A stretch of DNA of 64,000 nt from Microlunatus phosphovorus NM-1 (GTDB taxonomy: Bacteria > Actinomycetota > Actinomycetes > Propionibacteriales > Propionibacteriaceae), in the NCBI RefSeq assembly GCF_000270245.1, contig NC_015635.1, forward strand, positions 992,001 to 1,056,000, read 5' to 3'. Position 1 is the stretch's first letter; each line of letters begins with the position of its first letter. Positions 1 to 64,000 of the stretch are shown here, piece after piece. The translations under genes were made by a program, and so were the position numbers. The notes under the pieces were generated by a model. It ran no database searches. It had not been told where the DNA came from and was given only the letters and a program-made list of their open reading frames with translations.

Positions 1-206
1 TCGCGGTAGTAGCCCAGCTGATCGCCCATCGTGACCAGGGCGCAGTTGAGGGTGGCGCCCACTTCGTCGACGGCGCGGAGGACGAAAGCCATCAGCTTGT
101 CGGTGTCGATCTCTGCCTGGCCCGCATTGCCGGTCCCGACGTCGTCGGTCCCCGGGTCGTTGGTCGCCGCGTCGTTGATCCCTGTGTCGCTGATCGTGTC
201 GGTCAT
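1..206 (-). CDS. SAM-dependent methyltransferase, N-terminal part (runs off the window)
   Basis: The reverse strand reads from an ATG at 206 into the left window edge without a stop, giving 68 residues. The first 30 residues are a low-complexity Asp/Thr/Gly/Asn leader. They are followed by DKLMAFVLRAVDEVGATLNCALVTMGDQLGYYR, split here as DKLMAFVLRAVDEVG and ATLNCALVTMGDQLGYYR, which resembles the N-terminal winged-helix segment of actinobacterial class I SAM-dependent methyltransferases. The catalytic Rossmann part lies outside the window, so the call rests on the N-terminal helix pattern alone. It is divergent from the LysR gene that starts 85 bp away, which suggests it may be that regulator's target. 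Confidence 0.5.
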   Translation of the reverse strand, partial: MTDTISDTGINDAATNDPGTDDVGTGNAGQAEIDTDKLMAFVLRAVDEVGATLNCALVTMGDQLGYYR

Positions 207-253
207 GATGCTGCCCTTTCCTTCGGTGGATGCACCGGAGCGAATCACCTGGC

Positions 254-270
254 AGTATCAGTATCAATAC
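254..270. promoter_or_regulatory. Candidate LysR operator between divergent genes
   Basis: An AT-rich patch in the 84-bp divergent intergenic region holds AGTATC twice in tandem followed by AATAC. Its last ten bases, GTATCAATAC at 261-270, are a palindrome with GTAT/ATAC arms. LysR regulators commonly bind such sites next to their own promoter. Assignment is by position and symmetry only. Confidence 0.35.
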
Positions 271-290
271 CGTTTCCTTGAGGATCGACA

Positions 291-1304
291 GTGTTGCTAA
301 TAGGTCAGGTCAGGGCGATCCGGGTGCTCTGCCAGGTGGCCGACTCCGGGTCGTTCGCCGCGGCGGCCCGCGCGCTCGGGATGACGCAGTCGGCGGCCAG
401 CCAGCACATCGGTGCGTTGGAAGGCGTGGTCGGGCTGCCGCTGGTGCAGCGCGGGACCCGTCCGCTCGAGCTGACCGAGGCGGGCGCCGCGCTGGTGCGC
501 TACGGCACGGTGATGCTCACCCAGCTCGACGGCGCGGAACAGACGCTGGGGGAGATCGGTGGCCGGCTCGCGGGGCGGCTGCGGCTCGGGAGCTTCCCGA
601 CGGCGCTGGTGTCGTTCGTCGGCGAGGCGTTGGTCAAGCTGCGCGAGCAGCGTCCGGGACTGCAGCTCACCGTGGTCGACGAGCACATGCAGGGACTCGT
701 GCCGAGGCTGGAGAGCGGCGAGCTCGATCTGGCGGTGGTGTTCGACCACCACCCGGGGCTGCCAGGGAAGGTGCTCGGAGGGCTGTCGCACGTCACCCTC
801 TTCGATGACCACTACCGCGCTCTACTGCCAGCCGGTCATCGACATGCCTCGGGCGCAGCGAGCCTGCCGCTGCGGGCGCTCGCCGGGGAGTCGTGGATCG
901 GCGGGCGGACGGGCAGCACCTGGTTCCGAATCGTGCAGCAGGCCTGCCGTACGGCCGGTTTCGAGCCGAGGACGATCCTGGCCACCGACGACTACCGCGC
1001 CGTGCAAGCCTTCGTCGCCGCCGGCCTCGGGGTGGCGGTGGTGCCGGGTCTGGCCGCGGCGCACCCGTTGCCGGGCATCGTCGTCCGCGAGCTCCCGACG
1101 GCTCCGGCCCGCCGGATCAGTGTCGCCCGGTTGCCGGGTGAGCCCGTGCTGCCGCAGGTCCGGGCGATGACGGACATCCTGATCGACGTCACGGCGCGGC
1201 TGCGTCGGCCACCGGATCGCCGCACTGACCAAGGCGAAGGAGTCCACCGGCGAGCGGGGTCCCAGACGAGTGAGGCTAGACGAGTGGCGCCACCTGCGTC
1301 ATGA
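291..1304 (+). CDS. LysR-family transcriptional regulator
   Basis: 337 residues, somewhat longer than the usual ~300. The N-terminal HTH is clear: VRAIRVLCQVADSGSF, then AAARALGMTQSAASQHIGAL and a wing ending in LELTEAGAAL (residues about 7-65). A type 2 periplasmic-binding-like effector domain follows (GRLRLGSFPTALVSF at about 95-110, and the GLGVAVVPGLAA segment at about 245-255). The start is GTG at 291 with no strong Shine-Dalgarno. The last ~35 residues are Arg-rich and not typical of the family, so the reading frame may simply run on past the functional C-terminus. It overlaps the convergent LLM oxidoreductase gene by 29 bp. Its divergent partner is the methyltransferase at the window edge. 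Confidence 0.88.
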   Translation: MLLIGQVRAIRVLCQVADSGSFAAAARALGMTQSAASQHIGALEGVVGLPLVQRGTRPLELTEAGAALVRYGTVMLTQLDGAEQTLGEIGGRLAGRLRLGSFPTALVSFVGEALVKLREQRPGLQLTVVDEHMQGLVPRLESGELDLAVVFDHHPGLPGKVLGGLSHVTLFDDHYRALLPAGHRHASGAASLPLRALAGESWIGGRTGSTWFRIVQQACRTAGFEPRTILATDDYRAVQAFVAAGLGVAVVPGLAAAHPLPGIVVRELPTAPARRISVARLPGEPVLPQVRAMTDILIDVTARLRRPPDRRTDQGEGVHRRAGSQTSEARRVAPPAS

Positions 1305-2121
1305 AGCGCTCGAGCTGGCGTTCCGGCTCGACGATCGGCCACAGACAGAGCAGATCGACGCCGGCCTCGGCGTAGGCGCGTACCAGACCAGCGCACTGCT
1401 CGGGCGCGCCCACCAGCACTCGGCCTGCCAGGTCCTCCCCGGACCGGCCGAGCATGCCGGCGAGCAGCTCGAGGGTCGACTCGCGCTCGGTCCGGCTGCC
1501 GGTGATGTGGAGCCACATCGTCGCGACCGTGCAGGGGAGTCTCCGGTCCTCCCTGCGGAGCCGGGTGAGCTCGTCGCTCAAGACCTGCAGTCCGCTGACC
1601 ACCTGCTCGGGCGAGGTGTTGTACGCGGAGGCGAGCCAGCCGTCACCGAGCCTGGCCACGCGGCGCAGGCCCGCTGGTGAACCCCAGCTCGCCACCCAGA
1701 GCGGACGCTCCGGGCGCTCCCGTCGGAGCGCGACGACCGCGTCGTCGAACCGGGACCATCGCTGATCGAAGGGCACCCCGACTGCGGCGAAGTCCGCCGG
1801 CGACGAACCCGGAGCGAGCCCGAGCCGCAGCCGTCCGCCGGAGAGTGCGTCCAGGGCAGCCGCCGAACTGGCGACAGTCGCGGTGCCGCGGACCACCGGG
1901 AGCACTGCGGTGGTGGCCAACTCCAGGTCGCCGCTGGCCTCGACGATGCTGGCCAGCGCCACGATCCCGTCCAGCCACGGGCGCTGGAACACCAGGTGAT
2001 CATTTGCCGCCAGTGCCGAGAGGCCGAGTCCCGCGGCGGTTCGGACGTACCCGGTCAGCGTCGGCAGCGGCCAGCCTCGACCGTCGAAGTCGATGAGCGG
2101 CAGGTGCGCGCCATACCGCAT
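1276..2121 (-). CDS. LLM-class flavin-dependent oxidoreductase (luciferase-like)
   Basis: 281 residues, a normal length for short bacterial luciferase-like oxidoreductases. Visible family signatures are the N-terminal MRYGAHLPLIDF strand, AANDHLVFQRPWLDG (about residues 38-52), LDALSGGRLRLGLAPGSS (about 90-107) and the flavin/F420-site strand PLWVASWGSPAGLRRVARLGDGW (residues about 138-160, quoted in part). Such enzymes are TIM barrels using FMN or coenzyme F420; in actinobacteria F420 is common. The substrate cannot be told. It is transcribed towards the LysR gene and overlaps its 3' end. The ATG at 2121 is the natural start because the first beta strand begins at residue 2. Confidence 0.88.
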   Translation of the reverse strand: MRYGAHLPLIDFDGRGWPLPTLTGYVRTAAGLGLSALAANDHLVFQRPWLDGIVALASIVEASGDLELATTAVLPVVRGTATVASSAAALDALSGGRLRLGLAPGSSPADFAAVGVPFDQRWSRFDDAVVALRRERPERPLWVASWGSPAGLRRVARLGDGWLASAYNTSPEQVVSGLQVLSDELTRLRREDRRLPCTVATMWLHITGSRTERESTLELLAGMLGRSGEDLAGRVLVGAPEQCAGLVRAYAEAGVDLLCLWPIVEPERQLERFMTQVAPLV

Positions 2122-2377
2122 CCTGGGCTCAGCTCGCGTCGCCGGGCGCGGTGACCAGCGTGGTCACGGGGTCCCTGGTCGTCCGATCCCTGGTCATGGA
2201 GTCACTGTGCTGCCGATCCAGCACCCTGACAAGTCGAGACGGCCGGTTTGGTTTCCCTCTCAGCGGGGCATCACAAGAACAGGCGAACCGAACATGTGCC
2301 GAAGGGCGCGACGCAGGACGTTCGACAGAACGGTCTCGGTCGCCTCAGATCACGATCCTCGTGAGGAGGAGCCACAA

Positions 2378-3046
2378 ATGAGCACTTCAGGCCCTGTACA
2401 TGGCAACACCGAGGCGCGACGGGAGCGGGAGCACTCGGCCGATCCGGCTGCTCCAGTCGCTCCGGCACCTGACACCGACCGCACCTACGTGGTCGGTGAC
2501 CGGGACGAACGATCGACCCTGCAGCGTCAGCGGGATCGATTCGGCGGGCTGAAGATCGGAGCCAGCTTCTTCGGCTGGCTGGCCGCAGCCGGGGCAGGCG
2601 TGCTGATGATCGCGCTGCTTGCCTCCGTCGGCGCAGGCATCGGACTGAGCACCAATCTGAACCCCGACCAGGTCACTGGCAGCGCAGGCACGCTGGGGAT
2701 CGTCAGTGCAGTCGTGTTGTTGGCCGTCACCTTCGTCGCCTACTTCTGCGGCGGCTACGTCGCGGGTCGCATGGCTCGTTTCAACGGAGCCCGGCAAGGC
2801 GTCGGCGTGTGGCTGTGGGCGATCGTCGCCGCTGTCGTCGTCGCGGCCTTGACCTTGATCACCGGCAGCCAGCACGATGCCACGCGTTACCTCAATGGCG
2901 GGCCGCAGATCCCGCTCACGGCTGAGGAACTGACCGCGGCAGGGATTCTCACCGCGCTATTGGTCTTGGCCGTCGCCTTGGTTGGAGCCGTCCTCGGTGG
3001 GCTGAGCGGCATGCGGTTCCACCGCCGCATCGACCGCCTGGCCTGA
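2378..3046 (+). CDS. Multi-pass membrane protein of unknown function
   Basis: 222 residues starting at ATG 2378, preceded by GAGGAGG eight bases upstream. A longer upstream open frame is ignored because it lacks a ribosome site and is compositionally unlike the protein. The first ~60 residues are hydrophilic and charged. Four hydrophobic segments follow, at about residues 65-90 (SFFGWLAAAGAGVLMIALLA), 112-132 (LGIVSAVVLLAVTFVAYFCG), 150-172 (VGVWLWAIVAAVVVAALTLI) and 190-212. GGYVAGRMARFNGARQG between segments two and three is a pattern seen in small actinobacterial membrane proteins of the TIGR04086 type. No catalytic motif is visible. It converges on the GH3 gene with only 3 bp between stop codons. 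Confidence 0.72.
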   Translation: MSTSGPVHGNTEARREREHSADPAAPVAPAPDTDRTYVVGDRDERSTLQRQRDRFGGLKIGASFFGWLAAAGAGVLMIALLASVGAGIGLSTNLNPDQVTGSAGTLGIVSAVVLLAVTFVAYFCGGYVAGRMARFNGARQGVGVWLWAIVAAVVVAALTLITGSQHDATRYLNGGPQIPLTAEELTAAGILTALLVLAVALVGAVLGGLSGMRFHRRIDRLA

Positions 3047-3049
3047 CGA

Positions 3050-5272
3050 CTACTCGGTCACACCGACTTCGGCGAGGATTTCCAGCACCTTGGCGCGCGG
3101 CAGCGGGAAACCGTCCAGCCGGTTGACCGGCACACTGCCGATCATGTTCAGCAGGTTCTCGTCGTCGCCGGCGAGTGCTGCCTTGCACGCTGCCGCCATG
3201 GTCGGTCCCACCACCGGATGAGCGAAGACCTCGTCGTAGCTGGAGTTCAGGCTCAGCGGGAAGTCAGGCTCGTCGCCGGCGATCTCGACGGTGGTGCTCG
3301 TCCGCAGGTCACGGCTGGAGGCGCCGACCTCGACGGTGTAGGTGCCGCTCTCGACGATCCAGCCGTCGACGCGGAGATCCCAATAGGCCAAGTCGTCGCG
3401 GCGCGCCACCAAGGTGACGGTCGCGGTCTCGCCCGGCTCGATCGCCACGCTCTGGAAGGCCTTCAGCTCGCGCGGCGGGCGGGAGATCGAGGAGCCCGGC
3501 AGCGAGAAGTACGCCTGCACGACCTCGCGTCCGGCGACCGTACCGGTGTTGGTCACCGGTACCGACACCTCGATGTCGCCGTCGGCATTGACCGAGGCGG
3601 ACGCGTCGCCGAACTCGAACGTCGTGTACGACAGACCGTGGCCGAAGGGGTAGCGGACGTCCAGACCCTTGGCGTCATACCAGCGGTAGCCCACCAGCAG
3701 GCCTTCGCCATAACGCACGTGCAGGAACTCACCGGGGAAGTTGCCGTACGAGGGGTTGTCCTCCAACCGCAGCGGAATGGTCTCGGCCAGCTTCCCGGAC
3801 GGGTTCACCACCCCGTAGAGGACATCGGCGGTGCCGCCGCCACCGGCCTGGCCGAGCAGCCAGGTTTCGAGGATCGCCGGCACCTCGTCGGCGAAGGGGA
3901 GTGCCACCACGCCGCCGTTGGACAGCACCACGACGACGTTCGGGTTGGCGGCGCGCACGGCATCCAGCAGCTCCAGCTGAGCTGCCGGCAGATCGATGTG
4001 CTCGCGATCGAAGCCCTCCGACTCCTCCGCTGCCGGGACACCCAGGAACAGCACGACCTTCTCGGCAGCGCCGGCCACCTCGACGGCCTCCGTACGCAGT
4101 GCCGCGGCGTCCCCGGAGCCGTCGATCGTGAAGCCCGGGGCGTACGCGACCTCGCCGTCGGCCAGTGCGCGGATCTCGGCCAGGCCGGTGTCGAGCCGGG
4201 TCGGGTTGATCTGGGACGAGCCGGCACCCTGGAAGCGCGGCGTCTCGGCGAAGGCGCCGATCACGGCGACCTTGGTCGAGGGGCTGAGCGGCAAGACGCC
4301 GCCGTCATTCTTCAGCAGCACGATCGAGCGGCCGGCGACCTCGCGAGCCAGCGCGTGATGCGCATCGACGTCCAACGGCCCGTCGACCGCCGGGCGGGCC
4401 AGTGATTTCCGGATCAGGTCGAGCACCCGGTCGGCGGCGATGTCGAGGTACTTCTCGTCGAGTCGACCGTCGCGGACTGCGGTGACCAGCTGAGCATCGG
4501 TACGTCCGTTGCTCGCGGGCATCTCCAGATCGAGGCCGGCAGGCAGGCCGACGACGCGATCGTTGACGGCACCCCAGTCGGAGACGACCAGACCTTCGAA
4601 GCCCCAATCACCGCGCAGCAGATCGGTCAGCAGCCACGGATCCTCGGAGGTGTAGACACCATTGAGCCGGTTGTAGGAGCACATCACCGTCCACGGCTGG
4701 GTCTCGGTGACCACCCGGTGGAAGCCGCGCAGATAGATCTCATGCAGCGGCCGCGGATCGATGTCGGACGATGCCCGCATCCGCTCGGTCTCCTGATTGT
4801 TCGCGGCGAAGTGCTTCAGGGAGGAGCCGACCCCCTTCGACTGGATGCCGCGTACCAGCCCGACGCCCATCACACCGGAGACGATCGGATCCTCCGACAT
4901 GTATTCGAAGTTCCGGCCGCACAGCGGGGACCGCTTGATGTTGATGCCGGGTCCGAGGATCACCGCGACGTCCTCGATCGCGGACTCGACGCCGAGTGCC
5001 TCACCGACCCGGGCCGCCAGCTCGGGGTCGAAAGTCGCGGACAGCCCTACGGCCGGCGGGAAGCAGGTGGCGGGCACACTGCCGGCGAGTCCGAGGTGAT
5101 CGGATCCGCCGGTCTGCTTGCGCAGGCCGTGCGGGCCGTCGGTCACCATGATCGGCGGAATGCCGAACCGGTCGATGCCCTTCAGCGTCCAGAAGTCGCG
5201 TCCGCTGGTCAGCGACGCCTTCTCCTCGAGCGTGAGCTCAGATGCGTTCGGCAGTTCGGGTGCTTCGGACAT
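3050..5272 (-). CDS. Glycoside hydrolase family 3 (beta-glucosidase-like)
   Basis: 740 residues, full length for a three-domain GH3 enzyme. The TIM-barrel domain carries VTDGPHGLR (about 43-51), KHFAANNQE (153-161) and the nucleophile motif VVSDWG with Asp232. The alpha/beta sandwich carries GREVAGRSIVLLKNDG-like and VVVLSNGGVVALPF strands. PFGHGLSYTTFEFGDAS near residue 550 introduces the C-terminal fibronectin type III-like domain. No signal peptide is present, so it should act on imported oligosaccharides or glycosides in the cytoplasm. No sugar transporter is adjacent. A -10-like TATAGT lies on the reverse strand at 5340-5345. A remnant of a different GH3 gene lies at about 15.3 kb. Confidence 0.95.
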   Translation of the reverse strand: MSEAPELPNASELTLEEKASLTSGRDFWTLKGIDRFGIPPIMVTDGPHGLRKQTGGSDHLGLAGSVPATCFPPAVGLSATFDPELAARVGEALGVESAIEDVAVILGPGINIKRSPLCGRNFEYMSEDPIVSGVMGVGLVRGIQSKGVGSSLKHFAANNQETERMRASSDIDPRPLHEIYLRGFHRVVTETQPWTVMCSYNRLNGVYTSEDPWLLTDLLRGDWGFEGLVVSDWGAVNDRVVGLPAGLDLEMPASNGRTDAQLVTAVRDGRLDEKYLDIAADRVLDLIRKSLARPAVDGPLDVDAHHALAREVAGRSIVLLKNDGGVLPLSPSTKVAVIGAFAETPRFQGAGSSQINPTRLDTGLAEIRALADGEVAYAPGFTIDGSGDAAALRTEAVEVAGAAEKVVLFLGVPAAEESEGFDREHIDLPAAQLELLDAVRAANPNVVVVLSNGGVVALPFADEVPAILETWLLGQAGGGGTADVLYGVVNPSGKLAETIPLRLEDNPSYGNFPGEFLHVRYGEGLLVGYRWYDAKGLDVRYPFGHGLSYTTFEFGDASASVNADGDIEVSVPVTNTGTVAGREVVQAYFSLPGSSISRPPRELKAFQSVAIEPGETATVTLVARRDDLAYWDLRVDGWIVESGTYTVEVGASSRDLRTSTTVEIAGDEPDFPLSLNSSYDEVFAHPVVGPTMAAACKAALAGDDENLLNMIGSVPVNRLDGFPLPRAKVLEILAEVGVTE

Positions 5273-5617
5273 GCAGGTCTCCCACTCGCTGGATCGATGG
5301 CCCCATTGCCGCGTCCGAGCTGGCGGAGCCGTCGAAGTGACTATATGCAGCCTGGTGCCGGCCAGGAGCGCAGGGGTCGGCCGCTGCTACGCCCCCGCTA
5401 CCCCCAGGCTGCGCTGTCTGGTGACCTCGCCGAACCGCATCGTCGACATCGAGAAGGTGGGACCGAAATGTTCGTGACGTATCAGATCCCGAGCTGAGCG
5501 GTCCGTCGGTCGTGAGCCCATGTCGTACCCGAGCGATCGTATGGTCGACCTGCTGTCTGCCTCTTCCCGGTGGACAGCACTCACGGCCATGTCCGCCCCG
5601 ACCGGAGGGCCGATGAG
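5273..5617. other. Intergenic region between GH3 gene and ATPase cassette
   Basis: No gene is supported in these 345 bp. They contain the probable GH3 promoter on the reverse strand, the left copy of an imperfect direct repeat (5379-5432) and the ribosome site of the cassette (GGAGGG just before 5618). No terminator-like hairpin with a T run was seen. Confidence 0.6.
5379..5432 (+). repeat. Left imperfect direct repeat flanking the ATPase/FRG cassette
   Basis: The segment begins GGCCGCTGCTACG and ends GCGCTGTCTGGTGACCTCGC. It aligns with 10229-10272 in the same orientation, with one 9-bp gap. By eye about 36 of 42 aligned bases match. The two copies bracket the four cassette genes, as expected of a duplicated target, a recombination site or a duplicated regulatory region. 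Confidence 0.45.
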
Positions 5618-7054
5618 ATGTCTGGCATCGACGAGCCTTCGGACGAACCGGTCTGGGTGGAGCCGGGCCCGTCACGGGCCGGTGCAGACATCCGAGGATC
5701 CTCGGCCCAAGTGCACAACCTCGTGGTAGTCGGTGCAGCGTGCAGCGGCAAGAGCCGATTGCTGTCTGAGGTCGCCTCCCGGGTGCCATCGGAGTGGCAG
5801 CTCATGCAACCGCCGTCGACACCGCGGACGGACGTCTGGCGACGTCTGAGCAGGCCCACGATCGACGTGTCGCACTGGGAGAACGTGTGGCGAATCCTGA
5901 TCGTCGGCAGCTACCTGTCATTCGCCAACGTGCATCAGCACCTCCTCGACGAGGAGGACCGACAGCGGCTCCGATCGGTCATGACGACCCTGCCGCTCGG
6001 CGACCCGCACTCGGTTCGTCATCCGTACACCGTCATGACCGAGCTCTCCAGCGGTCTGCGTTCAGCGTCCGGAAGCGAGCTCACCAACGGGAAGGAGGCA
6101 GACTGGCTGCGGGCAGAGCGGGTGACCGGAGATCTCGCGCCGCTGCTCCCGCCAGTGGTCATCATCATCGACCACCTCGACAACTACTTCGACAACCACC
6201 CCAGCGAGATGGCCGAGGTCCAAGGCGGGCTCGTGGCTCTCATCGCCCACAACGACCGCCAGCGCTGGATCCCGCGCAACGTTCGGCTGCTCGCGGCCGT
6301 TCGACGCAGCACCCTCGACTTCCTCAGGAAGAACGGTGTCCCCAACCTCAGCACGGCCGCATGCATCAAGGAGATCGTCTGGGATCTGGGGTCGCTCGAG
6401 AGGCTCTTTCTTCAACGACTCAGGGGATCCGACGGCAGGCCGCGCACGATGAGGTGGCTCGTCCGCCCCGTGGGTCAGGATGGCCAAGTCCGGTCCTCCG
6501 CTCAGCGCCGGATCGACCAGCTGCTTCAGCACACATCCTTGGTCGCCGGAGACGTTGACAAGCTGGCCGGGGTGCTATGTGAGAAGCGTGACTTCGTCGG
6601 CCGCCAGCTGACTGCCGACGAGTTCGAGGAGGGGATCTCGTCGACGGCCATCGACATCTTGAACGCGCTTGCCCACAACACCGTGAGTGACCTGAGATCC
6701 CTGTCCGTCTCGAGGGGCTTTGCACGACAGCCCTCTGTCGAGACGAACGACGAGCAGGACCAGCTGCGCCGTCAGCTCATCACCTCCATCTCGGCCATGG
6801 ACAAGGACACCTTCACCCCGAGCGAGGCGGCCCGCATGCTCGAGGCATTCCCCGACAGTCTCCGGTTCCTCATCCTCGAGGCGCTCTGGCGTTCCCGTCT
6901 CGTCGCGCGCGTCGAGGGCAACAGGTGGCTGTATTCGCGGACCTACAGCGACCGGCTCGGACCAGCGTGGACGCTGGCCGGCTGGAATCCGGTGCTGGCC
7001 GAGGAGTGCAAGCTCACTCCGACCTGGGAGGAGATTTCCGTTGGGTACGTATAG
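5618..7054 (+). CDS. P-loop ATPase 1 of the FRG cassette (Sll1717-like)
   Basis: 478 residues from ATG 5618, chosen because GGAGGG lies nine bases upstream; an in-frame ATG at 5570 lacks one. Walker A is GAACSGKS (residues 39-46) and Walker B is VVIIIDHLDNYFD (180-192). Between them lies SHWENVWRILIVGSYL (85-100), the Trp-rich helix seen in Sll1717-type P-loop ATPases. After Walker B come EVQGGLVALIAHN and VRLLAAVRRSTLDFLRK, the latter probably carrying a sensor arginine. The C-terminal ~200 residues are helical and probably a winged-helix or sensor region. The same order of blocks recurs in ATPase 2, so the two may form a hetero-oligomer. It is first in the operon and its 3' end overlaps the FRG gene by 14 bp. 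Function is not known; a sensor or signalling ATPase is inferred. Confidence 0.82.
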   Translation: MSGIDEPSDEPVWVEPGPSRAGADIRGSSAQVHNLVVVGAACSGKSRLLSEVASRVPSEWQLMQPPSTPRTDVWRRLSRPTIDVSHWENVWRILIVGSYLSFANVHQHLLDEEDRQRLRSVMTTLPLGDPHSVRHPYTVMTELSSGLRSASGSELTNGKEADWLRAERVTGDLAPLLPPVVIIIDHLDNYFDNHPSEMAEVQGGLVALIAHNDRQRWIPRNVRLLAAVRRSTLDFLRKNGVPNLSTAACIKEIVWDLGSLERLFLQRLRGSDGRPRTMRWLVRPVGQDGQVRSSAQRRIDQLLQHTSLVAGDVDKLAGVLCEKRDFVGRQLTADEFEEGISSTAIDILNALAHNTVSDLRSLSVSRGFARQPSVETNDEQDQLRRQLITSISAMDKDTFTPSEAARMLEAFPDSLRFLILEALWRSRLVARVEGNRWLYSRTYSDRLGPAWTLAGWNPVLAEECKLTPTWEEISVGYV

Positions 7055-7760
7055 GAACGTCGATTCACGTTTCGTGGAGACCTGGCCCGAGCTTCGCGAC
7101 CTCCTGTTCCGTGAGGCCTCCAGCAGTCACGTCTGGAGGGGCATGGGCGACGCCGAGTGGTGCATCAAGACCAGCTTCGAGCGGTTCTGCCAAGAAAAGG
7201 GCGTGACCGACCGACGAAACATGCAGGATGTGTTGAAGAGCCTCTATGCCGAGAAGCTCGCCACGGTGGGGGAGTTCGTCCCCACCGCGGACCTGGAGCG
7301 CTGGGCGTTGGGACAGCACTGGGGGCTGCCGACACCGCTCTTGGACTGGACCACGAGCCCGATGGTCGCGGTCTACTTCGCTTTGTCGGATCAGGTCTCT
7401 CGCACGGTGTCGGTGGAGTCGACGGCGTGTGTCTGGCGTCTGGATACGAGCCACCGCAGACTCGCCGGCCCGGCAGACATCAGCATCGTGCGCCTCGGAG
7501 CGGGCCCGTGGAATGCACGCCTCAGGGCACAGCGCGGTCTGTTCCTCAGCATCGAGGCTCAAGGTTGCCTGGTCGACCTCATGCAAGAGCGTGGGCTCCA
7601 TCAGTACCTGCACGCATACACCTTTCCCGCCCGAATCTTCGAAGAGGCGCTCGTCGACCTCGAGCACATGACCATCGACGACCTCACTCTCTTCCCCGAT
7701 CAGTCAGGAGTCGTGCGATATGTCCGAACACAGGCGGCACGGAGCGCATTCCATGGCTAG
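7041..7760 (+). CDS. FRG-domain protein
   Basis: 239 residues. The start is TTG at 7041, supported by GGGAGGAGA at 7026-7034 and by homology beginning almost at once. The FRG domain (PF08867 family) is unmistakable: VWRGMGD at residues 31-37, QHWGLPTPLLDWTTSPMVAV at 92-111 followed by YFAL, and LRAQRGLFLS at 161-170. FRG domains have no established biochemical activity; they are recurrent in accessory and putative antiviral loci, where they are suspected effectors. Here the gene sits between two ATPases and overlaps both (14 bp upstream, 41 bp downstream), so all three are almost certainly co-translated. Conserved Arg, His and Asp residues in these blocks could form an active site, but this is inference. 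Confidence 0.88.
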   Translation: MGTYRNVDSRFVETWPELRDLLFREASSSHVWRGMGDAEWCIKTSFERFCQEKGVTDRRNMQDVLKSLYAEKLATVGEFVPTADLERWALGQHWGLPTPLLDWTTSPMVAVYFALSDQVSRTVSVESTACVWRLDTSHRRLAGPADISIVRLGAGPWNARLRAQRGLFLSIEAQGCLVDLMQERGLHQYLHAYTFPARIFEEALVDLEHMTIDDLTLFPDQSGVVRYVRTQAARSAFHG

Positions 7761-9366
7761 CGAGCACAGCCCGGTCGACCCGACTGGCTCGGGTGGCGGC
7801 TTCCTGGACAGGTACCAAGGCGATGCTCGCTTCTTCGGCGACCCAGATGGCAGCCGTGCCAACATCGCCGACTTCGTCGAGATCGGCGAGCTCCGGCGAT
7901 CGTCCTACACGAGATCCCGTGAGGAGCGAGTGCGGGTCGTCGTCGGGCGCAAAGGCTCAGGCAAGACCTTCTTCCTGAAGAAGTTGAAGGCCGATCTGAA
8001 GGTGAACACGTCGACCCGTCTGCTCAATGGCGAGCCCGCGACCGTCGCTGAGACAGAGCAGACCGAGCTGATGAGCACCGAGCACGTCATTCGAGTCGCG
8101 CACTGGTTCGACGACAAGATCCTCACCGAGATCTGGCAGCAGCTCTGGGGGCGGGCGATCCTGTCCTCGGTCGCCACCCATCTGCTTCACAACCGCGACA
8201 TCAGGGACGTCCTCAGCGAGGAACAGGAATCCCACTTGCGGCGCTACTTCGGACCGTTGCTGAGCGGGGCGACCTGGCCCAGGAGCCCCTTCGTGACCAT
8301 TCGCACGCTGATCAACGAGGCATCGAGCCGCCGTGACCTGCTGCGATCTCTGGAGAACCCGCTTTGGGACGATCTCGAGGGTTACCTCGGCTACCTGCTC
8401 GAGGGGGCGCCACCGTTCTACATGATCGTCGATGCGATCGACGAGGAGTTCTCCAATGCCCCCATGTACTGGATGCGATGCCAGAAAGGGCTGTTCTACG
8501 AGGTGATGAGGCTGCTTCGTCACTCCCGGCTCGGCGCCCGACTCCACATCGTCATCTCGATCCGCGACCTCGTGCTGTACTCGGTGTTTCGCAGTGAACA
8601 CGCCTCGCGCTACGTCGGCGATCCTCACATGCGCGTGCTCAGCTGGGGATTCGACGCTGCTCGAGCGTTCGTCGATGCCAAGCTCGCCCGGCTTGATCCG
8701 ACACTCTGGCGAGGAAGGCCGTCACCGCCCGCCAACCTGCAGGAATGGACCGGCCTGAAGTCGATAACCAACAGGTTCGGCAATACCGAGGATCTCTACT
8801 CCTACGCGCTCCGACACACGCAGTGCCTGCCTCGAGACGTCGTCTTGTTGGGAAACGTCCTCGGTCCCGCCATCGAGCGGGCGGGCATCGGCTCGCTGAC
8901 GTCGGCAGAGTTCAAGGCGGTGATCGAGAACATCGCCCGACTTTCCGGCTTGCAGCAGATCTCGGTCGCGGCCAACCAGATGGTCTCGGACGAGATCCCC
9001 GCGGGGGCGGCAGCCCACGAGTACACAGATTCCTACCTGTCGGTCAAGGAGTATGCGATCGACCGAGCGGCAATGCTGACCGGGATCCTGCAAGAGTGCA
9101 GCGGCACCAGAATCTCGGTCTCGGAGATGCTCGACCTGCGAACACGCGCCAGGGAGATTCTGGGAGCGCCCGACGTCGGCACCATCTTGTGGCAGAACGG
9201 CCTGCTAGGCCTTGCCGGCGATCGGGGCGGCGACATCTTCTTCTCCCTTGACCGGATGGGACGTCTCACACTGCCCGACAGTCCCGCCGGCTACGTCTTT
9301 CACCCGAGCATGCGAGAAGTAGCAGGCCTCGAACCCAAGCCCCCGGCCGTGCTCTGGCGGGTCTGA
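7720..9366 (+). CDS. P-loop ATPase 2 of the FRG cassette (Sll1717-like)
   Basis: 548 residues from ATG 7720, with AGGAG nine bases upstream inside the FRG gene. An alternative ATG at 7753 has no better site. Walker A is GRKGSGKT (76-83), preceded by VRVVV. Walker B is FYMIVDAIDEEF (233-244). TEIWQQLWGRAILSSV (136-151) matches the Trp helix of ATPase 1. WMRCQKGLFYEVMRLL and LHIVISIRDLVLYSVF (275-290) correspond to its post-Walker B blocks. The SIRD strand end resembles the sensor-1/arginine region of STAND-like NTPases. The N-terminal FLDRYQGDARFFGDPD (28-43) is typical of Sll1717-family proteins that begin with an F-G-x-D segment. The C-terminal half is helical. It is probably the energy-using partner of ATPase 1 and the FRG protein. 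Confidence 0.85.
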   Translation: MSEHRRHGAHSMASEHSPVDPTGSGGGFLDRYQGDARFFGDPDGSRANIADFVEIGELRRSSYTRSREERVRVVVGRKGSGKTFFLKKLKADLKVNTSTRLLNGEPATVAETEQTELMSTEHVIRVAHWFDDKILTEIWQQLWGRAILSSVATHLLHNRDIRDVLSEEQESHLRRYFGPLLSGATWPRSPFVTIRTLINEASSRRDLLRSLENPLWDDLEGYLGYLLEGAPPFYMIVDAIDEEFSNAPMYWMRCQKGLFYEVMRLLRHSRLGARLHIVISIRDLVLYSVFRSEHASRYVGDPHMRVLSWGFDAARAFVDAKLARLDPTLWRGRPSPPANLQEWTGLKSITNRFGNTEDLYSYALRHTQCLPRDVVLLGNVLGPAIERAGIGSLTSAEFKAVIENIARLSGLQQISVAANQMVSDEIPAGAAAHEYTDSYLSVKEYAIDRAAMLTGILQECSGTRISVSEMLDLRTRAREILGAPDVGTILWQNGLLGLAGDRGGDIFFSLDRMGRLTLPDSPAGYVFHPSMREVAGLEPKPPAVLWRV

Positions 9367-9380
9367 GACAGGAGATCACC

Positions 9381-10214
9381 ATGGAAGAGCAAGATCAGAG
9401 CAGCGACGTACCCGCCACCGAGGGGCCTGGCGGTGGGTACGTCGCCGCGCCAGCGATCGTCATGATCGCCGCCGTCCTCTTCGCCCTCGCCGGAATCGCC
9501 GCCTACACACTTGTCGCGTTCTGGCCGATCCCGGTGCCGGCAGGCGGCTCCGACACCGCCTCGAACTGGTTCAGTTGGCATGGCGTCATGGCCGACGAGA
9601 CACAACTCTTCATCATCGTGCTCGCCGCCGGGGCGCTCGGTGGACTGGCCCACAGCGTGCGCTCCTTCTACTGGTACGTGGGCAACCGGAACCTGCACTC
9701 GAGCTGGACACTCATGTATCTGGCGCTGCCGCTGACCGGCAGCGGGATGGCTCTCCTCACCTATCTGGTCCTTCGCGGCGGGCTGACCACCTCGTTCAGC
9801 ACCACCGACAACGTGAACCCCTACGGGATCGCGGCGATCAGCGCCCTGGCCGGCCTGTTCTCACGAGAGGCCGTGGAGAAGCTCAAGGCGGTGTTCGAGG
9901 TCCTGCTGTCGCCGGCCGAGAAAGGAAAGGACTCGCTCACCGGAACCACGACGATCGACAAGATCACGCCTGCGGAGGGTGCGGTCGGTGATCTGATCAA
10001 GATCAGCGGAGCCGGGCTCTCTTTGATCACCCAGGTCAGGTTCGGCGGCGGTATCTCAGTTGCTGTGCTCACGGCCTCGGAGTCCGAGGTGACGACCGAG
10101 GTGCCCGCGGAGGCAGTCACCGGACCACTCAAGCTGATCGGACCAGCCGGTGCCTGGACCAGCCGCGACCCGTTCACGGTGACTCGAGGCACGCCGGAGG
10201 AGCCGGATTCCTGA
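9381..10214 (+). CDS. Membrane protein with C-terminal IPT/TIG-like domain (cassette gene 4)
   Basis: 277 residues, 14 bp after ATPase 2, with AGGAGA five bases before the ATG. Hydrophobic segments lie at about residues 20-50, 72-90 (LFIIVLAAGALGGLAHSVRS), 107-127 and 147-158. A charged stretch then leads to a beta-rich tail beginning TTTIDKITPAEGAVGDLIKI and containing SGAGLSLITQVRFGG, which has the cadence of an IPT/TIG immunoglobulin-like fold (about 193-272). No enzyme motif is seen. As the only membrane component of the cassette, it could anchor the ATPase/FRG complex or be its membrane effector. Topology and the location of the IPT domain cannot be fixed from sequence alone. Confidence 0.78.
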   Translation: MEEQDQSSDVPATEGPGGGYVAAPAIVMIAAVLFALAGIAAYTLVAFWPIPVPAGGSDTASNWFSWHGVMADETQLFIIVLAAGALGGLAHSVRSFYWYVGNRNLHSSWTLMYLALPLTGSGMALLTYLVLRGGLTTSFSTTDNVNPYGIAAISALAGLFSREAVEKLKAVFEVLLSPAEKGKDSLTGTTTIDKITPAEGAVGDLIKISGAGLSLITQVRFGGGISVAVLTASESEVTTEVPAEAVTGPLKLIGPAGAWTSRDPFTVTRGTPEEPDS

Positions 10215-10228
10215 TCGGTCGGGTGGCG

Positions 10229-10272
10229 GGCCGGCTGCTACGTCCCGCTGCGCTGCCTGACGAACTCACCGG
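10229..10272 (+). repeat. Right imperfect direct repeat flanking the ATPase/FRG cassette
   Basis: It starts GGCCGGCTGCTACGTCCCGC and ends CTGACGAACTCACCG. It matches 5379-5432 apart from a 9-bp gap and scattered substitutions, in the same orientation. It begins 14 bp after the stop codon of cassette gene 4 and ends before the convergent regulator gene. Confidence 0.45.
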
Positions 10273-10305
10273 TCACCGCGAGGTGTTGAGGCGACCGTGG
10301 ATCCA

Positions 10306-13300
10306 TCATTGCCGGATCCGATAGCAGCAGGTCGCGCCGGTGACGATGTGATCCTTCAGATGCGCGGAGATGTCGGCGTTGGAGCGCTGGACTTCGTCGA
10401 TGGCGCGCACCAGCGCCTTGCGTACCGAGGTTCTGGCCCGCTCGCTGTCGCCGGCGAATCTGCGGGAACGGCCCCCCAGGCCGCTGCTCTGCCGCAGATA
10501 GTCAGTCAGTGCGTCGAGCTCGTTCTCGGCGGCCTCCTGGCCGGCGAGATCGCCATCGTCTCGAGCGCGCGCGATCTGGTCCGCGAGCTCGGTCATCCGC
10601 TCCCGCAGGGCGTGCCGTGCTTGATCGTCCAGCAGGCTGTCGGCGGTGCCGGACGCGGGGGCCGTTGCGTAGGCGAGCTCGTGGGCGGGGAACCACTGGT
10701 CGGGGGCCGAGGTGAGGGTTGCCAGGATGGGCATGCCGACCAGATCGCGGACCAGCGCGGTCTCAGCTCCCAGCTGGAGCAGCCATTCGGATCCGCTTCG
10801 GCTGATCTTGATGCAGCGCTGGCTGGCTCCGCGCCGGCTGATCGTCTCCACCTGGTGAAGAACCTCTGACATCTCGAGCTTCGCGGCGGTGCTGCGGCAG
10901 CGGCTGAGCAGGGTGTCGATCTCGTCTGCTCGGCCGGCGCGGTCAGGCAGCCGCGTCAGGCAGTCGGCCAGCAGGGCGCGACTGACGGTGAGGGCCGGTA
11001 GATTCCCGAGATGGATCTCCGCGTCCACGGCGGCGCGAAGGTGGCGCTCGGCATCGTCGAGCCGGTTGAGGGCGAGCGCGGCTCGGCCGAGCCATTGGTG
11101 GCAGCTGCCCAGGCAGACGACTGCCAGCGATCCCATGATGGGCAGGTGCGCGTACGGCGTCAGCAGGGCGTAGGCGCGGGCCAACGTCTCGGCGTCGTCG
11201 AGCTGCGTCGCGGCCTCTACGACCAGGGAGACCGCCATCAGCCAGGTGCTGAACCGCGGCAGTGCATCGAGCCCGGTGTCGGTGATCTTGTTGAGGTAGT
11301 GAGTGGCCAGGTCGTGCTGTCCGGCGCGGGCCGCGATGGCAGCCGCCGCGGCGTCGAAGGAGAAGTCGACGGCGTCGATACTGGCGTTGCCCGCCGCTTG
11401 CTCCATCAGGGCCAGCAGCTCCGTGTCGCGGCCCTGGTACCAGCCGATGGTCACCAGATGCGCGGTCAGGTAGCTGAGGGCATCGGGATCCTCCGCCGCG
11501 CAGCCGAGTTCGTAGGCCTGCTTGGCGGTCGCCTCGGCGGCGGCGAAGTCACCCCGGCCGATCAGCACCATGGCCTCGATCGCGCGGACGATGTAGATCA
11601 CCGACAGGCTCTGGGTCGCTTCGGCAGCGGCACGGAGCTGCGAGAGGGACTGCGGTGCTTTGGAGTCCCCGCTGAGGAACAGATCGACCGTACGCCAGCA
11701 CCAGGCCATCAGCGGGAGAACCCCGGTGCCGATGTAGGCGGCCCGGGTGATCATCGACTCGGCCATGCTGAGCCGTCGTGCCGTGTGCTGCGGTCCGAGC
11801 AGCGGATTGTGTGCCACCGACAACACCTCGACGAGGGTGGCGGGATCGCCCAGCCGCAGCGCGTCATCGATCACGGCGAAGAGCGCGTCGGGTGGCGCCG
11901 CTTCCCAGAACATTGACTCGGCCGCGATGCGCGCACGCAGCCGCAACGGCACTGAACCGAAGCCGGGTGGCAGATATGCGAGCACCTTTCGCTGAGTGGA
12001 AAGCACGTGAGCTTGGTGGTCGGGGGAGCGAATGCTGTTGACCCACAGGGCGCCGAGCCCGGCGGCAGCCTCGGCAACTGTCTGCGGGTCGTCTTCGACC
12101 AAGGCAGCGGTGAGTGCCTGGTCGAAGTGGCGCATGGCGGCGCCGAGGCGGCCGGTCAGCAACACGGCTTGTGCGTGCTCGACGAGGAGCAGCGCGTGGG
12201 AGACCGCAGGGTCGGCTTCGTTGATGGCGATGAGTCGCTCGAGGAGACGGGCACTGTCCTCGGGAGCCCCTTGCGCGGCGAGAGACCGGGCCGCCAGCCG
12301 TCCGAGTTCGACAGCACGTCGTGCATGGCGTCGATCGACTCCGGCGGCGGTGACGGTGTGATGAGCGGCGCGGATCAGCAGTGCTGGGTCGCTGATCGAT
12401 CGCGCCGCGAACCAGTCGGCAGCGGCGACCTCGGCCTCGGTGCGCTGGGCGGGGGTGAGCCAGCTGTGCACAGCCTGTCGAACCAGGTCGTGGCGAAGGT
12501 CGAGGACATCGGCGGTGCCGGGCCTGGCGATGCTGAGGGCCTGTGCGGCGCGGATGGCGGCGGCCGCTTCGGCCTCCGGTACGTGTGCAACGCCGGCGAC
12601 GGTGGCGAGGTCGCTGAGTTGGCCGAGGACGGCGGCTTTGGCGAGCACGGCGGCCTGATGGTCAGGCAGCTCGTCCATCCGCGACGTGATCATGGCCGGC
12701 AAATCGGCGCCGAGGTTCGCTTCGACGGCATCCAGCCTGGTCGACTCGAGAGCCACGATCACCTGGAGCGGCACGCCCCCGGTCGCGGTGGTGAGGGTCT
12801 TCACCGCTGCGTCAGAAAAGCCGGCGTAGCCGCGCTGGATGCAAAGCTCGCCGACGGCGTGCTCGGTCAGTGGGCTGAGACGGATCCGGTCGAAGGGCCG
12901 TAGGGTCTCGGCGAGCAGCCCGGCGGGGTTGAGGTCTCGTACCGCCGCGAGGAGGACGAGCCCGAACCGCTCGGCACGGCCGGCCAGGTAGCGGGTCAGC
13001 AGCAGGGTTCCCTCGTCCCCACAGTGCAGGTCGTCCAGTTCGATCAGCAGGGGCCGCTCGTCGGCCACCGCGGCGAGGGCGCGCTCGACCTCCATGAAGC
13101 CAGTCAGTCCGGGCCGGTAGGGCCAGCCGGTGGTCCCGGTCGAGACCTGGAGCTGATTGAGGATGTCAAGCCATGGCTCGTACGGCATCGACCCTTCTCG
13201 CCAGCAGGTGCCCGCCGCCGAAGCCAGCCCCGCGGCCGAGGCCGCGGACTGTGCCTCCCTCAGCAGTGCGGTCTTGCCCAGGCCGGCGGCAGCCTGCAGA

Positions 13301-13395
13301 CAGACAGACCGACCCCGCCTGTGCAGGGCGCCCTCGATGTACTCGCCGATCCGGCGCAGTTCGCTGCGCCGCTCGACGATGGTCATCGACCTCAT
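10306..13395 (-). CDS. AAA-ATPase/TPR regulator without recognisable HTH
   Basis: 1029 residues from ATG 13395; ATG 13386 is nearly as good, while an upstream in-frame ATG at 13494 would place the start across the operator cluster. Residues 1-200 form an Orc1/MalT-like NTPase: ERRSELRRI, Walker A AAAGLGKTAL (35-44), Walker B PLLIELDDLH (near 112-121) and LLAAVRD. Residues about 250-900 are helical repeats of TPR type. The C-terminal ~150 residues end with ELDALTDYLRQSSGLGGRSR and a charged RKALVRAIDEVQ-like helix, a tail common in actinobacterial AAA regulators in place of a LuxR HTH. It is divergent from the three-gene operon at 13.5-15.0 kb, with palindromes between, which suggests it controls that operon and itself. 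Confidence 0.85.
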   Translation of the reverse strand: MRSMTIVERRSELRRIGEYIEGALHRRGRSVCLQAAAGLGKTALLREAQSAASAAGLASAAGTCWREGSMPYEPWLDILNQLQVSTGTTGWPYRPGLTGFMEVERALAAVADERPLLIELDDLHCGDEGTLLLTRYLAGRAERFGLVLLAAVRDLNPAGLLAETLRPFDRIRLSPLTEHAVGELCIQRGYAGFSDAAVKTLTTATGGVPLQVIVALESTRLDAVEANLGADLPAMITSRMDELPDHQAAVLAKAAVLGQLSDLATVAGVAHVPEAEAAAAIRAAQALSIARPGTADVLDLRHDLVRQAVHSWLTPAQRTEAEVAAADWFAARSISDPALLIRAAHHTVTAAGVDRRHARRAVELGRLAARSLAAQGAPEDSARLLERLIAINEADPAVSHALLLVEHAQAVLLTGRLGAAMRHFDQALTAALVEDDPQTVAEAAAGLGALWVNSIRSPDHQAHVLSTQRKVLAYLPPGFGSVPLRLRARIAAESMFWEAAPPDALFAVIDDALRLGDPATLVEVLSVAHNPLLGPQHTARRLSMAESMITRAAYIGTGVLPLMAWCWRTVDLFLSGDSKAPQSLSQLRAAAEATQSLSVIYIVRAIEAMVLIGRGDFAAAEATAKQAYELGCAAEDPDALSYLTAHLVTIGWYQGRDTELLALMEQAAGNASIDAVDFSFDAAAAAIAARAGQHDLATHYLNKITDTGLDALPRFSTWLMAVSLVVEAATQLDDAETLARAYALLTPYAHLPIMGSLAVVCLGSCHQWLGRAALALNRLDDAERHLRAAVDAEIHLGNLPALTVSRALLADCLTRLPDRAGRADEIDTLLSRCRSTAAKLEMSEVLHQVETISRRGASQRCIKISRSGSEWLLQLGAETALVRDLVGMPILATLTSAPDQWFPAHELAYATAPASGTADSLLDDQARHALRERMTELADQIARARDDGDLAGQEAAENELDALTDYLRQSSGLGGRSRRFAGDSERARTSVRKALVRAIDEVQRSNADISAHLKDHIVTGATCCYRIRQ

Positions 13396-13405
13396 CTCGC
13401 CATGG

Positions 13406-13441
13406 TGGCACCGTGCCAGGTCGTGTGCCACGGCCTGGCAC
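13406..13441. promoter_or_regulatory. Operator cluster: two GTGCCA/TGGCAC palindromes
   Basis: Four half-sites occur in 36 bp: TGGCAC (13406-13411), GTGCCA (13413-13418), GTGCCA (13425-13430) and TGGCAC (13436-13441). The first two form one palindrome with a 1-bp centre and the last two another with a 5-bp centre; the outer arms GTGCCAGG/CCTGGCAC at 13413-13441 also pair. The cluster lies just upstream of the AAA-TPR regulator start, which suits autoregulation. Confidence 0.65.
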
Positions 13442-13467
13442 AACGATGTCACGCCTCCAGGACAGAA

Positions 13468-13486
13468 GCGTGCCAGCGGGGCACGC
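13468..13486. promoter_or_regulatory. Operator-like palindrome before the orphan operon
   Basis: GCGTGCC and GGCACGC are perfect 7-bp arms around AGCGG. The core GTGCC/GGCAC is the same half-site as in the cluster at 13406-13441. It ends 19 bp before the ATG at 13506, next to the ribosome site AGAGGAG. Confidence 0.6.
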
Positions 13487-13505
13487 ACCAGCAAGAGGAG
13501 CAGAG

Positions 13506-14093
13506 ATGGCGAGCTACACCGTCAAGGCGGTCAAGTTCAAGGCAGTGGACGAGTCCGGTATCGACTGGACTGGCTCAGACGAGCCGCTCTGGGTGTTCAC
13601 CGCCAACGCCGGGGGCCGGGTGACCACGAGCCGGTCGCGTGAGTTCGGCGATGTCGACTCCGGGGAGACGTTCAACTTCGACGCAACGGGCAACAAGAAC
13701 ACCGTGTGGCCCGTCGCGCGCGACACCAAGGGGGCCCCGGGCCCGATCGCCCTGGCCATCCAGCTCTGGGAGATGGACCAGGGAAATCCCGACGACGTCG
13801 CCAAGAAGACGGAGAAGGCGCTCAACCTCGCTCAGTGGGCGCCGGTCATCGGGGACTGGGTGGGCAAGGCGCGCGGAGTCATCCGGGACTCGTTGAACAA
13901 CCTGATCGCCGACGACCTGATGGGGTCGCGGACCGTGCTGTGGTCGGCACGCACGCTGGAGCGTCGGCTCCCTCGTCCCGGCGCCAGCTTCGAGGAGCGC
14001 TTCCGGTTCAGCGGCAAGAGCGGCGATCTGCCGTTCGACGTGGCCGGGGGACCTGACTACGACCTGTGGGTGCGAGTCCGCCGCATCAGCTGA
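13506..14093 (+). CDS. Orphan protein with GSDEP motif, operon gene 1
   Basis: 195 residues from ATG 13506, with AGAGGAG upstream. Unrecognised at family level. The N-terminal part is predicted beta-rich: YTVKAVKFKAVDESGIDWTG, then SDEPLWVFTAN and TTSRSREFGDVDSGETFNFD. These Asp/Glu-rich turns (DESGIDWTGSDEP) could bind calcium. A helical middle follows (EKALNLAQWAPVIGDWVGKA), and the C-terminus returns to beta (FRFSGKSGDLPFDVAGG). No signal peptide or membrane segment is present. It is followed 36 bp later by a small gene and then a membrane protein, all on the same strand and under the shared palindrome, so it is probably the lead product of the module controlled by the AAA-TPR regulator. 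Confidence 0.72.
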   Translation: MASYTVKAVKFKAVDESGIDWTGSDEPLWVFTANAGGRVTTSRSREFGDVDSGETFNFDATGNKNTVWPVARDTKGAPGPIALAIQLWEMDQGNPDDVAKKTEKALNLAQWAPVIGDWVGKARGVIRDSLNNLIADDLMGSRTVLWSARTLERRLPRPGASFEERFRFSGKSGDLPFDVAGGPDYDLWVRVRRIS

Positions 14094-14129
14094 AGCGGTC
14101 GAACCAAGCCAGTCGTACCGGGAGACGCC

Positions 14130-14336
14130 ATGAGCAATCAGCCTACGGAAGACGCCGGCCAGGACGGGATCGTTGTCGACCGGTTCGGCGTGGCAATCGT
14201 GCTCGAGATCAACGGTCGCGGCGTCCACGACGTCACCTTCCCCTCGCGTGAGCTGCGGCCGAACCAGACACTCCGCCTGGAGTATCCGCCTCGCCGAAGG
14301 CCCACGCCTGGGCCGGTGCTGAAAGGCTCGGGGTAA
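14130..14336 (+). CDS. Small orphan protein, operon gene 2
   Basis: 68 residues from ATG 14130 with GGGAGA a few bases upstream. The sequence has an acidic N-terminus, a central beta-like VVDRFGVAIVLEINGRGVHD and a basic Arg/Pro-rich tail. No family is recognised. It ends 5 bp before the next gene, which supports co-translation. Confidence 0.55.
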   Translation: MSNQPTEDAGQDGIVVDRFGVAIVLEINGRGVHDVTFPSRELRPNQTLRLEYPPRRRPTPGPVLKGSG

Positions 14337-14341
14337 CCACG

Positions 14342-14998
14342 ATGGTTGCAATGGAGACGATCGCGATCCCCACTGTCGTCCTCATCCTGGCGGCCCTCTG
14401 GGTCATGCTCTTTGCCTGGACCGTGACGGCCTTGGCACGAGACGCGAGGATCAGGAGAGCGCGCGCAGCTCGGCGCTCGGGTGCGGCTGCGTCGGAGGTG
14501 ACGACCTCGCCTGAACCACCGAGGCCGAACGTGCTCTGCTGGTTCGTGGGCGCCCTGGTGTTCGGCGCGGGACTGCTCATGATCGTCGGCGGGGTGGGTC
14601 AGGTGCTGGAGACGGACGATCATCCTGACCCCTTCGGAGCCGAGGGCTCAGCGGCGCTCGCCGACGCCATAGGCCGGGTCATCTGGGGTGCGGTGACTGT
14701 CACCAACGGTGCGTACGTCTGGCGCGGCGCCCGTCGGCGCGGCTGGCTTGACCGCCTTGGCCGGCTCATCATCATCGTCGGCTACATCCTGGTCGGAGTG
14801 GCGCTGGACCAGGCGACCCAGCGGTCCATGGACCTCTGGGCCGCGGGGAGTGACGGTGAGGCCGATGCGGTTCTCGGCGGCGCCATGGTGCAGTACTTGG
14901 CTTGGGGAGCGCCAGGGGCGCTTCTCGTCTTCATCGGCACCAAAATGGCCAACGAGCAGATCCTGATGACCACCGACGCAAACGTCCGCTCCCACTAG
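14342..14998 (+). CDS. Orphan membrane protein, operon gene 3
   Basis: 218 residues from ATG 14342 (a second ATG follows three codons later). Hydrophobic segments lie at about residues 6-30 (IAIPTVVLILAALWVMLFAW), 62-85 (VLCWFVGALVFGAGLLMIVG), 138-160 (LIIIVGYILVGVALDQ) and 182-198 (YLAWGAPGALLVFIG). The loop after segment one is Arg/Ala-rich. No enzymatic motif is seen. It completes the three-gene unit. The stop is followed at once by CCCACTAGTGGG, a perfect 12-bp palindrome without a T run. Confidence 0.68.
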   Translation: MVAMETIAIPTVVLILAALWVMLFAWTVTALARDARIRRARAARRSGAAASEVTTSPEPPRPNVLCWFVGALVFGAGLLMIVGGVGQVLETDDHPDPFGAEGSAALADAIGRVIWGAVTVTNGAYVWRGARRRGWLDRLGRLIIIVGYILVGVALDQATQRSMDLWAAGSDGEADAVLGGAMVQYLAWGAPGALLVFIGTKMANEQILMTTDANVRSH

Positions 14999-15004
14999 TG
15001 GGTC

Positions 15005-15190
15005 TCACGACACGACCGGAGCCCGGGCAGGCAGATCGTGCTCGGTTAGGTAGTCCATGCTCGCGAGAGCGGCGGCGCAAGCGATCGGACTGCCCGAGCA
15101 GGTGCCGCCGAGCCCATCGGGTTGGACGGCATCGAGCAGGTCGGCGCGGCCGGTGACGGCTGCCAGCGGCAGGCAGCCAACATCGCCGGC
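15005..15190 (-). pseudogene. Class III aminotransferase fragment (GABA-aminotransferase-like)
   Basis: The reverse strand encodes LAGDVGCLPLAAVTGRADLL and then GLGGTCSGSPIACAAALASM followed by DYLTEHDL. This matches the segment just after the PLP lysine of 4-aminobutyrate-type aminotransferases (usual form GGLPLAAVTGRAE ... GGTYGGNPIACAAAL). Both the lysine-bearing N-terminal two thirds and the C-terminal domain are missing. It is a decayed fragment only. Confidence 0.65.
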
Positions 15191-15269
15191 GAGACGCTGA
15201 TGAACGGTCCGATGTCGCCGTGGTGTTGTCCGCTCCCGTGAGGGCGAGCGGCAGGACCAAACCACACTG

Positions 15270-15570
15270 GCGCTGCGGCGCGAGCAGGATGGGTTGGCGC
15301 GCGCGGGTGCTGTTCGGTGATGTGAACCTCTCCGGAAAGCTGCCGTACACGGTTGCGCTCCGCGAGGATCGGTACGCGACGATCGGCATCGCCAACCCGG
15401 TGGGCAACGAGTGGAATGTCGACGTGCCCTATACCGAAGGCCTGTTCATCGGCTACCGCGGGTTCGACCAGCACGGGCTCCCCCACGGTTCCCGTTCGGG
15501 CACGGTCTGTCGTACACCACGTTCGGCTACGAAGGTCTGACTGCCTCGCCTCGAGGTGTCGGACGGCGCC
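15270..15570 (+). pseudogene. GH3 beta-glucosidase C-terminal remnant, frameshifted
   Basis: One frame reads ARVLFGDVNLSGKLPYTVAL and, further on, VDVPYTEGLFIGYRGFDQHG. A second frame continues with PRFPFGHGLSYTTFGYEGLT. Together they match the end of the alpha/beta-sandwich domain and the start of the Fn3-like domain of GH3 enzymes, with a frameshift near 15480. The catalytic domain is absent. The sequence differs clearly from the intact GH3 at 3.0-5.3 kb, so it is not a recent copy of it. The remnant ends about 80 bp before the Rpn gene. Confidence 0.75.
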
Positions 15571-15647
15571 GTCACCATCGAGCCCCGGTGACTCGGCGTC
15601 CACAAGCTGCCGAGCCGGTGTCGGTGGCTGCCCGTAACGTCTCGTCC

Positions 15648-16622
15648 ATGACCGCCGCCGAGCCGCCGGATCCACCAGCCGAGAGCGTGACTCCGTCGGT
15701 CGCCGGTCAGCCTCATGACGGCTTGTTCAAGGGCATTCTCGGTAAGCCTGAGCATGCTGCTTCGGAGCTTCGCTCGATTCTGCCTGCCGGGCTGGCGAGT
15801 CGGCTGGATCTCGACCAGCTCGAACAGGTCGATGGCAGCTTCGTCGACCGGGCTCTGCGTCAGCAGCACACCGATGTGCTGTTCCGTGCCCGCCTCGACC
15901 AGGGTGATGCCTTGATCTATGTGTTGTTGGAACACCAGTCCACGCCCGACCGGTGGATGGCGTTGCGGATGTGTAGCTATCTCACCCGGATCTGGACCCG
16001 GCACTTGGAGCAGCATCCCGGTGTGCGGCGGCTGCCGCCGATCATCCCGATCGTCGTCTACCAGGGCCGCGCTCCTTGGAGCCCACCACTGGATCTGATC
16101 GATTTGATCGGCACCGACGATGACACCGTCGGTTTCGCGCCCAGGTTCAGCTATCTGTTGGACGATCTGCACCGTCTCGGCGTCGAGGAGCTTCGGTCAC
16201 GACCCCTGACACACGCGGTGCGACTCAGCTTTGTGCTGATGCGTGAGGCTCCGGGGAGCGAGCATCTCACCCGGGTGCTGCCGGACTGGCGGACTGATTT
16301 GGAGGCGGTGCGGCGGTCTGATCTGGTCATTTTGTGGACGTACGCTTTGATTGTCAGCAACACTCCAGAACCAGAGCTCACTGATTTTCTTGCCCGACTT
16401 GGGCCTGAAGCCAAGGAGGTCGCCATGACCACTGCCGACGTACTCCGTGCCGAAGGCGAAGCACGAGGCCGTGCCGATACGCTGTTGGAGCAACTCGACA
16501 TCAAATTCAGCGATCTGCCGACTGACATCGAGCAGAAGGTCCGCACCGCCCCGACGAGCCAGTTGGAGATCTGGACCCGCCGCATCCTGACTGCCAACAC
16601 CATCGACGACATCTTCACCTGA
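15648..16622 (+). CDS. Rpn-family recombination-promoting nuclease / PD-(D/E)XK protein
   Basis: 324 residues from ATG 15648. A -10-like TAACGT ends 7 bp before the ATG and there is no ribosome site, so a leaderless mRNA is likely. The family signature is HDGLFKGILGKPEHAASELR near residue 23, then HTDVLFRARLDQGDALIYVL leading to LEHQST (about 73-99), which supplies the D...EHQ core of the PD-(D/E)XK fold. WMALRMCSYLTRIW and PPIIPIVVYQGRAPW follow. The C-terminus (about 255-324) has the charged ADVLRAEGEARGRADTLLEQ helix typical of Rpn/YhgA proteins. Relatives are DNA endonucleases that stimulate recombination. A paralogue lies at 58.3 kb; both directly follow truncated genes. Confidence 0.88.
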   Translation: MTAAEPPDPPAESVTPSVAGQPHDGLFKGILGKPEHAASELRSILPAGLASRLDLDQLEQVDGSFVDRALRQQHTDVLFRARLDQGDALIYVLLEHQSTPDRWMALRMCSYLTRIWTRHLEQHPGVRRLPPIIPIVVYQGRAPWSPPLDLIDLIGTDDDTVGFAPRFSYLLDDLHRLGVEELRSRPLTHAVRLSFVLMREAPGSEHLTRVLPDWRTDLEAVRRSDLVILWTYALIVSNTPEPELTDFLARLGPEAKEVAMTTADVLRAEGEARGRADTLLEQLDIKFSDLPTDIEQKVRTAPTSQLEIWTRRILTANTIDDIFT

Positions 16623-17033
16623 GCCCATCAGCGGTCGGGGCGACGTTGCTGGCGGTGGTGGACACAGCGGGGGACTTCCGGGATCTGTCCTCCGCTCATG
16701 AGTGGATGGATGACAGTGATCCCGTCCTGAAGGGCAAGGGATTCCTGCGTTCTGGGCTCGCGCTCTTCGTCGACGACGAGCCGGATGCGCCGTGGGTGTT
16801 GTTGGCCCGGGAGGTGGTCACTCCTGGGTAGGGAGGAGTTCTACGTCCAGACCGCCGAACGCCTCGCCGAGTTGGAGAGCGTGACCGGGATACGAGGGTC
16901 TGCCTCGGATATGCCATCTTCCTGGCGATCTTCGCGGAAGGCCGGCATCTCCTGACCCGAACGCTGCGATCTGCGGTAGTGGGGCTGTGGCGCTTGGGCG
17001 ATCAGTCCCAGCCGGCGCGGTAGAAAGCGGATG
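16623..17033. other. Region with at most one weak small reading frame (16646-16831)
   Basis: The only candidate is a 61-residue frame from GTG/TTG-type start 16646 to 16831 with VKGKGFLRSGLALF-like content (actual: VLKGKGFLRSGLALFVDDEP), not recognised and without a clear ribosome site. It may be a decayed gene piece. Nothing else is supported in these 411 bp. Confidence 0.3.
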
Positions 17034-17420
17034 TCACAGTGTGTGCCGGCCGCCACCGTAGGAGTCGCTGAAGTATTTGCTGACGTCCGCCCGATAGCCT
17101 GGATCGTCCCACGTGGAGCCCTCGCGAAGCTCCGGCGAGTTCTTGATCTGGTCCTTGCTCTGATCGACAACGACTCTCTCTTCGTCCCAGTCGATGCGCT
17201 CGATGCAGGCAGCTGGAATCAAGACCTGCCGCCCGAAGATCCACGGTCCGGTGTCCACGACGATCTGGCTAGCACCGACCTCCGTGCTCGCCGCGTCCAC
17301 CTTGCCGATATCCCCGTCGGTGGCGCTGACCTTGAAACCGACGATGCCGCGGTCCTCGGCGGACGCGCTCTCTCGATCACGGAAGTCCCACGCATTCCAT
17401 TCCCATGGGCTGGTTGTCAT
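17034..17420 (-). CDS. PRC-barrel domain protein
   Basis: 128 residues from ATG 17420, with AGAGGACA just upstream. The central part VGFKVSATDGDIGKVDAAST followed by IVVDTGPWIFGRQVLIPAAC (about 27-69) is a PRC-barrel fold, with the usual G-x-I-x-x-V start and a later VLIP strand. ERIDWDEERVVVDQSKDQIK completes it. The C-terminal YRADVSKYFSDSYGGG resembles the tail of actinobacterial general-stress PRC-barrel proteins. PRC barrels bind partner proteins or RNA in ribosome maturation, photosynthesis and stress; which applies here is unknown. It is flanked by decayed genes. Confidence 0.8.
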   Translation of the reverse strand: MTTSPWEWNAWDFRDRESASAEDRGIVGFKVSATDGDIGKVDAASTEVGASQIVVDTGPWIFGRQVLIPAACIERIDWDEERVVVDQSKDQIKNSPELREGSTWDDPGYRADVSKYFSDSYGGGRHTL

Positions 17421-17575
17421 GACTTGTCCTCTCTCGGGTGCTCGACGATGTGTGTCTCATACCCCCGTGGAGGATGGGCAAACAAACCAGCGGGCGGTCG
17501 TGTGATCGGACCGTCCAGCCGTCACGACCGCGCACGGTGCGGAGTCGCTACCCTCCCGACGCCTGAGCCTGCTCG

Positions 17576-18133
17576 ATGTCGACGATGACGACAGCGGCAC
17601 CCGCCGCGGCGAAGGCGCGTGCGGCGGCCAGGCACATCCCGGAGCTTAGACACCTACTGGGCCGAGGACGGCTTCAGCAACGCCGGGATCGCGTTGGCCG
17701 TCGTCGCCTACTTCGTCGGTACGATCACCGCGCTGCTGGTGCTGGGCCGGTGCCAGTCGCCGCGGTGATCTTCCTGGCGACCTGGGCGATGGGGGCGTGC
17801 TACCAGGGGTTCGTGCCGGCACTCACCGTCGATCAGCTCGGCAACTCGCAACGCGCTGGTCATCGGGCTGGTGTTCGCCGCCTACATGGCGCCGAGCGTG
17901 CTGGGTGCGCCGCTCGGCGGGAGGTTCAGCCCAGCGACGGCACAACGGCTGGGGATGAGCATCTTCCTGGCTGGCATGGTCAGCGTCGTCGCGGCGCTGG
18001 CCAGCGGGGGTCTGAGTCAGTTCATCGGCCAGTCTGATCGCCGGCGCCGGACAGGGCATCGCGGTCAGCGCCTCGATCCGCGGGCTGCTGCACGGCCGTG
18101 GTCACCCTGGTGGCCGCCCACAATCCCGACTGA
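17576..18133 (+). pseudogene. MFS transporter, multiply frameshifted
   Basis: Transporter-like segments are spread over different frames in consistent order: DTYWAEDGFSNAGIALAVVA with YFVGTITALLVLGR (from about 17649), then AAVIFLATWAMGACYQGFVP with ALTVDQLGN (from about 17757), then LVIGLVFAAYMAPSVLGAPL and MSIFLAGMVSVVAALASGG (from about 17857), then SLIAGAGQGIAVSASIRGLL. At least three shifts are needed, and the length left (about 185 codons) is less than half of a 12-TM MFS protein. It is clearly a decayed exporter. Confidence 0.75.
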
Positions 18134-18159
18134 TCCGCCGGCGAGGAACGCCCGCTTGG

Positions 18160-18207
18160 TAGGGGTATCACCAGGGACTCCCTCGGCCACTCACGGTTAC
18201 GTAGCGT
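18160..18207 (+). promoter_or_regulatory. Regulon promoter for the SDR gene at 18214
   Basis: Right half-site CAGGGACTCCC at 18172-18182, 19 bp spacer, then the -10-like TAGCGT at 18202-18207. The left half (GGGGTA within 18160-18170) is weaker. The ATG follows 6 bp after the -10 box with no ribosome site, so the transcript should be leaderless. This is the same architecture as the promoters at 27.0, 28.0, 29.0 and 31.0 kb. Confidence 0.6.
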
Positions 18208-18213
18208 GGCACC

Positions 18214-18879
18214 ATGCCAGTAATCGCCATCATCGGCGCCGGCCCTGGACTCGGGGCTGCTGCCGCACTGAAGTTCGGCCGCGAGGGCTTCGCCGTCGCA
18301 CTGATTGCCCGCAACCGGGACAAGCTCGCCGCGCTGGAGCAGGCGCTCGCCGCCGACGGCATCGCCGCGAAGGCGTACCCGGGGGACGTCAGCGATCGGG
18401 AGGCGCTGGTCGCTGCCCTCGGTCTCGCGGCGGAGGAGCTGGGTCCGATCGAGGTGCTGCAGTACAGCCCGGTGCCGAGCAGCCAGTTCCTCCGACCTGT
18501 CCTCGACACCACCGCCGCAGACCTGCGGGCGGCCACCGAGTTCTCGATCCTCGGGCCGGCCACCGCCGTCGAGCAGGTGCTACCCGGCATGCTCGAACGA
18601 GCATCGGGCACCATCGTGTTCGTGAACGGGTCGAGTGCGGTCACGCCGAATGGGAAGGTTGCCGGCACCTCGGTCGCCTTCGCCGGGGAGTCCGCCTACG
18701 GCGCCATCCTGCATGACGCAGTCGCTGCCCAAGGCGTGCAGGTGCGGCAGCTCATCATTCCCGGCGCGATCGGCGGTGGCGATCCGCTCTTCGATCCTGA
18801 CGCTCTCGCCGAACGCTTGTGGCAGCTCCACATCGTGCCGGGTCCATTCCGGGTCACGGTCGGTGATGCCCCAGCATGA
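18214..18879 (+). CDS. Short-chain dehydrogenase/reductase (SDR-like)
   Basis: 221 residues, slightly short for an SDR. The Rossmann start is VIAIIGAGPGLGAAAALKFG (G-x-G-P-G-x-G form, residues 3-22), followed by ALIARNRDKLAAL, the NADP-preferring Arg pair. DVSDREALVAAL marks the adenine-binding Asp. The catalytic region is atypical: FVNGSSAVTPNGKVAGTS supplies a Ser, but the expected YxxxK is only loosely represented by ESAYGAILHDAVAA, which lacks the Lys. It may therefore be a non-catalytic or atypical SDR. It overlaps the next gene by 4 bp (ATGA), forming an operon under the regulon promoter at 18160-18207. Confidence 0.8.
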   Translation: MPVIAIIGAGPGLGAAAALKFGREGFAVALIARNRDKLAALEQALAADGIAAKAYPGDVSDREALVAALGLAAEELGPIEVLQYSPVPSSQFLRPVLDTTAADLRAATEFSILGPATAVEQVLPGMLERASGTIVFVNGSSAVTPNGKVAGTSVAFAGESAYGAILHDAVAAQGVQVRQLIIPGAIGGGDPLFDPDALAERLWQLHIVPGPFRVTVGDAPA

Positions 18880-19463
18880 CCGGTCGGATCAGCGGCCTTG
18901 GGCCAGCTGGCGGGGTGCGACGAGTTGTGGCAGTCGCCTTCGTTCTTGCCTGCGCTGGTCTCATCGGCTGCGGTACGGACGACGACAGTCCCGCGCCGAC
19001 CCCCGGCTCCGGCGCGTCCGCTGCTGCCGGGGCCACGTCGACCCCGGCAGAGTCTCCGGCGCCCACCCGCCAGACCTCAGCCGAGGCGACGAGTGAGGCC
19101 TCGGGCGAGGCTCCCATCCGGATCGTGGTCGCCGGCAAGACGCTCAACGCGACTCTGTCGGACAACCCGGCCGCGAAATCCCTCGTCGCGCAGTTGCCGC
19201 TCACCCTCGACTTCGCCGACTTCGGCGGTCAGGAAGTGACGGCCGAACCACCTCGGCCGCTCACGATGGAGGGCATGCCTGATGGAGAGAGCGCACCGGC
19301 CGGAACGATCGGCTACTACGCGCCGGATGGCGTTGTGGTGTTGTACTACACCGACGTCGGCCGCTACAACGGGATCGTCCGCCTCGGCCGCATCGATGGT
19401 GACATCTCGATCCTGAAGGGCTGGGACGAGGCACGCCCGGTGACCATCGAGCGGGCCGACTGA
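18876..19463 (+). CDS. Lipoprotein with cyclophilin-like fold domain
   Basis: 195 residues. A positively charged start, hydrophobic VVAVAFVLACAGLIGCG and the lipobox LIGC predict a lipid-anchored exported protein. A Pro/Ser/Thr/Ala linker spans about 37-80. The C-terminal ~115 residues (IRIVVAGKTLNATLSDNPAA, LPLTLDFADFGGQEV, GTIGYYAPDGVVVLYYTDVG) match the small cyclophilin-like domain (PF18050 type), which lacks proven isomerase activity. The soluble paralogue at 47.1 kb shares GYYAP and VLYY. It is translationally coupled to the SDR. Confidence 0.82.
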   Translation: MTGRISGLGPAGGVRRVVAVAFVLACAGLIGCGTDDDSPAPTPGSGASAAAGATSTPAESPAPTRQTSAEATSEASGEAPIRIVVAGKTLNATLSDNPAAKSLVAQLPLTLDFADFGGQEVTAEPPRPLTMEGMPDGESAPAGTIGYYAPDGVVVLYYTDVGRYNGIVRLGRIDGDISILKGWDEARPVTIERAD

Positions 19464-19467
19464 GCGC

Positions 19468-19929
19468 TCAGGTGGCGAGGTCGGTAGTTCGTTCGAGCGG
19501 GATGCCGGTATGCGCCTCCAGCTTGGCCAAGAGCTCGTTCTGGAATGCCGTGTCGAGTGCGGCCCGATGAGGACGGCGGGCCTTGCGGTGGAACCAATAT
19601 CCGCCGGTGGGAGGGTCGATCTGTGCCGGGTCCGCAGTAGCGAGCCAGGTCTGCGTACGGTGTCCTTCCTCCAGGCTGTCGGAGGCAGCCGGTCCGCCCA
19701 TCCGGGTCGGCACCCAACCGGGATCGACCGCGTGCGCCAGCGCGTCGGTACGGATCCTGGCGAGGGCCATCGCGAGTGTCGTGACATAGAGCTTCGAGTC
19801 GTCGTACGTGCGGCGTCGGCGGCCGGGGTTGCGGGCGTGCAACACCACGTCGTGCCCGGCGTCGGCCAGCTGTCGCACGGTGGCGAGTCCGAGGCCTGTT
19901 GAGGCGCCGGTGACGAGGACGAGTGCCAT
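19468..19929 (-). pseudogene. SDR with large in-frame internal deletion
   Basis: The frame is open for 153 residues, but an SDR of about 250 is expected. It begins with a perfect Rossmann start, LVLVTGASTGLGLATVRQLA and HDVVLHARNPGR, then jumps to RTYDDSKLYVTTLAMALARI, the catalytic Tyr-x-x-x-Lys helix. The NNAG strand, the catalytic Ser and roughly 90-100 residues between are missing. The C-terminal part (VDPGWVPTRMGGPAASDSLE, GGYWFHRKAR) is intact. Without a complete nucleotide-binding and active site it should be inactive. Reading frame and start (ATG 19929) are preserved, so a truncated protein may still be made. Confidence 0.75.
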
Positions 19930-19980
19930 GAGAGGTGTGGCTCCTGATTCTGGCTGGGTGGGCTGCGCGTCCGGGCTGAC

Positions 19981-20955
19981 TCAGGGGACCAGGCCGGCGG
20001 CCAACGCGGTCAGCGTGTCCAGTTGGGCTCGATCGAGCTCGACGTCGGCCGCCGTCGCGTTGGCGTGGAGCTCTTCGGGGGTCTCCGCACCGACGATGGC
20101 GGAGGCCACCGCGGGGCGAGACAGCAGCCAGGCCAGCGACACCTGGTACGGCGCTAGCCCCCAAGCACGGGCAAGCCTGTCGACCCATTGGGCGACGGCG
20201 ATCTCGGAGTCGCTGAATCCAGCCGCGCCGAAACGTTGGTCGCCGGAGACCTCGCGGTCGAGAACGGCCAGATCGGCGAGCAGACCACCGTGCAACGGCG
20301 CATACGGAACGATGGACAGCCCGAACTGCTGGCAGGCGGGTCCGAGTTCTCGTTCGGCCGCTCGATCGATCAGGTTGTACTTCACCTGAGCGGCGACAGG
20401 GGCCTGGAGGCGCCGGTCGTCGGCGATCCACAGTGCCTGGGTGACCTGCCAGGCGGGATGGTTGGACAGGCCGACGTAACGGATCTTGCCCTGCCGGATG
20501 AGATCGTCGTACGTCGCCAGGGTCTGCTCCAACGGGGTGTCCGGGTCGGGATCGTGGGCATAGTAGAGGTCGATGTAGTCGGTCTGCAGGCGGCGCAGGC
20601 TGCTCTCGACCTGGCGGATGATGTGGCGGCGGGACAGGCCGCGGTCGTTGACGTCGGGCCCGACGATGCCGTTCGACTTGGTGGCGAGCACCAGCTGGTC
20701 GCGACGGCCGCGGAGCGCGCGGCCGAGGATCTGCTCGGCGGGTTCACGGTCAGCGGCAGCTGGGGCGCCGGGCCGGTCGAAGACCGGCAGGTTGCCGTAC
20801 ACGTCGGCGGTGTCGACGAAGTTGATGCCGAGGTCGATCGCGGCACCGACGAGACGGTCGGCGTCCTGCGCGATGGGCGCGACCCCGAACGTGGCGGTGC
20901 CCAGACAGATCCGGGACACCTTGACACCGGTCGTACCGAGGACGGAGTACTTCAT
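19981..20955 (-). CDS. Aldo/keto reductase
   Basis: 324 residues from ATG 20955, with AGAAGGA upstream and the family start MKYSVLGTTGVKVSRICLGT. An upstream in-frame ATG at 21024 adds a tail not found in the family. The catalytic tetrad is visible: NFVDTADVYGN (Asp and Tyr), LVLATKSN (Lys) and IDLYYAHDPDPD (His). QVKYNLIDRAAERE and VGAETPEELHAN form the cofactor-binding end, as in NADPH-dependent AKRs. It is divergent from an MFS exporter 275 bp away. The substrate is unknown; sugars, ketones or xenobiotic aldehydes are possible. Confidence 0.9.
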   Translation of the reverse strand: MKYSVLGTTGVKVSRICLGTATFGVAPIAQDADRLVGAAIDLGINFVDTADVYGNLPVFDRPGAPAAADREPAEQILGRALRGRRDQLVLATKSNGIVGPDVNDRGLSRRHIIRQVESSLRRLQTDYIDLYYAHDPDPDTPLEQTLATYDDLIRQGKIRYVGLSNHPAWQVTQALWIADDRRLQAPVAAQVKYNLIDRAAERELGPACQQFGLSIVPYAPLHGGLLADLAVLDREVSGDQRFGAAGFSDSEIAVAQWVDRLARAWGLAPYQVSLAWLLSRPAVASAIVGAETPEELHANATAADVELDRAQLDTLTALAAGLVP

Positions 20956-21230
20956 CGCAGCTTCCTTCTCTTCCATGAGGAGCGGAGCCATCGTCTCGCT
21001 CGATCGATCCACCGAGGTCACCACCAGTGTCGAGACCTACCTCAATCGAACCATCGCAGTCTGGCGCAGCTGAGGGTCCTCGTGGGTACCGCCATCAACC
21101 GGGACTCCCACTCCGTCGGCATCTTGTGGTGTTCTGTTCCCAGCGACGCCGATCTGGCAGGCGGTTTGCGCGCAACGACGCGAACTCGAAACCAGCAGTG
21201 AACGAGAAAGACAGAAAGATCGAGCTTCGC

Positions 21231-22469
21231 ATGCGCACCACAGCTTCGTCAGTCACCAAATCCGGCCGATTGCCGAGCGTCATCTACATCCTCGCCGTCG
21301 GGGTCTTCCTGATGGGTACGACAGAGTTCATCGTCGCCGGCATCCTTCCCGAGATCGCCGATGATCTCGGCACCTCGGTCGCCAACGCCGGCCTGATGAT
21401 CACCGTGTTCGCCATCGGCATGATCGTCGGCACGCCGACGATGGCGATCCTCACCCTCAAGCTGCCGCGCCGCGTCACCCTGACCCTGGCCTTGGTCGTA
21501 TTCGCCATCGGTCACATCATCGTCGCGATCACCACGCACTTCTGGCTGATCTTGGGTGCCCGGTTCCTGACCGCACTGGCCACCGGCGCGTTCTGGGCAG
21601 TTGCGGCCGTGGTCGGAGCGAAGGTCGCCGGCCCCGAGCTAGCCTCCCGCGCACTCGGTATCGTCCTCGGCGGCGGCATGCTCGCCAATGTCATCGGTGT
21701 CCCGCTCGGTGCGTTCGCCGGCCAGCTGATCGGCTGGCGTGGGCCGTTCTGGGCATTGGCTGTGGCGGCGTTGGCCGCCGCGGTCGTGGTCTACCGCCAC
21801 GTGCCCGCCGACCCTCAGTCCGGTCCTGTGCCGTCGGTACGGGCCGAGATCACCAGCCTGCGCGATGGGCGGATCTGGCTGGTCCTGGCCGGTTGCGCCA
21901 TTGTCTGCGGTTCCTCCCTCGCCGCCTACAGCTTCATCTCACCGCTGTTGACCGAGAACACCGGTCTGGCTGCGTCCGCGGTCCCGTTGGTGCTGGTCGG
22001 CTACGGGCTCGGGGCGTTCGTCGGCACGAACGTCGGCGGCCGACTCGGCGCGAGCCGTCTGTACGCGGTCTTGTTCGTCTCGGCGACCGCGACGTTCCTG
22101 GTGCTCGTCGCCCTGTGCCTGTTCTCCCACCATTCGGTCGTCACTGTCGGCCTGGTCGTGCTGCTGGGACTGTTCGGCATGTCGACCAATCCGGTCTTGA
22201 TCGGGATGGCCGTCCGCTATGCGGATCGGGCACCCACACTGGCCTCGGCGTTGAGCACTGCCTCGTTCAACGCGGGCACGGCGGCCGGCTCTTGGATCGC
22301 CGGGTTCGCCATCGAATCGTCGCTCGGGGCGACCGGGCCGGTGCTGGTGGGTGCCTGCATCGCCGCGCTCTACTTCGTACCGCTCGCCATCTTGTTCAGC
22401 AGGAAGCGAGCCGCTGCGCGTGGGCAGGTCGCAGCTCAGCAGACCTTCGCGGAAGCGGTCGCGGGCTGA
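21231..22469 (+). CDS. MFS drug exporter, DHA1 family (AraJ/Cmx-like)
   Basis: 412 residues from ATG 21231; the upstream open frame is non-coding in character. Twelve hydrophobic segments are apparent. The first contains FLMGTTEFIVAGILPEIADD, a hallmark of AraJ/Cmx-type DHA1 exporters. IMAILTLKLPRR-type loop 2-3 (actual TMAILTLKLPRRVTL) is the MFS motif A region. ARFLTALATGAFWAVAAVVG is TM4, and LGGGMLANVIGVPLGAF is motif C of drug:H+ antiporters. The C-terminal tail is short and charged. It sits divergent from the AKR at 20.0-21.0 kb. Drug specificity cannot be inferred. Confidence 0.9.
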   Translation: MRTTASSVTKSGRLPSVIYILAVGVFLMGTTEFIVAGILPEIADDLGTSVANAGLMITVFAIGMIVGTPTMAILTLKLPRRVTLTLALVVFAIGHIIVAITTHFWLILGARFLTALATGAFWAVAAVVGAKVAGPELASRALGIVLGGGMLANVIGVPLGAFAGQLIGWRGPFWALAVAALAAAVVVYRHVPADPQSGPVPSVRAEITSLRDGRIWLVLAGCAIVCGSSLAAYSFISPLLTENTGLAASAVPLVLVGYGLGAFVGTNVGGRLGASRLYAVLFVSATATFLVLVALCLFSHHSVVTVGLVVLLGLFGMSTNPVLIGMAVRYADRAPTLASALSTASFNAGTAAGSWIAGFAIESSLGATGPVLVGACIAALYFVPLAILFSRKRAAARGQVAAQQTFAEAVAG

Positions 22470-22532
22470 GCCGTTTCGGGTGCGGTGGGCCCGAGCGACC
22501 AGGCATCGTCTGCGAACGCTTACGGCAATAGG

Positions 22533-23636
<1,104 letters not shown>

Positions 23637-24374
23637 TCAGCCGAGCTGGTCGGCCGGGCGGAGCAGGATTTCGTTGATGGCGAGGTGGCGGGGGCGGGAA
23701 AGGACGAAGGCGATGATCTCGGCGACCTCTTCGGGTTTGACGGTCGCGGCGTCGTAGCCCTTCTGCGCGGCCTTGCGTGTGGCTTCGTGGGTGATGTGGG
23801 TGGGTAGCTCGGTATCGACGACGCCGGGTTCGATGAGGGTGACTCGGATGTCGGGCAGGAATTCCTGGCGGAGCGACTCGGACCAGCCGTTCAGGCCCCA
23901 CTTGGTGGCGGCGTAGACCCCGTTGGTTGCGCGGGCAGTGCGTCCGGCGACGGAGGAGATGTTGATCAGATCTCCGGCCCCGCCGTCCTTGAGTTGATCG
24001 AGGAAGACCTCGGTGGCGGTAATCGCACCGAGCAGATTCGCCTCGATCATGGTCCGATAGTCCGTATGCTGCTCGGCGGAGAACGGGCCGAGCAGCATGA
24101 CGCCGGCGTTGTTCACCAAGACGTCGGCGCCGCCGAGTTCTTCCTGCACGCGCTCGGCCGCAGCCAGCAGGGAATCCCGGTCGGTGACGTCGGCCCGGAT
24201 CGCGATCGATCCGTTGCCGAACGACTGGGCGAGAGCTTCGATCCGGGCGAGGCGGCGCGCGAGCAGCGCGACTCGGTAGCCGTCGGCGGCCAAGGCACGC
24301 GCGGTGGCCGCGCCGATGCCGGAGGAAGCTCCGGTGATGACCGCGACGCGGCCGGCGCTCTGGTCATCGTTCAT
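23637..24374 (-). CDS. Short-chain dehydrogenase/reductase
   Basis: 245 residues, full classical SDR length. VAVITGASSGIGAATARALA is the nucleotide-binding start (about 10-29), ALLARRLARIEALA suggests NADP, and DVLVNNAGVMLLG is the NNAG strand. The catalytic residues are Ser in LINISSVAGRTARATNG and Tyr/Lys in VYAATKWGLNG. VTLIEPGVVDTEL follows. It belongs to the YdfG-like clade. Start ATG 24374 is preceded by AAGGAGCG. A regulon-type promoter lies upstream (24413-24460). Confidence 0.93.
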   Translation of the reverse strand: MNDDQSAGRVAVITGASSGIGAATARALAADGYRVALLARRLARIEALAQSFGNGSIAIRADVTDRDSLLAAAERVQEELGGADVLVNNAGVMLLGPFSAEQHTDYRTMIEANLLGAITATEVFLDQLKDGGAGDLINISSVAGRTARATNGVYAATKWGLNGWSESLRQEFLPDIRVTLIEPGVVDTELPTHITHEATRKAAQKGYDAATVKPEEVAEIIAFVLSRPRHLAINEILLRPADQLG

Positions 24375-24412
24375 AGGTGACGCTCCTTCGATTGAGTCTG
24401 ATGTGCGTTGCT

Positions 24413-24460
24413 ATCGCATCAGGGGATTGACGTCCGAGGAAGGTACTGGAAGTTCCCCCC
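24413..24460 (-). promoter_or_regulatory. Regulon promoter for the SDR at 23.6 kb
   Basis: Half-sites GGAAGGTACTG (24438-24448) and AAGTTCCCCCC (24450-24460) flank a central G. On the reverse strand CAGTACCTTCC is followed by 19 bp and then TGCGAT at 24418-24413, a weaker -10 box than at the other sites. Confidence 0.55.
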
Positions 24461-24497
24461 TTCCACCGGATGGCTGCACCTTCGGGGATGTGGCCGA

Positions 24498-25871
24498 TCA
24501 GGCCGCCCGGCGGAGGCGGAGTGCCGCGACGGCGAGCACCAGGAGCACGGCGCCGGTGACGGCGTAGTCGGTCCGGAGACCGGTCTGGAACGTGGGCTGC
24601 ACGGCGAGGACCGCGCCGAAGATCGCGATGCCGAGAGAGCCGCCCATCTGTCGGGCGGTGTTGAGGATGCCACTGGCGGTGCCGGCCCGCGCGGCGGGGA
24701 CCTGATCCAGGATGAGTGCGGTCACCGGCGGGACGGTGAAGGAGCCGCCGAGCCCGACCGGCACCATGAGTAGCGCTGCGACCAGGATCGGGGCGTCTGC
24801 GGGGAGACAGGCAAGGGCGATCAGGCCGAGTGCCATCAAGACCATGCCACCGATGGTGGTGACGATCTTCCCGAGGCGCTCCATGGCCCGGGCGACGAAC
24901 GGGTTGAATATGGCCACGAGGCCGGTCATCGGCAGGAACAGCAGCCCGGTGACCAGCGCGCTTGCGCCACGCTGCTCCTGGAAGTACAGGCTCTGCACGA
25001 ACACCACGCCATAGAACGCAGCCATGGTGACGAAAGCGATGCCCAGACCGGTGGACACCGTCCCGGAGCGGAAGAGGTCCAGCGGCATCATCGGGTGGCG
25101 TCCACGAGCCTGGGCAATCAGGAAGATGATGGCGCCGATGATGGCGACGACGAACGCGGCCAGCACCTCCGGTGCGGCGTAGCCCACCGAGCCACCCTCG
25201 ATGATGCCGAAGGTGAGCCCGCCGAGGGCAGCGATGGCGGCGATCTGTCCGGCCCAGTCGAACGGCGCGACGCGACCTGCGGACGGAGTGACGCGGGCGA
25301 GCACGATGAGCGCGACGATCCCGACGGGCAGGTTGACGAGGAAGATCCAGCGCCAGCCGAATTGGGTCAGTACGCCGCCCAGGACCGGTCCGGCGGCTGC
25401 GGCGACGGATCCGCCGAGCGCCCAGTAGGTGATCGCGCGTCCCCGCTGCACCGCGTCAAGGAAGGCTTCGCGGATCAGTGCCAACGAGGTCGGGGTGATC
25501 ATGGCCGCGCCGATGCCCTGCACGACACGGCCGGCGATCAGGACGGTCAGGCTCGGGGCTGCCCCACAGGCGGCGGAGCCGGCGACGAACACGGCCATGC
25601 CGATGCCGTAGGCGCGGCGGGCTCCGATTCGGTCGGAAAGCGTGCCGCCGAACAGTTGGAGGGCGGAGAACATCAGGGTGTAGCCGGTGACGATCCATTG
25701 GAGGCCGGACAGTCCGCCGCCCAGGTCGGCGCGGATGTGGGGGAGTGCGACGTTGACGATCTGGGCGTCGAGTGCCACGACGAAGAAGCCGAGCATGGCG
25801 ACGGCGAGGGAGGCACGTGGCCTCGCGGCTTTGACAGCGCGGGTGTTGGGGGTAGCGGTGGTCTCGGACAT
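24498..25871 (-). CDS. MFS multidrug exporter, DHA2-like
   Basis: 457 residues with about 14 hydrophobic segments. TM1 has AMLGFFVVALDAQIVNVALP, the D1 motif of DHA2 exporters. LQWIVTGYTLMFSALQLFGG and TLSDRIGARRAYGIG give motif A. GRVVQGIGAAMITPTSLALI is the motif B region, and GPVLGGVLTQFGWRWIFLVN is motif C. Such proteins export drugs by proton antiport across the cytoplasmic membrane. It is divergent from the AKR at 26.0 kb, with the palindrome at 25947-25969 in the shared 171-bp region. Confidence 0.92.
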   Translation of the reverse strand: MSETTATPNTRAVKAARPRASLAVAMLGFFVVALDAQIVNVALPHIRADLGGGLSGLQWIVTGYTLMFSALQLFGGTLSDRIGARRAYGIGMAVFVAGSAACGAAPSLTVLIAGRVVQGIGAAMITPTSLALIREAFLDAVQRGRAITYWALGGSVAAAAGPVLGGVLTQFGWRWIFLVNLPVGIVALIVLARVTPSAGRVAPFDWAGQIAAIAALGGLTFGIIEGGSVGYAAPEVLAAFVVAIIGAIIFLIAQARGRHPMMPLDLFRSGTVSTGLGIAFVTMAAFYGVVFVQSLYFQEQRGASALVTGLLFLPMTGLVAIFNPFVARAMERLGKIVTTIGGMVLMALGLIALACLPADAPILVAALLMVPVGLGGSFTVPPVTALILDQVPAARAGTASGILNTARQMGGSLGIAIFGAVLAVQPTFQTGLRTDYAVTGAVLLVLAVAALRLRRAA

Positions 25872-25946
25872 GCTCGGCTCTCGGTTCTGTGCGGTGGGAC
25901 GAAGCCAGGCAACCAGTCGAGGACCGGGCGAGGAAGGGACCGGTTA

Positions 25947-27014
<1,068 letters not shown>

Positions 27015-27039
27015 GACCGCGCAGCAGGCAGCGAGGCGA

Positions 27040-27087
27040 CGGGGGCACTCCCAGTTCCTCCCACGCTGCGCCGTCCGCGATTAGCGT
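27040..27087 (+). promoter_or_regulatory. Regulon promoter of MmyB-like regulator 1 (leaderless)
   Basis: CAGTTCCTCCC at 27052-27062, exactly 19 bp, then TAGCGT at 27082-27087. The left half CGGGGGCACTC keeps GG, GG and ACT of the consensus. The GTG start lies 7 bp after the -10 box with no ribosome site. Confidence 0.7.
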
Positions 27088-27094
27088 TGACGTC

Positions 27095-27973
27095 GTGGAG
27101 CACCGAGACGAGGTTTCCGATTTCCTGCGCACGCGCAGGGACCGGATCACGCCCGAGCAGGCGGGCATCATCAGCGGTGGACGCCGCCGGGTGCCTGGCC
27201 TGCGTCGGGAGGAGTTGGCCATGCTCACCGGCGTCAGCGTGGAGTACTACGCCCGGATGGAGCGCGGCGACCTCCGGGGCGTGTCTCTGGAGGTCCTCGA
27301 CGCGCTCGCCCGTGCGCTGAAGCTCGATGAGGCCGAGACCGACCACCTGGCCGACCTCGCTCGGGCCGCGGGGCCGAAACCGCCGCGGCGCCGCCGCAGC
27401 AAGCCTGTGGAGCAGGCCGTGAAACCGACGCTGCAGCGGTTCCTGGACGCGGTCACGGGTGCGCCGATGTGGGTGCGAGACCGACGGCTGGACTTCGTCG
27501 CCGCCAACGCGCTCGGCCGGGCGCTGTATGCGCCGATGCTGGAGGATCCGGCCAATCAGGGCAACACCGCGCGGTTCACCTTCCTCAGCCCCGCCTCCCG
27601 AGTCTTCTTCCCCGACTGGGAGGAGAACGCCGACGACCTGGTGGCGACGCTGCGCACGTACGCCGGGCAGAACCCGCAGGACAAGAGGCTCACCGAGCTG
27701 ATCGGCGAGCTGGTCACCCGCAGCGACACCTTCCGGCACCGCTGGGCCAAACACGACGTCCGTCACCACCGCGACGGGGTCAAGCGCATCCACCACCCGG
27801 TCGTGGGCGATCTGGAGCTTTTCTACGAGGCGATGGAGTTCCCCGCCAACCCGGACTGGTTCATGTTCGCCTTCACCGCCGAGCCCGGATCACCCACCGA
27901 GGAGCGGCTCAAGCTTCTCGGTAGTGTCGCGATCCCGGACGACCTGGTCAGCGACGACCGCTCCGTGGGCTGA
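27095..27973 (+). CDS. MmyB-like HTH regulator 1
   Basis: 292 residues from GTG 27095, matched to the paralogues that start [MV][DE][HN]R. The Xre-type HTH is at about 10-75: FLRTRRDRITPEQAG, RRRVPGLRREELAMLTGVSV and EYYARMERGDLRGVS. The ligand-binding MmyB-type domain (PF17765) covers about 105-280, with MWVRDRRLDFVAANALGRAL, ENADDLVATLRTYAGQNPQD and the EPGSPTEERLKLLGS C-terminal motif. Such regulators often sit beside oxidoreductase genes in actinobacteria; ligands are thought to be lipophilic. It lies in the chain AKR - regulator 1 - regulator 2 - AKR and carries the shared promoter motif, so autoregulation is likely. Confidence 0.92.
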   Translation: MEHRDEVSDFLRTRRDRITPEQAGIISGGRRRVPGLRREELAMLTGVSVEYYARMERGDLRGVSLEVLDALARALKLDEAETDHLADLARAAGPKPPRRRRSKPVEQAVKPTLQRFLDAVTGAPMWVRDRRLDFVAANALGRALYAPMLEDPANQGNTARFTFLSPASRVFFPDWEENADDLVATLRTYAGQNPQDKRLTELIGELVTRSDTFRHRWAKHDVRHHRDGVKRIHHPVVGDLELFYEAMEFPANPDWFMFAFTAEPGSPTEERLKLLGSVAIPDDLVSDDRSVG

Positions 27974-28013
27974 TCCACCGACTGCTCGCGCCGCCGACTC
28001 TTCGCGCCGCCGA

Positions 28014-28061
28014 GCCAGGGACTGCCAGTGCCTCCCTCCGGGAGACGGCGGTCCCTAGCGT
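28014..28061 (+). promoter_or_regulatory. Regulon promoter of MmyB-like regulator 2 (leaderless)
   Basis: CAGTGCCTCCC at 28026-28036, 19 bp, TAGCGT at 28056-28061, ATG 6 bp later. Left half GCCAGGGACTG retains AGG and ACTG. No ribosome site is present. Confidence 0.7.
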
Positions 28062-28067
28062 GGGCGT

Positions 28068-28931
28068 ATGGATCATCGAGCAGAGGTCGCGGAGTTCCTT
28101 CACAGCCGTCGGGACCGCATCGTGCCCGAGCAGCTGGGTCTGATCGGCGGCGGACGCCGCCGGGTGCCCGGGCTGCGGAGGGAAGAGGTGGCCATGCGCA
28201 CCGGTGTCAGCGTGGAGTACTACGCCCGGATGGAGCGCGGCGACCTTTCCGGCGTCTCGCCCGCCGTGCTGGACGCCCTGGCCCAGGCGCTCAAGCTGGA
28301 CGAGGCGGAGAGCGCGCATCTGCATGACCTCGCTGGAGCCGCGAGCCCCCGGCGGGCGCCACGGCGTCGGCGCACCGAGGAAGAGGGGATCAGGCCCAGC
28401 CTGCGCCGGCTGCTGGACGCGATCACCGGCGCACCGGCGTGGATCCGCGATCGTCGGACGACGATCGTCGCCACGAATCCGCTCGGGCGAGCGCTGTATG
28501 CGCCGATCATCGAGGATCGGGCGAACGGGTCGAACACGGCCCGGTTCATTTTCTTCAACCCCGCCGCGGAGGAGTTCTTCCCCGACTGGAACCGGGTGGC
28601 CGACGAGGTCGTCGCGACCCTGCGCGGCTATGCCGGGCAGTGCCCTCGCGATAAGGCGATGACCGATCTGATCGGGGAGCTGGTGACCCGCAGCGACGAC
28701 TTCTGCACCCGGTGGAGCAGACACGACGTCCGCTTTCACCGGCTCGGCGTCAAGCGCATCCACCACCCGATCGTCGGCGACCTCGAACTGGACTACGAGG
28801 CGCTGGACCTGCCCGCGGACCCGGACTGGTTCCTGTTCGCGCACACGGCCGAGTCCGGCAGTCCCACCGAGGAGCGGCTCCAACTGCTGGGCAGCTTCGC
28901 CGCGTCGGGCCCGGCCGGTGTCGAGCAGTAG
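28068..28931 (+). CDS. MmyB-like HTH regulator 2
   Basis: 287 residues from ATG 28068 and a close paralogue of regulator 1. HTH residues about 10-70: FLHSRRDRIVPEQLG, RRRVPGLRREEVAMRTGVSV and EYYARMERGDLSGVS. The MmyB-type ligand domain has AWIRDRRTTIVATNPLGRAL, VVATLRGYAGQCPRDKAMTD and RLGVKRIHHPIVGDLELDYE. Both regulators keep the KRIHHP segment that the other two in the window lack, so 1 and 2 are a recent tandem pair. The recognition helix region is nearly identical, consistent with the same operator. Confidence 0.92.
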   Translation: MDHRAEVAEFLHSRRDRIVPEQLGLIGGGRRRVPGLRREEVAMRTGVSVEYYARMERGDLSGVSPAVLDALAQALKLDEAESAHLHDLAGAASPRRAPRRRRTEEEGIRPSLRRLLDAITGAPAWIRDRRTTIVATNPLGRALYAPIIEDRANGSNTARFIFFNPAAEEFFPDWNRVADEVVATLRGYAGQCPRDKAMTDLIGELVTRSDDFCTRWSRHDVRFHRLGVKRIHHPIVGDLELDYEALDLPADPDWFLFAHTAESGSPTEERLQLLGSFAASGPAGVEQ

Positions 28932-28959
28932 AACCCGTACGGCGATGGTCGAGGGGCGA

Positions 28960-29007
28960 GAGGTGAACTGACAGTTCCTCCCTTGCCGGCGGTCTCGAGC
29001 CTAGGGT
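28960..29007 (+). promoter_or_regulatory. Regulon promoter of AKR-apbE operon (leaderless)
   Basis: CAGTTCCTCCC at 28972-28982, 19 bp, TAGGGT at 29002-29007, ATG 6 bp later. The left half keeps GG and AACTG. No ribosome site precedes the ATG at 29014. Confidence 0.7.
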
Positions 29008-29013
29008 GGCGCC

Positions 29014-29895
29014 ATGAGCGCGAATATCACCTTGAACAACGGCGTCGAGATGCCGGCCCTGGGCTTCGGCGTCTTCCAGACCCCGCCGGACCAGACCGTC
29101 GCCTCCGTCGCCGAGGCGCTGCGCGTCGGCTACCGGCTGATCGACACGGCCGCGTCGTACTTCAACGAACGCGAGGTCGGCGAGGGCATCCGCCAATCCG
29201 GTCTCGACCGGTCGGAGATCTTCATCGAGACCAAGCTGTGGATCAGCGACTACGGCTATGACCAGACCCTGCACTCCTTCGACAAGTCGGCCGGAAAGCT
29301 CGGTGTGGAGCAGATCGACCTGCTCCTGCTGCACCAGCCGCTGACCGCGGACTTCGAGAAGACGATTGGCGCGTACCAGGCGCTGGAGACGCTGCTCGCC
29401 GACGGGAAGGTCCGCGCGATCGGTGTCTCGAACTTCATGCCCAATGTGCTCGAGCGGCTGCTCGCCGAGACCGACGTGGTGCCCGCGGTCAACCAGGTCG
29501 AGGGACACCCCTACTTCTCGGAGCCCGACGTGCAGCAGGCTGATGCCGCGCACGGGATCATCACCCAGGCGTGGTCGCCGATGGGCGGGATCACCAGCTA
29601 CCGCGGAGATTCCAGCCGGTCGACGTTCAACGACCCGGTGATCGGCGAGATCGCGACCTCGCACGGCAAGACGCCCGCGCAGGTGATGCTGCGCTGGCAT
29701 CTGCAGGAGGGCCGTTCCGCGATCCCGAAGTCGGTGAAGCCGGAGCGGATCGCCGCCAACTTCGACGTGTTCGACTTTGACCTGTCCGCCGACGAGCTCG
29801 GCCGGATCGACGCCCTGGACACCGGGGTGCGCAGCGGCCCGGACCCCGACATCATCACCCTCGAGTCGTTCCACCGCGATATCCCGGAGGCCTGA
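29014..29895 (+). CDS. Aldo/keto reductase (AKR5, diketogluconate-reductase-like)
   Basis: 293 residues from ATG 29014. NITLNNGVEMPALGFGVFQT is the beta hairpin of the AKR5 type. RLIDTAASYFNEREVGEGIR carries the catalytic Asp and Tyr, IFIETKLWISDYG the Lys and LLLLHQPLTADFE the His. VRAIGVSNFMPN and AIPKSVKPERIAANFDVFDF are the typical cofactor segments of prokaryotic 2,5-diketogluconate reductase relatives. It is followed 16 bp later by apbE, so the two are one operon driven by the leaderless promoter. Confidence 0.93.
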   Translation: MSANITLNNGVEMPALGFGVFQTPPDQTVASVAEALRVGYRLIDTAASYFNEREVGEGIRQSGLDRSEIFIETKLWISDYGYDQTLHSFDKSAGKLGVEQIDLLLLHQPLTADFEKTIGAYQALETLLADGKVRAIGVSNFMPNVLERLLAETDVVPAVNQVEGHPYFSEPDVQQADAAHGIITQAWSPMGGITSYRGDSSRSTFNDPVIGEIATSHGKTPAQVMLRWHLQEGRSAIPKSVKPERIAANFDVFDFDLSADELGRIDALDTGVRSGPDPDIITLESFHRDIPEA

Positions 29896-29911
29896 GCGAT
29901 CCTCCGGCGCA

Positions 29912-30775
29912 GTGCATCGCTTCACGGCGATCGGCACCGGCTGGCAACTCGACACCGACCATCCGCTGACCGACGGGCTGCGGATCGAGATCGCCGAGCT
30001 GTGTGCTGACTTCGACCGGGCGTGGTCGCGGTTCCGCACGGATTCGACGATCGCCGAGATCGCCTCCGCGGCCGACGGGGGACGGTTCGAGTTCCCCGCC
30101 CGCGACCTGCCCCTGCTGGATCTGTACGACCGATTGTTTGCCGCGACGGACGGAGCAGTGGATCCGCTGGTCGGGCGCGACCTCGAGCTGCTCGGCTATG
30201 ACGCGCGGTACACCCTCACACCCGATCGGGCCGGCCTCGCCGACCGGGTCCCGGACGTCTGGACGCGCGACGTCCGTCGGGACGGCAACGCGTTCGTCAC
30301 GGCCCGCCCGCTGGTGATCGACGTCGGCGCGGCAGGGAAGGGTCACCTCGTCGACCTCATTGCCGCGACGCTCCGGGAGCATGGCATCGACCGGTACGTG
30401 GTCGACGGCAGCGGCGACCTGCATCATGCCGGACCCGAACCGATCGTCGTCGGCCTCGAGCACCCCACCCGGCCCGATCGGGTGATCGGCACCGCACCGC
30501 TGGCGAATGCGGCGCTGTGCGCCTCGGCGATCACCCGTCGCGCCTGGGGCAGAGGGCTGCACCACGTTCTCGACGGGCGGACCGGCAGGCCCGTGTCCGA
30601 CGTCGTGGCGACCTGGGTGATGGCTGCCGACGCAGCCACTGCCGACGGGCTGGCGACCGCCCTGTTCGTCGCCGAACCGGAGCGGCTCGAGATGTTCGAG
30701 TTCTCCTGGGTGCGCATGCTCGCCGACGGGCGGGTGCAGTGGTCCAACGACTTCCCGGGAGAGCTTTTCCTCTGA
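29912..30775 (+). CDS. apbE: FAD:protein FMN transferase (ApbE-like)
   Basis: 287 residues from GTG 29912, where homology begins (VHRFTAIGTGWQLDTDHPL). ApbE landmarks: FDRAWSRFRTDSTIAEI (about 32-48), GAVDPLVGRDLELLGYD, the nucleotide/Mg site PLVIDVGAAGKGHLVDLIAA (about 131-150), VDGSGDLHHAG, and HHVLDGRTGRPVSDVVATWV with ADAATADGLATALFV. ApbE transfers FMN from FAD to a Ser/Thr of extracytoplasmic FMN-binding domains. No signal peptide is seen in this short actinobacterial form. Its likely substrate, the FMN-binding lipoprotein at 33.0-33.4 kb, is a pseudogene lacking the part that normally holds the flavinylation site. Confidence 0.88.
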   Translation: MHRFTAIGTGWQLDTDHPLTDGLRIEIAELCADFDRAWSRFRTDSTIAEIASAADGGRFEFPARDLPLLDLYDRLFAATDGAVDPLVGRDLELLGYDARYTLTPDRAGLADRVPDVWTRDVRRDGNAFVTARPLVIDVGAAGKGHLVDLIAATLREHGIDRYVVDGSGDLHHAGPEPIVVGLEHPTRPDRVIGTAPLANAALCASAITRRAWGRGLHHVLDGRTGRPVSDVVATWVMAADAATADGLATALFVAEPERLEMFEFSWVRMLADGRVQWSNDFPGELFL

Positions 30776-30797
30776 TCCGGATCCGAACAGGTGACAG

Positions 30798-30944
30798 ATG
30801 TGCAGCTCAGTAGTCATGGGGCGGCGTGTCGCGCCGGTTGGGAAGGTTGAGTCGCGGATTTGTCACGCTTCCGGCGCCGGCGGCTGCGCCGATGGTTTCA
30901 ACGAAGCTCTCGCCAAGATCCGTGAGCAGGCGGCCGGCAGCTGA
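30798..30944 (+). CDS. Possible 48-residue protein
   Basis: An ATG at 30798 opens a 48-codon frame ending ADGFNEALAKIREQAAGS. No ribosome site is close. It lies in the 257-bp gap between apbE and the next regulon promoter. The helical end looks protein-like, but it may be the tail of a decayed gene. Confidence 0.25.
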   Translation: MCSSVVMGRRVAPVGKVESRICHASGAGGCADGFNEALAKIREQAAGS

Positions 30945-30977
30945 CAGTCCCCCTCGGTAGTGGGAAGAAGCTGGCGA

Positions 30978-31025
30978 TGGGTGTACCAGCAGTTCCTTCT
31001 CCGCGCCGCGGCTGCCGCTTAGCGT
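30978..31025 (+). promoter_or_regulatory. Regulon promoter of the broken NAD(P)-binding gene (leaderless)
   Basis: CAGTTCCTTCT at 30990-31000, 19 bp, TAGCGT at 31020-31025, ATG 31033 seven bases later. The left half is degenerate. Confidence 0.65.
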
Positions 31026-31032
31026 CGACCAT

Positions 31033-31826
31033 ATGGTTCACGAAGCGCACGCATCGGCAGACAGCTCCAGCACGACCAACTCGACGAACGCGGTGCTGGT
31101 CGTCGGAGCCAGCGGCAGCATCGGACGGCACGTCGTCGCGGAATCGCTGCGAGCCGGCTTCGAACGAGAGCCTTGGTGCGCGATCCGGAGCAGGCATCCC
31201 TGTTTCCGAGCAGCGCCCGAGTCGTCGTCGGGGACCCGAGCGACCCCGAGGTGCTCCACGACGCCCTCGACGGCGTCGTCGGAGTGGTGCTCACCCAGGG
31301 CACCTACCGCGATGCGGACGCCGAGCGGGTCAACTACCGGCCGGTGAAGGCGGTGCTGGACGCGTTGCAGGCTCCGGCTCGGATTGCGCTGATGACCACC
31401 CTCGGCGTCACCAAGCCGACCACTGGTCACGACTGGAAACGCCGCGCGGAGCGGCTCGTGCGCGCCAGCGGCCTGCCGTACACGATCGTGCGGCCGGGCT
31501 GGTTCGACTACAACGAGCCCGACCAGCACCACCTGGTGCTGTTGCAGGGGGACCGCCGCTGGGCCGGTTCCCCCGATGACGGCGTCATCTCCCGGGCCCA
31601 GATCGCGCAGGTGCTCGTGGCCGCGCTGACCTCCGACGCCGCCGACCACAAGACCTTCGAGCTGGTCGCCGAGAAGGGCAATGCCCCGGCCGACCTCGAT
31701 CCGCTGTTCGCCGCGCTGGCTCCTGACACGGCGCTGGACGGCCCTTACGACCGGGACAATCTCGCGCTGGCCGATGAGCCGGCCGCGGTGATCAGCGACC
31801 TCGCCGCGCTCCGCGGCCGCTTCTGA
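31033..31826 (+). pseudogene. NmrA/SDR-type NAD(P)-binding protein, frameshifted
   Basis: The first frame gives NAVLVVGASGSIGRHVVAES followed by LRAGFER; the second continues RDPEQASLFPSSARVVVGDP and runs to 31826 (PYTIVRPGWFDYNEPDQHHL, SRAQIAQVLVAAL, KTFELVAEKG). Together they make a complete atypical SDR of the NmrA kind. At about 31164-31167 the sequence CGAGAGCC would read on correctly as CGAGCC, so two extra bases (GA) explain the shift. It could be a true mutation or a sequencing error. The stop overlaps the next ATG (TGATG), which suggests former coupling to the ferric-reductase-like gene. Confidence 0.85.
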
Positions 31827-33133
31827 TGAGCACACTGCGTACGTTGGCGTTCTGGGCGGTAGCAGTGATCTTCCCGCTGCCGCTGGTGCTCGTCTACGAC
31901 GCCATTGCCACGGAGCCGGTCAGCCTCAAGCAGCTCGTGCTGTTCGGCCTCATCGCCTACTGCTGGTGGCTGCTGTCCATCCTGCTCAGTGTCAGGCCGC
32001 GCTGGCTCGACCGGTTCGTCGGACTGCCGTCGATCTATGGGCTCCACGGCATGCTCGGCGTACTGGCGATCGTGCTGGCGTACGTCCACGCCGAGAACTC
32101 CTATACGAGTAACCGCCTCGCCCGCACCCTCGGTGACTGGGGCTTGTACGGGGCGATCGCCACCTTGTGTCTCGCGGTGTTCTTCCCCAGCGGCTGGCTG
32201 GTCGAACGGTTCCGGCCGTTCCTGGCTGCCAAGCGTTTCCTGGAGCGAAGGCTGTTCCGGCATCAGCTGTCGGTGTGGTTGCATCGCCTCAACATCGTCA
32301 TCCTGTTGATGATCTGGCTGCACACTCACCTGCTCGCCAGAATGAATCAGTATCTGGTGTTCATGGTGCTCTTCGACCTGTACACGGTGGCCGTGTTGGG
32401 CATCTATGCCTGGAAGAAGTGGGTCGCGCCAGGCAATGCTGTCGTCGGCACCGTCGTCGCCAATCATCCGCTGAGCGAGCAGAGTCGCCGAATCGTCGTG
32501 GCGCTGGATCGTGAGGAGTCGGCCGTGCAGCCCGGTGACTTCTGTTTCGTCAGCTTCGAAGGGTCGTCGGCGGTCGGTCGCGAAGCCCACCCGTTCTCCG
32601 TGACCGACGACAACCGCCGAGTCCTCACCTTCACGGTTCGGCAGCATAGCGACTACACCAGGAAGCTCGGATCCCTCGAGGTCGGCTCCCGCGCACGCCT
32701 GGAAGGGCCGTTCGGCCGCTTCGACTCCCTCATCGCCGACCATGACGATCGCAAGCCCGTGATCCTGCTGGGGATGGGGGCCGGAGTCTCCCCTCTGCTC
32801 AGCCTCCTTGGCGCCTATCGCACCACTCGTGACATCCACCTGATCTGGCTGGTGGGCGCCCCGGGCGACGCCTACTACCGAGACCTTCTCACCGGCTACG
32901 AGGCGTCCTCGGGTGGCCGTCTGACGGTCACGATCTGTGTCGTTCCCCTCCTGAGCCGGGAGCTCCTGGCCGAGGAACTCACTGACGAGCAGATCAGGGC
33001 CGGGGCCTTCTTCGTCGTCGGCCCCAACCCTGGGGTGCTCGTCGCCCAACGGCTGCTGCGACGGCAGCGAAGCGCTCCTGGTAGTCGAGGGATGTCTCGT
33101 TCTCCGCCTGTGGCTCGACGGTCACCGCGGTGA
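31826..33133 (+). CDS. Ferric-reductase-like transmembrane flavoprotein with altered C-terminus
   Basis: 435 residues. The N-terminal ~210 contain six hydrophobic segments with heme-type histidines, for example GLHGMLGVLAIVLAYVHAEN and LSVWLHRLNIVILLMIWLHT with HLLARM. The C-terminal part is a ferredoxin-NADP-reductase module: GDFCFVSFEGSSAVGREAHP with FSVTDD (FAD), RLEGPFGRF, and ILLGMGAGVSPLLSLLGAYR (NAD(P)H). The family normally ends soon after FFVVGPNPGVLVAQRLLRR with a short conserved tail. Here that is replaced by an Arg/Ser/Pro-rich run that is antisense to the FMN-binding remnant, so about a dozen native residues are lost at a deletion junction near 33060. Activity may or may not survive. 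Confidence 0.85.
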   Translation: MSTLRTLAFWAVAVIFPLPLVLVYDAIATEPVSLKQLVLFGLIAYCWWLLSILLSVRPRWLDRFVGLPSIYGLHGMLGVLAIVLAYVHAENSYTSNRLARTLGDWGLYGAIATLCLAVFFPSGWLVERFRPFLAAKRFLERRLFRHQLSVWLHRLNIVILLMIWLHTHLLARMNQYLVFMVLFDLYTVAVLGIYAWKKWVAPGNAVVGTVVANHPLSEQSRRIVVALDREESAVQPGDFCFVSFEGSSAVGREAHPFSVTDDNRRVLTFTVRQHSDYTRKLGSLEVGSRARLEGPFGRFDSLIADHDDRKPVILLGMGAGVSPLLSLLGAYRTTRDIHLIWLVGAPGDAYYRDLLTGYEASSGGRLTVTICVVPLLSRELLAEELTDEQIRAGAFFVVGPNPGVLVAQRLLRRQRSAPGSRGMSRSPPVARRSPR

Positions 33134-33394
33134 TGACGTTGTCGCTGAGAGTCACGGTGACGTCAAGGTAGGAGGGCCCGCCGCCGTACGTGCCCATGGC
33201 GCTATAGGTGCCGTCCTGGTAGTCGGATGTCGCCGTAGGGCCATCAGGTGACGTTTCCGCCGTTGCGGTGGACCGAGACGCAGACGGAGATGACGTCGGA
33301 CTGGCGCCTGCGGAGAGCACCCGGCTAGCGGCGCCAGCGTGGCGAGAGTCGCCATCGTCGCCTAGGCCGTGTGAGTCAGCTTCTCGGTTCGCAC
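32994..33394 (-). pseudogene. FMN-binding lipoprotein, triply damaged
   Basis: From GTG 33394 the frame reads VRTEKLTHTA, a TAG stop (33364-33362), then ATMATLATLAPLAGC, a lipobox. After the Cys region the frame shifts and continues as SPTSSPSASRSTATAETSPD, then YQDGTYSAMGTYGGGPSYLD and VTVTLSDNVITAVTVEPQAE, the start of an FMN-binding (PF04205) domain. The domain stops after SLDYQERFAAVAAAV, where it collides with the ferric-reductase gene; the SGAT/S flavinylation end is missing. Nonsense, frameshift and 3' deletion together make it dead. It keeps a perfect regulon promoter 7 bp from its GTG. Confidence 0.8.
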
Positions 33395-33400
33395 CCGTCA

Positions 33401-33448
33401 AACGTAGGCAGCTGGTGGCAGATCAAGAAGGAACTGTCACTACACCCT
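33401..33448 (-). promoter_or_regulatory. Regulon promoter of the FMN-binding remnant (leaderless)
   Basis: On the reverse strand CAGTTCCTTCT (33436-33426) is followed by 19 bp and TACGTT (33406-33401). The GTG at 33394 comes 6 bp later. The other half-site is partly kept (CACTAC). Confidence 0.65.
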
Positions 33449-33589
33449 TCGGCTCCTGATGGGAACCCCGCCGTCGCCGTGGACGATACCGACCCGGTGA
33501 AGCGGCCGGTCCACACCTACCGGAGGTGCCCGATGTAGTCAGCAGCCGCAATCGTGACGGGCAGCCGGGCCCGCGGCGATTCCGACTGG

Positions 33590-35227
33590 TCATCGCCCGT
33601 GGGGCAGGTCCCGGTGAGAGAATCCGACCAGACCTACGACGAGGAAGGCAGCAGCAAGCCCGACCATCACGCCGGCGGCCGCGAGATCCGGGGGATCCGC
33701 GGGCACGGCCGCGAGGTGGGCGTACGGGGAAAATGCCTGGATCCGTTCGTTCCAGCCGAGAGACTCGGCCAGGATCCACCAGACGAAGCCGCCCACGGTC
33801 GGGAACGCCCCGATCGGAAGCACCGCCCCCGGGAGCCAACCCCACGCCAGCACGGCCGCACCCAGGGACAGCAGCACGACCGGCAACACGTTGAGTGTGC
33901 CGGCAAAGGCATCTCCCAGTCCCAGATCAGCACCGACGACGGTCGTACCGATCCAGGTGCCGACAGCTGCGATCGCTGCCAGCACCAGGCACGCCCAGAA
34001 CGCGACGGACGCCTCGGCAAGCGGCCAAATGACCCGAGGCCTGGGCGTGCAGAAGAGCAACGTCATCCGGCCGCGTGCTTCGTCGGCCGCCAGCCGAGAG
34101 ATCCGGATGGCGGCGTAGAGACCGAGCGGGATGGGCAGCAGTTTGAACAGCGAGGCCACATAGCCCTCGACGCGAGCCAGGTCGCCGAACCCGGCGGCCG
34201 CAGCCAGATCGGCGAACCGCGGATTGGCGGTCAAGAAGTCTGTCAGCGACACTGCCAGCAGCCCGATGAGCAGGAAGTAGCCCCCCAGTGCGGCACCCCA
34301 GCCCAACAGCGACCGGAGCGAGCGGCGAGCGGCGAAACCGATCGACGAGGTCAGCAGACGCGTTCGTGCTGACCTCGTGCCGCGGCTCACGATCAGCCCG
34401 ACCCCCAGGTCACGACGACTGGACAGCCATACTGCCAGCACACCGCTCCCCAGCGCAGCAACCAACAACACCAGCACCGGCAGCCAACGATCACCCGCGT
34501 AGGGCTCGCTGAGCGACAGCAGGCCGAACGGGGTCAGCCAGCGGATCCATCCGAGCGATTCGAGCCCGTCACCGACCATCCGAATGACGAGTCCGACCAC
34601 GAGTGCGCCGCTGGCCAGCCCGCCCGCCAACGAGCGCTCGCCCAGCAACTGGCCGCAGCAGGCACCGACAGCCGCGAAGAACCACCCGATCGCCACCAGC
34701 CCTGTCGCATAGAGCGCCGCACCGCGCGGCCCGGCGCCGGTTCCGACCAGGGCAACGGCCGTCGCGGCACCCATGGCAAAGACCGCGCCGCCGATCGCGG
34801 AAAGGTGCACACTCACCGTCGAGGCCAGCCGGATGGGCGCAGCCAGCAGCAGCCAGCAACGGCCGGTGTCCTCCTCGCCACGAGTCAACCGGGCCGCCGT
34901 CGACAGCGCCCAAGCGGCGATCGCGACGGCGGCGATCGTGCCGATCCGCCAGACGACGAAACCGCCGGGGGTGTCCAGCGCTCGCGGCACGCCGAACAGC
35001 AGCCGGATCGCCGGGTTGCCGGCCACCAGCTCCAGCGCCGCAGCATCCGCGGGGGTCGCAACGGTGGTCGGATAGATCCGGACGACCATGGCGGTGAACC
35101 CAGCAGTGAGAAGGCCGAGGATGACAGCACTGCGGGAGATGCCCCGCAGATCCAGCCGCAGCAACCGCAACAGCCGGACCCGAGGACTCGATGTCCGGTG
35201 TGGAGTGCCGGCAATCACAGCAGTCAC
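33590..35227 (-). CDS. ABC exporter permease (two-domain, ABC-2-like)
   Basis: 545 residues with about twelve hydrophobic segments arranged as two similar halves, as in actinobacterial exporter permeases of the tetronasin/polyketide type. Examples are SAVILGLLTAGFTAMVVRIY, VVWRIGTIAAVAIAAWALST, ALGGYFLLIGLLAVSLTDFL and ASVAFWACLVLAAIAAVGTW. TRGEEDTGRCWLLLAAPI and ADEARGRMTLLFCTPRPR are the cytosolic coupling segments following each set. It overlaps the upstream ATPase gene by 4 bp, so both form one operon. Substrate unknown; lipophilic compounds are usual. Confidence 0.88.
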   Translation of the reverse strand: MTAVIAGTPHRTSSPRVRLLRLLRLDLRGISRSAVILGLLTAGFTAMVVRIYPTTVATPADAAALELVAGNPAIRLLFGVPRALDTPGGFVVWRIGTIAAVAIAAWALSTAARLTRGEEDTGRCWLLLAAPIRLASTVSVHLSAIGGAVFAMGAATAVALVGTGAGPRGAALYATGLVAIGWFFAAVGACCGQLLGERSLAGGLASGALVVGLVIRMVGDGLESLGWIRWLTPFGLLSLSEPYAGDRWLPVLVLLVAALGSGVLAVWLSSRRDLGVGLIVSRGTRSARTRLLTSSIGFAARRSLRSLLGWGAALGGYFLLIGLLAVSLTDFLTANPRFADLAAAAGFGDLARVEGYVASLFKLLPIPLGLYAAIRISRLAADEARGRMTLLFCTPRPRVIWPLAEASVAFWACLVLAAIAAVGTWIGTTVVGADLGLGDAFAGTLNVLPVVLLSLGAAVLAWGWLPGAVLPIGAFPTVGGFVWWILAESLGWNERIQAFSPYAHLAAVPADPPDLAAAGVMVGLAAAFLVVGLVGFSHRDLPHGR

Positions 35228-36132
35228 GACGCGCTCCCGCCGTAGTACTCCAGGAAGATCTCCTCCAGACTCGGCTCACGGGCAGCCACGCCGACCAGGC
35301 CATCGGTCGCGAGGAACTGCAGCGCCGGGCCGGGAGGTCCCGAGAGCACCAGAGCGACGGTGCTCTCCGACACCGTTCGAGCGGACTCGACACCGGGGAT
35401 GGCGGCAAGCCGCTCGTACCCTGGCGCGGTGTCGGCGAAGGTTGCGGTGAGCTCGGTCAACCGAAGCCGGCGCAACTCCGCCAGGCCAGCAACCTCGACG
35501 AGCCTGCCGCACCGCAGGATGCCCACGCGGTCGCAGACTGCCTCGACCTCGGCAAGTTGGTGGGAACTGAGGAACACCGTCTGTCCACGGGCGGTCGCCT
35601 CGCGCAAGCAGGCACGGAACTCCTGCTCCATCAACGGATCCAGTCCGCTGGTGGGCTCGTCGAGGACGAGCAGCGGTGCGCGCCTGGCGAACGCCGCGAT
35701 CAGGGCGACCTTCTGGCGGTTGCCGGTGGAATAGGTGCCACAGCGCCGATCTGGTTCCAGGCCGAATCGATCGACCAGCTCAGCCTGGTAGGCGAGGTCC
35801 GAGCCAGCCCCGAGAGCCGCCAACAGGGCCAGCACCTCGGCGCCGGTCAGATCGGGCCACAGCGCCACATCCGCCGGGACGTGGGCGAGGTGAGCATGAG
35901 CCACGACGCTGTCCGCCGCGTCGATACCGAAGATCAGGGCACGCCCACTCGTCGGACGGATCAATCCGAGCAACAGCCTGATCGTGGTGGACTTACCAGC
36001 CCCGTTCGGGCCCAGGAAGCCGAATACCTCTCCGGCGCTCACCTCCAGGTCGAGCCGGTCCAAGGCCACGGTCTTGCCGAATCTCTTGGTCAGGCCCTCG
36101 GTTCGTACGGCAGGCTCGGACGGCACACGCAT
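35224..36132 (-). CDS. ABC exporter ATP-binding protein
   Basis: 302 residues from ATG 36132, chosen for AAGGAG upstream and MRVPSEPAVRTEGLTKRFGK. Walker A is GPNGAGKSTT, the signature is YSTGNRQKVALIAAFA (degenerate LSGGQ as in this family), Walker B is LLVLDEPTSGLDP, and the H-loop is FLSSHQLAEVEAVCDRVGIL. A C-terminal ~75-residue accessory domain follows, as in DrrA-type drug-resistance ATPases. It drives the permease encoded immediately downstream. No regulator is adjacent. Confidence 0.93.
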   Translation of the reverse strand: MRVPSEPAVRTEGLTKRFGKTVALDRLDLEVSAGEVFGFLGPNGAGKSTTIRLLLGLIRPTSGRALIFGIDAADSVVAHAHLAHVPADVALWPDLTGAEVLALLAALGAGSDLAYQAELVDRFGLEPDRRCGTYSTGNRQKVALIAAFARRAPLLVLDEPTSGLDPLMEQEFRACLREATARGQTVFLSSHQLAEVEAVCDRVGILRCGRLVEVAGLAELRRLRLTELTATFADTAPGYERLAAIPGVESARTVSESTVALVLSGPPGPALQFLATDGLVGVAAREPSLEEIFLEYYGGSAS

Positions 36133-36287
36133 CGGAACTCCTTCGCAGCGAACGACTATGTCGACGCCGACCAGGCTTCCCGGCACTCCATGGACAACAC
36201 TAGACCCTGGCGGGCTATGACGCAGCAGGTCAACTAATTGACGCGGACTACGCGCAGCCGATCCAACTGCGTGGAAATCCGCGCCAA

Positions 36288-36663
36288 CTAACCAATAACG
36301 TCACGCTGTTCATGTTCCCCAGCGCACTCCGCTGTGACCACTTGCGCATTGCCAAGTGCCCATACCGCCAGGCAGGCGACTGAGGAGAAGACGGCAATCA
36401 CCATGATCGCCAGCAGGTCGTGTCGACCACGGCGAGGGTGAGCAGGAAGGTGCGTGGGACGCTGGGCGGTCCGTGGCCGACGATCGCCAGTACCGCCAGC
36501 GCGAACCCGATGTCGTTGCGGTGGGGATCGCCCACTCGTGCAGCGCGGATGCATCGCCGAGCCCGAGCTCGACCGTGACGAACACCCCCGCGGGCCGTGC
36601 CATCCCTCCCACAGCGTCGAGCACCGGTACTGCCGCCTCCCGGATGTGGCGCAGGCTCCCAAC
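36288..36663 (-). pseudogene. nhaA: Na+/H+ antiporter NhaA remnant
   Basis: Three frames join in order on the reverse strand: GSLRHIREAAVPVLDAVGGM with ARPAGVFVTVELG and WAIPTAT (36663-36516), DIGFALAVLAIVGHGPPSVP with RTFLLTLAVVD (from 36514), and DLLAIMVIAVFSS with VACLAVWALGN (from 36419). These are the central helices of NhaA, including the Asp pair region of the ion path (AIPTATDIGFAL, LAVVDDLLAI). Both ends of the ~400-residue protein are missing. The 390 bp upstream, up to 37051, hold no recognisable gene. Confidence 0.75.
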
Positions 36664-37051
36664 GACGGTCCCGTGCTTCAACAACGCGCCGCTGGTGGTC
36701 TCCGCAGCCACCCATCGGCGGGCACGGCCGGTCAAGCGGCAGCATGACCGAGCATCGTGCATACGAGTGCTCTCGGCGCACCCCTGCCGCCGGGTTCGCC
36801 GACAAGAACATCGACCAGACTTCCCGACACGCCGCGGCCCCCGTTGACGGAGAGGCCCGAGCGGGTCCCACCAGCCACCACATCCTGTAGGTATGGCCGT
36901 GGGGCCGGTGGCGGCGTATCGTTGCTGCTCGGAGAGCCGGGAAGCCTGGTCGGCAACGTTGATCACGTATCGACCGATCAGAAACGAGGCCCCGGCCCAT
37001 GATCAGTTCTGCTATTCGCCCACACCTGCCCGTGTCGGAAGGGGCGGCGCG

Positions 37052-38305
37052 GTGAGGGTCCTGATCCATGCGTTCGGCACCGAGGGCGATGTTCGTCCGT
37101 TCGTCGCTCTCGCCACCGGTCTGACAGGGGCCGGACATCAGTCCGCGATCTGCACTCCCACCGGTTTCACCGACCTCCTCACCGCCCACAAGGTGGAGCA
37201 TCTGCCGATGGACAACGCGGGCCTGGAGCTGATCCAGACCGTGATGCCCTCGATGCGCGGCGCAGCCGACAGCTACCAGTTGGCTCGGCGGATGCAAGCC
37301 GCGATGCGGCAGATGATGCTCGACGAGTGGGCCGCCGCCCGCAGCTGGCGTCCCGATGTGATCGTCTACCACCCAAAATGTCTCGGCGCGCTACACATTG
37401 CCGAACGGCTCGACCTGCCCGCATTCATCTCGCTGCCGCTGCCGTTCTTCACCCCCACCGCCGCGTTCCCGATTCCTTTCATCGGGCGCTGGCCCCTTGG
37501 CGGCGCGGCGAACAAGGCCAGTTATGCGTTCAACCACGCCACTATGCTGATGTACGGGTCAATGATCAACACCTTCCGCACCGACACCCTCGGGCTGCGC
37601 CGCACACCCCGCACCGATGCTCTGCTGTCCCGCCGCGACGGCACCCCGGTCCCTGCGCTCTACCCCTTCAGCACCCACCTCGTGCCCCGACCTGCCGACT
37701 ACCCCGACCACGCCCACATCACCGGCCCCTGGACCCTCGACACCGACCCGGCCTGGACCCCGCCTGCCGACCTCGCCCGGTTCCTCGACGCCGGCGATGC
37801 GCCGGTCTACGTCGGGTTCGGCAGCATGGGCTTCCTCAAGAACGCCGCCCAGCGGACCGCCCGCATCGTCCACGCCCTCACCAACCACCGACGACGGGTG
37901 CTGCTCGCGACCGGCTGGGGCGGCCTCACCCGCTACACCGACGCCGAGCAGGTCCACACGATCCGATCTGTGCCGCACGACTGGCTGTTCCCCCGCACCG
38001 CAGCCGTGATCCACCACGGGGGCTCCGGCACCACCCACGCGGGCCTGGGAGCCGGGCGACCGACCCTGATCTGCCCCTTCATCGGAGACCAGTCCTTCTG
38101 GGGCCACCGCGTGCACGACCTCGGCGCCGGGCCGGGTCCCATCCCCAGCTGGAAGATCACCGACGCGCGGCTGCACCCGGCGATCGACCGGCTGCTGAAC
38201 GACTGCGACCTCCGAGCACGCGCACAGCAGCTCGGCGACCAACTCAGCAGGGAGAATGGCATCCATTCCGCGGTCCAAGCCATCTGGTCGGAGGCGAAGA
38301 CCTGA
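37052..38305 (+). CDS. Glycosyltransferase of the GT1/UGT type (sterol/macrolide glucosyltransferase-like)
   Basis: 417 residues from GTG 37052, where homology begins (VRVLIHAFGTEGDVRPFVAL, the N-terminal GT28-like motif G-x-x-GDxxP). The C-terminal half has PVYVGFGSMGFLKNAAQRTA, VHTIRSVPHDWLFPRTAAVI and the nucleotide-sugar signature HHGGSGTTHAGLGAGRPTLI with CPFIGDQSFWG. This is the UGT80/MurG-related fold that moves a sugar from UDP- or TDP-sugar to a lipid or natural product. An acceptor cannot be named. It stands alone between decayed genes and converges on the methyltransferase remnant. Length is normal for the family. Confidence 0.92.
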   Translation: MRVLIHAFGTEGDVRPFVALATGLTGAGHQSAICTPTGFTDLLTAHKVEHLPMDNAGLELIQTVMPSMRGAADSYQLARRMQAAMRQMMLDEWAAARSWRPDVIVYHPKCLGALHIAERLDLPAFISLPLPFFTPTAAFPIPFIGRWPLGGAANKASYAFNHATMLMYGSMINTFRTDTLGLRRTPRTDALLSRRDGTPVPALYPFSTHLVPRPADYPDHAHITGPWTLDTDPAWTPPADLARFLDAGDAPVYVGFGSMGFLKNAAQRTARIVHALTNHRRRVLLATGWGGLTRYTDAEQVHTIRSVPHDWLFPRTAAVIHHGGSGTTHAGLGAGRPTLICPFIGDQSFWGHRVHDLGAGPGPIPSWKITDARLHPAIDRLLNDCDLRARAQQLGDQLSRENGIHSAVQAIWSEAKT

Positions 38306-38316
38306 CAACGCCGAAG

Positions 38317-38694
38317 TCACCGACGCCTTCCCGTAACGACGAAACGGGTGGCGCGCGGTTGATCGATGGGCGCGACGTCATCGAACCCGGCGGCATCGAG
38401 AAGCCCGAGCAGTTCACGTTGGGTGATCGCGCCACACCCGACAACGGTCTCGTACAACTGCACCCCCGCCAGCCGGCGGTGCACCGGGTCAGTGCGGTAT
38501 GAGTTGATATCATCCGGGTACGGCAACTCCGACACCACGATCGCGCCCTCGGACCGCAGCGCGTCGAGGACTCGACGAAGCACTACCAGGTAGTCCCCAT
38601 GAGCACCTGTCTCATGCAACACGAGGTTCATCGTCACCAGGTCGTGACAGCCGTCCACCACCAAGGCGGCAGCTACCGTCTCGATACCGCGAGT
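38317..38694 (-). pseudogene. SAM-dependent methyltransferase, C-terminal remnant
   Basis: The homologous part begins at about AAALVVDGCHDLVTMNLVLH and continues with ETGAHGDYLVVLRRVLDALR, GAIVVSELPYPDDINSYRTD and LLGLLDAAGFDDVAPIDQPR. These are the post-motif II strands of a class I methyltransferase. The SAM-binding motif I region is absent; upstream sequence in the frame (to 38838) is not methyltransferase-like. A 5'-truncated gene is the simplest reading. Confidence 0.65.
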
Positions 38695-38984
38695 CTCGAC
38701 AGCTGCCTCATTCCGAAGCGGGCATCGGCCGCCGACCCCGACGAGATCCGACGGCAAGGACGTGGAGTCGCGTACGCCAGGACTGCCTTCGCCTATGTCT
38801 TCACCGCGGGGAAGGCGCGCACGAACAAGGCCCGGCAATGATGGCTGCGCGAGAATACGTCATCCAGTAGTTGGCCACCGCGATCCGGCCGGCTGCTGGT
38901 CCCGCAGGTCCGCCGCGACTGATTGGCGCGAATCGTCAGTCATCCGTCCTGGCGCCGGCCACCACTCACGGTGATGGTGGAACC

Positions 38985-39755
38985 ATGACAGCGAAGCACA
39001 GCATCGATCGAAGCGACGAGGGTCCCATCGCCGCAGGAGACACAACCGCGCGGCCCATGGAACCAGGGCAGAAGATCGGCGGGGCCGCGGCATACGTCGC
39101 AGCCGGCACCTTCGTGTTCGGGCTGCTCCTCGCCGTCACCACGCTCCACGGGTACGTCACCGCTACCGACTCGGCCTCGGCTGTGTCGCAGCTCCTGGAG
39201 CACGAGTCGATGCTTGCGCTGTGGAACCTCGTCATCACGATCCTGTTCGGCATCGCGCTGGTGCCACTCGCCATCGCTCTGCGTGACCGCACTGCCGGCA
39301 CCCGCGGATCGGGAATCGGCCGCGTGGGACTCGTGTTCGGCATCATGTGGGCAGCGGTCATCGTCGCCGCAGGCATGGTCATCGGCGTCGGTCTCACGAC
39401 CGTCAGCGTCCTCGCTGCCACCGACGCCTCAGCCGCGGAGGCCCTGTGGCTCACCGTCGACACGATCGGCAACGGTCTCGGCGGCGGCAACGAGGTCGTC
39501 GGCGGTGTTTGGGTGATCCTGGTCGGTGTATCGACGTGGATCGGGCGCGCGTTGCCTCGTTGGATTGCCGCATTCGGCATCGTCACGGGCCTCGCAGGCC
39601 TTGCGACGATGGTCCCGCGCCTGACGGATGCCGGATCGGTGTTCGGGGTCACGATGATCGTGTGGTTCTCGCTCGTCGGAGTCACACTCTGGCACTTCCA
39701 GCCTGCGCACCGACGGCTCGGCAGGCCATCACCCGCTCCTGTTGCGGCCGGTTGA
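38985..39755 (+). CDS. DUF4386-like membrane protein
   Basis: 256 residues from ATG 38985. A ~30-residue hydrophilic start is followed by six hydrophobic segments, e.g. AAAYVAAGTFVFGLLLAVTT, LWNLVITILFGIALVPLAIA, GLVFGIMWAAVIVAAGMVIG and GVWVILVGVSTWIGRALP. The spacing and the GIALVPLAIALRD loop resemble DUF4386-type proteins. It shares 12 bp spacing with the downstream GlxA-type gene and is probably co-transcribed with it. Function unknown. Confidence 0.75.
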   Translation: MTAKHSIDRSDEGPIAAGDTTARPMEPGQKIGGAAAYVAAGTFVFGLLLAVTTLHGYVTATDSASAVSQLLEHESMLALWNLVITILFGIALVPLAIALRDRTAGTRGSGIGRVGLVFGIMWAAVIVAAGMVIGVGLTTVSVLAATDASAAEALWLTVDTIGNGLGGGNEVVGGVWVILVGVSTWIGRALPRWIAAFGIVTGLAGLATMVPRLTDAGSVFGVTMIVWFSLVGVTLWHFQPAHRRLGRPSPAPVAAG

Positions 39756-39767
39756 CCTGCGCTCACG

Positions 39768-40796
39768 GTGACCGACCCGGTTGACACCCGCGGTGGCGCC
39801 GATCACGCTGGCGAAGTGCGTCACCGCCGGGTCGTGATCGTCGTCTTCGAGCGAGTGCAAGGCCTTGATGTCTTCGGGCCCTCGGACGTCTTCTACTTCG
39901 CGAACTGGGTGGCAGAGCAGGCCGGGGAGACCGATCCGCTCTACACCGTCGAGGTCGCCGCTGCCTCGCCGGGACCAGTTGCAACAGCCGCCGGGCCGGC
40001 CCTCGTCGCCACCCGATCGGTCGGCGACCCCGGCCTCTCCCCCGATGTCCTGCTGGTGGCGGGCGGCCTCCAGGTCGACGCCGCGGCTGCCGACGACGCC
40101 TTCGTCGCCGACCTCTCCTCGCTTGCGTCCCGCAGCGAGGAGGTGGGTTCCATCTGTACGGGCGCACTGCTGCTGGCCCGTGCCGGGCTCCTCACCGGGA
40201 AGCACGCGACGACGCATTGGGCGCTCGCCGATACGCTCGCGTCCGCACACCCAGAGGTCGAGGTCGACGCGAACCGCATCTTCCACTACGACGGCGTCTG
40301 GACCTCGGCGGGTGTGACGGCGGGCATCGACCTGTCGCTGGAGATCCTCAGCACCCACCACGGCGCGACGATCGCGGCAGAGACCGCGCGCTGTCTCGTC
40401 GTCTATCTCCGTCGTGCCGGTGGGCAGCAGCAGTACTCGACGCACCTCGCCGCACAGGCCTCCCAGCATCCCGGGCTCGCCGACCTGCTCGCCTTCATCA
40501 GTGACCACCTCGATGCCGATCTCACGGTGCGTGCACTCGCGGCTCGAAGCCTGATGAGCGAACGGGGCTTCCAACGCCTCTTCACGACCGAGATCGGCAC
40601 GAGCCCAGCCCGGTATGTCGAGCGCGTCCGCCTGGACGCCGCGCGTCGCCTCCTCGAGCTCACCGACGCCGGCATCGACGCGATTGCGCACAGCACAGGT
40701 TTCCGCAACGGCGAGACCCTCCATCGCGCGTTCAAGCGAGTCCTCGGCATCACTCCAACGGACTATCGGGCACGATTCGCTCGGCCCGCGCCCTGA
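39768..40796 (+). CDS. GlxA-type AraC-family transcriptional regulator
   Basis: 342 residues from GTG 39768. The N-terminal ~190 residues form a DJ-1/PfpI amidotransferase-like domain: RRVVIVVFERVQGLDVFGPS, and SICTGALLLARAGLLTGKHA with TTHW, where the Cys occupies the nucleophile elbow. The C-terminal ~100 residues hold the double AraC HTH: LADLLAFISDHLDADLTVRA, RSLMSERGFQRLFTTEIGTS and RLDAARRLLELTDAGIDAIA with STGFRNGETLHRAFKRVLG. GlxA-like regulators sense small metabolites or stress. Its 3' end overlaps the convergent serine hydrolase gene by 34 bp. Confidence 0.93.
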   Translation: MTDPVDTRGGADHAGEVRHRRVVIVVFERVQGLDVFGPSDVFYFANWVAEQAGETDPLYTVEVAAASPGPVATAAGPALVATRSVGDPGLSPDVLLVAGGLQVDAAAADDAFVADLSSLASRSEEVGSICTGALLLARAGLLTGKHATTHWALADTLASAHPEVEVDANRIFHYDGVWTSAGVTAGIDLSLEILSTHHGATIAAETARCLVVYLRRAGGQQQYSTHLAAQASQHPGLADLLAFISDHLDADLTVRALAARSLMSERGFQRLFTTEIGTSPARYVERVRLDAARRLLELTDAGIDAIAHSTGFRNGETLHRAFKRVLGITPTDYRARFARPAP

Positions 40797-42289
40797 CGAC
40801 GGTGCCGTCCCGAGGTTGAGAGAGATCGCACCGGGTAGGCAATGGCCAGCCGGAACCCGGCCCACAGCACTCCTGTCACGGCTCCAGCGAGGAGCAGCAC
40901 TCCCAGATCCGGCTGGAACAGCGCGATGGTGCGCAGCGGCGCTCCCACCAGCCTCGGCACGAGACCCAGCATCACCCAGGCCGCGACTGCCGTGGTGAGC
41001 AGCGGGAACCAGAGGCTGAACAAACCAGACACACCAGACTTGGCACGGATGCCGTCACGACGCCACCACGCCCAGGTCATCGCCAGCAGATAGCCGATCG
41101 GCAGCAGCACCAGTCCGGTGAAGAGCGCCTTCTGCGACCACCGGGAGTCCCCGCCGGCCTGGTCGAGGCCGAGGGCGGCGGCCGTGATGGCATCACGCAG
41201 CCCGGCTGTCTCACCGAATCCCAGTCCGGTCCCACCATTGACCAGCACGACAACTGCCTTCTGCTCGCGCGGCACCATCGTTGCGAGCGACTCGAACCCG
41301 GGGGTCGAGCCTGAGTGCCACACCGTGCCCGCCGATGGGTCAACGAACCAGCCAAAGCCATAGAAGGGCGAGGCGCCACCGGCCGGCTGCAGCATGAGCG
41401 CCTTTCCCTCGGCGCTGAGCACGTCGTCCTGACCGTTCATCATCGTCTGCAGGTAGAGCGCCAGGTCGGCCGCACTCGCCACGATGCCTCCCTGCGGGCC
41501 GGTGGCACGATGCGTGGTGTGGTCGGCCACGGGCCGCTTGGTGCCGAACCAGGGGGTGTGACCGACCGCGGTGTCGTCGTGCACCTCACCATCGTCGACG
41601 AAGCCGTGATCCATACCGATCGGTCCCAGGATGGCATTGCCCACATACTGCTGAAAGCTCCGACCGCTCACGACTTCGATGATGCGGCCGAGCAGCTGGT
41701 AGTTCGTGTTCGAGTATTCCCACCGCTTTCCCGGAGCGGACGCCGGATCAAGGTCGACCAGCCCCGCCACGCTCCGGGCAAGAGCGTCCTCGCCGACCTC
41801 GTCGTCAGAATGCGATTCATTTCCCTGGAAGGTCGAGTAGCCGCTGGTGTGCGTGAGCAGCTGGCGAACAGTGATCATGGCGGCGGGCCGACCGGTGAAT
41901 TCCGTCAGGTAGGTGGCGAGCCCGGCATCCAGGTCGATCTTCCCCGCCTCGACGAGCTGCATCACGGCGAGCGCAGTGAAGCTCTTCGAGACCGACCCGC
42001 AGCGGAACGCGCTGTCGGGGGTGACAGCGGCGTCGGCGCCAGCTCGCACGACGCCACGGGCACCCGCGGCGGAGATCTCGCCCCTCTCGGCCACCGCGTA
42101 GGCGACTCCGGGGACACCCGATGCCGCCAGCTCGCGATCGATGACCTCTTCGATCGCGCCGTTCGGGCCGGCGGCGATCGGTGGCTCGGCCGCGGCGCCG
42201 CTCCCGGCGAACAGCGCGACGGCGAGGCCGAGCATGACGGCGCCCAGCAAGCGCAGCACGAGCTCAGAGGCCCGACGTCTCGCGGGCAA
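40763..42289 (-). CDS. Secreted serine hydrolase, class C beta-lactamase-like, with C-terminal membrane region
   Basis: 508 residues. The signal peptide is VLRLLGAVMLGLAVALFAGS ending in AAAEPP (about residues 10-37). Active-site motifs: Ser-x-x-Lys in GSVSKSFTAL (S99, K102), Tyr-x-Asn in EYSNTNYQLL (Y192, N194) and HSG in VWHSGSTPGF replacing KTG. These define the S12 peptidase/beta-lactamase fold. After about residue 385 there are three hydrophobic segments (GLVLLPIGYLLAMTWAWW, FPLLTTAVAAWVMLGLVP, LGVLLLAGAVTGVLWAGF), which would anchor it with the catalytic domain outside. Likely D,D-peptidase or esterase activity. It overlaps the DUF4386 gene upstream by 26 bp, indicating an operon. Confidence 0.9.
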   Translation of the reverse strand: MPARRRASELVLRLLGAVMLGLAVALFAGSGAAAEPPIAAGPNGAIEEVIDRELAASGVPGVAYAVAERGEISAAGARGVVRAGADAAVTPDSAFRCGSVSKSFTALAVMQLVEAGKIDLDAGLATYLTEFTGRPAAMITVRQLLTHTSGYSTFQGNESHSDDEVGEDALARSVAGLVDLDPASAPGKRWEYSNTNYQLLGRIIEVVSGRSFQQYVGNAILGPIGMDHGFVDDGEVHDDTAVGHTPWFGTKRPVADHTTHRATGPQGGIVASAADLALYLQTMMNGQDDVLSAEGKALMLQPAGGASPFYGFGWFVDPSAGTVWHSGSTPGFESLATMVPREQKAVVVLVNGGTGLGFGETAGLRDAITAAALGLDQAGGDSRWSQKALFTGLVLLPIGYLLAMTWAWWRRDGIRAKSGVSGLFSLWFPLLTTAVAAWVMLGLVPRLVGAPLRTIALFQPDLGVLLLAGAVTGVLWAGFRLAIAYPVRSLSTSGRHRRQGAGRANRAR

Positions 42290-43028
42290 GGGGGCGACCA
42301 GGACTCGCGACGTCGGTCCGCTCGATCAGGTCGTCGCGCGTCACGGCGCTGGATCGGCGGCCAGCGAGCAGCAGCCAGATCGTGAAGGTGAGCTCGGCGA
42401 CGATCGACGGGATCGCGACGATCGCGAGCATGAGGTCGGCGACCGCCGCGTAGTCGGCCACCAGGATGTGCACCAGGGTGTCGGCCGCGTACGCGCAGCC
42501 CGCCACCGCGAGGACGATGCCGATGAAGCGCGGGGCGATGCGCGAGCGGATGATGATGTCGCCGAGCAGCATCAGGTGCACGCCGAAGGCGATCAGCCCG
42601 ACATACCACGCGACGTCGAAGGCCGCGAGCATGAGCATCGCCTGCTGCTCCCCGAGAGCGAAGTCGCCGGTGGCGATCTGTAGCCCGAGGAACATGAAGA
42701 CCGCACCGACACCGAGGAACACCGTATAGACGATGCGGAACCACGCCGCCAGCAGCGACCTCGCGCGGCCAGCCGGCACGAACAGCACATAGAGACCCCA
42801 GGCGACGGGGACGTCGATCAGGAACACCAGCACGAACGCGGCGATTCCGACGCGGAACAGCCACTCCTGCGCGCGGATGGCGGCGACGGTCGCCTCGGCG
42901 TCGGCGGGATCGACGATCCCCTGCTTCACGACGAAGTTGGCGAAGATCGCGAGCACGAACAAGGCGACGTAACCGGCGCCGGCGACGCGGACTGCGGTAC
43001 GACGAGTGGTGTCGGAGGGAGTGAGCAT
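42264..43028 (-). CDS. DUF4386 domain membrane protein
   Basis: 254 residues from ATG 43028, with GAAGGAAG upstream. MLTPSDTTRRTAVRVAGAGY precedes six or seven hydrophobic helices. Diagnostic DUF4386 features are IRAQEWLFRVGIAAFVLVFL with IDVPVAWGLYVLFVP, FRIVYTVFLGVGAVFMFLGL, and GVHLMLLGDIIIRSRIAPRF with IGIVLAVAGCAYAADTL. Function is unknown. It is placed between the MDR oxidoreductase and the serine hydrolase, all on the reverse strand. Confidence 0.88.
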   Translation of the reverse strand: MLTPSDTTRRTAVRVAGAGYVALFVLAIFANFVVKQGIVDPADAEATVAAIRAQEWLFRVGIAAFVLVFLIDVPVAWGLYVLFVPAGRARSLLAAWFRIVYTVFLGVGAVFMFLGLQIATGDFALGEQQAMLMLAAFDVAWYVGLIAFGVHLMLLGDIIIRSRIAPRFIGIVLAVAGCAYAADTLVHILVADYAAVADLMLAIVAIPSIVAELTFTIWLLLAGRRSSAVTRDDLIERTDVASPGRPLARETSGL

Positions 43029-43059
43029 GATGCTTCCTTCGGGTCGTGGGTGAGAGTGG

Positions 43060-44085
43060 TCAGTCGGTGATGCGGAGCACGGCCTTGCCCCGGATGCGGC
43101 CGGCGGAGAGGTCGGCGATCGCGTCGTGCACGGCGGCCAGCGGGCGCACCGACTCGACGGTCGACCGCACCGCACCGCTCGCGATCAGCGCCGCAAGGTC
43201 GCGGAGTCCGGCCGGCGATGGCGAGGAGATGAAGAAGCCGAGCTTGCGACGCGTGAAGACGGAGCGGATGCTCGCGCCCAGCTGACGGTGCAGGCCGCCG
43301 GTCAACCGGTCACCGCCCTCGCCGCCGACCACGACCAGCGTGCCCCTCGGGGTGAGGATCCGCGCCAAGCGAGCGATCGGCAGACGGCCGTTGATGTCGA
43401 TGATGACGTCGTACCGGTCGGGAAGCTCGGTGACGTCGTCCGCAGCGTAGTCAATGGTGGACCCGGCCCCGAGCGAACGTACGTAGTCGACCTTGGCCGC
43501 GCTGGCCACCCCGGTGACCTCGGCGCCTGCCGCGGCAGCGATCTGCACGGCGTAGCCACCGACCCCGCCCGACGCGCCGATCACCAGCACTCGCTGCCCG
43601 GCCCGGACAGCGCCGTGATCGCGGACCGCCTCGAGAGCGGTGAGCCCCGACACCGCGACCCCCGCGGCTGCGTCGAGGTCGAGCCCGTCCGGAATGGGTG
43701 CGAGCGTGGCGGCGTCCGCGACGGCGTACTCGGCGTAGCTGCCGTCGGCCGTGCCGAAGACTCGGTTGCCGGCAGCGAGTCCGTCGACCTCGTCGCCGAG
43801 CGCGACGACCGTGCCCGCGACATCGAAGCCCGGGACGGGCTGGCGCGGTGTCGACAACCCGAACATGGGGCGCACCAGGTAGGGCAGCCCAGCCATGACG
43901 TGCCACACCCCACGGTCGAGCCCTGCCGCGTGCACCCGGACCAAGACCTGACCAGTCCCGGGCGTCGGGACCGCGATCTGTTCGAGCTGGAGAACGCCGG
44001 GCGCGCCGTAGCCGCGCTGGACGACGGCATGCATGGTGGCGGGCACGGTCTCGGCTGCAGTGCCGGCTACGCACTTCTCGGTCAT
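43060..44085 (-). CDS. MDR-superfamily NAD(P)-dependent quinone oxidoreductase/alcohol dehydrogenase
   Basis: 341 residues. The GroES-like half has MHAVVQRGYGAPGVLQLEQI and GFDVAGTVVALGDEVDGLAA. The Rossmann half has VLVIGASGGVGGYAVQIAAA (AxxGxxG variant) and a DVIIDINGRLPIARLARIL strand. Zinc-binding cysteines are absent, which fits quinone oxidoreductase-like, zinc-independent members. The first ~16 residues are extra; ATG 44034 (MHAVV) could be the start, though ATG 44085 is closer to the promoter. It is divergent from a TetR gene with two operators between, so it is that regulator's probable target. Confidence 0.9.
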   Translation of the reverse strand: MTEKCVAGTAAETVPATMHAVVQRGYGAPGVLQLEQIAVPTPGTGQVLVRVHAAGLDRGVWHVMAGLPYLVRPMFGLSTPRQPVPGFDVAGTVVALGDEVDGLAAGNRVFGTADGSYAEYAVADAATLAPIPDGLDLDAAAGVAVSGLTALEAVRDHGAVRAGQRVLVIGASGGVGGYAVQIAAAAGAEVTGVASAAKVDYVRSLGAGSTIDYAADDVTELPDRYDVIIDINGRLPIARLARILTPRGTLVVVGGEGGDRLTGGLHRQLGASIRSVFTRRKLGFFISSPSPAGLRDLAALIASGAVRSTVESVRPLAAVHDAIADLSAGRIRGKAVLRITD

Positions 44086-44126
44086 GGCTCGTTCCCTCGC
44101 TGCCTATGCTGGTCCGACGACTGGTT

Positions 44127-44171
44127 CGTACTTAGTACGGCGATTCCTCAACGATAAACATACTTAGTACG
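44127..44171. promoter_or_regulatory. Twin TetR operators
   Basis: The 11-mer TACTTAGTACG occurs at 44129-44139 and 44161-44171, exactly 32 bp apart (three helical turns). The first copy extends to the palindrome CGTAC-TTA-GTACG at 44127-44139. They lie in the AT-rich 117-bp region between the MDR oxidoreductase and the TetR gene. Confidence 0.8.
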
Positions 44172-44202
44172 ATGAGTCAAGACCCTGCTGAAGGAGGAAC
44201 GG

Positions 44203-44901
44203 ATGACACTGCCTACGGGCAACGCACGCGCGCCACTGAGCCGCGATCGGATCATCGACGGGGCCGTGGCTCTCGCGGACCAGATCGGGCTCGAGCCGCT
44301 GACGATCCGCCGTCTTGCCAGCCACCTCGGAGTCAAACCGATGAGCGTCTACCACTACGTGGACGGCAAGGACGACATCATCGACGGCATGGTTGGCCGG
44401 GTGTTCGACGAGGTGGAGCGACCGGACCCCATGGTGCCGTGGCAGGACGGGAGCCGCAGGCGTGCCCGCTCGCTACGGGCGGCGTTACGGCGTCATCCCT
44501 GGGCGATCCCGCTCATGGAGTCGCGCCGGAAGCCGGGCACCGATATCCTCGATCATCACGAGGCCGTGGTCGCCACGTGGCTGACGACCGGCTTCCCGCT
44601 CCCGATCGTTGCACATGCGCTCGCGGTGGTCGACGCTTTCGTCTACGGCTTCGCCCTGCAGGAGGCGGCACTGCCCTTCGGTGAGTCGAGCGGCGACCTG
44701 ACCGAGGCAAGCGCGCAGATCATCGCCCCGCTGTCTGCCGAGGACTACCCGGCGCTCGTGCGCTTCACCGCCGAACACGTCATGCGACCTGGGTACGACT
44801 TCGGCGACTCGTTCGAGGTCGGTCTCGACTTCGTCCTCGACGGCGTCGAGCGCATGGGTGCCGCGGCGATCGAACGACCTGAGGTCCAGATCCGCGCTTA
44901 G
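44203..44901 (+). CDS. TetR-family regulator
   Basis: 232 residues from ATG 44203, with AAGGAGGA upstream. The HTH is at about 10-60: LSRDRIIDGAVALADQIGLE, PLTIRRLASHLGVKPMSVYH and YVDGKDDIIDGMVGRVFDEV. The C-terminal domain resembles TetR_C of the tetracycline-repressor clade (LRAALRRHPWAIPLMESRRK, LPIVAHALAVVDAFVYGFAL). The regulator probably represses the divergent oxidoreductase and itself through the twin sites at 44127-44171. The inducer is unknown. Confidence 0.92.
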   Translation: MTLPTGNARAPLSRDRIIDGAVALADQIGLEPLTIRRLASHLGVKPMSVYHYVDGKDDIIDGMVGRVFDEVERPDPMVPWQDGSRRRARSLRAALRRHPWAIPLMESRRKPGTDILDHHEAVVATWLTTGFPLPIVAHALAVVDAFVYGFALQEAALPFGESSGDLTEASAQIIAPLSAEDYPALVRFTAEHVMRPGYDFGDSFEVGLDFVLDGVERMGAAAIERPEVQIRA

Positions 44902-44923
44902 CCGGCAGATCAGCGGCGGGCCC

Positions 44924-45751
44924 TCAGGGCTGTCGACCGCTGCGCTGGCGTGCGATGAACCGGCCGACGGCCAGAGCGATCTGGTCCACGTGAGTCAGGG
45001 CGAGATTGTGGTCCGCGTCTGGCACCACGACGTCCTCGGCGTCCGGAAACCACGAGAGGACCTGTTGTCGAACGGCGGCGAACCACTCTCCGCTCGCGGA
45101 GCCGCCCACGTACAGCACCGGGCAGGTGATCCGCGCGGCATCACGGTCATCGAACCGCCAGTCGATCAGTGCCGGGACATCGTGTCCGAAGAAGGTCTCC
45201 GCGTCCGCAGTCACTTGCTCGACCGAACCGGGAAGCCACCGCTCGAGTGTCGCCCGCCACCCGACTCCCATCAGCAGCGTCAGGAACTCCACGAGCGCGA
45301 CGGGCGCCCCGCGCTCCCGGTACGACGTCAGCAGTGTCGAGTTCGCGGCGGCAAACTCCTCGACCACCGAGGGCGCGACGACCGGCGGCGGCTCGATCAG
45401 TGTCAGCGACCGTACACGCGACGGCCACCTGGCTGCCAGCTCCAGCGCGACGGCCGCGCCGTACGAGGTTGACACGACGTGGGTCGAGGCCAGACCGATT
45501 CGCGACAGGAGCTCATGGCAGTCCTCGGCATCCCCGACGACGGTCACGGCACCGCCTGCCGGTGAGCTCGCACCGTACCCGCGCCGGTGATAGAGGACCA
45601 CCCGGTGGCCTCCGCGTTCGAGGTTCTCTGCCAGCGGCACGAGCTCATCGGCCGTCAGCGCCGTCTGGACAAGAAGGACTGGATCGCCTGAGCCGCGGTC
45701 TGCCACCATGACGGTCCCCCCGGGGATGGTCACCGGCTTCATGTCTGTCAC
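44924..45751 (-). CDS. Alpha/beta hydrolase
   Basis: 275 residues from GTG 45751, chosen because AGGAGGA lies five bases upstream; an ATG at 45796 and one at 45742 are also in frame. The fold signatures are DPVLLVQTALTADELVPLAE, VVLYHRRGYGASSPAG, the nucleophile elbow STSYGAAVALELAARWP with Ser in S-x-S-Y-G, a later Asp in CPVLYVGGSASGEW, and His in PDADHNLALTHVDQIA. Substrate is not inferable. It converges on the TetR gene and is divergent from the CPBP protease. Confidence 0.9.
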   Translation of the reverse strand: MTDMKPVTIPGGTVMVADRGSGDPVLLVQTALTADELVPLAENLERGGHRVVLYHRRGYGASSPAGGAVTVVGDAEDCHELLSRIGLASTHVVSTSYGAAVALELAARWPSRVRSLTLIEPPPVVAPSVVEEFAAANSTLLTSYRERGAPVALVEFLTLLMGVGWRATLERWLPGSVEQVTADAETFFGHDVPALIDWRFDDRDAARITCPVLYVGGSASGEWFAAVRQQVLSWFPDAEDVVVPDADHNLALTHVDQIALAVGRFIARQRSGRQP

Positions 45752-45940
45752 GACTCTCCTCCTGCGCTGTCGGTTCCTCGTGTCCGTCTTATTCATACTG
45801 CTACGTCAAGGGGGTTCGTCGAGACGCCGCGGGCTGCGACGTGATCGACGAAATGTCTGACTGTTCGTCGACGCGATACAGAACTCTGGCTCCCGACGAG
45901 AGGAAGGAGGCTGTGATAGCCGGAGACGTAAGGTGATCAC

Positions 45941-46792
45941 GTGGCTGGCTACCGCAGGTTCTGGAACCAGGGCGGGGCCTGGAAGGCACTCCTGCTGGTG
46001 GTCTGTTACTGGCTGCTCTATCAAGGCGTCGCCTGGGTGCTCCACCAGTTCTTCGGTGGCTTCAGGACGGACGGCGGCACGTTCTCCAGCCCTGAGAACG
46101 TGTTCTTCGGACAGGCGTTCTCGATCCTGACGACCGGGCTGCTGATGCTGCTGCTGGCGTGGTCCTTCGGTTGGTTGACGGAACTCTTCGGGCCTCAGCC
46201 GATCCGTGGCAGCTGGTGGATGTGGACCGCCGTCGTTGTCGTGCTGGGTTTCAACCTCGTGCGGTACGCCGCGGTCGACTATCAGGCAGTCGGTCTGGGC
46301 GTGACTGTGATGACCTTGTTTCTCGGTCTGTGCATCGGCTTCACCGAGGAACTGGTCTGCCGCGGGTTCACTGTGCAGCTGCTGCGGCGCGGCGGCTATG
46401 GCGAGTGGGCCGTGGCCGCCCTGTCGTCACTGCTGTTCGGGGCGCTGCACGCCGGCAACTTCATCGGTACCACCGACCTGCTCCCGATGATCGTGCTGGT
46501 GGCGTACACCAGCATGTTCGGCGTACTGATGTATCTCTCGATGCGGGTGGGCGGCAGCCTGATCTGGCCGATCCTGCTGCACGCTTCCACTGATCCAAGC
46601 CAGTTCCTCCTCACCGGTGCGATCGACGAGCAAGGACAGCTCGGCGAAGCCGGCGCCCTGCTACCGATCGCAAACCTCGCGAACCCAGTGGTCATCGTCG
46701 TCGGGTTCATGCTGCTGCTCTTCATCCGCGGCCGAGTCGGGCGCGCGTACTACGGCCTTCCCGATCCGAAGGCCGCCGTCACCGATCCCTGA
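45941..46792 (+). CDS. CPBP-family intramembrane metalloprotease
   Basis: 283 residues from GTG 45941. Eight hydrophobic segments are apparent. The CPBP (Abi/CAAX) motifs are EELVCR (E136, E137, R141) and FxxxH in LLFGALHAGN (F166, H170), with a third polar motif in WPILLHASTDPSQF. These place the active site inside the membrane. In bacteria the family processes prenyl-type or small-peptide substrates and is also linked to bacteriocin immunity. TAAGGT ends 6 bp before the GTG, so transcription may be leaderless, although AAGGTGA could also serve as a ribosome site. Confidence 0.9.
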   Translation: MAGYRRFWNQGGAWKALLLVVCYWLLYQGVAWVLHQFFGGFRTDGGTFSSPENVFFGQAFSILTTGLLMLLLAWSFGWLTELFGPQPIRGSWWMWTAVVVVLGFNLVRYAAVDYQAVGLGVTVMTLFLGLCIGFTEELVCRGFTVQLLRRGGYGEWAVAALSSLLFGALHAGNFIGTTDLLPMIVLVAYTSMFGVLMYLSMRVGGSLIWPILLHASTDPSQFLLTGAIDEQGQLGEAGALLPIANLANPVVIVVGFMLLLFIRGRVGRAYYGLPDPKAAVTDP

Positions 46793-47147
46793 GACTGCAT
46801 GCTCAGCACGAACGGCGGTAGCGCGCGTAGATCAGTCCGTTGGCGAAGGAGCGCTCCTCGACCAGCCCGCATGACCTGCGGCTATCCGTTCGGCGGCGGT
46901 CACCCACACCCGCACTCCCTGATCGTCATTCCATCAGGGTGTTGTCCAACCGGTCTCCCCAGAGCTGCACATGGATCGAAGATCCTCCTCTTCCGGAGGG
47001 CCCGCAGCAGGATCGCCGTGCGGATACTCTCCGAACGCCTGAACGACCGGGCAGAGCTGGCTCAGGTGGGTGCTGCCTGTCGAAATCATGATCGGGAAGC
47101 AACGGGGGCTGTGCACCCGACGAACCTCGAGCTGGACTGTGGGCGAG
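46793..47147. other. Intergenic region, possible methyltransferase tail
   Basis: No intact gene is supported. On the reverse strand near 46803-46870 a short frame ends GLVEERSFANGLIYARYRRS and a stop, which resembles the C-terminus of a small methyltransferase but is too short to classify. The rest shows nothing recognisable. Confidence 0.35.
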
Positions 47148-47501
47148 TTAGGGTGCGGCCGCAATTCGGATCCGGGTCCCGTCCGGCAGCGCGCGCAGCG
47201 CGTTCAGGTCGTAGTCGAACTGCCCCATCACGACCAGCCCCGGCCATCTCCCCGGACTGTCGTAGTAGAGGACCAGTCCCTGGCTCGGGGCGTAGTAGCC
47301 GATCTCGCCAGGCCCAGGCGCGTCCGCCCTCGGCACGCCACGCAAAGTCAGAGAGCTTCCAAGAGGGGCCACCTTCTCGACCTGGTTGAAGTCGTTGAAG
47401 ACCAGTTCGAGGGGGAGCAACTCGAACAGCTCACGCGCCACCGGGTGGTCGTACAGGTCACCGGTGACCAGCGTGTCATTGATCGTCAGCTCGATCTGCA
47501 T
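47148..47501 (-). CDS. Cyclophilin-like fold protein
   Basis: 117 residues, essentially one domain. IELTINDTLVTGDLYDHPVA (2-21), LPLELVFNDFNQVEKV (29-44) and GEIGYYAPSQGLVLYYDSPG (about 66-85) match the small cyclophilin-like domain (PF18050 type), as in the lipoprotein at 18.9 kb. No signal peptide, so it is cytoplasmic. The role is unknown; in other actinobacteria such genes often neighbour oxidoreductases. It is preceded by a regulon-type palindrome (47557-47579). Confidence 0.85.
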   Translation of the reverse strand: MQIELTINDTLVTGDLYDHPVARELFELLPLELVFNDFNQVEKVAPLGSSLTLRGVPRADAPGPGEIGYYAPSQGLVLYYDSPGRWPGLVVMGQFDYDLNALRALPDGTRIRIAAAP

Positions 47502-47530
47502 GGAGTCTCCCGTGGTCGGCTTCGGCGTTC

Positions 47531-47579
47531 ACCGTAACCAGCTGACGAGGAGACGAGGAAGTCCCTGCCAGTACCTCCC
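47531..47579 (-). promoter_or_regulatory. Regulon promoter of the cyclophilin-like gene
   Basis: GGAAGTCCCTG (47557-47567), centre C, and CAGTACCTCCC (47569-47579) form the palindrome. On the reverse strand CAGGGACTTCC is followed by 20 bp and TACGGT (47536-47531), 29 bp before the ATG at 47501. Confidence 0.6.
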
Positions 47580-47721
47580 TGACAGAGACTCCCACCGTGT
47601 GAGCGCGCGGGTTGACTGGGCTTGGGCCGCACAGGAGGCGCTCGATCTTGTCGGCTTCGCACTATCTGTATCCCGAGCGAAGCCGACAATCCTGAGCAGG
47701 ACCACCCGGGCTCGCGGGACA

Positions 47722-48021
47722 TCAGGCGACCGAGTGCAACTCGAAGCGGAGTCCGAGGGCGTTGGTGACCTTGAGGATGGTCGACCAGGTGGGATTGCCG
47801 TCCGTGGAGAGTGCCTTGTAGAGGCCGTCGCGGCTCATGCCGACGCGACGGGCGAGTTCACTCATGTTCTGCGAGCGGGCGATGATGCCCAGTGCGTGCG
47901 GAACTGCGGTCGGATCTTCGAGGGAGTCTTCGAGGGCGCCTTCCAGAAACGCGGCGACGTCGTCGAGGTCCTTGAGGTAGTCGGCGGCATCGAATTTCTT
48001 GTACTTCTCGCTCAGGTCCAT
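47722..48021 (-). CDS. Antitoxin of HI1420/HigA type
   Basis: 99 residues. KFDAADYLKDLDDVAAFLEG (9-28) and the Xre-like HTH NMSELARRVGMSRDGLYKAL with STDGNPTWSTILKVTNALGL (about 52-91) fit the addiction-module antidote family TIGR02684. It neutralises the RelE/ParE toxin and normally represses the operon. Its start overlaps the toxin 3' end by 10 bp; toxin-first order is usual for this class. AGGAGGG lies just upstream of the ATG. Confidence 0.93.
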   Translation of the reverse strand: MDLSEKYKKFDAADYLKDLDDVAAFLEGALEDSLEDPTAVPHALGIIARSQNMSELARRVGMSRDGLYKALSTDGNPTWSTILKVTNALGLRFELHSVA

Positions 48022-48350
48022 GGTGTGCCCTCCTTCTCTTCAGCCTTCTGCTTATCGGCCGACCATTCCGCGGCCAGTTGGTGAGCCTTCTTGATGTCCT
48101 TCTGCTGCGTCGACTTATCGCCGCCGCATAGGAGGAGGATCAAGACTTCTCCGTCTTGCAGGTAGTAGATCCGGTATCCCGGACCCACATTGAGGCGGAG
48201 CTCCGATAACCCTTTGCCGATCGGCCTGACGTCCCCCGGATTGCCCTGGGCTAGCCTGTCGAGCCGGCGGAGGATGCGGGACTTGCCCCGTTGGTCTTTC
48301 AGTCTCTGCAGCCACGAGTCGAATTCGTCAGTGCGGACGACGTCGAGCAT
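48012..48350 (-). CDS. RelE/ParE-family toxin of HI1419 type
   Basis: 112 residues from ATG 48350; the longer frame upstream is not homologous. FDSWLQRLKDQRGKSRILRR (about 10-29), LAQGNPGDVRPIGKGLSELR and GPGYRIYYLQDGEVLILLLC with GGDKSTQQKDIKKAHQLA match TIGR02683-type toxins, which are mRNA interferases of the RelE fold. The C-terminal tail is charged. The partner antitoxin follows with a 10-bp overlap. Both look intact. Confidence 0.93.
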   Translation of the reverse strand: MLDVVRTDEFDSWLQRLKDQRGKSRILRRLDRLAQGNPGDVRPIGKGLSELRLNVGPGYRIYYLQDGEVLILLLCGGDKSTQQKDIKKAHQLAAEWSADKQKAEEKEGTPWT

Positions 48351-48450
48351 GTGTCGACTATAGCTGACACTCTCGGAGGTGGTCGAGCGGGCGCGCAATG
48401 GGCGCCACGACCTGTTCGAACAGTCCGATCTCCAGAGCAACACCGGGAGG

Positions 48451-49347
48451 TCAGCAGCCGGCGTCCGCTCGGCCTCGATAGTCCAGCATCGTGTCGCCGT
48501 ACTCGCTGGCGGCCCAGGAGGCGAGCAGATGCATCCGCTCCGCCGATGGCGAACCGGGTTCGGCGGCGTAGATGGTGAGAGTCAGCCCTGGTTCAGCGGC
48601 CATCTCCAACCCTTCGAAGGCGAGGGTCAGCTCGCCCACCACAGGATGCCGGAAGGTCTTGAAGCCGGTGCCGTGGTGCCGGACGTTGTGCGCCGCCCAC
48701 AGGCGGCGGAAGTCCTCGCTGCGGGTGCCCAGTTCGCCGATGAGATCGTGTAGCTCCTTGTTGTGCGGATCCCGGCCGGCTTCGGTACGAAGGATCGAGA
48801 CGGTGATCTCGGCGAAGGAGTTCCAGTCCGGATGGAACTGATACGCGCGCTCGTCGAGAAACGCGAAGCGCGCCAGGTTCGGCGGTTGCCCGGGCATGTC
48901 GTAGACGTCGGAGTAGAACGCCCGGGCCAGCAGGTTGACTGCCAGCAGGTCCATGCGCCCGTTGCGGACGAACGCGGGGCCGGCCGTGACGGCATCCAGC
49001 GTCCACTGCAGGCTCGGGTGCGGGCTCCAGCACTTCGGGCTACGGCGCCGGGGCGGGCGAGCGACCGGGCTGGCCGCGTGGGCAAGGTCGAACAGATGCG
49101 CCCGCTCCGCATCATCGAGACGTAGCGCCTTGGCCAGGCTGTCGAGCACTTCCGGCGAGGCGCCGCTGATCCCGCCGCGTTCGAGCTTGGTGTAGTACTC
49201 CACGCTGACGCCGGCAAGCGTGGCCACCTCACTGCGGCGCAAGCCGTTCACTCGGCGGCTCGCGCCCGGTGGTAGACCGACGTCCTCGGGGGTGATCCGG
49301 GCACGCCGCGAGGTGAGGAACTCGCGTACCTCCGCCCGGTTGTCCAC
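48451..49347 (-). CDS. MmyB-like HTH regulator 3
   Basis: 298 residues from GTG 49347, aligned with the VDNRAEV start of the paralogue at 54.8 kb. HTH at about 8-75: FLTSRRARITPEDVG, RRVNGLRRSEVATLAGVSVE and YYTKLERGGISGASPEVLD. The MmyB-type ligand domain has FVRNGRMDLLAVNLLARAFY, ITVSILRTEAGRDPHNKELH and the AEPGSPSAERMHLLASWAAS end. It is divergent from the zinc alcohol dehydrogenase/MFS operon and carries a regulon-type palindrome in the shared region. Confidence 0.92.
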   Translation of the reverse strand: MDNRAEVREFLTSRRARITPEDVGLPPGASRRVNGLRRSEVATLAGVSVEYYTKLERGGISGASPEVLDSLAKALRLDDAERAHLFDLAHAASPVARPPRRRSPKCWSPHPSLQWTLDAVTAGPAFVRNGRMDLLAVNLLARAFYSDVYDMPGQPPNLARFAFLDERAYQFHPDWNSFAEITVSILRTEAGRDPHNKELHDLIGELGTRSEDFRRLWAAHNVRHHGTGFKTFRHPVVGELTLAFEGLEMAAEPGLTLTIYAAEPGSPSAERMHLLASWAASEYGDTMLDYRGRADAGC

Positions 49348-49353
49348 CGCCCC

Positions 49354-49402
49354 ACGGTATGCCCTGCTGGTGAGCCTGGGGGAGTCCCTCTGAGTACCTC
49401 TA
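49354..49402 (-). promoter_or_regulatory. Regulon promoter of MmyB-like regulator 3 (leaderless)
   Basis: GGGAGTCCCTC (49380-49390), centre T, GAGTACCTCTA (49392-49402). On the reverse strand GAGGGACTCCC is followed by 20 bp and TACCGT (49359-49354), with the GTG start 6 bp later. It may also control the divergent alcohol dehydrogenase at 49493. Confidence 0.6.
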
Positions 49403-49492
49403 TCAGCAGAGACTCCCGGGGTGGCGAGGAACGTGCTGAGGTTGGGGCTGTACCCACCACGTCCGAAGAACCCACTCTTTCGAGGAACAGTT

Positions 49493-50515
49493 ATGCGCGC
49501 CGTCGTCCTGCATGCACCCGGAGATGTCCGGGTCGAGAACATCGCCGATCCGACGATCGTCGAGCCGACCGATGCGATCATCCGGGTCACCGCCGCGTGT
49601 ATCTGCGGCTCTGACCTGTGGCCGTACCGCGGCTACGAGGACGTCAACGGACCCACGCCGATGGGTCACGAGTACATCGGCATCGTCGAGCAGGTCGGTG
49701 ATGCCGTACGCGATATCGAGGTCGGCGACTATGTGGTCGGCTCGTTCGTCGCCTCCGACAACTCCTGCGAGATCTGCCGGGCGGGGTTCCAGTCCCGCTG
49801 CATCCATCAGGTGATGATGGGCTCGGTCGGCACCCAGTCCGAGTACGCCCGGATCCCGCTGGCCGACGGCACCCTGGTCAAGGTTCCGGGCGAGCCCACC
49901 GAGGAGCAGGCCCGCAGTCTGCTGGCCGCCTCCGATGTGCTCGGCACCGGGTGGTTCGCCGCGGTCGCCGCCGAGGCAGGGCCCGGCAAGACCGTCGCCG
50001 TGGTGGGCGACGGCGCGGTCGGGCTGCTGGCCATCCTGGCCGCCCAGCGGCTCGGAGCCGAGCGGATCATCGCCATGTCCCGGCACGCCGACCGGCAGGC
50101 ACTGGCCCGTACGTTCGGCGCCACCGACATCGTCACCGAGCGCGGCGAGGCGGGGATCGCCAAGATCAAGGAGCTGACCGGAGGCTACGGCGCGCACTCG
50201 ACGGTCGAGGCCGTCGGCACCCAGGAATCGATGCTGCAGGCCATCGGTGCGACCCGTCCAGGTGGACACGTCGGCTATGTCGGTGTCTCGCACGGTGTCG
50301 AACTCAACGGGCTGGACCTGTTCTTCGCCACCGTCAGTCTGCTTGGCGGCCCGGCCCCGGTACGCCGGTTCTTGCCCGAGTTGGTCGAGCTGATCATGAC
50401 CGACCAGATCAACCCCGGCGTGGTCTTCGACCTCACGCTGCCGATCGAGGACGCCGCCAAGGGCTACGCGGCAATGGACGAGCGGCGTGCGACCAAGGTG
50501 CTGCTGACCCTGTGA
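49493..50515 (+). CDS. Zinc-dependent alcohol dehydrogenase (MDR)
   Basis: 340 residues from ATG 49493, with CGAGGAA upstream. Catalytic zinc ligands: Cys in ACICGSDLWPYRGYE and His-Glu in PMGHEYIGIVEQVGD. The structural-zinc loop is reduced (CEICRAGFQSRCIH keeps three Cys). The Rossmann motif is VAVVGDGAVGLLAILAAQRL. The sequence resembles threonine/sorbitol-type dehydrogenases annotated for IMP-dehydrogenase-like alcohols. The stop overlaps the MFS start by 4 bp, so the pair is translationally coupled and may oxidise and then export a compound. Confidence 0.93.
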   Translation: MRAVVLHAPGDVRVENIADPTIVEPTDAIIRVTAACICGSDLWPYRGYEDVNGPTPMGHEYIGIVEQVGDAVRDIEVGDYVVGSFVASDNSCEICRAGFQSRCIHQVMMGSVGTQSEYARIPLADGTLVKVPGEPTEEQARSLLAASDVLGTGWFAAVAAEAGPGKTVAVVGDGAVGLLAILAAQRLGAERIIAMSRHADRQALARTFGATDIVTERGEAGIAKIKELTGGYGAHSTVEAVGTQESMLQAIGATRPGGHVGYVGVSHGVELNGLDLFFATVSLLGGPAPVRRFLPELVELIMTDQINPGVVFDLTLPIEDAAKGYAAMDERRATKVLLTL

Positions 50516-51816
50516 CCGAGTCCAAGACCAACAAGGCGATACCGCAGCTGGGCTATTGCCCCGACTGTGAGTACCTGGGCGACCAGCCAGCCCCGGAAGC
50601 GGTGAGCGGCCAGGCAGACGTTGCCGACCGGCATCGTGCTCTGGTCACCTCCGGGCTGGTGGCGACCGTGGTCTTCCTGACCGCGATCGCCCCGTTGGCA
50701 ACCGACATGTACGTGCCGGCGTTCCCGCGCGTCGCCGCCGAGCTGTCCGCCACCGCCACCCAGGTCCAGCTGACCCTGACCACGTTCTTCGTCGGGATGG
50801 CTCTCGGTCAGCTGATGGGCGGACCCGTGTCCGATCAGCGCGGCCGCCGCGGGCCGCTGCTCGTCGCGATCGTGGTGATGACCGTGGCCTCGGTGGTCTG
50901 CGCGCTCACCCCCACGATCGGGGTCATGGCCGGCGCCCGGTTGGTCCAAGGTTTCGCCGGCGGTTGGGCGATGGTGATCGGCCGAGCAGTGATCGTCGAC
51001 CTCGCCACCGGAGCTCAACTGGTCCGGGTGCTGAACATCATCGCGGCCGTCGGCGGCATCGCCCCGATCGTCGGCCCACTGCTGGGTGCGGTCATCTTGC
51101 AGCTGTCTCACTGGCGGGTCTCGTTCTGGACGGTCGCCGCGCTCGGGGTGGCGATGATCGTCTGCGTACTCGTCGTCGTACCGGAGACTCTGCCTCCGGA
51201 GCGGCGGCACGCCGGTGGACTGCGGGCGTTCGTCGTCGCCGGCCGGGAGGTGCTGCGCAACCGGCGCTACGTCGGCTATGTGCTCGTCTCCGGATCGGCG
51301 ATGGGTGCGGTGTTCGCCTACGTCGCCACCTCGGCGTTCGTGCTCCAATCGATGAACGGCATGTCGCCGATCGGCTATTCGGTCGACTTCGCCGCCAACG
51401 CGGTCGGGATGACCGTGGCCTCGTTCGTGGCGGCCCGGCTCGCCGGCCGGGTCGCCACCCGTACGGTCATCGCGGTCGGGCAGGTCGCCGCACTAGCCGC
51501 CGGCATCGGCATGCTGATCGGTGCGCTCTGGTTCGACACTCCGTTGCTGGTCGCCATCGTCTGCTTCTTCGTGCTGATGACCGCGCAGGGCCTGATCGGT
51601 CCCAACGGCGGCGCGCTCGCCGCCGCGGAGGTCCCCGAGCATCCCGGCACCGGGTCCGCGCTCCTCGGTTTCGTGCAGTGGGTTGCCGCCGGTGTCATCG
51701 CGCCGATCGCTGGACTCGGCGGCGAGCACACCGCCGTCCCGATGGCCGTGTTGATGATCCTGACCATCGCCATCTCCATGGTCGGGCTCTTCGTCTTCGC
51801 CCGACCGAGCCGCTGA
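50512..51816 (+). CDS. MFS exporter of the Bcr/CflA type
   Basis: 434 residues from GTG 50512, overlapping the dehydrogenase stop (GTGA). The N-terminus carries an unusual ~45-residue extension with CPDCEY, a possible metal-binding Cys pair. TM1 is VVFLTAIAPLATDMYVPAFP with RVAAELS, the hallmark of Bcr/CflA exporters. FVGMALGQLMGGPVSDQRGR is TM2 and motif A. ARLVQGFAGGWAMVIGRAVI is TM4. About twelve segments in all. Likely a drug or metabolite:H+ antiporter. Confidence 0.92.
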   Translation: MTESKTNKAIPQLGYCPDCEYLGDQPAPEAVSGQADVADRHRALVTSGLVATVVFLTAIAPLATDMYVPAFPRVAAELSATATQVQLTLTTFFVGMALGQLMGGPVSDQRGRRGPLLVAIVVMTVASVVCALTPTIGVMAGARLVQGFAGGWAMVIGRAVIVDLATGAQLVRVLNIIAAVGGIAPIVGPLLGAVILQLSHWRVSFWTVAALGVAMIVCVLVVVPETLPPERRHAGGLRAFVVAGREVLRNRRYVGYVLVSGSAMGAVFAYVATSAFVLQSMNGMSPIGYSVDFAANAVGMTVASFVAARLAGRVATRTVIAVGQVAALAAGIGMLIGALWFDTPLLVAIVCFFVLMTAQGLIGPNGGALAAAEVPEHPGTGSALLGFVQWVAAGVIAPIAGLGGEHTAVPMAVLMILTIAISMVGLFVFARPSR

Positions 51817-51935
51817 CGACCGGACCTTCTCGGCGTTTGCCGCCGGGCCACAAGCGGCCGCGAGTAGCGTGTGTACTCCGCACGTCTCGCGCCGCCGGCT
51901 GTCAGACGTAGTTGGCAGCAAGGAGACGGACGCCA

Positions 51936-52283
51936 GTGTCAATCAATGCCATCACCCTCATCGTCGAGCAGCCCAGCACGATTGCGCGCCGCCTGCACGA
52001 CGCGTTCGGCTGGACCATCACGCAGGACTTCGGCGCATTCGCTGAGCTGGCCACGGGGAACGGTGCTGTCGTCTGGCTCAACGTTCCGAGCGAATCCACC
52101 ACCGCACTCCAGCAAGGGGTGGTGGTGCACTGCTGGGTTGACGATGTCAGGAGCGCTGCCGACAGGGCCCGCGCTGCCGGCGCCACCATCCTCCGCGAAC
52201 CGGCGGCCATGGACTATGGCATGGAATCGGCCTGGGCGCAGGTCCAAGACGGACCGATCGTTGACCTCACCCGACCTCTGTGA
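51936..52283 (+). CDS. VOC-family (glyoxalase/bleomycin-resistance-like) protein
   Basis: 115 residues from GTG 51936, chosen because AAGGAGA lies nine bases upstream and the first strand (SINAITLIVEQP) starts there. The paired beta-alpha-beta-beta-beta units are seen as TIARRLHDAFGWTITQDFGA, VVWLNVP, VVVHCWVDDVRSAADRARAA and GATILREPAAM with WAQVQDGPIVDLTRP. Metal ligands are not obvious. The function could be drug binding or an isomerase role. Confidence 0.85.
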   Translation: MSINAITLIVEQPSTIARRLHDAFGWTITQDFGAFAELATGNGAVVWLNVPSESTTALQQGVVVHCWVDDVRSAADRARAAGATILREPAAMDYGMESAWAQVQDGPIVDLTRPL

Positions 52284-52652
52284 GTCGCAGGCGCCTCGAC
52301 GTCGGCCAATGAGGCGTCGGCTCCGCCACTCGATCGGCGGCACTAGACCAACGGCTCTACGAGCGAAGAGCACGCCGATTTCCAGCCAGCACGAATGCCC
52401 GGCAGCCTGGTCCACGACCAAGAAGTCGTCGGACCCGGATCGCTACCGTCAAGGCCACAGGTCCCGTGCTCGCCGAGTGGACGCCCAATCCTGCTTTCCA
52501 CGAAACTGCTCGCCCGTGTCAACCGCACCATAGACCTCGTCGTAGCGACGCTCTACGTTCCGGTGCGATCTGCAACGCGGCTGGGGAATCCTGAGTGCGA
52601 GATCGGATGCGATCAGGCCGCATGTGGGTGAGTTTTGGAACACCTCGATGTA
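52284..52652. other. Intergenic region without recognisable gene
   Basis: No frame in these 369 bp shows coding character or a known motif on either strand. It lies between the stop of the VOC gene and the stop of the convergent acetyltransferase gene. Confidence 0.55.
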
Positions 52653-53156
52653 TCAGCGCAGAGGCTTCACGAGTATGAGTGTGGGGCCGGTCCAGTCGAG
52701 GCCTTGGTGTTCCTCGAGCGGCACGAATCCCATCGATGCGTAGAAATCGCGTGTTTGGGCGTAGCCGGTGTCTTGGTACGACGGCCCGACAGTGTGAACG
52801 GAGAAGAGCTGTGCACCGGTGGAGATGAGGTCGGATGCGGCGCGTCGGACGAGTCGTTGCCCAACTCCCGTCCGTCGGTATGCAGCATGAACGGCGAGTA
52901 GATGCAGCTCGCCCGTTTCGGGGTAGTGGCGGCGGATCAGCGCAACGCCGACGCAACGGTCGCCAGACCAAGCGGTCAAACTCTCGTAGGCGAGGTCTGC
53001 GGCATCACGAATGTACTGCTGGATGGCTTCTTCGATGCCGAACCACTGGGGCAGAGACCGCAGCACTCGTTCGACCCCGGCGGGATCACGTCGGGCTGCG
53101 ATGGTCACCGGGCTCGTCGTCGGGGTCACCTCGGCCGCATCCCCGCGGTGCGGCAC
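52653..53156 (-). CDS. GNAT-family N-acetyltransferase
   Basis: 167 residues from GTG 53156; later GTG codons at 53129 and 53108 are also possible and closer to where homology begins (VTIAARRDPAGVERVLRSLP). The acetyl-CoA motif A is LHLLAVHAAYRRTGVGQRLV (about 84-103), preceded by CVGVALIRRHYPETGE. Motif B is TRDFYASMGFVPLEE. It probably acetylates an amine or a small molecule. A decayed second GNAT gene lies immediately upstream. Confidence 0.9.
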   Translation of the reverse strand: MPHRGDAAEVTPTTSPVTIAARRDPAGVERVLRSLPQWFGIEEAIQQYIRDAADLAYESLTAWSGDRCVGVALIRRHYPETGELHLLAVHAAYRRTGVGQRLVRRAASDLISTGAQLFSVHTVGPSYQDTGYAQTRDFYASMGFVPLEEHQGLDWTGPTLILVKPLR

Positions 53157-53368
53157 AGGCGGAGGGCATCAGGAGACGCAGTCTCGCCGGCGGGGCCGAA
53201 CGCCATCGAGGCCCGTCCAGGGTCGAGATAGGTGGATAGCTGTCGAGGTAGAGCTGGGCGGGCTGTTCGCGGTCCGCACTGGTGAGGGCCCGGATGTGGA
53301 CGTCGAACAGGGGGAGCGGGCACGGCCGCGATGTCGGGGGATTGGCCAACGAGAGTGCTGGTGGGCAT
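53130..53368 (-). pseudogene. GNAT acetyltransferase, frameshifted fragment
   Basis: ATG 53368 with GAAGGACAG upstream opens MPTSTLVGQSPDIAAVPAP; the next frame reads VHIRALTSADREQPAQLYLD, and the first frame resumes with STYLDPGRASMAFGPAG. Two shifts within 100 bp and loss of the acetyl-CoA-binding half mark a pseudogene. The N-terminal IRALTSADREQPAQLYL is typical of GNAT beta 1-alpha 1. Confidence 0.55.
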
Positions 53369-53677
53369 GGCTGTCCTTCAAAATGAGTGGTGAGTAACAA
53401 CGCGAGGTGTCACATCACTGACGAGCCATGCCGTGATTGTAGTCACCAGCAGCGCCTAGCAGGCAGCCAGCCGTCGCGTTCGCAAGCCGTTCGCCGTCCG
53501 GATCGTCGCGAGGTGACGGGAGGAGTAGTAGTCGCCCTCTCGATGTCGGGCGTTCCGCTGAATGGCAGACTCGTGGCAGGGATTCGGTGCGAGGTCGCAC
53601 CAGATCCTTCCCAGGACCCGCGGATCAGCCGATCGTGGATGAGGGGCCTTCTCGATGGCGATCACACGGCCGAGTCT

Positions 53678-54640
53678 TCACCACCAGTAGGCGGGTTGGG
53701 TGGTGTAGGGCTGCTCGAGTCGGGTGATCTCGTCGTCGGTGAGGGTGATGTCGAGGGCGGCGACGGCGTCTGCGAGATGGTGGGGCTTGGTGGCGCCGAC
53801 GATGGGAGCGGCCACGACCTGCTTGGACAGCAGCCAGGCGATCCCGATCTGCGCCATCGGCACTCCGCGTTCCGCGGCGATCTGCTGCACGGCGTCGACG
53901 ACCGGCTTGTCGATGTCGAGGTCGAAGGTCTTGGCGACCTGATCGCTGTCGCCGCGCCGGGTGTGCTGGCCCCATGGCCTGGCGAGTCTTCCCTTGCCGA
54001 GGGGTGAATAGGGGATCGCGCCGACGCCCAGGTCGAGGCACATCGGCAGCATCTCGCGCTCTTCCTCGCGCTTCAGCAGGTTGTACTGGTCCCCCATCGA
54101 GACGAACCGCGTCCAGCCACCCAGGACGGCCGCGTGCTGCAATTTGGCGAACTGCCAGGCCCACATCGACGACGCACCGATATAGCGGACCTTGCCGGCC
54201 TTGACCACGTCGTGCAGGGTCTCCATGGTCTCCTCGACCGGGACATCGTCGTCGAAACGGTGGATCTGATAGAGATCGATGTAGTCCGTCCCGAGCCTGG
54301 TCAGCGAGGCGTCCAGCTGCTCCAGAATCGCCTTGCGGGACAGCCCAGAACCGCCGGGCCCATCGTGCATCTTGTTGTGGACCTTGGTGGCCAGCACGAT
54401 GTCCTCGCGTCTGGCGTACGTCTTGATCGCCCGGCCCACGAACTCCTCCGAGCTACCTCCGCCATAGCCGTTGGCGGTGTCCCAGAACGTCACGCCCAGC
54501 TCGACGGCCTGCCGGAAGAACGGCTGCGCAGCCTCCTCGTCGAGGGTCCAGGCGTGGAAGCCAGGGTTTCCGAAGCTCATGCATCCCATGCCGATCCGGC
54601 TGATCTTGAGCCCGGACCGTCCCAACCGTTGATATTCCAT
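53678..54640 (-). CDS. Aldo/keto reductase
   Basis: 320 residues from ATG 54640, where the family start MEYQRLGRSGLKISRIGMGC begins; a longer frame to 54748 would cross the operator. TFWDTANGYGGGSSEEFVGR supplies Asp and Tyr, IVLATKVHNKMHDGPGG the Lys and IDLYQIHRFDDDVPVEETME the His. VGAIPYSPLGKGRLARPWGQ and PIVGATKPHHLADAV complete the barrel. It is close to the AKR members annotated as aryl-alcohol or voltage-channel-beta-like reductases. It is divergent from MmyB-like regulator 4. Confidence 0.93.
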   Translation of the reverse strand: MEYQRLGRSGLKISRIGMGCMSFGNPGFHAWTLDEEAAQPFFRQAVELGVTFWDTANGYGGGSSEEFVGRAIKTYARREDIVLATKVHNKMHDGPGGSGLSRKAILEQLDASLTRLGTDYIDLYQIHRFDDDVPVEETMETLHDVVKAGKVRYIGASSMWAWQFAKLQHAAVLGGWTRFVSMGDQYNLLKREEEREMLPMCLDLGVGAIPYSPLGKGRLARPWGQHTRRGDSDQVAKTFDLDIDKPVVDAVQQIAAERGVPMAQIGIAWLLSKQVVAAPIVGATKPHHLADAVAALDITLTDDEITRLEQPYTTQPAYWW

Positions 54641-54733
54641 CTGACCTGTCCTTCTTTCCTTCATCGCTGCCGTGCGCCATACCTCAGAGATCAGTTCACC
54701 TGGAAGTGGCGACGCGCTGGGAGACTCTGCCAT

Positions 54734-54782
54734 AGGTGGTAATGGCAATGTCTCCCGGCGCTGGCTGAAGCTGCCGTACCGT
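54734..54782 (+). promoter_or_regulatory. Regulon promoter of MmyB-like regulator 4 (leaderless)
   Basis: AGGTGGTAATG (54734-54744), centre G, CAATGTCTCCC (54746-54756), then 20 bp and TACCGT (54777-54782). The GTG at 54791 is 8 bp further, without ribosome site. It lies in the 150-bp region shared with the divergent aldo/keto reductase. Confidence 0.6.
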
Positions 54783-54790
54783 CGATGGTT

Positions 54791-55672
54791 GTGGACAACC
54801 GCGCCGAGGTACGTGACTTCTTGACCTCACGTCGGGCCCGGCTCACCCCGGACCAGGCTGGCGTGACTAGTTTCGGGGCTCGCCGCGTGCCAGGGCTGCG
54901 CCGGGCCGAGGTTGCGCAGCTGGCCGGGGTCAGCATCGAGTACTACATCCGACTCGAGCGCGGCAATCTCACGGGCGTGTCGGAGACCGTGCTCGAGGCG
55001 CTGGCTGCCGGCTTACGACTGGATGAGTCCGAGCGCACCTATCTGTTCGATCTCGCAAGGGCGGCTTCCCCGACAGGCTCCCGTCGCCGATCGCCGAAGC
55101 CGCAGGCCCGCGAGCTGCGGCCCAGTCTGCAGCGGCTACTGGACTCGATGGTCGCCATCCCCGCCTTCATCCGCAACGGCCGACTCGACGTCCTCGGCAT
55201 CAACGCCATGGGCCGCGCCCTCTACAGCCTCGCGTACGAATCACCGACCCGGCCGGTGAACCTGGCTCGGTTCGTGTTCCTCGACCCGCGTGCTCACCTG
55301 CTGCACCCGAACTGGGTGGCGTCGGCGAGCACCACGGTGTCGATTCTGCGGGCCGAGGCGGGGCGCGATCCGTACGACAAAGCCCTGTCCGATCTGGTGG
55401 GGGAGTTGGCCACCCGCAGCGAGGAGTTCCGCACTCGCTGGACCGCGCACAACGTCGAGCTGCACCGGATCGGCAGCAAGCACTTCCGCCGCCCGGAGGT
55501 CGGCGATCTGAACCTCAGCTTCGATGCCCTGGACGTGCCCGGCGAGCCGGGTTGGACTCTGACTGCCTACAGCGCGGATCCGGGCACCCCGGACGCCGAC
55601 AACCTGGCCCTGCTCGCCAGCTGGGCGGCCACCCACCTGGTCGGCACGGCCGGCCAACGCATGACCCAGTAG
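54791..55672 (+). CDS. MmyB-like HTH regulator 4
   Basis: 293 residues from GTG 54791, matching the VDNRAEV start of regulator 3; ATG 54785 is two codons earlier. HTH at about 8-75: FLTSRRARLTPDQAG, RRVPGLRRAEVAQLAGVSIE and YYIRLERGNLTGVSETVLE. MmyB-type domain: FIRNGRLDVLGINAMGRALY, TTVSILRAEAGRDPYDKALS and a final SADPGTPDADNLALLASWAA. It is nearest to regulator 3. It faces the AKR at 53.7-54.6 kb, reproducing the oxidoreductase-regulator pairing seen at 27-29 kb and 49 kb. Confidence 0.92.
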   Translation: MDNRAEVRDFLTSRRARLTPDQAGVTSFGARRVPGLRRAEVAQLAGVSIEYYIRLERGNLTGVSETVLEALAAGLRLDESERTYLFDLARAASPTGSRRRSPKPQARELRPSLQRLLDSMVAIPAFIRNGRLDVLGINAMGRALYSLAYESPTRPVNLARFVFLDPRAHLLHPNWVASASTTVSILRAEAGRDPYDKALSDLVGELATRSEEFRTRWTAHNVELHRIGSKHFRRPEVGDLNLSFDALDVPGEPGWTLTAYSADPGTPDADNLALLASWAATHLVGTAGQRMTQ

Positions 55673-55689
55673 TCAGGCCAGCTCCTGCT

Positions 55690-56670
55690 CTATCGGTCGA
55701 GTGCGACCAGGACCCGCCGACGGTTGTCGGTGTCGACCTGATCGTGTGCCCTCGCGACGTCCGCGAGGGCGAATGGCGACGCCGTGGGGATGACGAGGTG
55801 TCCCTCGCGGGCGGCGGTGGTGAGATCGATCGCGGCGCTGCGTTTCGCCTCGACGGGGAAATCGTCGCTACCGAGCAGACGGATGGTGATGTTGTCGAAC
55901 AGCATGGGCCAGAAGTCGAAACACGGCCGCGGATCGCGGGTCGCGTAGGCGGCGATCACCGCGCCGTTGGCGGCTACCGCGGCATCGAGGGCGATGTTGT
56001 CGGAGAACGCGACTTCGATGACGCGATCCACCCCGGCTGGCGTGTGCCGGCGGATAGCACCAATGGGGTCCGGGTCATCGAGTGCGACGACTCGTTCGGC
56101 CGCTGGTCCGGTCAGATGGGCAAGGTCACTGTGGCGGCGGACGGTGCTGATCACCATGGCGCCTCCCCAGTCAGCGAGTTGGGCGGCGAGCGATCCGACC
56201 GCGCCGAGGGCGCCGTGCACGAGCACGGTCTGGCCGCCGACAGGTCCGTCGGCGAACACGGCGCGGTGCGCGGTGATCCCAGGGATGCCGAGACATGCGC
56301 CGACGATGTCATCGACCTCGTCAGGCAGTCCGACGGCGGTGGTGTCGGGTACCACGGTATACTCGGCGGCAGTGCCGAAGGGACGGTAGGACTGGGCGTT
56401 GTAGACCCAGACCCGTTGCCCGATGCGTGTCGGGCTGACGCCGGCGCCGACCTGGTCGATGACCCCCGCGCCGTCGCTGTGAGGGATCACTCGCGGATAG
56501 GGCATCGCCGAACCGAAGTAGCCGGCCCGCTTCTTGGTGTCGCCGGGACTGACCCCGGAGTAGTGCAGTCGTACGCGCACCTCACCCGGTCCTGGCTCGG
56601 GGTCGGGAAGCACACCGAGGTGCAACACCTCGTCGGCTGGTCCCTGGTGGTCGTAGTAGACGGCTCGCAT
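55690..56670 (-). CDS. NADPH:quinone-reductase-like MDR oxidoreductase
   Basis: 326 residues from ATG 56670, with GAGGAGG upstream; a longer frame to 56772 has no site and crosses the palindrome. GroES-like half: MRAVYYDHQGPADEVLHLGV and VIPHSDGAGVIDQVGAGVSP. Rossmann motif: VLVHGALGAVGSLAAQLADW (AxxGxVGxxAxQ, the QOR pattern). No zinc ligands. It reduces quinones or enones with NADPH. Its 3' end is convergent with regulator 4. Confidence 0.92.
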   Translation of the reverse strand: MRAVYYDHQGPADEVLHLGVLPDPEPGPGEVRVRLHYSGVSPGDTKKRAGYFGSAMPYPRVIPHSDGAGVIDQVGAGVSPTRIGQRVWVYNAQSYRPFGTAAEYTVVPDTTAVGLPDEVDDIVGACLGIPGITAHRAVFADGPVGGQTVLVHGALGAVGSLAAQLADWGGAMVISTVRRHSDLAHLTGPAAERVVALDDPDPIGAIRRHTPAGVDRVIEVAFSDNIALDAAVAANGAVIAAYATRDPRPCFDFWPMLFDNITIRLLGSDDFPVEAKRSAAIDLTTAAREGHLVIPTASPFALADVARAHDQVDTDNRRRVLVALDR

Positions 56671-56714
56671 GGCCCCTCCTCGGTTGAGTGATCGAACCAC
56701 GTCATCCCGATAGT

Positions 56715-56728
56715 TATTCCTGAGAATA
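56715..56728. promoter_or_regulatory. AT-rich palindrome in the QOR promoter region
   Basis: TATTC-CTGA-GAATA, a perfect 5-bp inverted repeat in an AT-rich island within GC-rich DNA, 45 bp upstream of the QOR ATG and upstream of the aminotransferase on the other strand. It is probably an operator or a promoter element. Confidence 0.5.
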
Positions 56729-56874
56729 TACTTCCTTTGACTGAGCCGAAGAAGCCCGGCTGGCCGCGACATGCCGAGGAGGTCGGCTGTTGCGCCGTCG
56801 ATCTTGGATCACGAGAATCTGGCGGGGAAGCCGGGCATCAAGGCTGACCGTGAATCCGTACAGGAAGGACGTTC

Positions 56875-58032
56875 ATGCTGCTCAACCCGTGGGTTCCGGC
56901 CCAGATCGACTCACCGGTGGGTGCGGCGTACGACTTGCTTTCCCAGCGGGCCGGTCGGCTGCCGCTGCTGGATCTGTCCCAGGCATCGCCGCCCTATCCG
57001 CCGGCGCCGGCGGTGGTGGACCACCTGCAGCGTTGCCTGGCCGACGGGGCAAGCGCGGGTTACACCGACGTGCCGGGTCTGCCCAAGCTGCGGGAGGCGT
57101 TCGCCGCGGATCTGAGCCAGGACTACGACGCCGCGTTGGAGCCCGGGAACGTCCAGGTGACCTCGGGCTGTAATCAGGCATTCTGCCTGGTCGCCGGGGT
57201 GCTGGCGCAGCCCGGCGACGAGATCGTGCTGCCGTTGCCGTACTACTTCAATCACGACATGTGGCTGCGGCTGAACGGGATCACCCCGGTCTACCTCGAG
57301 CCCGACGCCGATCTGGTGGCGCGCGCCACAGCGCTGGAGGCGCTGATCACTCCACGTACGCGGGCAGTGCTGCTGGTCACGCCGGGCAACCCGACCGGTG
57401 TGACCATCCCGCCGGAGGAGATCGCGGCGTTCGCCGAGGTTGCCCGCCGGCACGACATCGCGCTCGTGCTGGACGAGACCTATCGGTCGTTCCGCGCCAC
57501 CGAGGGACCGGCCCATGCCCTGTACGCGGAGGCCGACTGGAGCGATCACGTGATCGGGCTGTTCTCCTTCTCCAAGGAGTTCGCGATCCCCGGCTACCGG
57601 GTCGGCGCGGTCGTCGCTGGGCCGAAGGTCGGTCGGGAGGTGGCCAAGCTGATGGACTGCGTCGCCGTCTGCGCGCCGAAGATCGGGCAGGAGGCGGCCT
57701 GGGCCGGCCTCACCCGAGCCACCGACTGGCGGATCGAGCGGGCGGCCGAGATGGCGTCCCGGCGAGCGGCGTTTCGGGCCGCGCTGGCCGATCAGCCGGG
57801 CGGATTCGAGATCTTGGCCTGTGGTGGCTACTTCGGCTGGCTCCGGCATCCGTTCCATGACGAGCCGACACCGGAGGTGGCCCGGAGATTGCTGGTCGAC
57901 CATGACCTGTTGCTGCTACCGGGTACGGCGTTCGAGCCGACCGACAGCCGCTCGCTTCGAGTGAGCATTGCCGGCGTGGATGAGGGAACCGCCGGCGACC
58001 TCGCCGATCGGTTGCGGTCAGCAGCTGCCTGA
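56875..58032 (+). CDS. Class I/II (fold type I) PLP-dependent aminotransferase
   Basis: 385 residues from ATG 56875, with CAGGAAGGA upstream. DLSQASPPYPPAPAVVDHLQ and GYTDVPGLPKLREAF are the N-terminal substrate region. VTSGCNQAFCLVAGVLAQPG binds PLP phosphate, LVTPGNPTGVTIPPEEIAAF holds the conserved Asn, LVLDETYRSF the Asp and Tyr, FSFSKEFAIPGYRVGAVVAG the Schiff-base Lys and cofactor Arg, and SLRVSIAG the substrate-binding Arg. Probably an aromatic or aspartate-type aminotransferase. It appears monocistronic. Confidence 0.93.
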   Translation: MLLNPWVPAQIDSPVGAAYDLLSQRAGRLPLLDLSQASPPYPPAPAVVDHLQRCLADGASAGYTDVPGLPKLREAFAADLSQDYDAALEPGNVQVTSGCNQAFCLVAGVLAQPGDEIVLPLPYYFNHDMWLRLNGITPVYLEPDADLVARATALEALITPRTRAVLLVTPGNPTGVTIPPEEIAAFAEVARRHDIALVLDETYRSFRATEGPAHALYAEADWSDHVIGLFSFSKEFAIPGYRVGAVVAGPKVGREVAKLMDCVAVCAPKIGQEAAWAGLTRATDWRIERAAEMASRRAAFRAALADQPGGFEILACGGYFGWLRHPFHDEPTPEVARRLLVDHDLLLLPGTAFEPTDSRSLRVSIAGVDEGTAGDLADRLRSAAA

Positions 58033-58267
58033 GATGTGCGCCGGGTGGCCACGAGGCTGCTGACAGAAACTCGTCCCGACCAGCCCGCCGAGACCCACCT
58101 CACACCAGTTGGGCCCTGAGTCGGGGCTGATATATCACTTCGTGATCGGGTGAGGCGACGGTTCACAGCGCTCGTCCGCGCCGCGTCTGGGTTGAAGTGG
58201 GTAGTGAGCGGGTTCGCAGCTCTTCTGCGGGATCGGACTGTCAGTGGCGGGTCGTAGCGTGCTGGTC

Positions 58268-59299
58268 ATGTCGGAAACGTCAGCGCCGGAGCCGCAGGCT
58301 CGTTCGGATTCTGGGGTCCCCGGGTCGTCGGGTACTGCTGGTATCGCTCAGGCGCATGATCGCTACTTTCGGGCTGGGCTGCAGGGCCGGGCTGAGCAGG
58401 TGGCGTTGATCGGCTCCCTGTTCCCGACACTGGTGCCGTTGCTGGATGCCGACAGTGTGACCGTGTTGGACGGCACCTACGTCGATGAGGAGTTGACCCT
58501 GCGTCAGACCGATCTGGCGTTACAGGTGTCGTTGGCGGGCCGGGAGGTGATCGTCTACGTGCTGGTCGAGCATCAAAGCAGTGTGGATCCGTTGATGGCG
58601 TTACGGATGCTGCGGTATCAGGTCCGGATCTGGGACCGGTATCTACAAGCGAACCCGACCGTGACGAGGGTGCCGGCGATCTTGCCGGCGGTGGTCTACC
58701 AAGGACGCAGGGCGTGGACCGCGGCCGCGGATCTGCGGGACCTGCTGGATCTGGACCCGGCGACGGCAGCGGAGTTGGCTGAGTTTCTGCCGCAGGTGCC
58801 GTACCGGCTGGATGACTGGGGCCAGGTTGATGTCGAAGCGTTGCGGGCGCGGCCGGTGACGGCGGCGTTGCGGTTGATCCAGGTGTTGTTGTCCCAGGTT
58901 TCGGACCAGCCTGATCTTCTCGGGTTCTTGGAGACTCTGCACGATGACCTGCTTGAGGTTGCCGCGGCGCCGGGTGGATCGCAGCAGTTGTTCGCCGCGT
59001 TCACGTACATTGTGAATGTCAGTGATGTTTCGACCGAAGAGCTCCAACCGTTTGTCAGTCGTTTGGGACCTGTTGTGCAGGAGGCACTCATGACCACCGC
59101 CGAGAAACTCCGCGCCGAAGGCCGTGTCGAGGGCCGAGTCGAGGGGCAGGCCGAGCTTCTGCTGGAGCAGCTGACCGTGAAGTTCGGGCCGCAGCCTGTC
59201 GGGATTCAGGCCCGAGTGTTCACTGCGACCAGTGACCAACTGCACACGTGGGCCCGGCGAATTCTCAACGCCATGAGCGTCGACGAGGTCCTCGACTGA
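58268..59299 (+). CDS. Rpn-family recombination-promoting nuclease / PD-(D/E)XK protein, second copy
   Basis: 343 residues from ATG 58268. TAGCGT (58255-58260) ends 7 bp before this ATG, so it is the likely leaderless start and the in-frame GTG at 58244 is rejected. HDRYFRAGLQGRAEQVALIG (about 31-50), TLRQTDLALQVSLAGREVIV with YVLVEHQSS (about 80-110, PD-(D/E)XK core) and PAILPAVVYQGRRAWTAAAD match the copy at 15.6 kb. The tail MTTAEKLRAEGRVEGRVEGQ with LLLEQLTVKFG and WARRILNAMSVDEVLD is shared too. The tandem RVEGRVEG points to a small in-frame repeat. Its end lies against a truncated tetR gene. Confidence 0.9.
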   Translation: MSETSAPEPQARSDSGVPGSSGTAGIAQAHDRYFRAGLQGRAEQVALIGSLFPTLVPLLDADSVTVLDGTYVDEELTLRQTDLALQVSLAGREVIVYVLVEHQSSVDPLMALRMLRYQVRIWDRYLQANPTVTRVPAILPAVVYQGRRAWTAAADLRDLLDLDPATAAELAEFLPQVPYRLDDWGQVDVEALRARPVTAALRLIQVLLSQVSDQPDLLGFLETLHDDLLEVAAAPGGSQQLFAAFTYIVNVSDVSTEELQPFVSRLGPVVQEALMTTAEKLRAEGRVEGRVEGQAELLLEQLTVKFGPQPVGIQARVFTATSDQLHTWARRILNAMSVDEVLD

Positions 59300-59511
59300 A
59301 CTGACGCGGAGGAACTCCCGGCCGACGAGCCCGACGAGATCTTCCTTGCTGTCCCAATACAGATAGACGGTGCCCTTGCCGACGTGGCGCGACTCGCGGT
59401 GTCGCCGACCGTGAACCCTCGGCTGCCGCGACGCAGCAGCAGTTCGCGGGCGGCACCGAGAATTCGGGCGGCCTTCGGCGAGGCGTGCTCAGGCAGTTGC
59501 GTCGGCGGCAA
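59300..59511 (-). pseudogene. TetR-family regulator, truncated and frameshifted
   Basis: One frame gives KAARILGAARELLLRRGSRG with FTVGDTA; the next gives RHVGKGTVYLYWDSKEDLVG with LVGREFLRV. Together they are a complete TetR HTH domain with a one-base shift near 59395. The ligand domain is missing, because the frame runs directly into the 3' end of the Rpn gene. Confidence 0.75.
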
Positions 59512-59830
59512 CGGAGATCCCCTCCGGATGCTGCTGGGTCTGGCTCGGCTGGTCGCCCGTCGAGTCGGTCGAGTTGGTCGAATCGGCCGTCGCCTGGCTG
59601 CTGACAGCGGCGACGATGTCGGTCTCCTTGCGGGCGATGTCCGGCTCGGGCATCACCTTGGCGATCAGCCGGCCGACGATCGGCCACTGCAGGGTCCGCA
59701 TCATGATCCGGCGTACGGCGATCTGGCCCCGGGTCGGCGGCACGAAAGAACGCCCGTTGAGTGTGCCGCTGGTCTGCCAGCCGGCGACATACGGGCGCAG
59801 CCCTGGCTCCCACTCCGTCAGCGCGGCGCC
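59489..59830 (-). pseudogene. FAD-dependent monooxygenase, C-terminal fragment
   Basis: ALTEWEPGLRPYVAGWQTSG and NGRSFVPPTRGQIAVRRIMM followed by RTLQWPIVGRLIAK resemble the C-terminal helices of PHBH-type FAD monooxygenases (AxxxYERxxRPxV pattern). A Ser/Thr/Asp-rich tail follows. The FAD-binding N-terminus is gone; a strong hairpin lies right at the upstream edge. The pair monooxygenase-tetR is a common drug-modifying unit, here dead. Confidence 0.6.
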
Positions 59831-59836
59831 GCGCAG

Positions 59837-59873
59837 GTCACTTCGCTCGTGAAGTGCCCACGAGCGAAGTGAC
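59837..59873. repeat. Perfect 15-bp inverted repeat (REP-like hairpin)
   Basis: GTCACTTCGCTCGTG (59837-59851) and CACGAGCGAAGTGAC (59859-59873) are exact reverse complements with a 7-bp loop. It lies between the monooxygenase fragment and the secreted phosphatase gene (both reverse strand). There is no T run, so it is more like a repetitive extragenic palindrome than an intrinsic terminator. Confidence 0.75.
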
Positions 59874-59915
59874 CCGACGTGACGTGGACCGTCCGGCCCC
59901 CGTCCCGGAACGGGA

Positions 59916-61214
59916 TCAGAAGACGGAGTCGACCTGATCCGGGATGATTGATCCGTCAGCTCGCCGGACCGGAGCCGGATCGCCGTTCCTGGTGGTCCCG
60001 GCGGTGCTGCATTGGTATGGCGTCGGACGTTGCGGCAGCGGCTCGATGAACATCGGGTTGATCGCCCAGGTGCCGCCCTTGCCCTTGCTGAACAATCCGT
60101 CGTAGGCACGGCACATGAACTCGGGCACGTTGCGGTTGATCGCCAGCGAGGCATGCGTGGCGTCCTTGACGAAGGTGACATCGGTGACCGAGTCGCCGGC
60201 ACCGAGGACTTGCCGCTGGTCAGCCGGGAGACGTTTCAGTGCCTTCTTGCCCTTGACGCCGAAGACGGCCTGATTGGTCCAGCAACGCTTGCCGTCGATG
60301 TAGTTGGTGATCGTGTCGGCTCCGTCCGGCTGTCCGCCGCAGCCCTTCAGATGATGGATCTGCCGGCCCTTCCGGTCGTGCAGATAGCGGATGCCCACCA
60401 CGTGGTCGACGGTGAAGCCGGCGGAAGGGGCCCAGGCCTTGACGATCGGCTCTGGCGAGGCGGAGACCACCCACGGGGTGATGCCGTGGGCCACCAAGGT
60501 GCCGACCAGATCCCGGATCTGGGGGTAGACGTGGATGTAGTCGAACGTCGTGCTGGTGCCGACCACCTGGGTGGAGCCGACCGGGTTGGCTTCGTAGCCC
60601 ACCTTTGCCTTCTGCGCGAACGTGGCCAGCTGGGCGTCGGTGTAGCCGGCTGCCAGGTTGCCACCCCAGACGAACGAGGCTTCCATCCAGCGATGGTCGA
60701 ACCCCTTGAACGCTTCCTCGCCGGCCTTCGTCTTGCCACTGGTGATGGCGATGATCTCATCGGCGCACGCGGTATTGGTGCTGGTCGGCAGTGGTTTCCC
60801 GGCCGGCACCTTGGTCCCGCAGGCCTTGGTCAGTGCCTTCACCGCCGCCTTGGTGATGAATCGGTTGGTTCGGCTCCAGTCCTTGTTCGGCGGCTGCAGA
60901 ACCAGGTCGTTCTTCAGCAGATACATGTTGGTGCCGCGACCGACGTCGTTCTTCACAACGGTGTTGTCCCAGTCGAAGATCGCCACTTTGTTCTGGCCCG
61001 GAACCACGGTGCCCATGCAGGTGCTGTTGGCATCGATCGCCTTCTGCAGGAACTCGCGTACGCCGTCGTGCCAGGGCAAGGACGGATCGAGTTGGCGACA
61101 TTGTGGTGTCGGTGCGGGTGCGGCGTCCGCCTCCCCTGCGCCGAGTGCGGCGCCAAGGCCAACACACGCGAGCGCGGCAGCCAGGAGTGGAGCGCCCAGT
61201 CGTCTCAGTCTCAT
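59916..61214 (-). CDS. Secreted HAD-superfamily phosphatase
   Basis: 432 residues from ATG 61214 (ATG 61253 adds an unlikely tail). Signal peptide: RLRRLGAPLLAAALACVGLG ending in EADAAPAP (about residues 3-35). HAD motif I is VAIFDWDNTVVKND (Asp-x-Asp-x-Thr type), motif II includes GITPWVVSASPEPIVKAWAP (Ser) and the later motif is QVLGAGDSVTDVTFVKD (GDSxxD). A long insertion of helical cap separates them. Such exported enzymes remove phosphate from phosphocholine-, phosphoserine- or sugar-phosphate-like substrates outside the cell. Confidence 0.88.
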   Translation of the reverse strand: MRLRRLGAPLLAAALACVGLGAALGAGEADAAPAPTPQCRQLDPSLPWHDGVREFLQKAIDANSTCMGTVVPGQNKVAIFDWDNTVVKNDVGRGTNMYLLKNDLVLQPPNKDWSRTNRFITKAAVKALTKACGTKVPAGKPLPTSTNTACADEIIAITSGKTKAGEEAFKGFDHRWMEASFVWGGNLAAGYTDAQLATFAQKAKVGYEANPVGSTQVVGTSTTFDYIHVYPQIRDLVGTLVAHGITPWVVSASPEPIVKAWAPSAGFTVDHVVGIRYLHDRKGRQIHHLKGCGGQPDGADTITNYIDGKRCWTNQAVFGVKGKKALKRLPADQRQVLGAGDSVTDVTFVKDATHASLAINRNVPEFMCRAYDGLFSKGKGGTWAINPMFIEPLPQRPTPYQCSTAGTTRNGDPAPVRRADGSIIPDQVDSVF

Positions 61215-61428
61215 CTCGAACCTCCTCGGTCGCGGCGAGCGGTCTGGCCACAAAGGCGGCCGTTGGGTGCGATGGCACCAGTCATGGGGAACTCCTCTTC
61301 TCTCAGGAAGACCTGAGTAGCTCTGGATTCGCTGGACGTTAGATTCCGCGAATACTTCGAGTCAAGAGGTTTGCCTTCGAATATTTGTGGCCGAGATTCT
61401 TCTAGGGAGTAGGGGCCGCGCACCCCTT

Positions 61429-62472
61429 CTAGGCGCTACTGCGGCGAACGACCAGCTCCGGGGTGAAACGGACGCTCTGGTGCTCGTGCTCGGTCTTGTT
61501 GTCGGCAGCGGCGATCTCCTCGAACAGCAGTTCCGCCGCTCGCCGTCCGAGTGCCTCGCGCGGCTGGCGGATCGACGACAGGGGCACGGCCGCCGATGCC
61601 GCGAAGGAGATGTCGTCGTAGCCGATGATGGCCATGTCGTCGGGAACCCGAAGCCCATGTGTCACGAAACCTTGGAGCAGACCCATGGCCAGCAGGTCAT
61701 TGGTGGCGAAGACACCGGTCGGGCGCTCGTCGACCGGCAGGGTCAGCAGTTGATCCGCGGCGGCAACCCCGGATGCGGCGTCCATCGCCTCGGTCGTCAC
61801 GGTCATCACCCGTACGGGTTCGGCTTGCTGGCCTCGGGCGAGATCAACGCCAAGCCGCCGATCGCGTACCTGATGCAGACTCCCTGGACCTCCAACGACG
61901 GCAATCGCCCGGTGACCTCGAGCGAACAGATGCTCCGCGGCGAGCCGGCCACCCTCGACATCGTCGACCGACACCGAGCAATAGCCGGAGCCATCACCAG
62001 TGCGGTCGACGATGACGACCGGGATGTTGCGGTGGCGCATCTGAGCGATGCGATCGTTCAGGGCGCCCACGGGTGTGTAGAGGACACCGCGGACCCGTTG
62101 CTGTTCGAACAGCAGCAGTTGCTCACTCTCCCGCACCGGTTCTGACCGGCTGTTGCCGACCTGCAGTGTGTAGCCGTGGTCATAGACCGCGGTCTCGGCG
62201 CCGGCCAGCACGTCGGCGAAGAACGGATTGCTGATGTCCATCACCACCATGCCGATGGATCGGCTCCGACCGGCGCGCAACTGCCGGGCCGACTCGTTGG
62301 GCACCCAGCCGAGCTTGGCGATCGCCACCTCGACCCTGGCCCGCGTCGCCTCGCTGACCAGTTGTGGCGAGTTGACCACATTGGACACCGTGCCGAGGGA
62401 GACGCCGGCGAGCGCAGCGACATCCTTCATGCTGACGGAGGCGGCGGTGCGCGCCACGCCACCTCCCATCAT
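61429..62472 (-). CDS. LacI-family transcriptional regulator
   Basis: 347 residues from ATG 62472. SMKDVAALAGVSLGTVSNVV with NSPQLVSEATRARVEVAIAK is the LacI HTH, and NESARQLRAGRSRSIGMVVM the hinge. The sugar-binding domain has DISNPFFADVLAGAETAVYD, VVIVDRTGDG, TGVFATNDLLAMGLLQGFVT and IIGYDDISFAASAAVPLSSI. It lies 87 bp downstream of the two ABC permease genes on the same strand and presumably controls that sugar-uptake operon. Confidence 0.95.
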   Translation of the reverse strand: MMGGGVARTAASVSMKDVAALAGVSLGTVSNVVNSPQLVSEATRARVEVAIAKLGWVPNESARQLRAGRSRSIGMVVMDISNPFFADVLAGAETAVYDHGYTLQVGNSRSEPVRESEQLLLFEQQRVRGVLYTPVGALNDRIAQMRHRNIPVVIVDRTGDGSGYCSVSVDDVEGGRLAAEHLFARGHRAIAVVGGPGSLHQVRDRRLGVDLARGQQAEPVRVMTVTTEAMDAASGVAAADQLLTLPVDERPTGVFATNDLLAMGLLQGFVTHGLRVPDDMAIIGYDDISFAASAAVPLSSIRQPREALGRRAAELLFEEIAAADNKTEHEHQSVRFTPELVVRRSSA

Positions 62473-62559
62473 TCAGCTGTCGAGTCGCCGGTTCGTAGGC
62501 ACGTCATCCTAGCGGAGCACTGAAACGTGCCAATGTCCTCTCGAAGCCGGACCTGCGGG

Positions 62560-63387
62560 CTAGCCCTTCACCGAGCCGGCAGCCATCCCCTCGACGATCT
62601 TGCGGTTGAAGAAGATGAACATGACCAGTGGCGGGATGGTGACCAGCAGGATAGTGGCGAACAGCAGGTTGTACTGCGTGGTGAACTGGCTCTGGAAGCT
62701 GAGCAGGGTCAGCTGGATGGTCGCATTCTGCGTACCGGGCAGGAAGTACAGCGGGTTCTGGAAGTCGTTGTAGACGAACACCGTCTGCAGGATGATCACC
62801 GTCACCATCACCGACCGCAGCACCGGGAAGACGACCCGGAAGAAGATCTGGACCGGATTCGCACCGTCGACCAAAGCCGCCTCGTCCAACTCGCGGGGCA
62901 CGCCGGCGATGAACGCGCGGAACAACAGGATGCAGAACGGCAGACCGTAGGCGACCTCGATCAGGATGAGCCCGGGCATGGTCTTGAACAGACCGACACC
63001 CTGCAGGACCCAGATCGTCGGCACGACCGCCGGGGGAACGATCAGACCGGTCAACACCAGGCCGTTGATCAGACCGCTGAGCGGACCGGATCGCCGCTGC
63101 CAGACATAGGCGACCATGGCGCTGAGGAATACCAGCAGAGTGACACTGGCCACGGTCAGGATCAAGCTGTTGATGAACGCGATGACCATCAGATAGTCAC
63201 GCGCGACAAAGGCCTCGCTCAGATTCTGGAACAAGACGAAGTTCTTCGGCCAGGAGAATTCGAGCAGATTGGCCTCAGCCCGGTCTTTGCTTGCCGTGAC
63301 CAGAATGAAGGCAAACGGTACGAGGAAGAAGACAGCCGACACCACGATCGAAACGACACCGGCGACGACGCCACGAGCGTTCTTCAT
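62560..63387 (-). CDS. Carbohydrate ABC transporter permease, MalG-like
   Basis: 275 residues from ATG 63387, whose A is shared with the stop of the upstream permease (TGATG). Six hydrophobic segments. The EAA loop is VPRELDEAALVDGANPVQIF followed by FRVVFPVLRS, which docks on the ATPase. The end is FFNRKIVEGMAAGSVKG, typical of MalG-type CUT1 permeases. It acts with the MalF-like partner in the cytoplasmic membrane. Confidence 0.95.
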   Translation of the reverse strand: MKNARGVVAGVVSIVVSAVFFLVPFAFILVTASKDRAEANLLEFSWPKNFVLFQNLSEAFVARDYLMVIAFINSLILTVASVTLLVFLSAMVAYVWQRRSGPLSGLINGLVLTGLIVPPAVVPTIWVLQGVGLFKTMPGLILIEVAYGLPFCILLFRAFIAGVPRELDEAALVDGANPVQIFFRVVFPVLRSVMVTVIILQTVFVYNDFQNPLYFLPGTQNATIQLTLLSFQSQFTTQYNLLFATILLVTIPPLVMFIFFNRKIVEGMAAGSVKG

Positions 63388-64000
63388 CAGGATTCCTCTC
63401 CGCGATTGAGCCATCTGGTCAGTGGCACGACGATGACGGTGACGAGCACGAACAGCACCACGCTGCCGGCGGTGGACAAGCCGTAGAAGCCGGCTTGGTA
63501 CTGCTTGTAGATCACCGAGGCGATCACGTCCGAGGCAAACCCGGGTCCGCCTTTGGTCATCGACCAGATCAGATCGAACGAACGCAGACCGCCGATCAGC
63601 GACAGGGTGATCACCGACGCGGTCGCCGGACGGGCCAGCGGGAGCATGATGTGTCGAAACACCTCCCATTTGCTGGCGCCGTCGACCGACGCCGCCTCGT
63701 AGTACTCACCGGGGATCGAGACGAGACCGGCGATGTAGATCACCGTGGCGAGGCCGACGCCCTTCCAGACGTCGACCAGGGCCACCGACAACAGCGCCAG
63801 GCTGGGGTCGGTGAGCCAGCCGGGACCGTCGACGCCCACGCCGGCCAGCGCCTTGTTGATGAGACCCTTCTCCGGATCCATCAAGACGGTGAAGGTCAGG
63901 CCGATCCCGATCGCGCTGACCAGCACCGGGAAGAAGATCACCGAGCGCAGGTAGCCGCGAGCGATGATCTGAGAGGTCAGCAGCAGCGCCAGTGCCATCC
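63387..64000 (-). CDS. Carbohydrate ABC transporter permease, MalF-like (N-terminus outside window)
   Basis: The reading frame is open to the right window edge, giving at least 203 residues; the first TM segments of this ~300-residue family are beyond it. RSVIFFPVLVSAIGIGLTFT, the EAA loop IPGEYYEAASVDGASKWEVF with RHIMLPLARPATA, and WSMTKGGPGFASDVIASVIY (a CUT1 hallmark) are clear. It pairs with the MalG-like gene. The binding protein is expected upstream outside the window. Confidence 0.93.
   Translation of the reverse strand, partial: MALALLLTSQIIARGYLRSVIFFPVLVSAIGIGLTFTVLMDPEKGLINKALAGVGVDGPGWLTDPSLALLSVALVDVWKGVGLATVIYIAGLVSIPGEYYEAASVDGASKWEVFRHIMLPLARPATASVITLSLIGGLRSFDLIWSMTKGGPGFASDVIASVIYKQYQAGFYGLSTAGSVVLFVLVTVIVVPLTRWLNRGEES

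Follow-up and report, generated by a model that had tools for sequence, protein, structure and literature searches.

This locus raises the question of why one unusual box recurs in front of reductase genes and regulator genes alike, and of which protein would act on it. A preliminary description had listed twelve sites in the window (the whole 64-kb stretch of DNA analyzed here) and placed them upstream of aldo/keto reductases (AKR), SDRs, cyclophilin-like genes, and all four genes for MmyB-like regulators. All twelve could be located, although some of the listed coordinates mark where the 23-bp box begins on its left and not the half-site itself, and open reading frame and domain annotation found the named genes downstream; every one of the four MmyB-like genes in the window has a site upstream. 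The putative operators, their promoter elements, and the neighboring genes are listed here; operator E values refer to R2, a model built from 69 of the boxes found in relatives and independent of the window.

18160-18182, plus strand: operator; 19 bp, -10 TAGCGT (18202-18207); leaderless-like ATG at 18214.
18214-18879, plus strand: SDR, then cyclophilin-like gene 18876-19463; downstream of operator 18160-18182.
22533-23519, minus strand: aldo/keto reductase, downstream of operator 23580-23602.
23580-23602, minus strand: operator, 6 of 7 core pairs symmetric; 19 bp, -10 TAGGCT; module 23555-23602; E 0.13.
23637-24374, minus strand: SDR, downstream of operator 24438-24460.
24438-24460, minus strand: operator; 19 bp, weak -10 TGCGAT; module 24413-24460; missed by R2.
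24498-25871, minus strand: EmrB/DHA2-type MFS efflux gene, downstream of half-site 25932-25942.
25932-25942, minus strand: divergent half-site CGGTCCCTTCC; 19 bp, TTGCCT (25907-25912); absent from the preliminary list.
25947-25969, plus strand: operator; 19 bp, -10 TACCGT; module 25947-25994.
26043-27014, plus strand: aldo/keto reductase, downstream of operator 25947-25969.
27040-27062, plus strand: operator; 19 bp, -10 TAGCGT; module 27040-27087; leaderless-like GTG at 27095.
27095-27973, plus strand: MmyB-1; HTH_31/HTH_3 and MLTR_LBD (E 6e-58).
28014-28036, plus strand: operator; 19 bp, -10 TAGCGT; module 28014-28061; leaderless-like ATG at 28068.
28068-28931, plus strand: MmyB-2; HTH_31/HTH_3 and MLTR_LBD.
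28960-28982, plus strand: operator; 19 bp, -10 TAGGGT; module 28960-29007; leaderless-like ATG at 29014.
29014-29895, plus strand: AKR, then ApbE 29912-30775; downstream of operator 28960-28982.
30978-31000, plus strand: weaker operator (CAGTTCCTTCT); 19 bp, -10 TAGCGT; module 30978-31025; E 1.1.
31033 (ATG), plus strand: NAD(P)H-binding gene, frame apparently broken near 31165, then FAD/ferric-reductase-like gene 31826-33133; downstream of operator 30978-31000.
32994-33401, minus strand: small degraded-looking FMN-binding-like ORF, downstream of operator 33426-33448.
33426-33448, minus strand: weaker operator (CAGTTCCTTCT); 19 bp, -10 TACGTT; module 33401-33448; missed by R2.
47148-47501, minus strand: cyclophilin-like gene, downstream of operator 47557-47579.
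47557-47579, minus strand: operator; 20 bp, -10 TACGGT; module 47531-47579; E 0.34.
47583-47593, plus strand: divergent half-site CAGAGACTCCC; 18 bp, TTGACT (47612-47617); no obvious target gene.
48451-49347, minus strand: MmyB-3, start codon GTG at 49347; HTH_31/HTH_3 and MLTR_LBD.
49380-49402, minus strand: operator, target MmyB-3; 20 bp, -10 TACCGT; module 49354-49402; E 0.32.
49407-49417, plus strand: divergent half-site CAGAGACTCCC; 19 bp, TGAGGT; module 49407-49442.
49493 (likely start ATG) to 50515, plus strand: zinc dehydrogenase (MDR), downstream of half-site 49407-49417.
53678-54640 (likely), minus strand: AKR, downstream of half-site 54719-54729.
54719-54729, minus strand: divergent half-site CAGAGTCTCCC; 20 bp, TGAACT (54693-54698).
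54734-54756, plus strand: operator (CAATGTCTCCC), target MmyB-4; 20 bp, -10 TACCGT; module 54734-54782.
54785-55672, plus strand: MmyB-4; HTH_31/HTH_3 and MLTR_LBD.

The ORF at 32994-33401 looks FMN-binding-like from the appearance of its sequence and from 60% identity over 62 residues to another gene that likewise carries the box; it has no Pfam or NCBIfam match.

The twelve window sites carry an imperfect palindrome with the core GGNACTG-N-CAGTNCC and have TCCC on the promoter side only, a feature of which dimer symmetry gives no account. The earlier view that the half-site usually belongs to a palindrome holds well for six sites, in which 5 to 6 of the 7 core pairs are symmetric; in the other six, 1 to 4 are. 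Its spacing was reproduced exactly, the half-site lying 19 bp from the -10 box in nine sites and 20 bp in three, and so was the mostly TANNNT form of that box, found in 11 of 12 sites (8 at 19 bp and 3 at 20 bp); the lone exception is site 24438, with TGCGAT at 19 bp. Elsewhere after these sites (spacers 8 to 44), TANNNT occurs in a single case, at spacer 31, against a background frequency of 0.00076 per position; the binomial P for the twelve is circular, because their choice had leaned partly on the -10 box. An unselected test uses exact CAGTNCCTYCC matches: TANNNT lies at 19 bp in 5 of the 8 within the window versus 0 of the 22 viewed outside it (26 outside in all). The sequence between box and -10 is not conserved among sites. 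As had been proposed, the operator lies over the -35 region, its center falling some 43 bp ahead of the leaderless-like start codon, the presumed transcription start; in alignments read by eye and without a score, there is no -35 hexamer under the box, the letters 17 to 18 bp before the -10 being CTCCCT-like and not TTGACA. The pattern of sites in the window is genuine and can be regarded as confirmed.

The preliminary reading of the sites as a shared regulon is supported. Random placement across the genome was not what the scan gave: model matches crowd into the window, and outside it the strongest precede MmyB-like genes and an AKR gene. R2 recovers 10 of the 12 window sites at E ≤ 1.1, four of these only at E 0.1 to 1.1, and does not recover sites 24438 and 33426. 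Its further matches in the same genome precede three other MmyB-like genes, an AKR gene (the top match), and, as a weaker match, a zinc dehydrogenase (MDR) gene (E 0.03 with model R1, 0.8 with R2). Seven unassigned R2 matches at E 0.4 to 3.3 overlap the range of the weak window sites, and 4 of the genome's 11 MmyB-like genes have no model match. Exact CAGTNCCTYCC half-sites number 34 in the 5.68-Mb genome, 8 of them inside the 64-kb window (P = 4e-9); the pattern written backwards, as a control, has 21 matches genome-wide. A genome-wide role for exact half-sites was rejected: of the outside copies viewed (22 of 26), all but one look like chance, and that one, at 3488264, is a good palindrome but lacks a TANNNT 19 bp away on the strand that was read.

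The box recurs well beyond this genome. De novo motif searching upstream of 80 MmyB-like genes from other genomes, with window sequence excluded, returned ccGGGTACTGgCAGtgCCTCCCT, the same box, at a log-likelihood of 825 (25 starts) versus 70 to 84 in three shuffles (8 starts each); these genes ranked highest among more than 590 candidates and hence encode close relatives of the window proteins. At a score above 8, the box stands upstream of 71 of the 80, the other 9 having none at that score. Among those 71, TANNNT follows after 18 to 20 bp in 69, and the start codon lies 30 to 33 nt past the box in 68. A scan of relatives gave 29 entries outside the own genome, 26 of them with loci, of which 15 lie before MmyB-like genes, 8 before AKR, SDR, or MDR genes, 2 before CMD genes, and 1 before an MFS gene; box and spacing were also found before cyclophilin-like genes in other genomes. 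In a phylum-wide scan under a strict filter (20 candidates scored per genome), matches occurred in only 14 of 296 genomes, the own genome included. A plasmid search with MmyB-2 returned 274 records.

All four window proteins have an N-terminal XRE-type helix-turn-helix (HTH; HTH_31/HTH_3 matches) and a C-terminal MLTR_LBD domain (PF17765; E 2e-54 to 6e-58). The structure model of MmyB-2 (mean pLDDT 67, with values of about 85 to 90 confined to a portion of the DNA-binding domain) predicts helices at residues 38-45 and 49-56, the latter holding residues 50 and 53. Across 94 regulator/operator pairs, the strongest covariation among the tested column pairs joins residue 53 to base -7 (Z = 34); base +7 is also coupled to residue 53, and the best ligand-domain column reaches Z = 12. 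Threonine, valine, or isoleucine at position 53 goes with G.C in 67 of 68 pairs and serine with T.A in 5 of 5, while the A53 regulators (n = 17) have mixed operators (9 T.A, 2 G.C, 6 other); MmyB-1 and MmyB-2 have A53, yet their operators have G.C. Permutation inside 37 narrow clades left residue 53 at Z 3.4 to 3.5, under some ligand-domain columns (best 5.6), so that shared ancestry may be a source of the covariation. Residue 53 is a candidate recognition residue for base pairs -7 and +7. The box upstream of most relatives, together with its covariation with the recognition helix, ties the MmyB-like proteins to the box and argues strongly that they bind it.

MmyB-1 and MmyB-2 lie in tandem on one strand, whereas MmyB-3 is divergent from an MDR gene and MmyB-4 from an AKR gene. 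Neither the divergent half of the module nor the recurrence across the family figured in the preliminary description. Over 70 loci, an opposite half-site with at most one mismatch occurs 25 times at offset 28 and at most 4 times at any other of 120 offsets; with up to two mismatches, it is present at 29 of the 70. TANNNT follows it in two cases. The pattern TWNNNT, picked after viewing the aligned sequences, which showed TTNNNT, follows at 19 bp in 17 of the 29 loci and at 20 bp in 2, the remaining spacers between 10 and 29 having none; among the 41 loci where no opposite half-site is recognizable, 12 also have it at 19 to 20 bp. Divergent genes at 59 scanned loci include 22 MDR, 9 AKR, 9 MFS, and 4 SDR genes. 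The opposite half-site, at its fixed distance, would serve the divergent gene with the same spacing.

The reading that we consider probable is that MmyB-like dimers bind the box at about -43 as activators of their own genes and of neighboring reductase and efflux genes. The MmyB-like (MltR-type) regulators that the cluster encodes would have the box as their operator, with a dimer sitting on the GGNACTG-N-CAGTNCC palindrome through its XRE-type recognition helix. Since the operator center occupies the -35 place and no -35 box is seen there, the bound dimer would most likely recruit RNA polymerase via sigma region 4 (class II activation); both activation by the bound protein and the transcription starts are what we infer from sequence. 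The same geometry would drive the regulator's own leaderless-like gene (autoregulation) and, nearby, genes for aldo/keto reductases and for short- and medium-chain dehydrogenases, along with cyclophilin-like genes, flavin genes, and an efflux pump. Where regulator and enzyme genes diverge, the other gene would be served by the opposite half-site, which begins 16 bp beyond the center of the first operator and is followed, again after 19 bp, by a weaker TTNNNT box. The likely trigger would be a hydrophobic, perhaps carbonyl-bearing compound in the PAS-like domain.

MmyB-like proteins might instead be repressors on the same boxes, a dimer blocking polymerase at -35 until ligand or oxidation releases it, as the overlap of operator and -35 position would allow and as happens with the XRE-family MsrR of Corynebacterium glutamicum, described as repressing itself and a divergent MFS gene until oxidation releases it (PMC7532634). 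We judge this unlikely, though worth serious weight: published work presents MmyB as an activator (PMC3406030), the lack of a -35 hexamer under the box (by eye) fits dependence on an activator, and a single -10 spacing in regulator and target genes would be expected of polymerase contact more than of a steric block. That local duplication recently copied the window sites, with no regulatory role, is barely credible even though one cluster groups several AKR genes with four paralogues of the MmyB-like type, since in other genomes the same box, equally spaced, precedes genes of the AKR, SDR, MDR, CMD, and cyclophilin-like classes and the spacers from box to -10 are not conserved in sequence.

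It also seems quite improbable that another conserved factor binds the box, or that the box is the -35 element of an alternative sigma factor, the MmyB-like genes being merely targets. The strongly conserved CTCCC tail, present only on the promoter side and at the -35 place, would suit such a factor, but the core shows inverted symmetry, the -10 is of the common TANNNT type, and the operator covaries with the recognition helix of the protein encoded just downstream. ECF-sigma promoters have a non-symmetric -35 and an ECF-type -10, and an ECF-sigma promoter was rejected here on the inverted-repeat core and the TANNNT -10.

MmyB-like regulators form a large, mostly uncharacterized family beside reductase and antibiotic genes of actinomycetes; S. 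coelicolor has 16 of them and one S. hygroscopicus strain 36, and the total exceeded 1000 by 2012 (PMC3406030). The literature searched gave no published operator for them beyond mention of MmyB B-boxes, and searches by motif letters and term combinations gave nothing relevant among the matches listed; as far as these searches show, the box, the spacing, the opposite half-site, and the covariation are new. Because the operator is common, the promoter geometry fixed, and the recognition residue a candidate, the targets of a regulator should be predictable. We lean slightly toward the broader view that this is a portable promoter module broadly common to actinobacterial MmyB-like regulators (a symmetric operator bearing a directional TCCC tag, then 19 bp, TANNNT, and the start codon). 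It would have a back-to-back form for divergent enzyme genes, a recognition code linking residue 53 to base pairs -7 and +7, and targets readable from sequence, and the regulators would form local self-activating carbonyl-reduction and efflux regulons. If true, the targets of more than 1000 mostly uncharacterized regulators could be read in this way. The shared operator also supplies ready-made reporter promoters for a ligand hunt, making the sensing question directly testable.

Among known systems, lambda CI at PRM is a class II activator in which a Cro/CI-type HTH dimer binds an operator near -42 with a poor -35. The arrangement here is similar, with an HTH dimer operator at about -43 and a weak or missing -35, but CI has no such ligand domain, the transcripts here look leaderless, and a single geometry is shared by the regulator and many targets. 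MsrR of C. glutamicum is likewise an XRE-family regulator over divergent promoters, its own and that of an MFS gene, but, compared by description, it is a thiol-based repressor (PMC7532634). For the MltR family (PF17765), a 2012 paper reported MmyB-like genes divergent from SDR and MDR genes with an upstream region in common, the portion available giving no operator motif for them (PMC3406030); the same association appears in the divergent ORFs of the 59 loci here. MmyB itself, from the methylenomycin cluster of Streptomyces coelicolor, is an activator suggested to recognize pseudo-palindromic B-boxes (PMC3406030); it shares the XRE-type HTH and PAS-like ligand domain of the window proteins, the B-boxes being compared by description only, and differs in its targets, an antibiotic cluster where those of the window are reductases.

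All twelve window sites of the preliminary description proved real when the window sequence was aligned, with the imperfect palindrome GGGGGTACTG-n-CAGTnCCTCCC as their majority sequence. The spacing to the -10-like box was likewise as described, 19 bp at nine sites and 20 bp at three, and this box reads TANNNT at 11 of the 12 (the exception is TGCGAT at 24438). With up to one mismatch, CAGTNCCTYCC occurs 28 times in the window versus 8.8 expected from shuffles. Exact copies number 34 in the 5.68-Mb genome (backwards control, 21), and 8 of the 34 lie within these 64 kb. TANNNT follows at exactly 19 bp in 5 of the 8 exact window matches and in 0 of 22 exact copies examined among the 26 outside the window, a comparison independent of how the twelve sites had been chosen, unlike the P value calculated for the twelve themselves. 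The genes behind the sites include those that had been claimed, namely, aldo/keto reductases (AKRs), short-chain dehydrogenases (SDRs), cyclophilin-like genes, and all four MmyB-like regulators.

Genes behind the window sites
18172: SDR and cyclophilin-like
23580: AKR
24438: SDR
25959: AKR
27052: MmyB-1
28026: MmyB-2
28972: AKR and ApbE
30990: NAD(P)H-binding and FAD protein
33426: FMN-binding-like ORF without family match
47557: cyclophilin-like
49380: MmyB-3
54746: MmyB-4

ApbE, a FAD/ferric-reductase-like membrane protein, and the FMN-binding-like ORF, all under boxes (29912-33401), suggest a flavinylated electron-transfer chain, and a related FMN-binding-like gene at locus L139 (Cellulomonas hominis) also carries the box. 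Two genes of this region look damaged. At site 30990, the NAD(P)H-binding gene (31033-31826) appears frame-broken: its Rossmann-like start is read in the frame of 31033, and its domain from profile position 25 on in that of 31173. The FMN-binding-like ORF behind site 33426 (32994-33448) appears degraded: its lipobox-like start is out of frame with its domain, and at its end, which runs into the convergent FAD gene, the C-terminal part present in the L139 relative is missing. The half-site variant CAGTTCCTTCT is common to both sites.

The same box emerges from promoters elsewhere. Expectation-maximization was run on the 90 nt before the start codons (the match start or else the nearest in-frame start upstream) of 80 MmyB-like loci, 50 to 74% identical to the query and the best 80 of at least 590 in named genomes, with the window sequence excluded. 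The de novo motif was ccGGGTACTGgCAGtgCCTCCCT, with a log-likelihood of 825 (25 starts) against 73.4, 83.7, and 69.9 for three shuffles (8 starts each). The box scored above 8 in 71 of the 80 loci; 69 of these 71 have TANNNT at 18 bp (5 loci), 19 bp (52), or 20 bp (12), and the start codon lies 30 to 33 nt past the box in 68. In the external promoter alignment, CTCCC is kept only on the promoter-side half (~1.2 to 1.4 bits per position versus 0.4 to 0.9 at mirror positions), which dimer symmetry fails to account for.

The preliminary description had asked whether matches across this genome and its relatives fall upstream of oxidoreductases. A sequence-only model of the twelve sites (R1; 150 of 3935 candidates scored) gave 16 own-genome matches at E ≤ 10, comprising the training sites, the reverse of 23580, and three others: 3045941 before an MmyB-like gene (E 0.002), 1084325 before a zinc dehydrogenase (E 0.03; TTGAGT at 19 bp), and 2634789 before an AKR (E 0.08). 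A second model (R2) was built from the 69 external promoters picked for TANNNT, so that this part of it is built in. It gave 24 matches at E ≤ 5 in this genome; 12 of them fall within the window and comprise ten of the twelve sites plus two reverse readings. Sites 28026, 25959, 54746, 18172, 28972, and 27052 scored E ≤ 0.06, and 23580, 49380, 47557, and 30990 scored E 0.13 to 1.1; 24438 and 33426 were missed at this threshold. The best of all R2 matches, 2634788, precedes an AKR; 1084332 (E 0.8) precedes the zinc dehydrogenase; and seven matches with no gene assigned (E 0.4 to 3.3) are probably due to chance. Since R2 matches 3045941, 554727, and 4093540 each precede an MmyB-like gene outside the window, 7 of the 11 MmyB-like genes of this genome have a model-found box. 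Upstream of another, L049 near 3852201, stand GAGGGACACCC, 20 bp, TACCGT, and then the start codon, possibly a variant box missed by both models.

Across 57 genomes (NM-1 and relatives), R1 at E ≤ 0.01 matched in 18, NM-1 included. Of 29 rows outside NM-1, 26 had loci, with first downstream genes that were MmyB-like (15, assigned by sequence without a domain search), AKR (4), SDR (3), CMD (2), medium-chain dehydrogenase (MDR; 1), and MFS (1). Genome G006 supplies several of these rows and has an AKR-MmyB-AKR cluster resembling that of the window. A strictly filtered R2 scan of 296 genomes of the phylum (20 candidates scored per genome) matched in 14, NM-1 included, and its 18 external rows comprised 15 MmyB-like genes (by sequence), one AKR, one cyclophilin-like gene, and one without an assigned gene. 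Outside the window, 27 site genes that are not MmyB-like were assigned by Pfam, giving, as raw counts, AKR 13, SDR 3, MDR 3, CMD 2, MFS 1, cyclophilin-like 1, cupin 1, and no family 3; 2 of the 27 come from NM-1, and 10 belong to additional sites within the 80 loci, which adjoin MmyB-like genes by the way the loci were fetched. In genomes of this kind, AKR, SDR, and MDR genes account for a few per cent.

On the opposite strand of 70 external loci, read from the box edge that faces the promoter, the half-site CAG...CTCCC (≤1 mismatch) falls at offset 28 in 25 cases, and no other of the 120 offsets has more than 4. This half-site begins 16 bp past the centre of the first operator. With up to two mismatches, CAGNNACTCCC is present in 29 of the 70 loci. 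Behind it TWNNNT, mostly TTNNNTGG, stands 19 bp away in 17 of these loci and 20 bp away in 2; all other spacers from 10 to 29 bp lacked it. The T-W pattern was picked after viewing the sequences, the spacing was not. Of the 41 loci without the opposite half-site, 12 have TWNNNT at 19 to 20 bp and 4 have it at other spacers. Divergent ORFs, which could be picked at 59 of the 80 loci, include MDR (22), AKR (9), MFS (9), and SDR (4).

Divergent elements in the window
CGGTCCCTTCC, 19 bp, TTGCCTGG: points at the EmrB-like MFS gene
Second element: points at MDR 49493
Third element: points at the AKR ending at 53678
47583-47617, outward-facing half-site copy, 18 bp, TTGACT: no clear target gene

Past the last copy lie two minus-strand, toxin-antitoxin-like genes (antidote-like, 47722-48021; Gp49-like, 48012-48443), perhaps inserted where a target gene once stood.

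Covariation was measured as mutual information between the variable columns of protein and operator in 94 regulator/operator pairs (87 outside NM-1). It peaked for base -7 and residue 53 (MmyB-2 numbering; Z 34); next, at Z 16 to 13, came residue 50 with -9, +7, and -7 and residue 53 with +7, and the highest ligand-domain column reached Z 12. G.C at -7/+7 accompanies T, V, or I53 in 67 of 68 pairs, and T.A accompanies S53 in 5 of 5 and A53 in 9 of 17. Both residues fall within the second HTH helix (49-56) of the predicted structure, the helix that reads DNA in CI/434-type repressors. MmyB-3 (T53) and MmyB-4 (I53) have G.C sites as the trend predicts; MmyB-1 and MmyB-2 (A53) run contrary to it, their own sites having G.C, and sites 25959, 28972, 30990, and 33426 pair T at -7 with C at +7. 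Under within-clade permutation of four operator columns, the residue 53 signal was kept with 13 clusters (Z 10.3 and 9.7), one of which holds 61 of the 94 pairs, and fell to Z 3.4 to 3.5 with 37 clusters, where some ligand-domain columns were higher (best, 5.6). Shared ancestry may therefore lie behind this covariation.

The operator centre lies ~43 bp before the inferred transcription start, and the operator covers the -35 region as had been proposed, with CTCCCT-like letters at its edge in the usual -35 spot (by eye). Because the distance is fixed in regulator and target promoters and on both strands of divergent pairs, the arrangement is best explained, from sequence, by an operator-bound regulator that would contact polymerase directly and so activate transcription. 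The promoter-side TCCC, missing from the other half, would at a guess be a directional contact for sigma. The start codons at 18214, 27095, 28068, 29014, and 31033 and that of MmyB-3 stand 31 to 32 nt past the box and 6 to 7 nt past the -10, a distance at which the transcripts would probably be leaderless. The presence of carbonyl reductases, zinc dehydrogenases, flavin proteins, and efflux among the genes suggests that the system responds to reactive carbonyl or quinone-like compounds.

A literature search covering few subscription journals found no paper with this operator, spacing, or covariation. That MmyB-like genes lie close to SDR/MDR genes was already reported in 2012 (PMC3406030), and that paper describes MmyB as an activator and a solved relative, MltR (3pxp; a weak sequence match, E 0.008), as holding a fatty acid.
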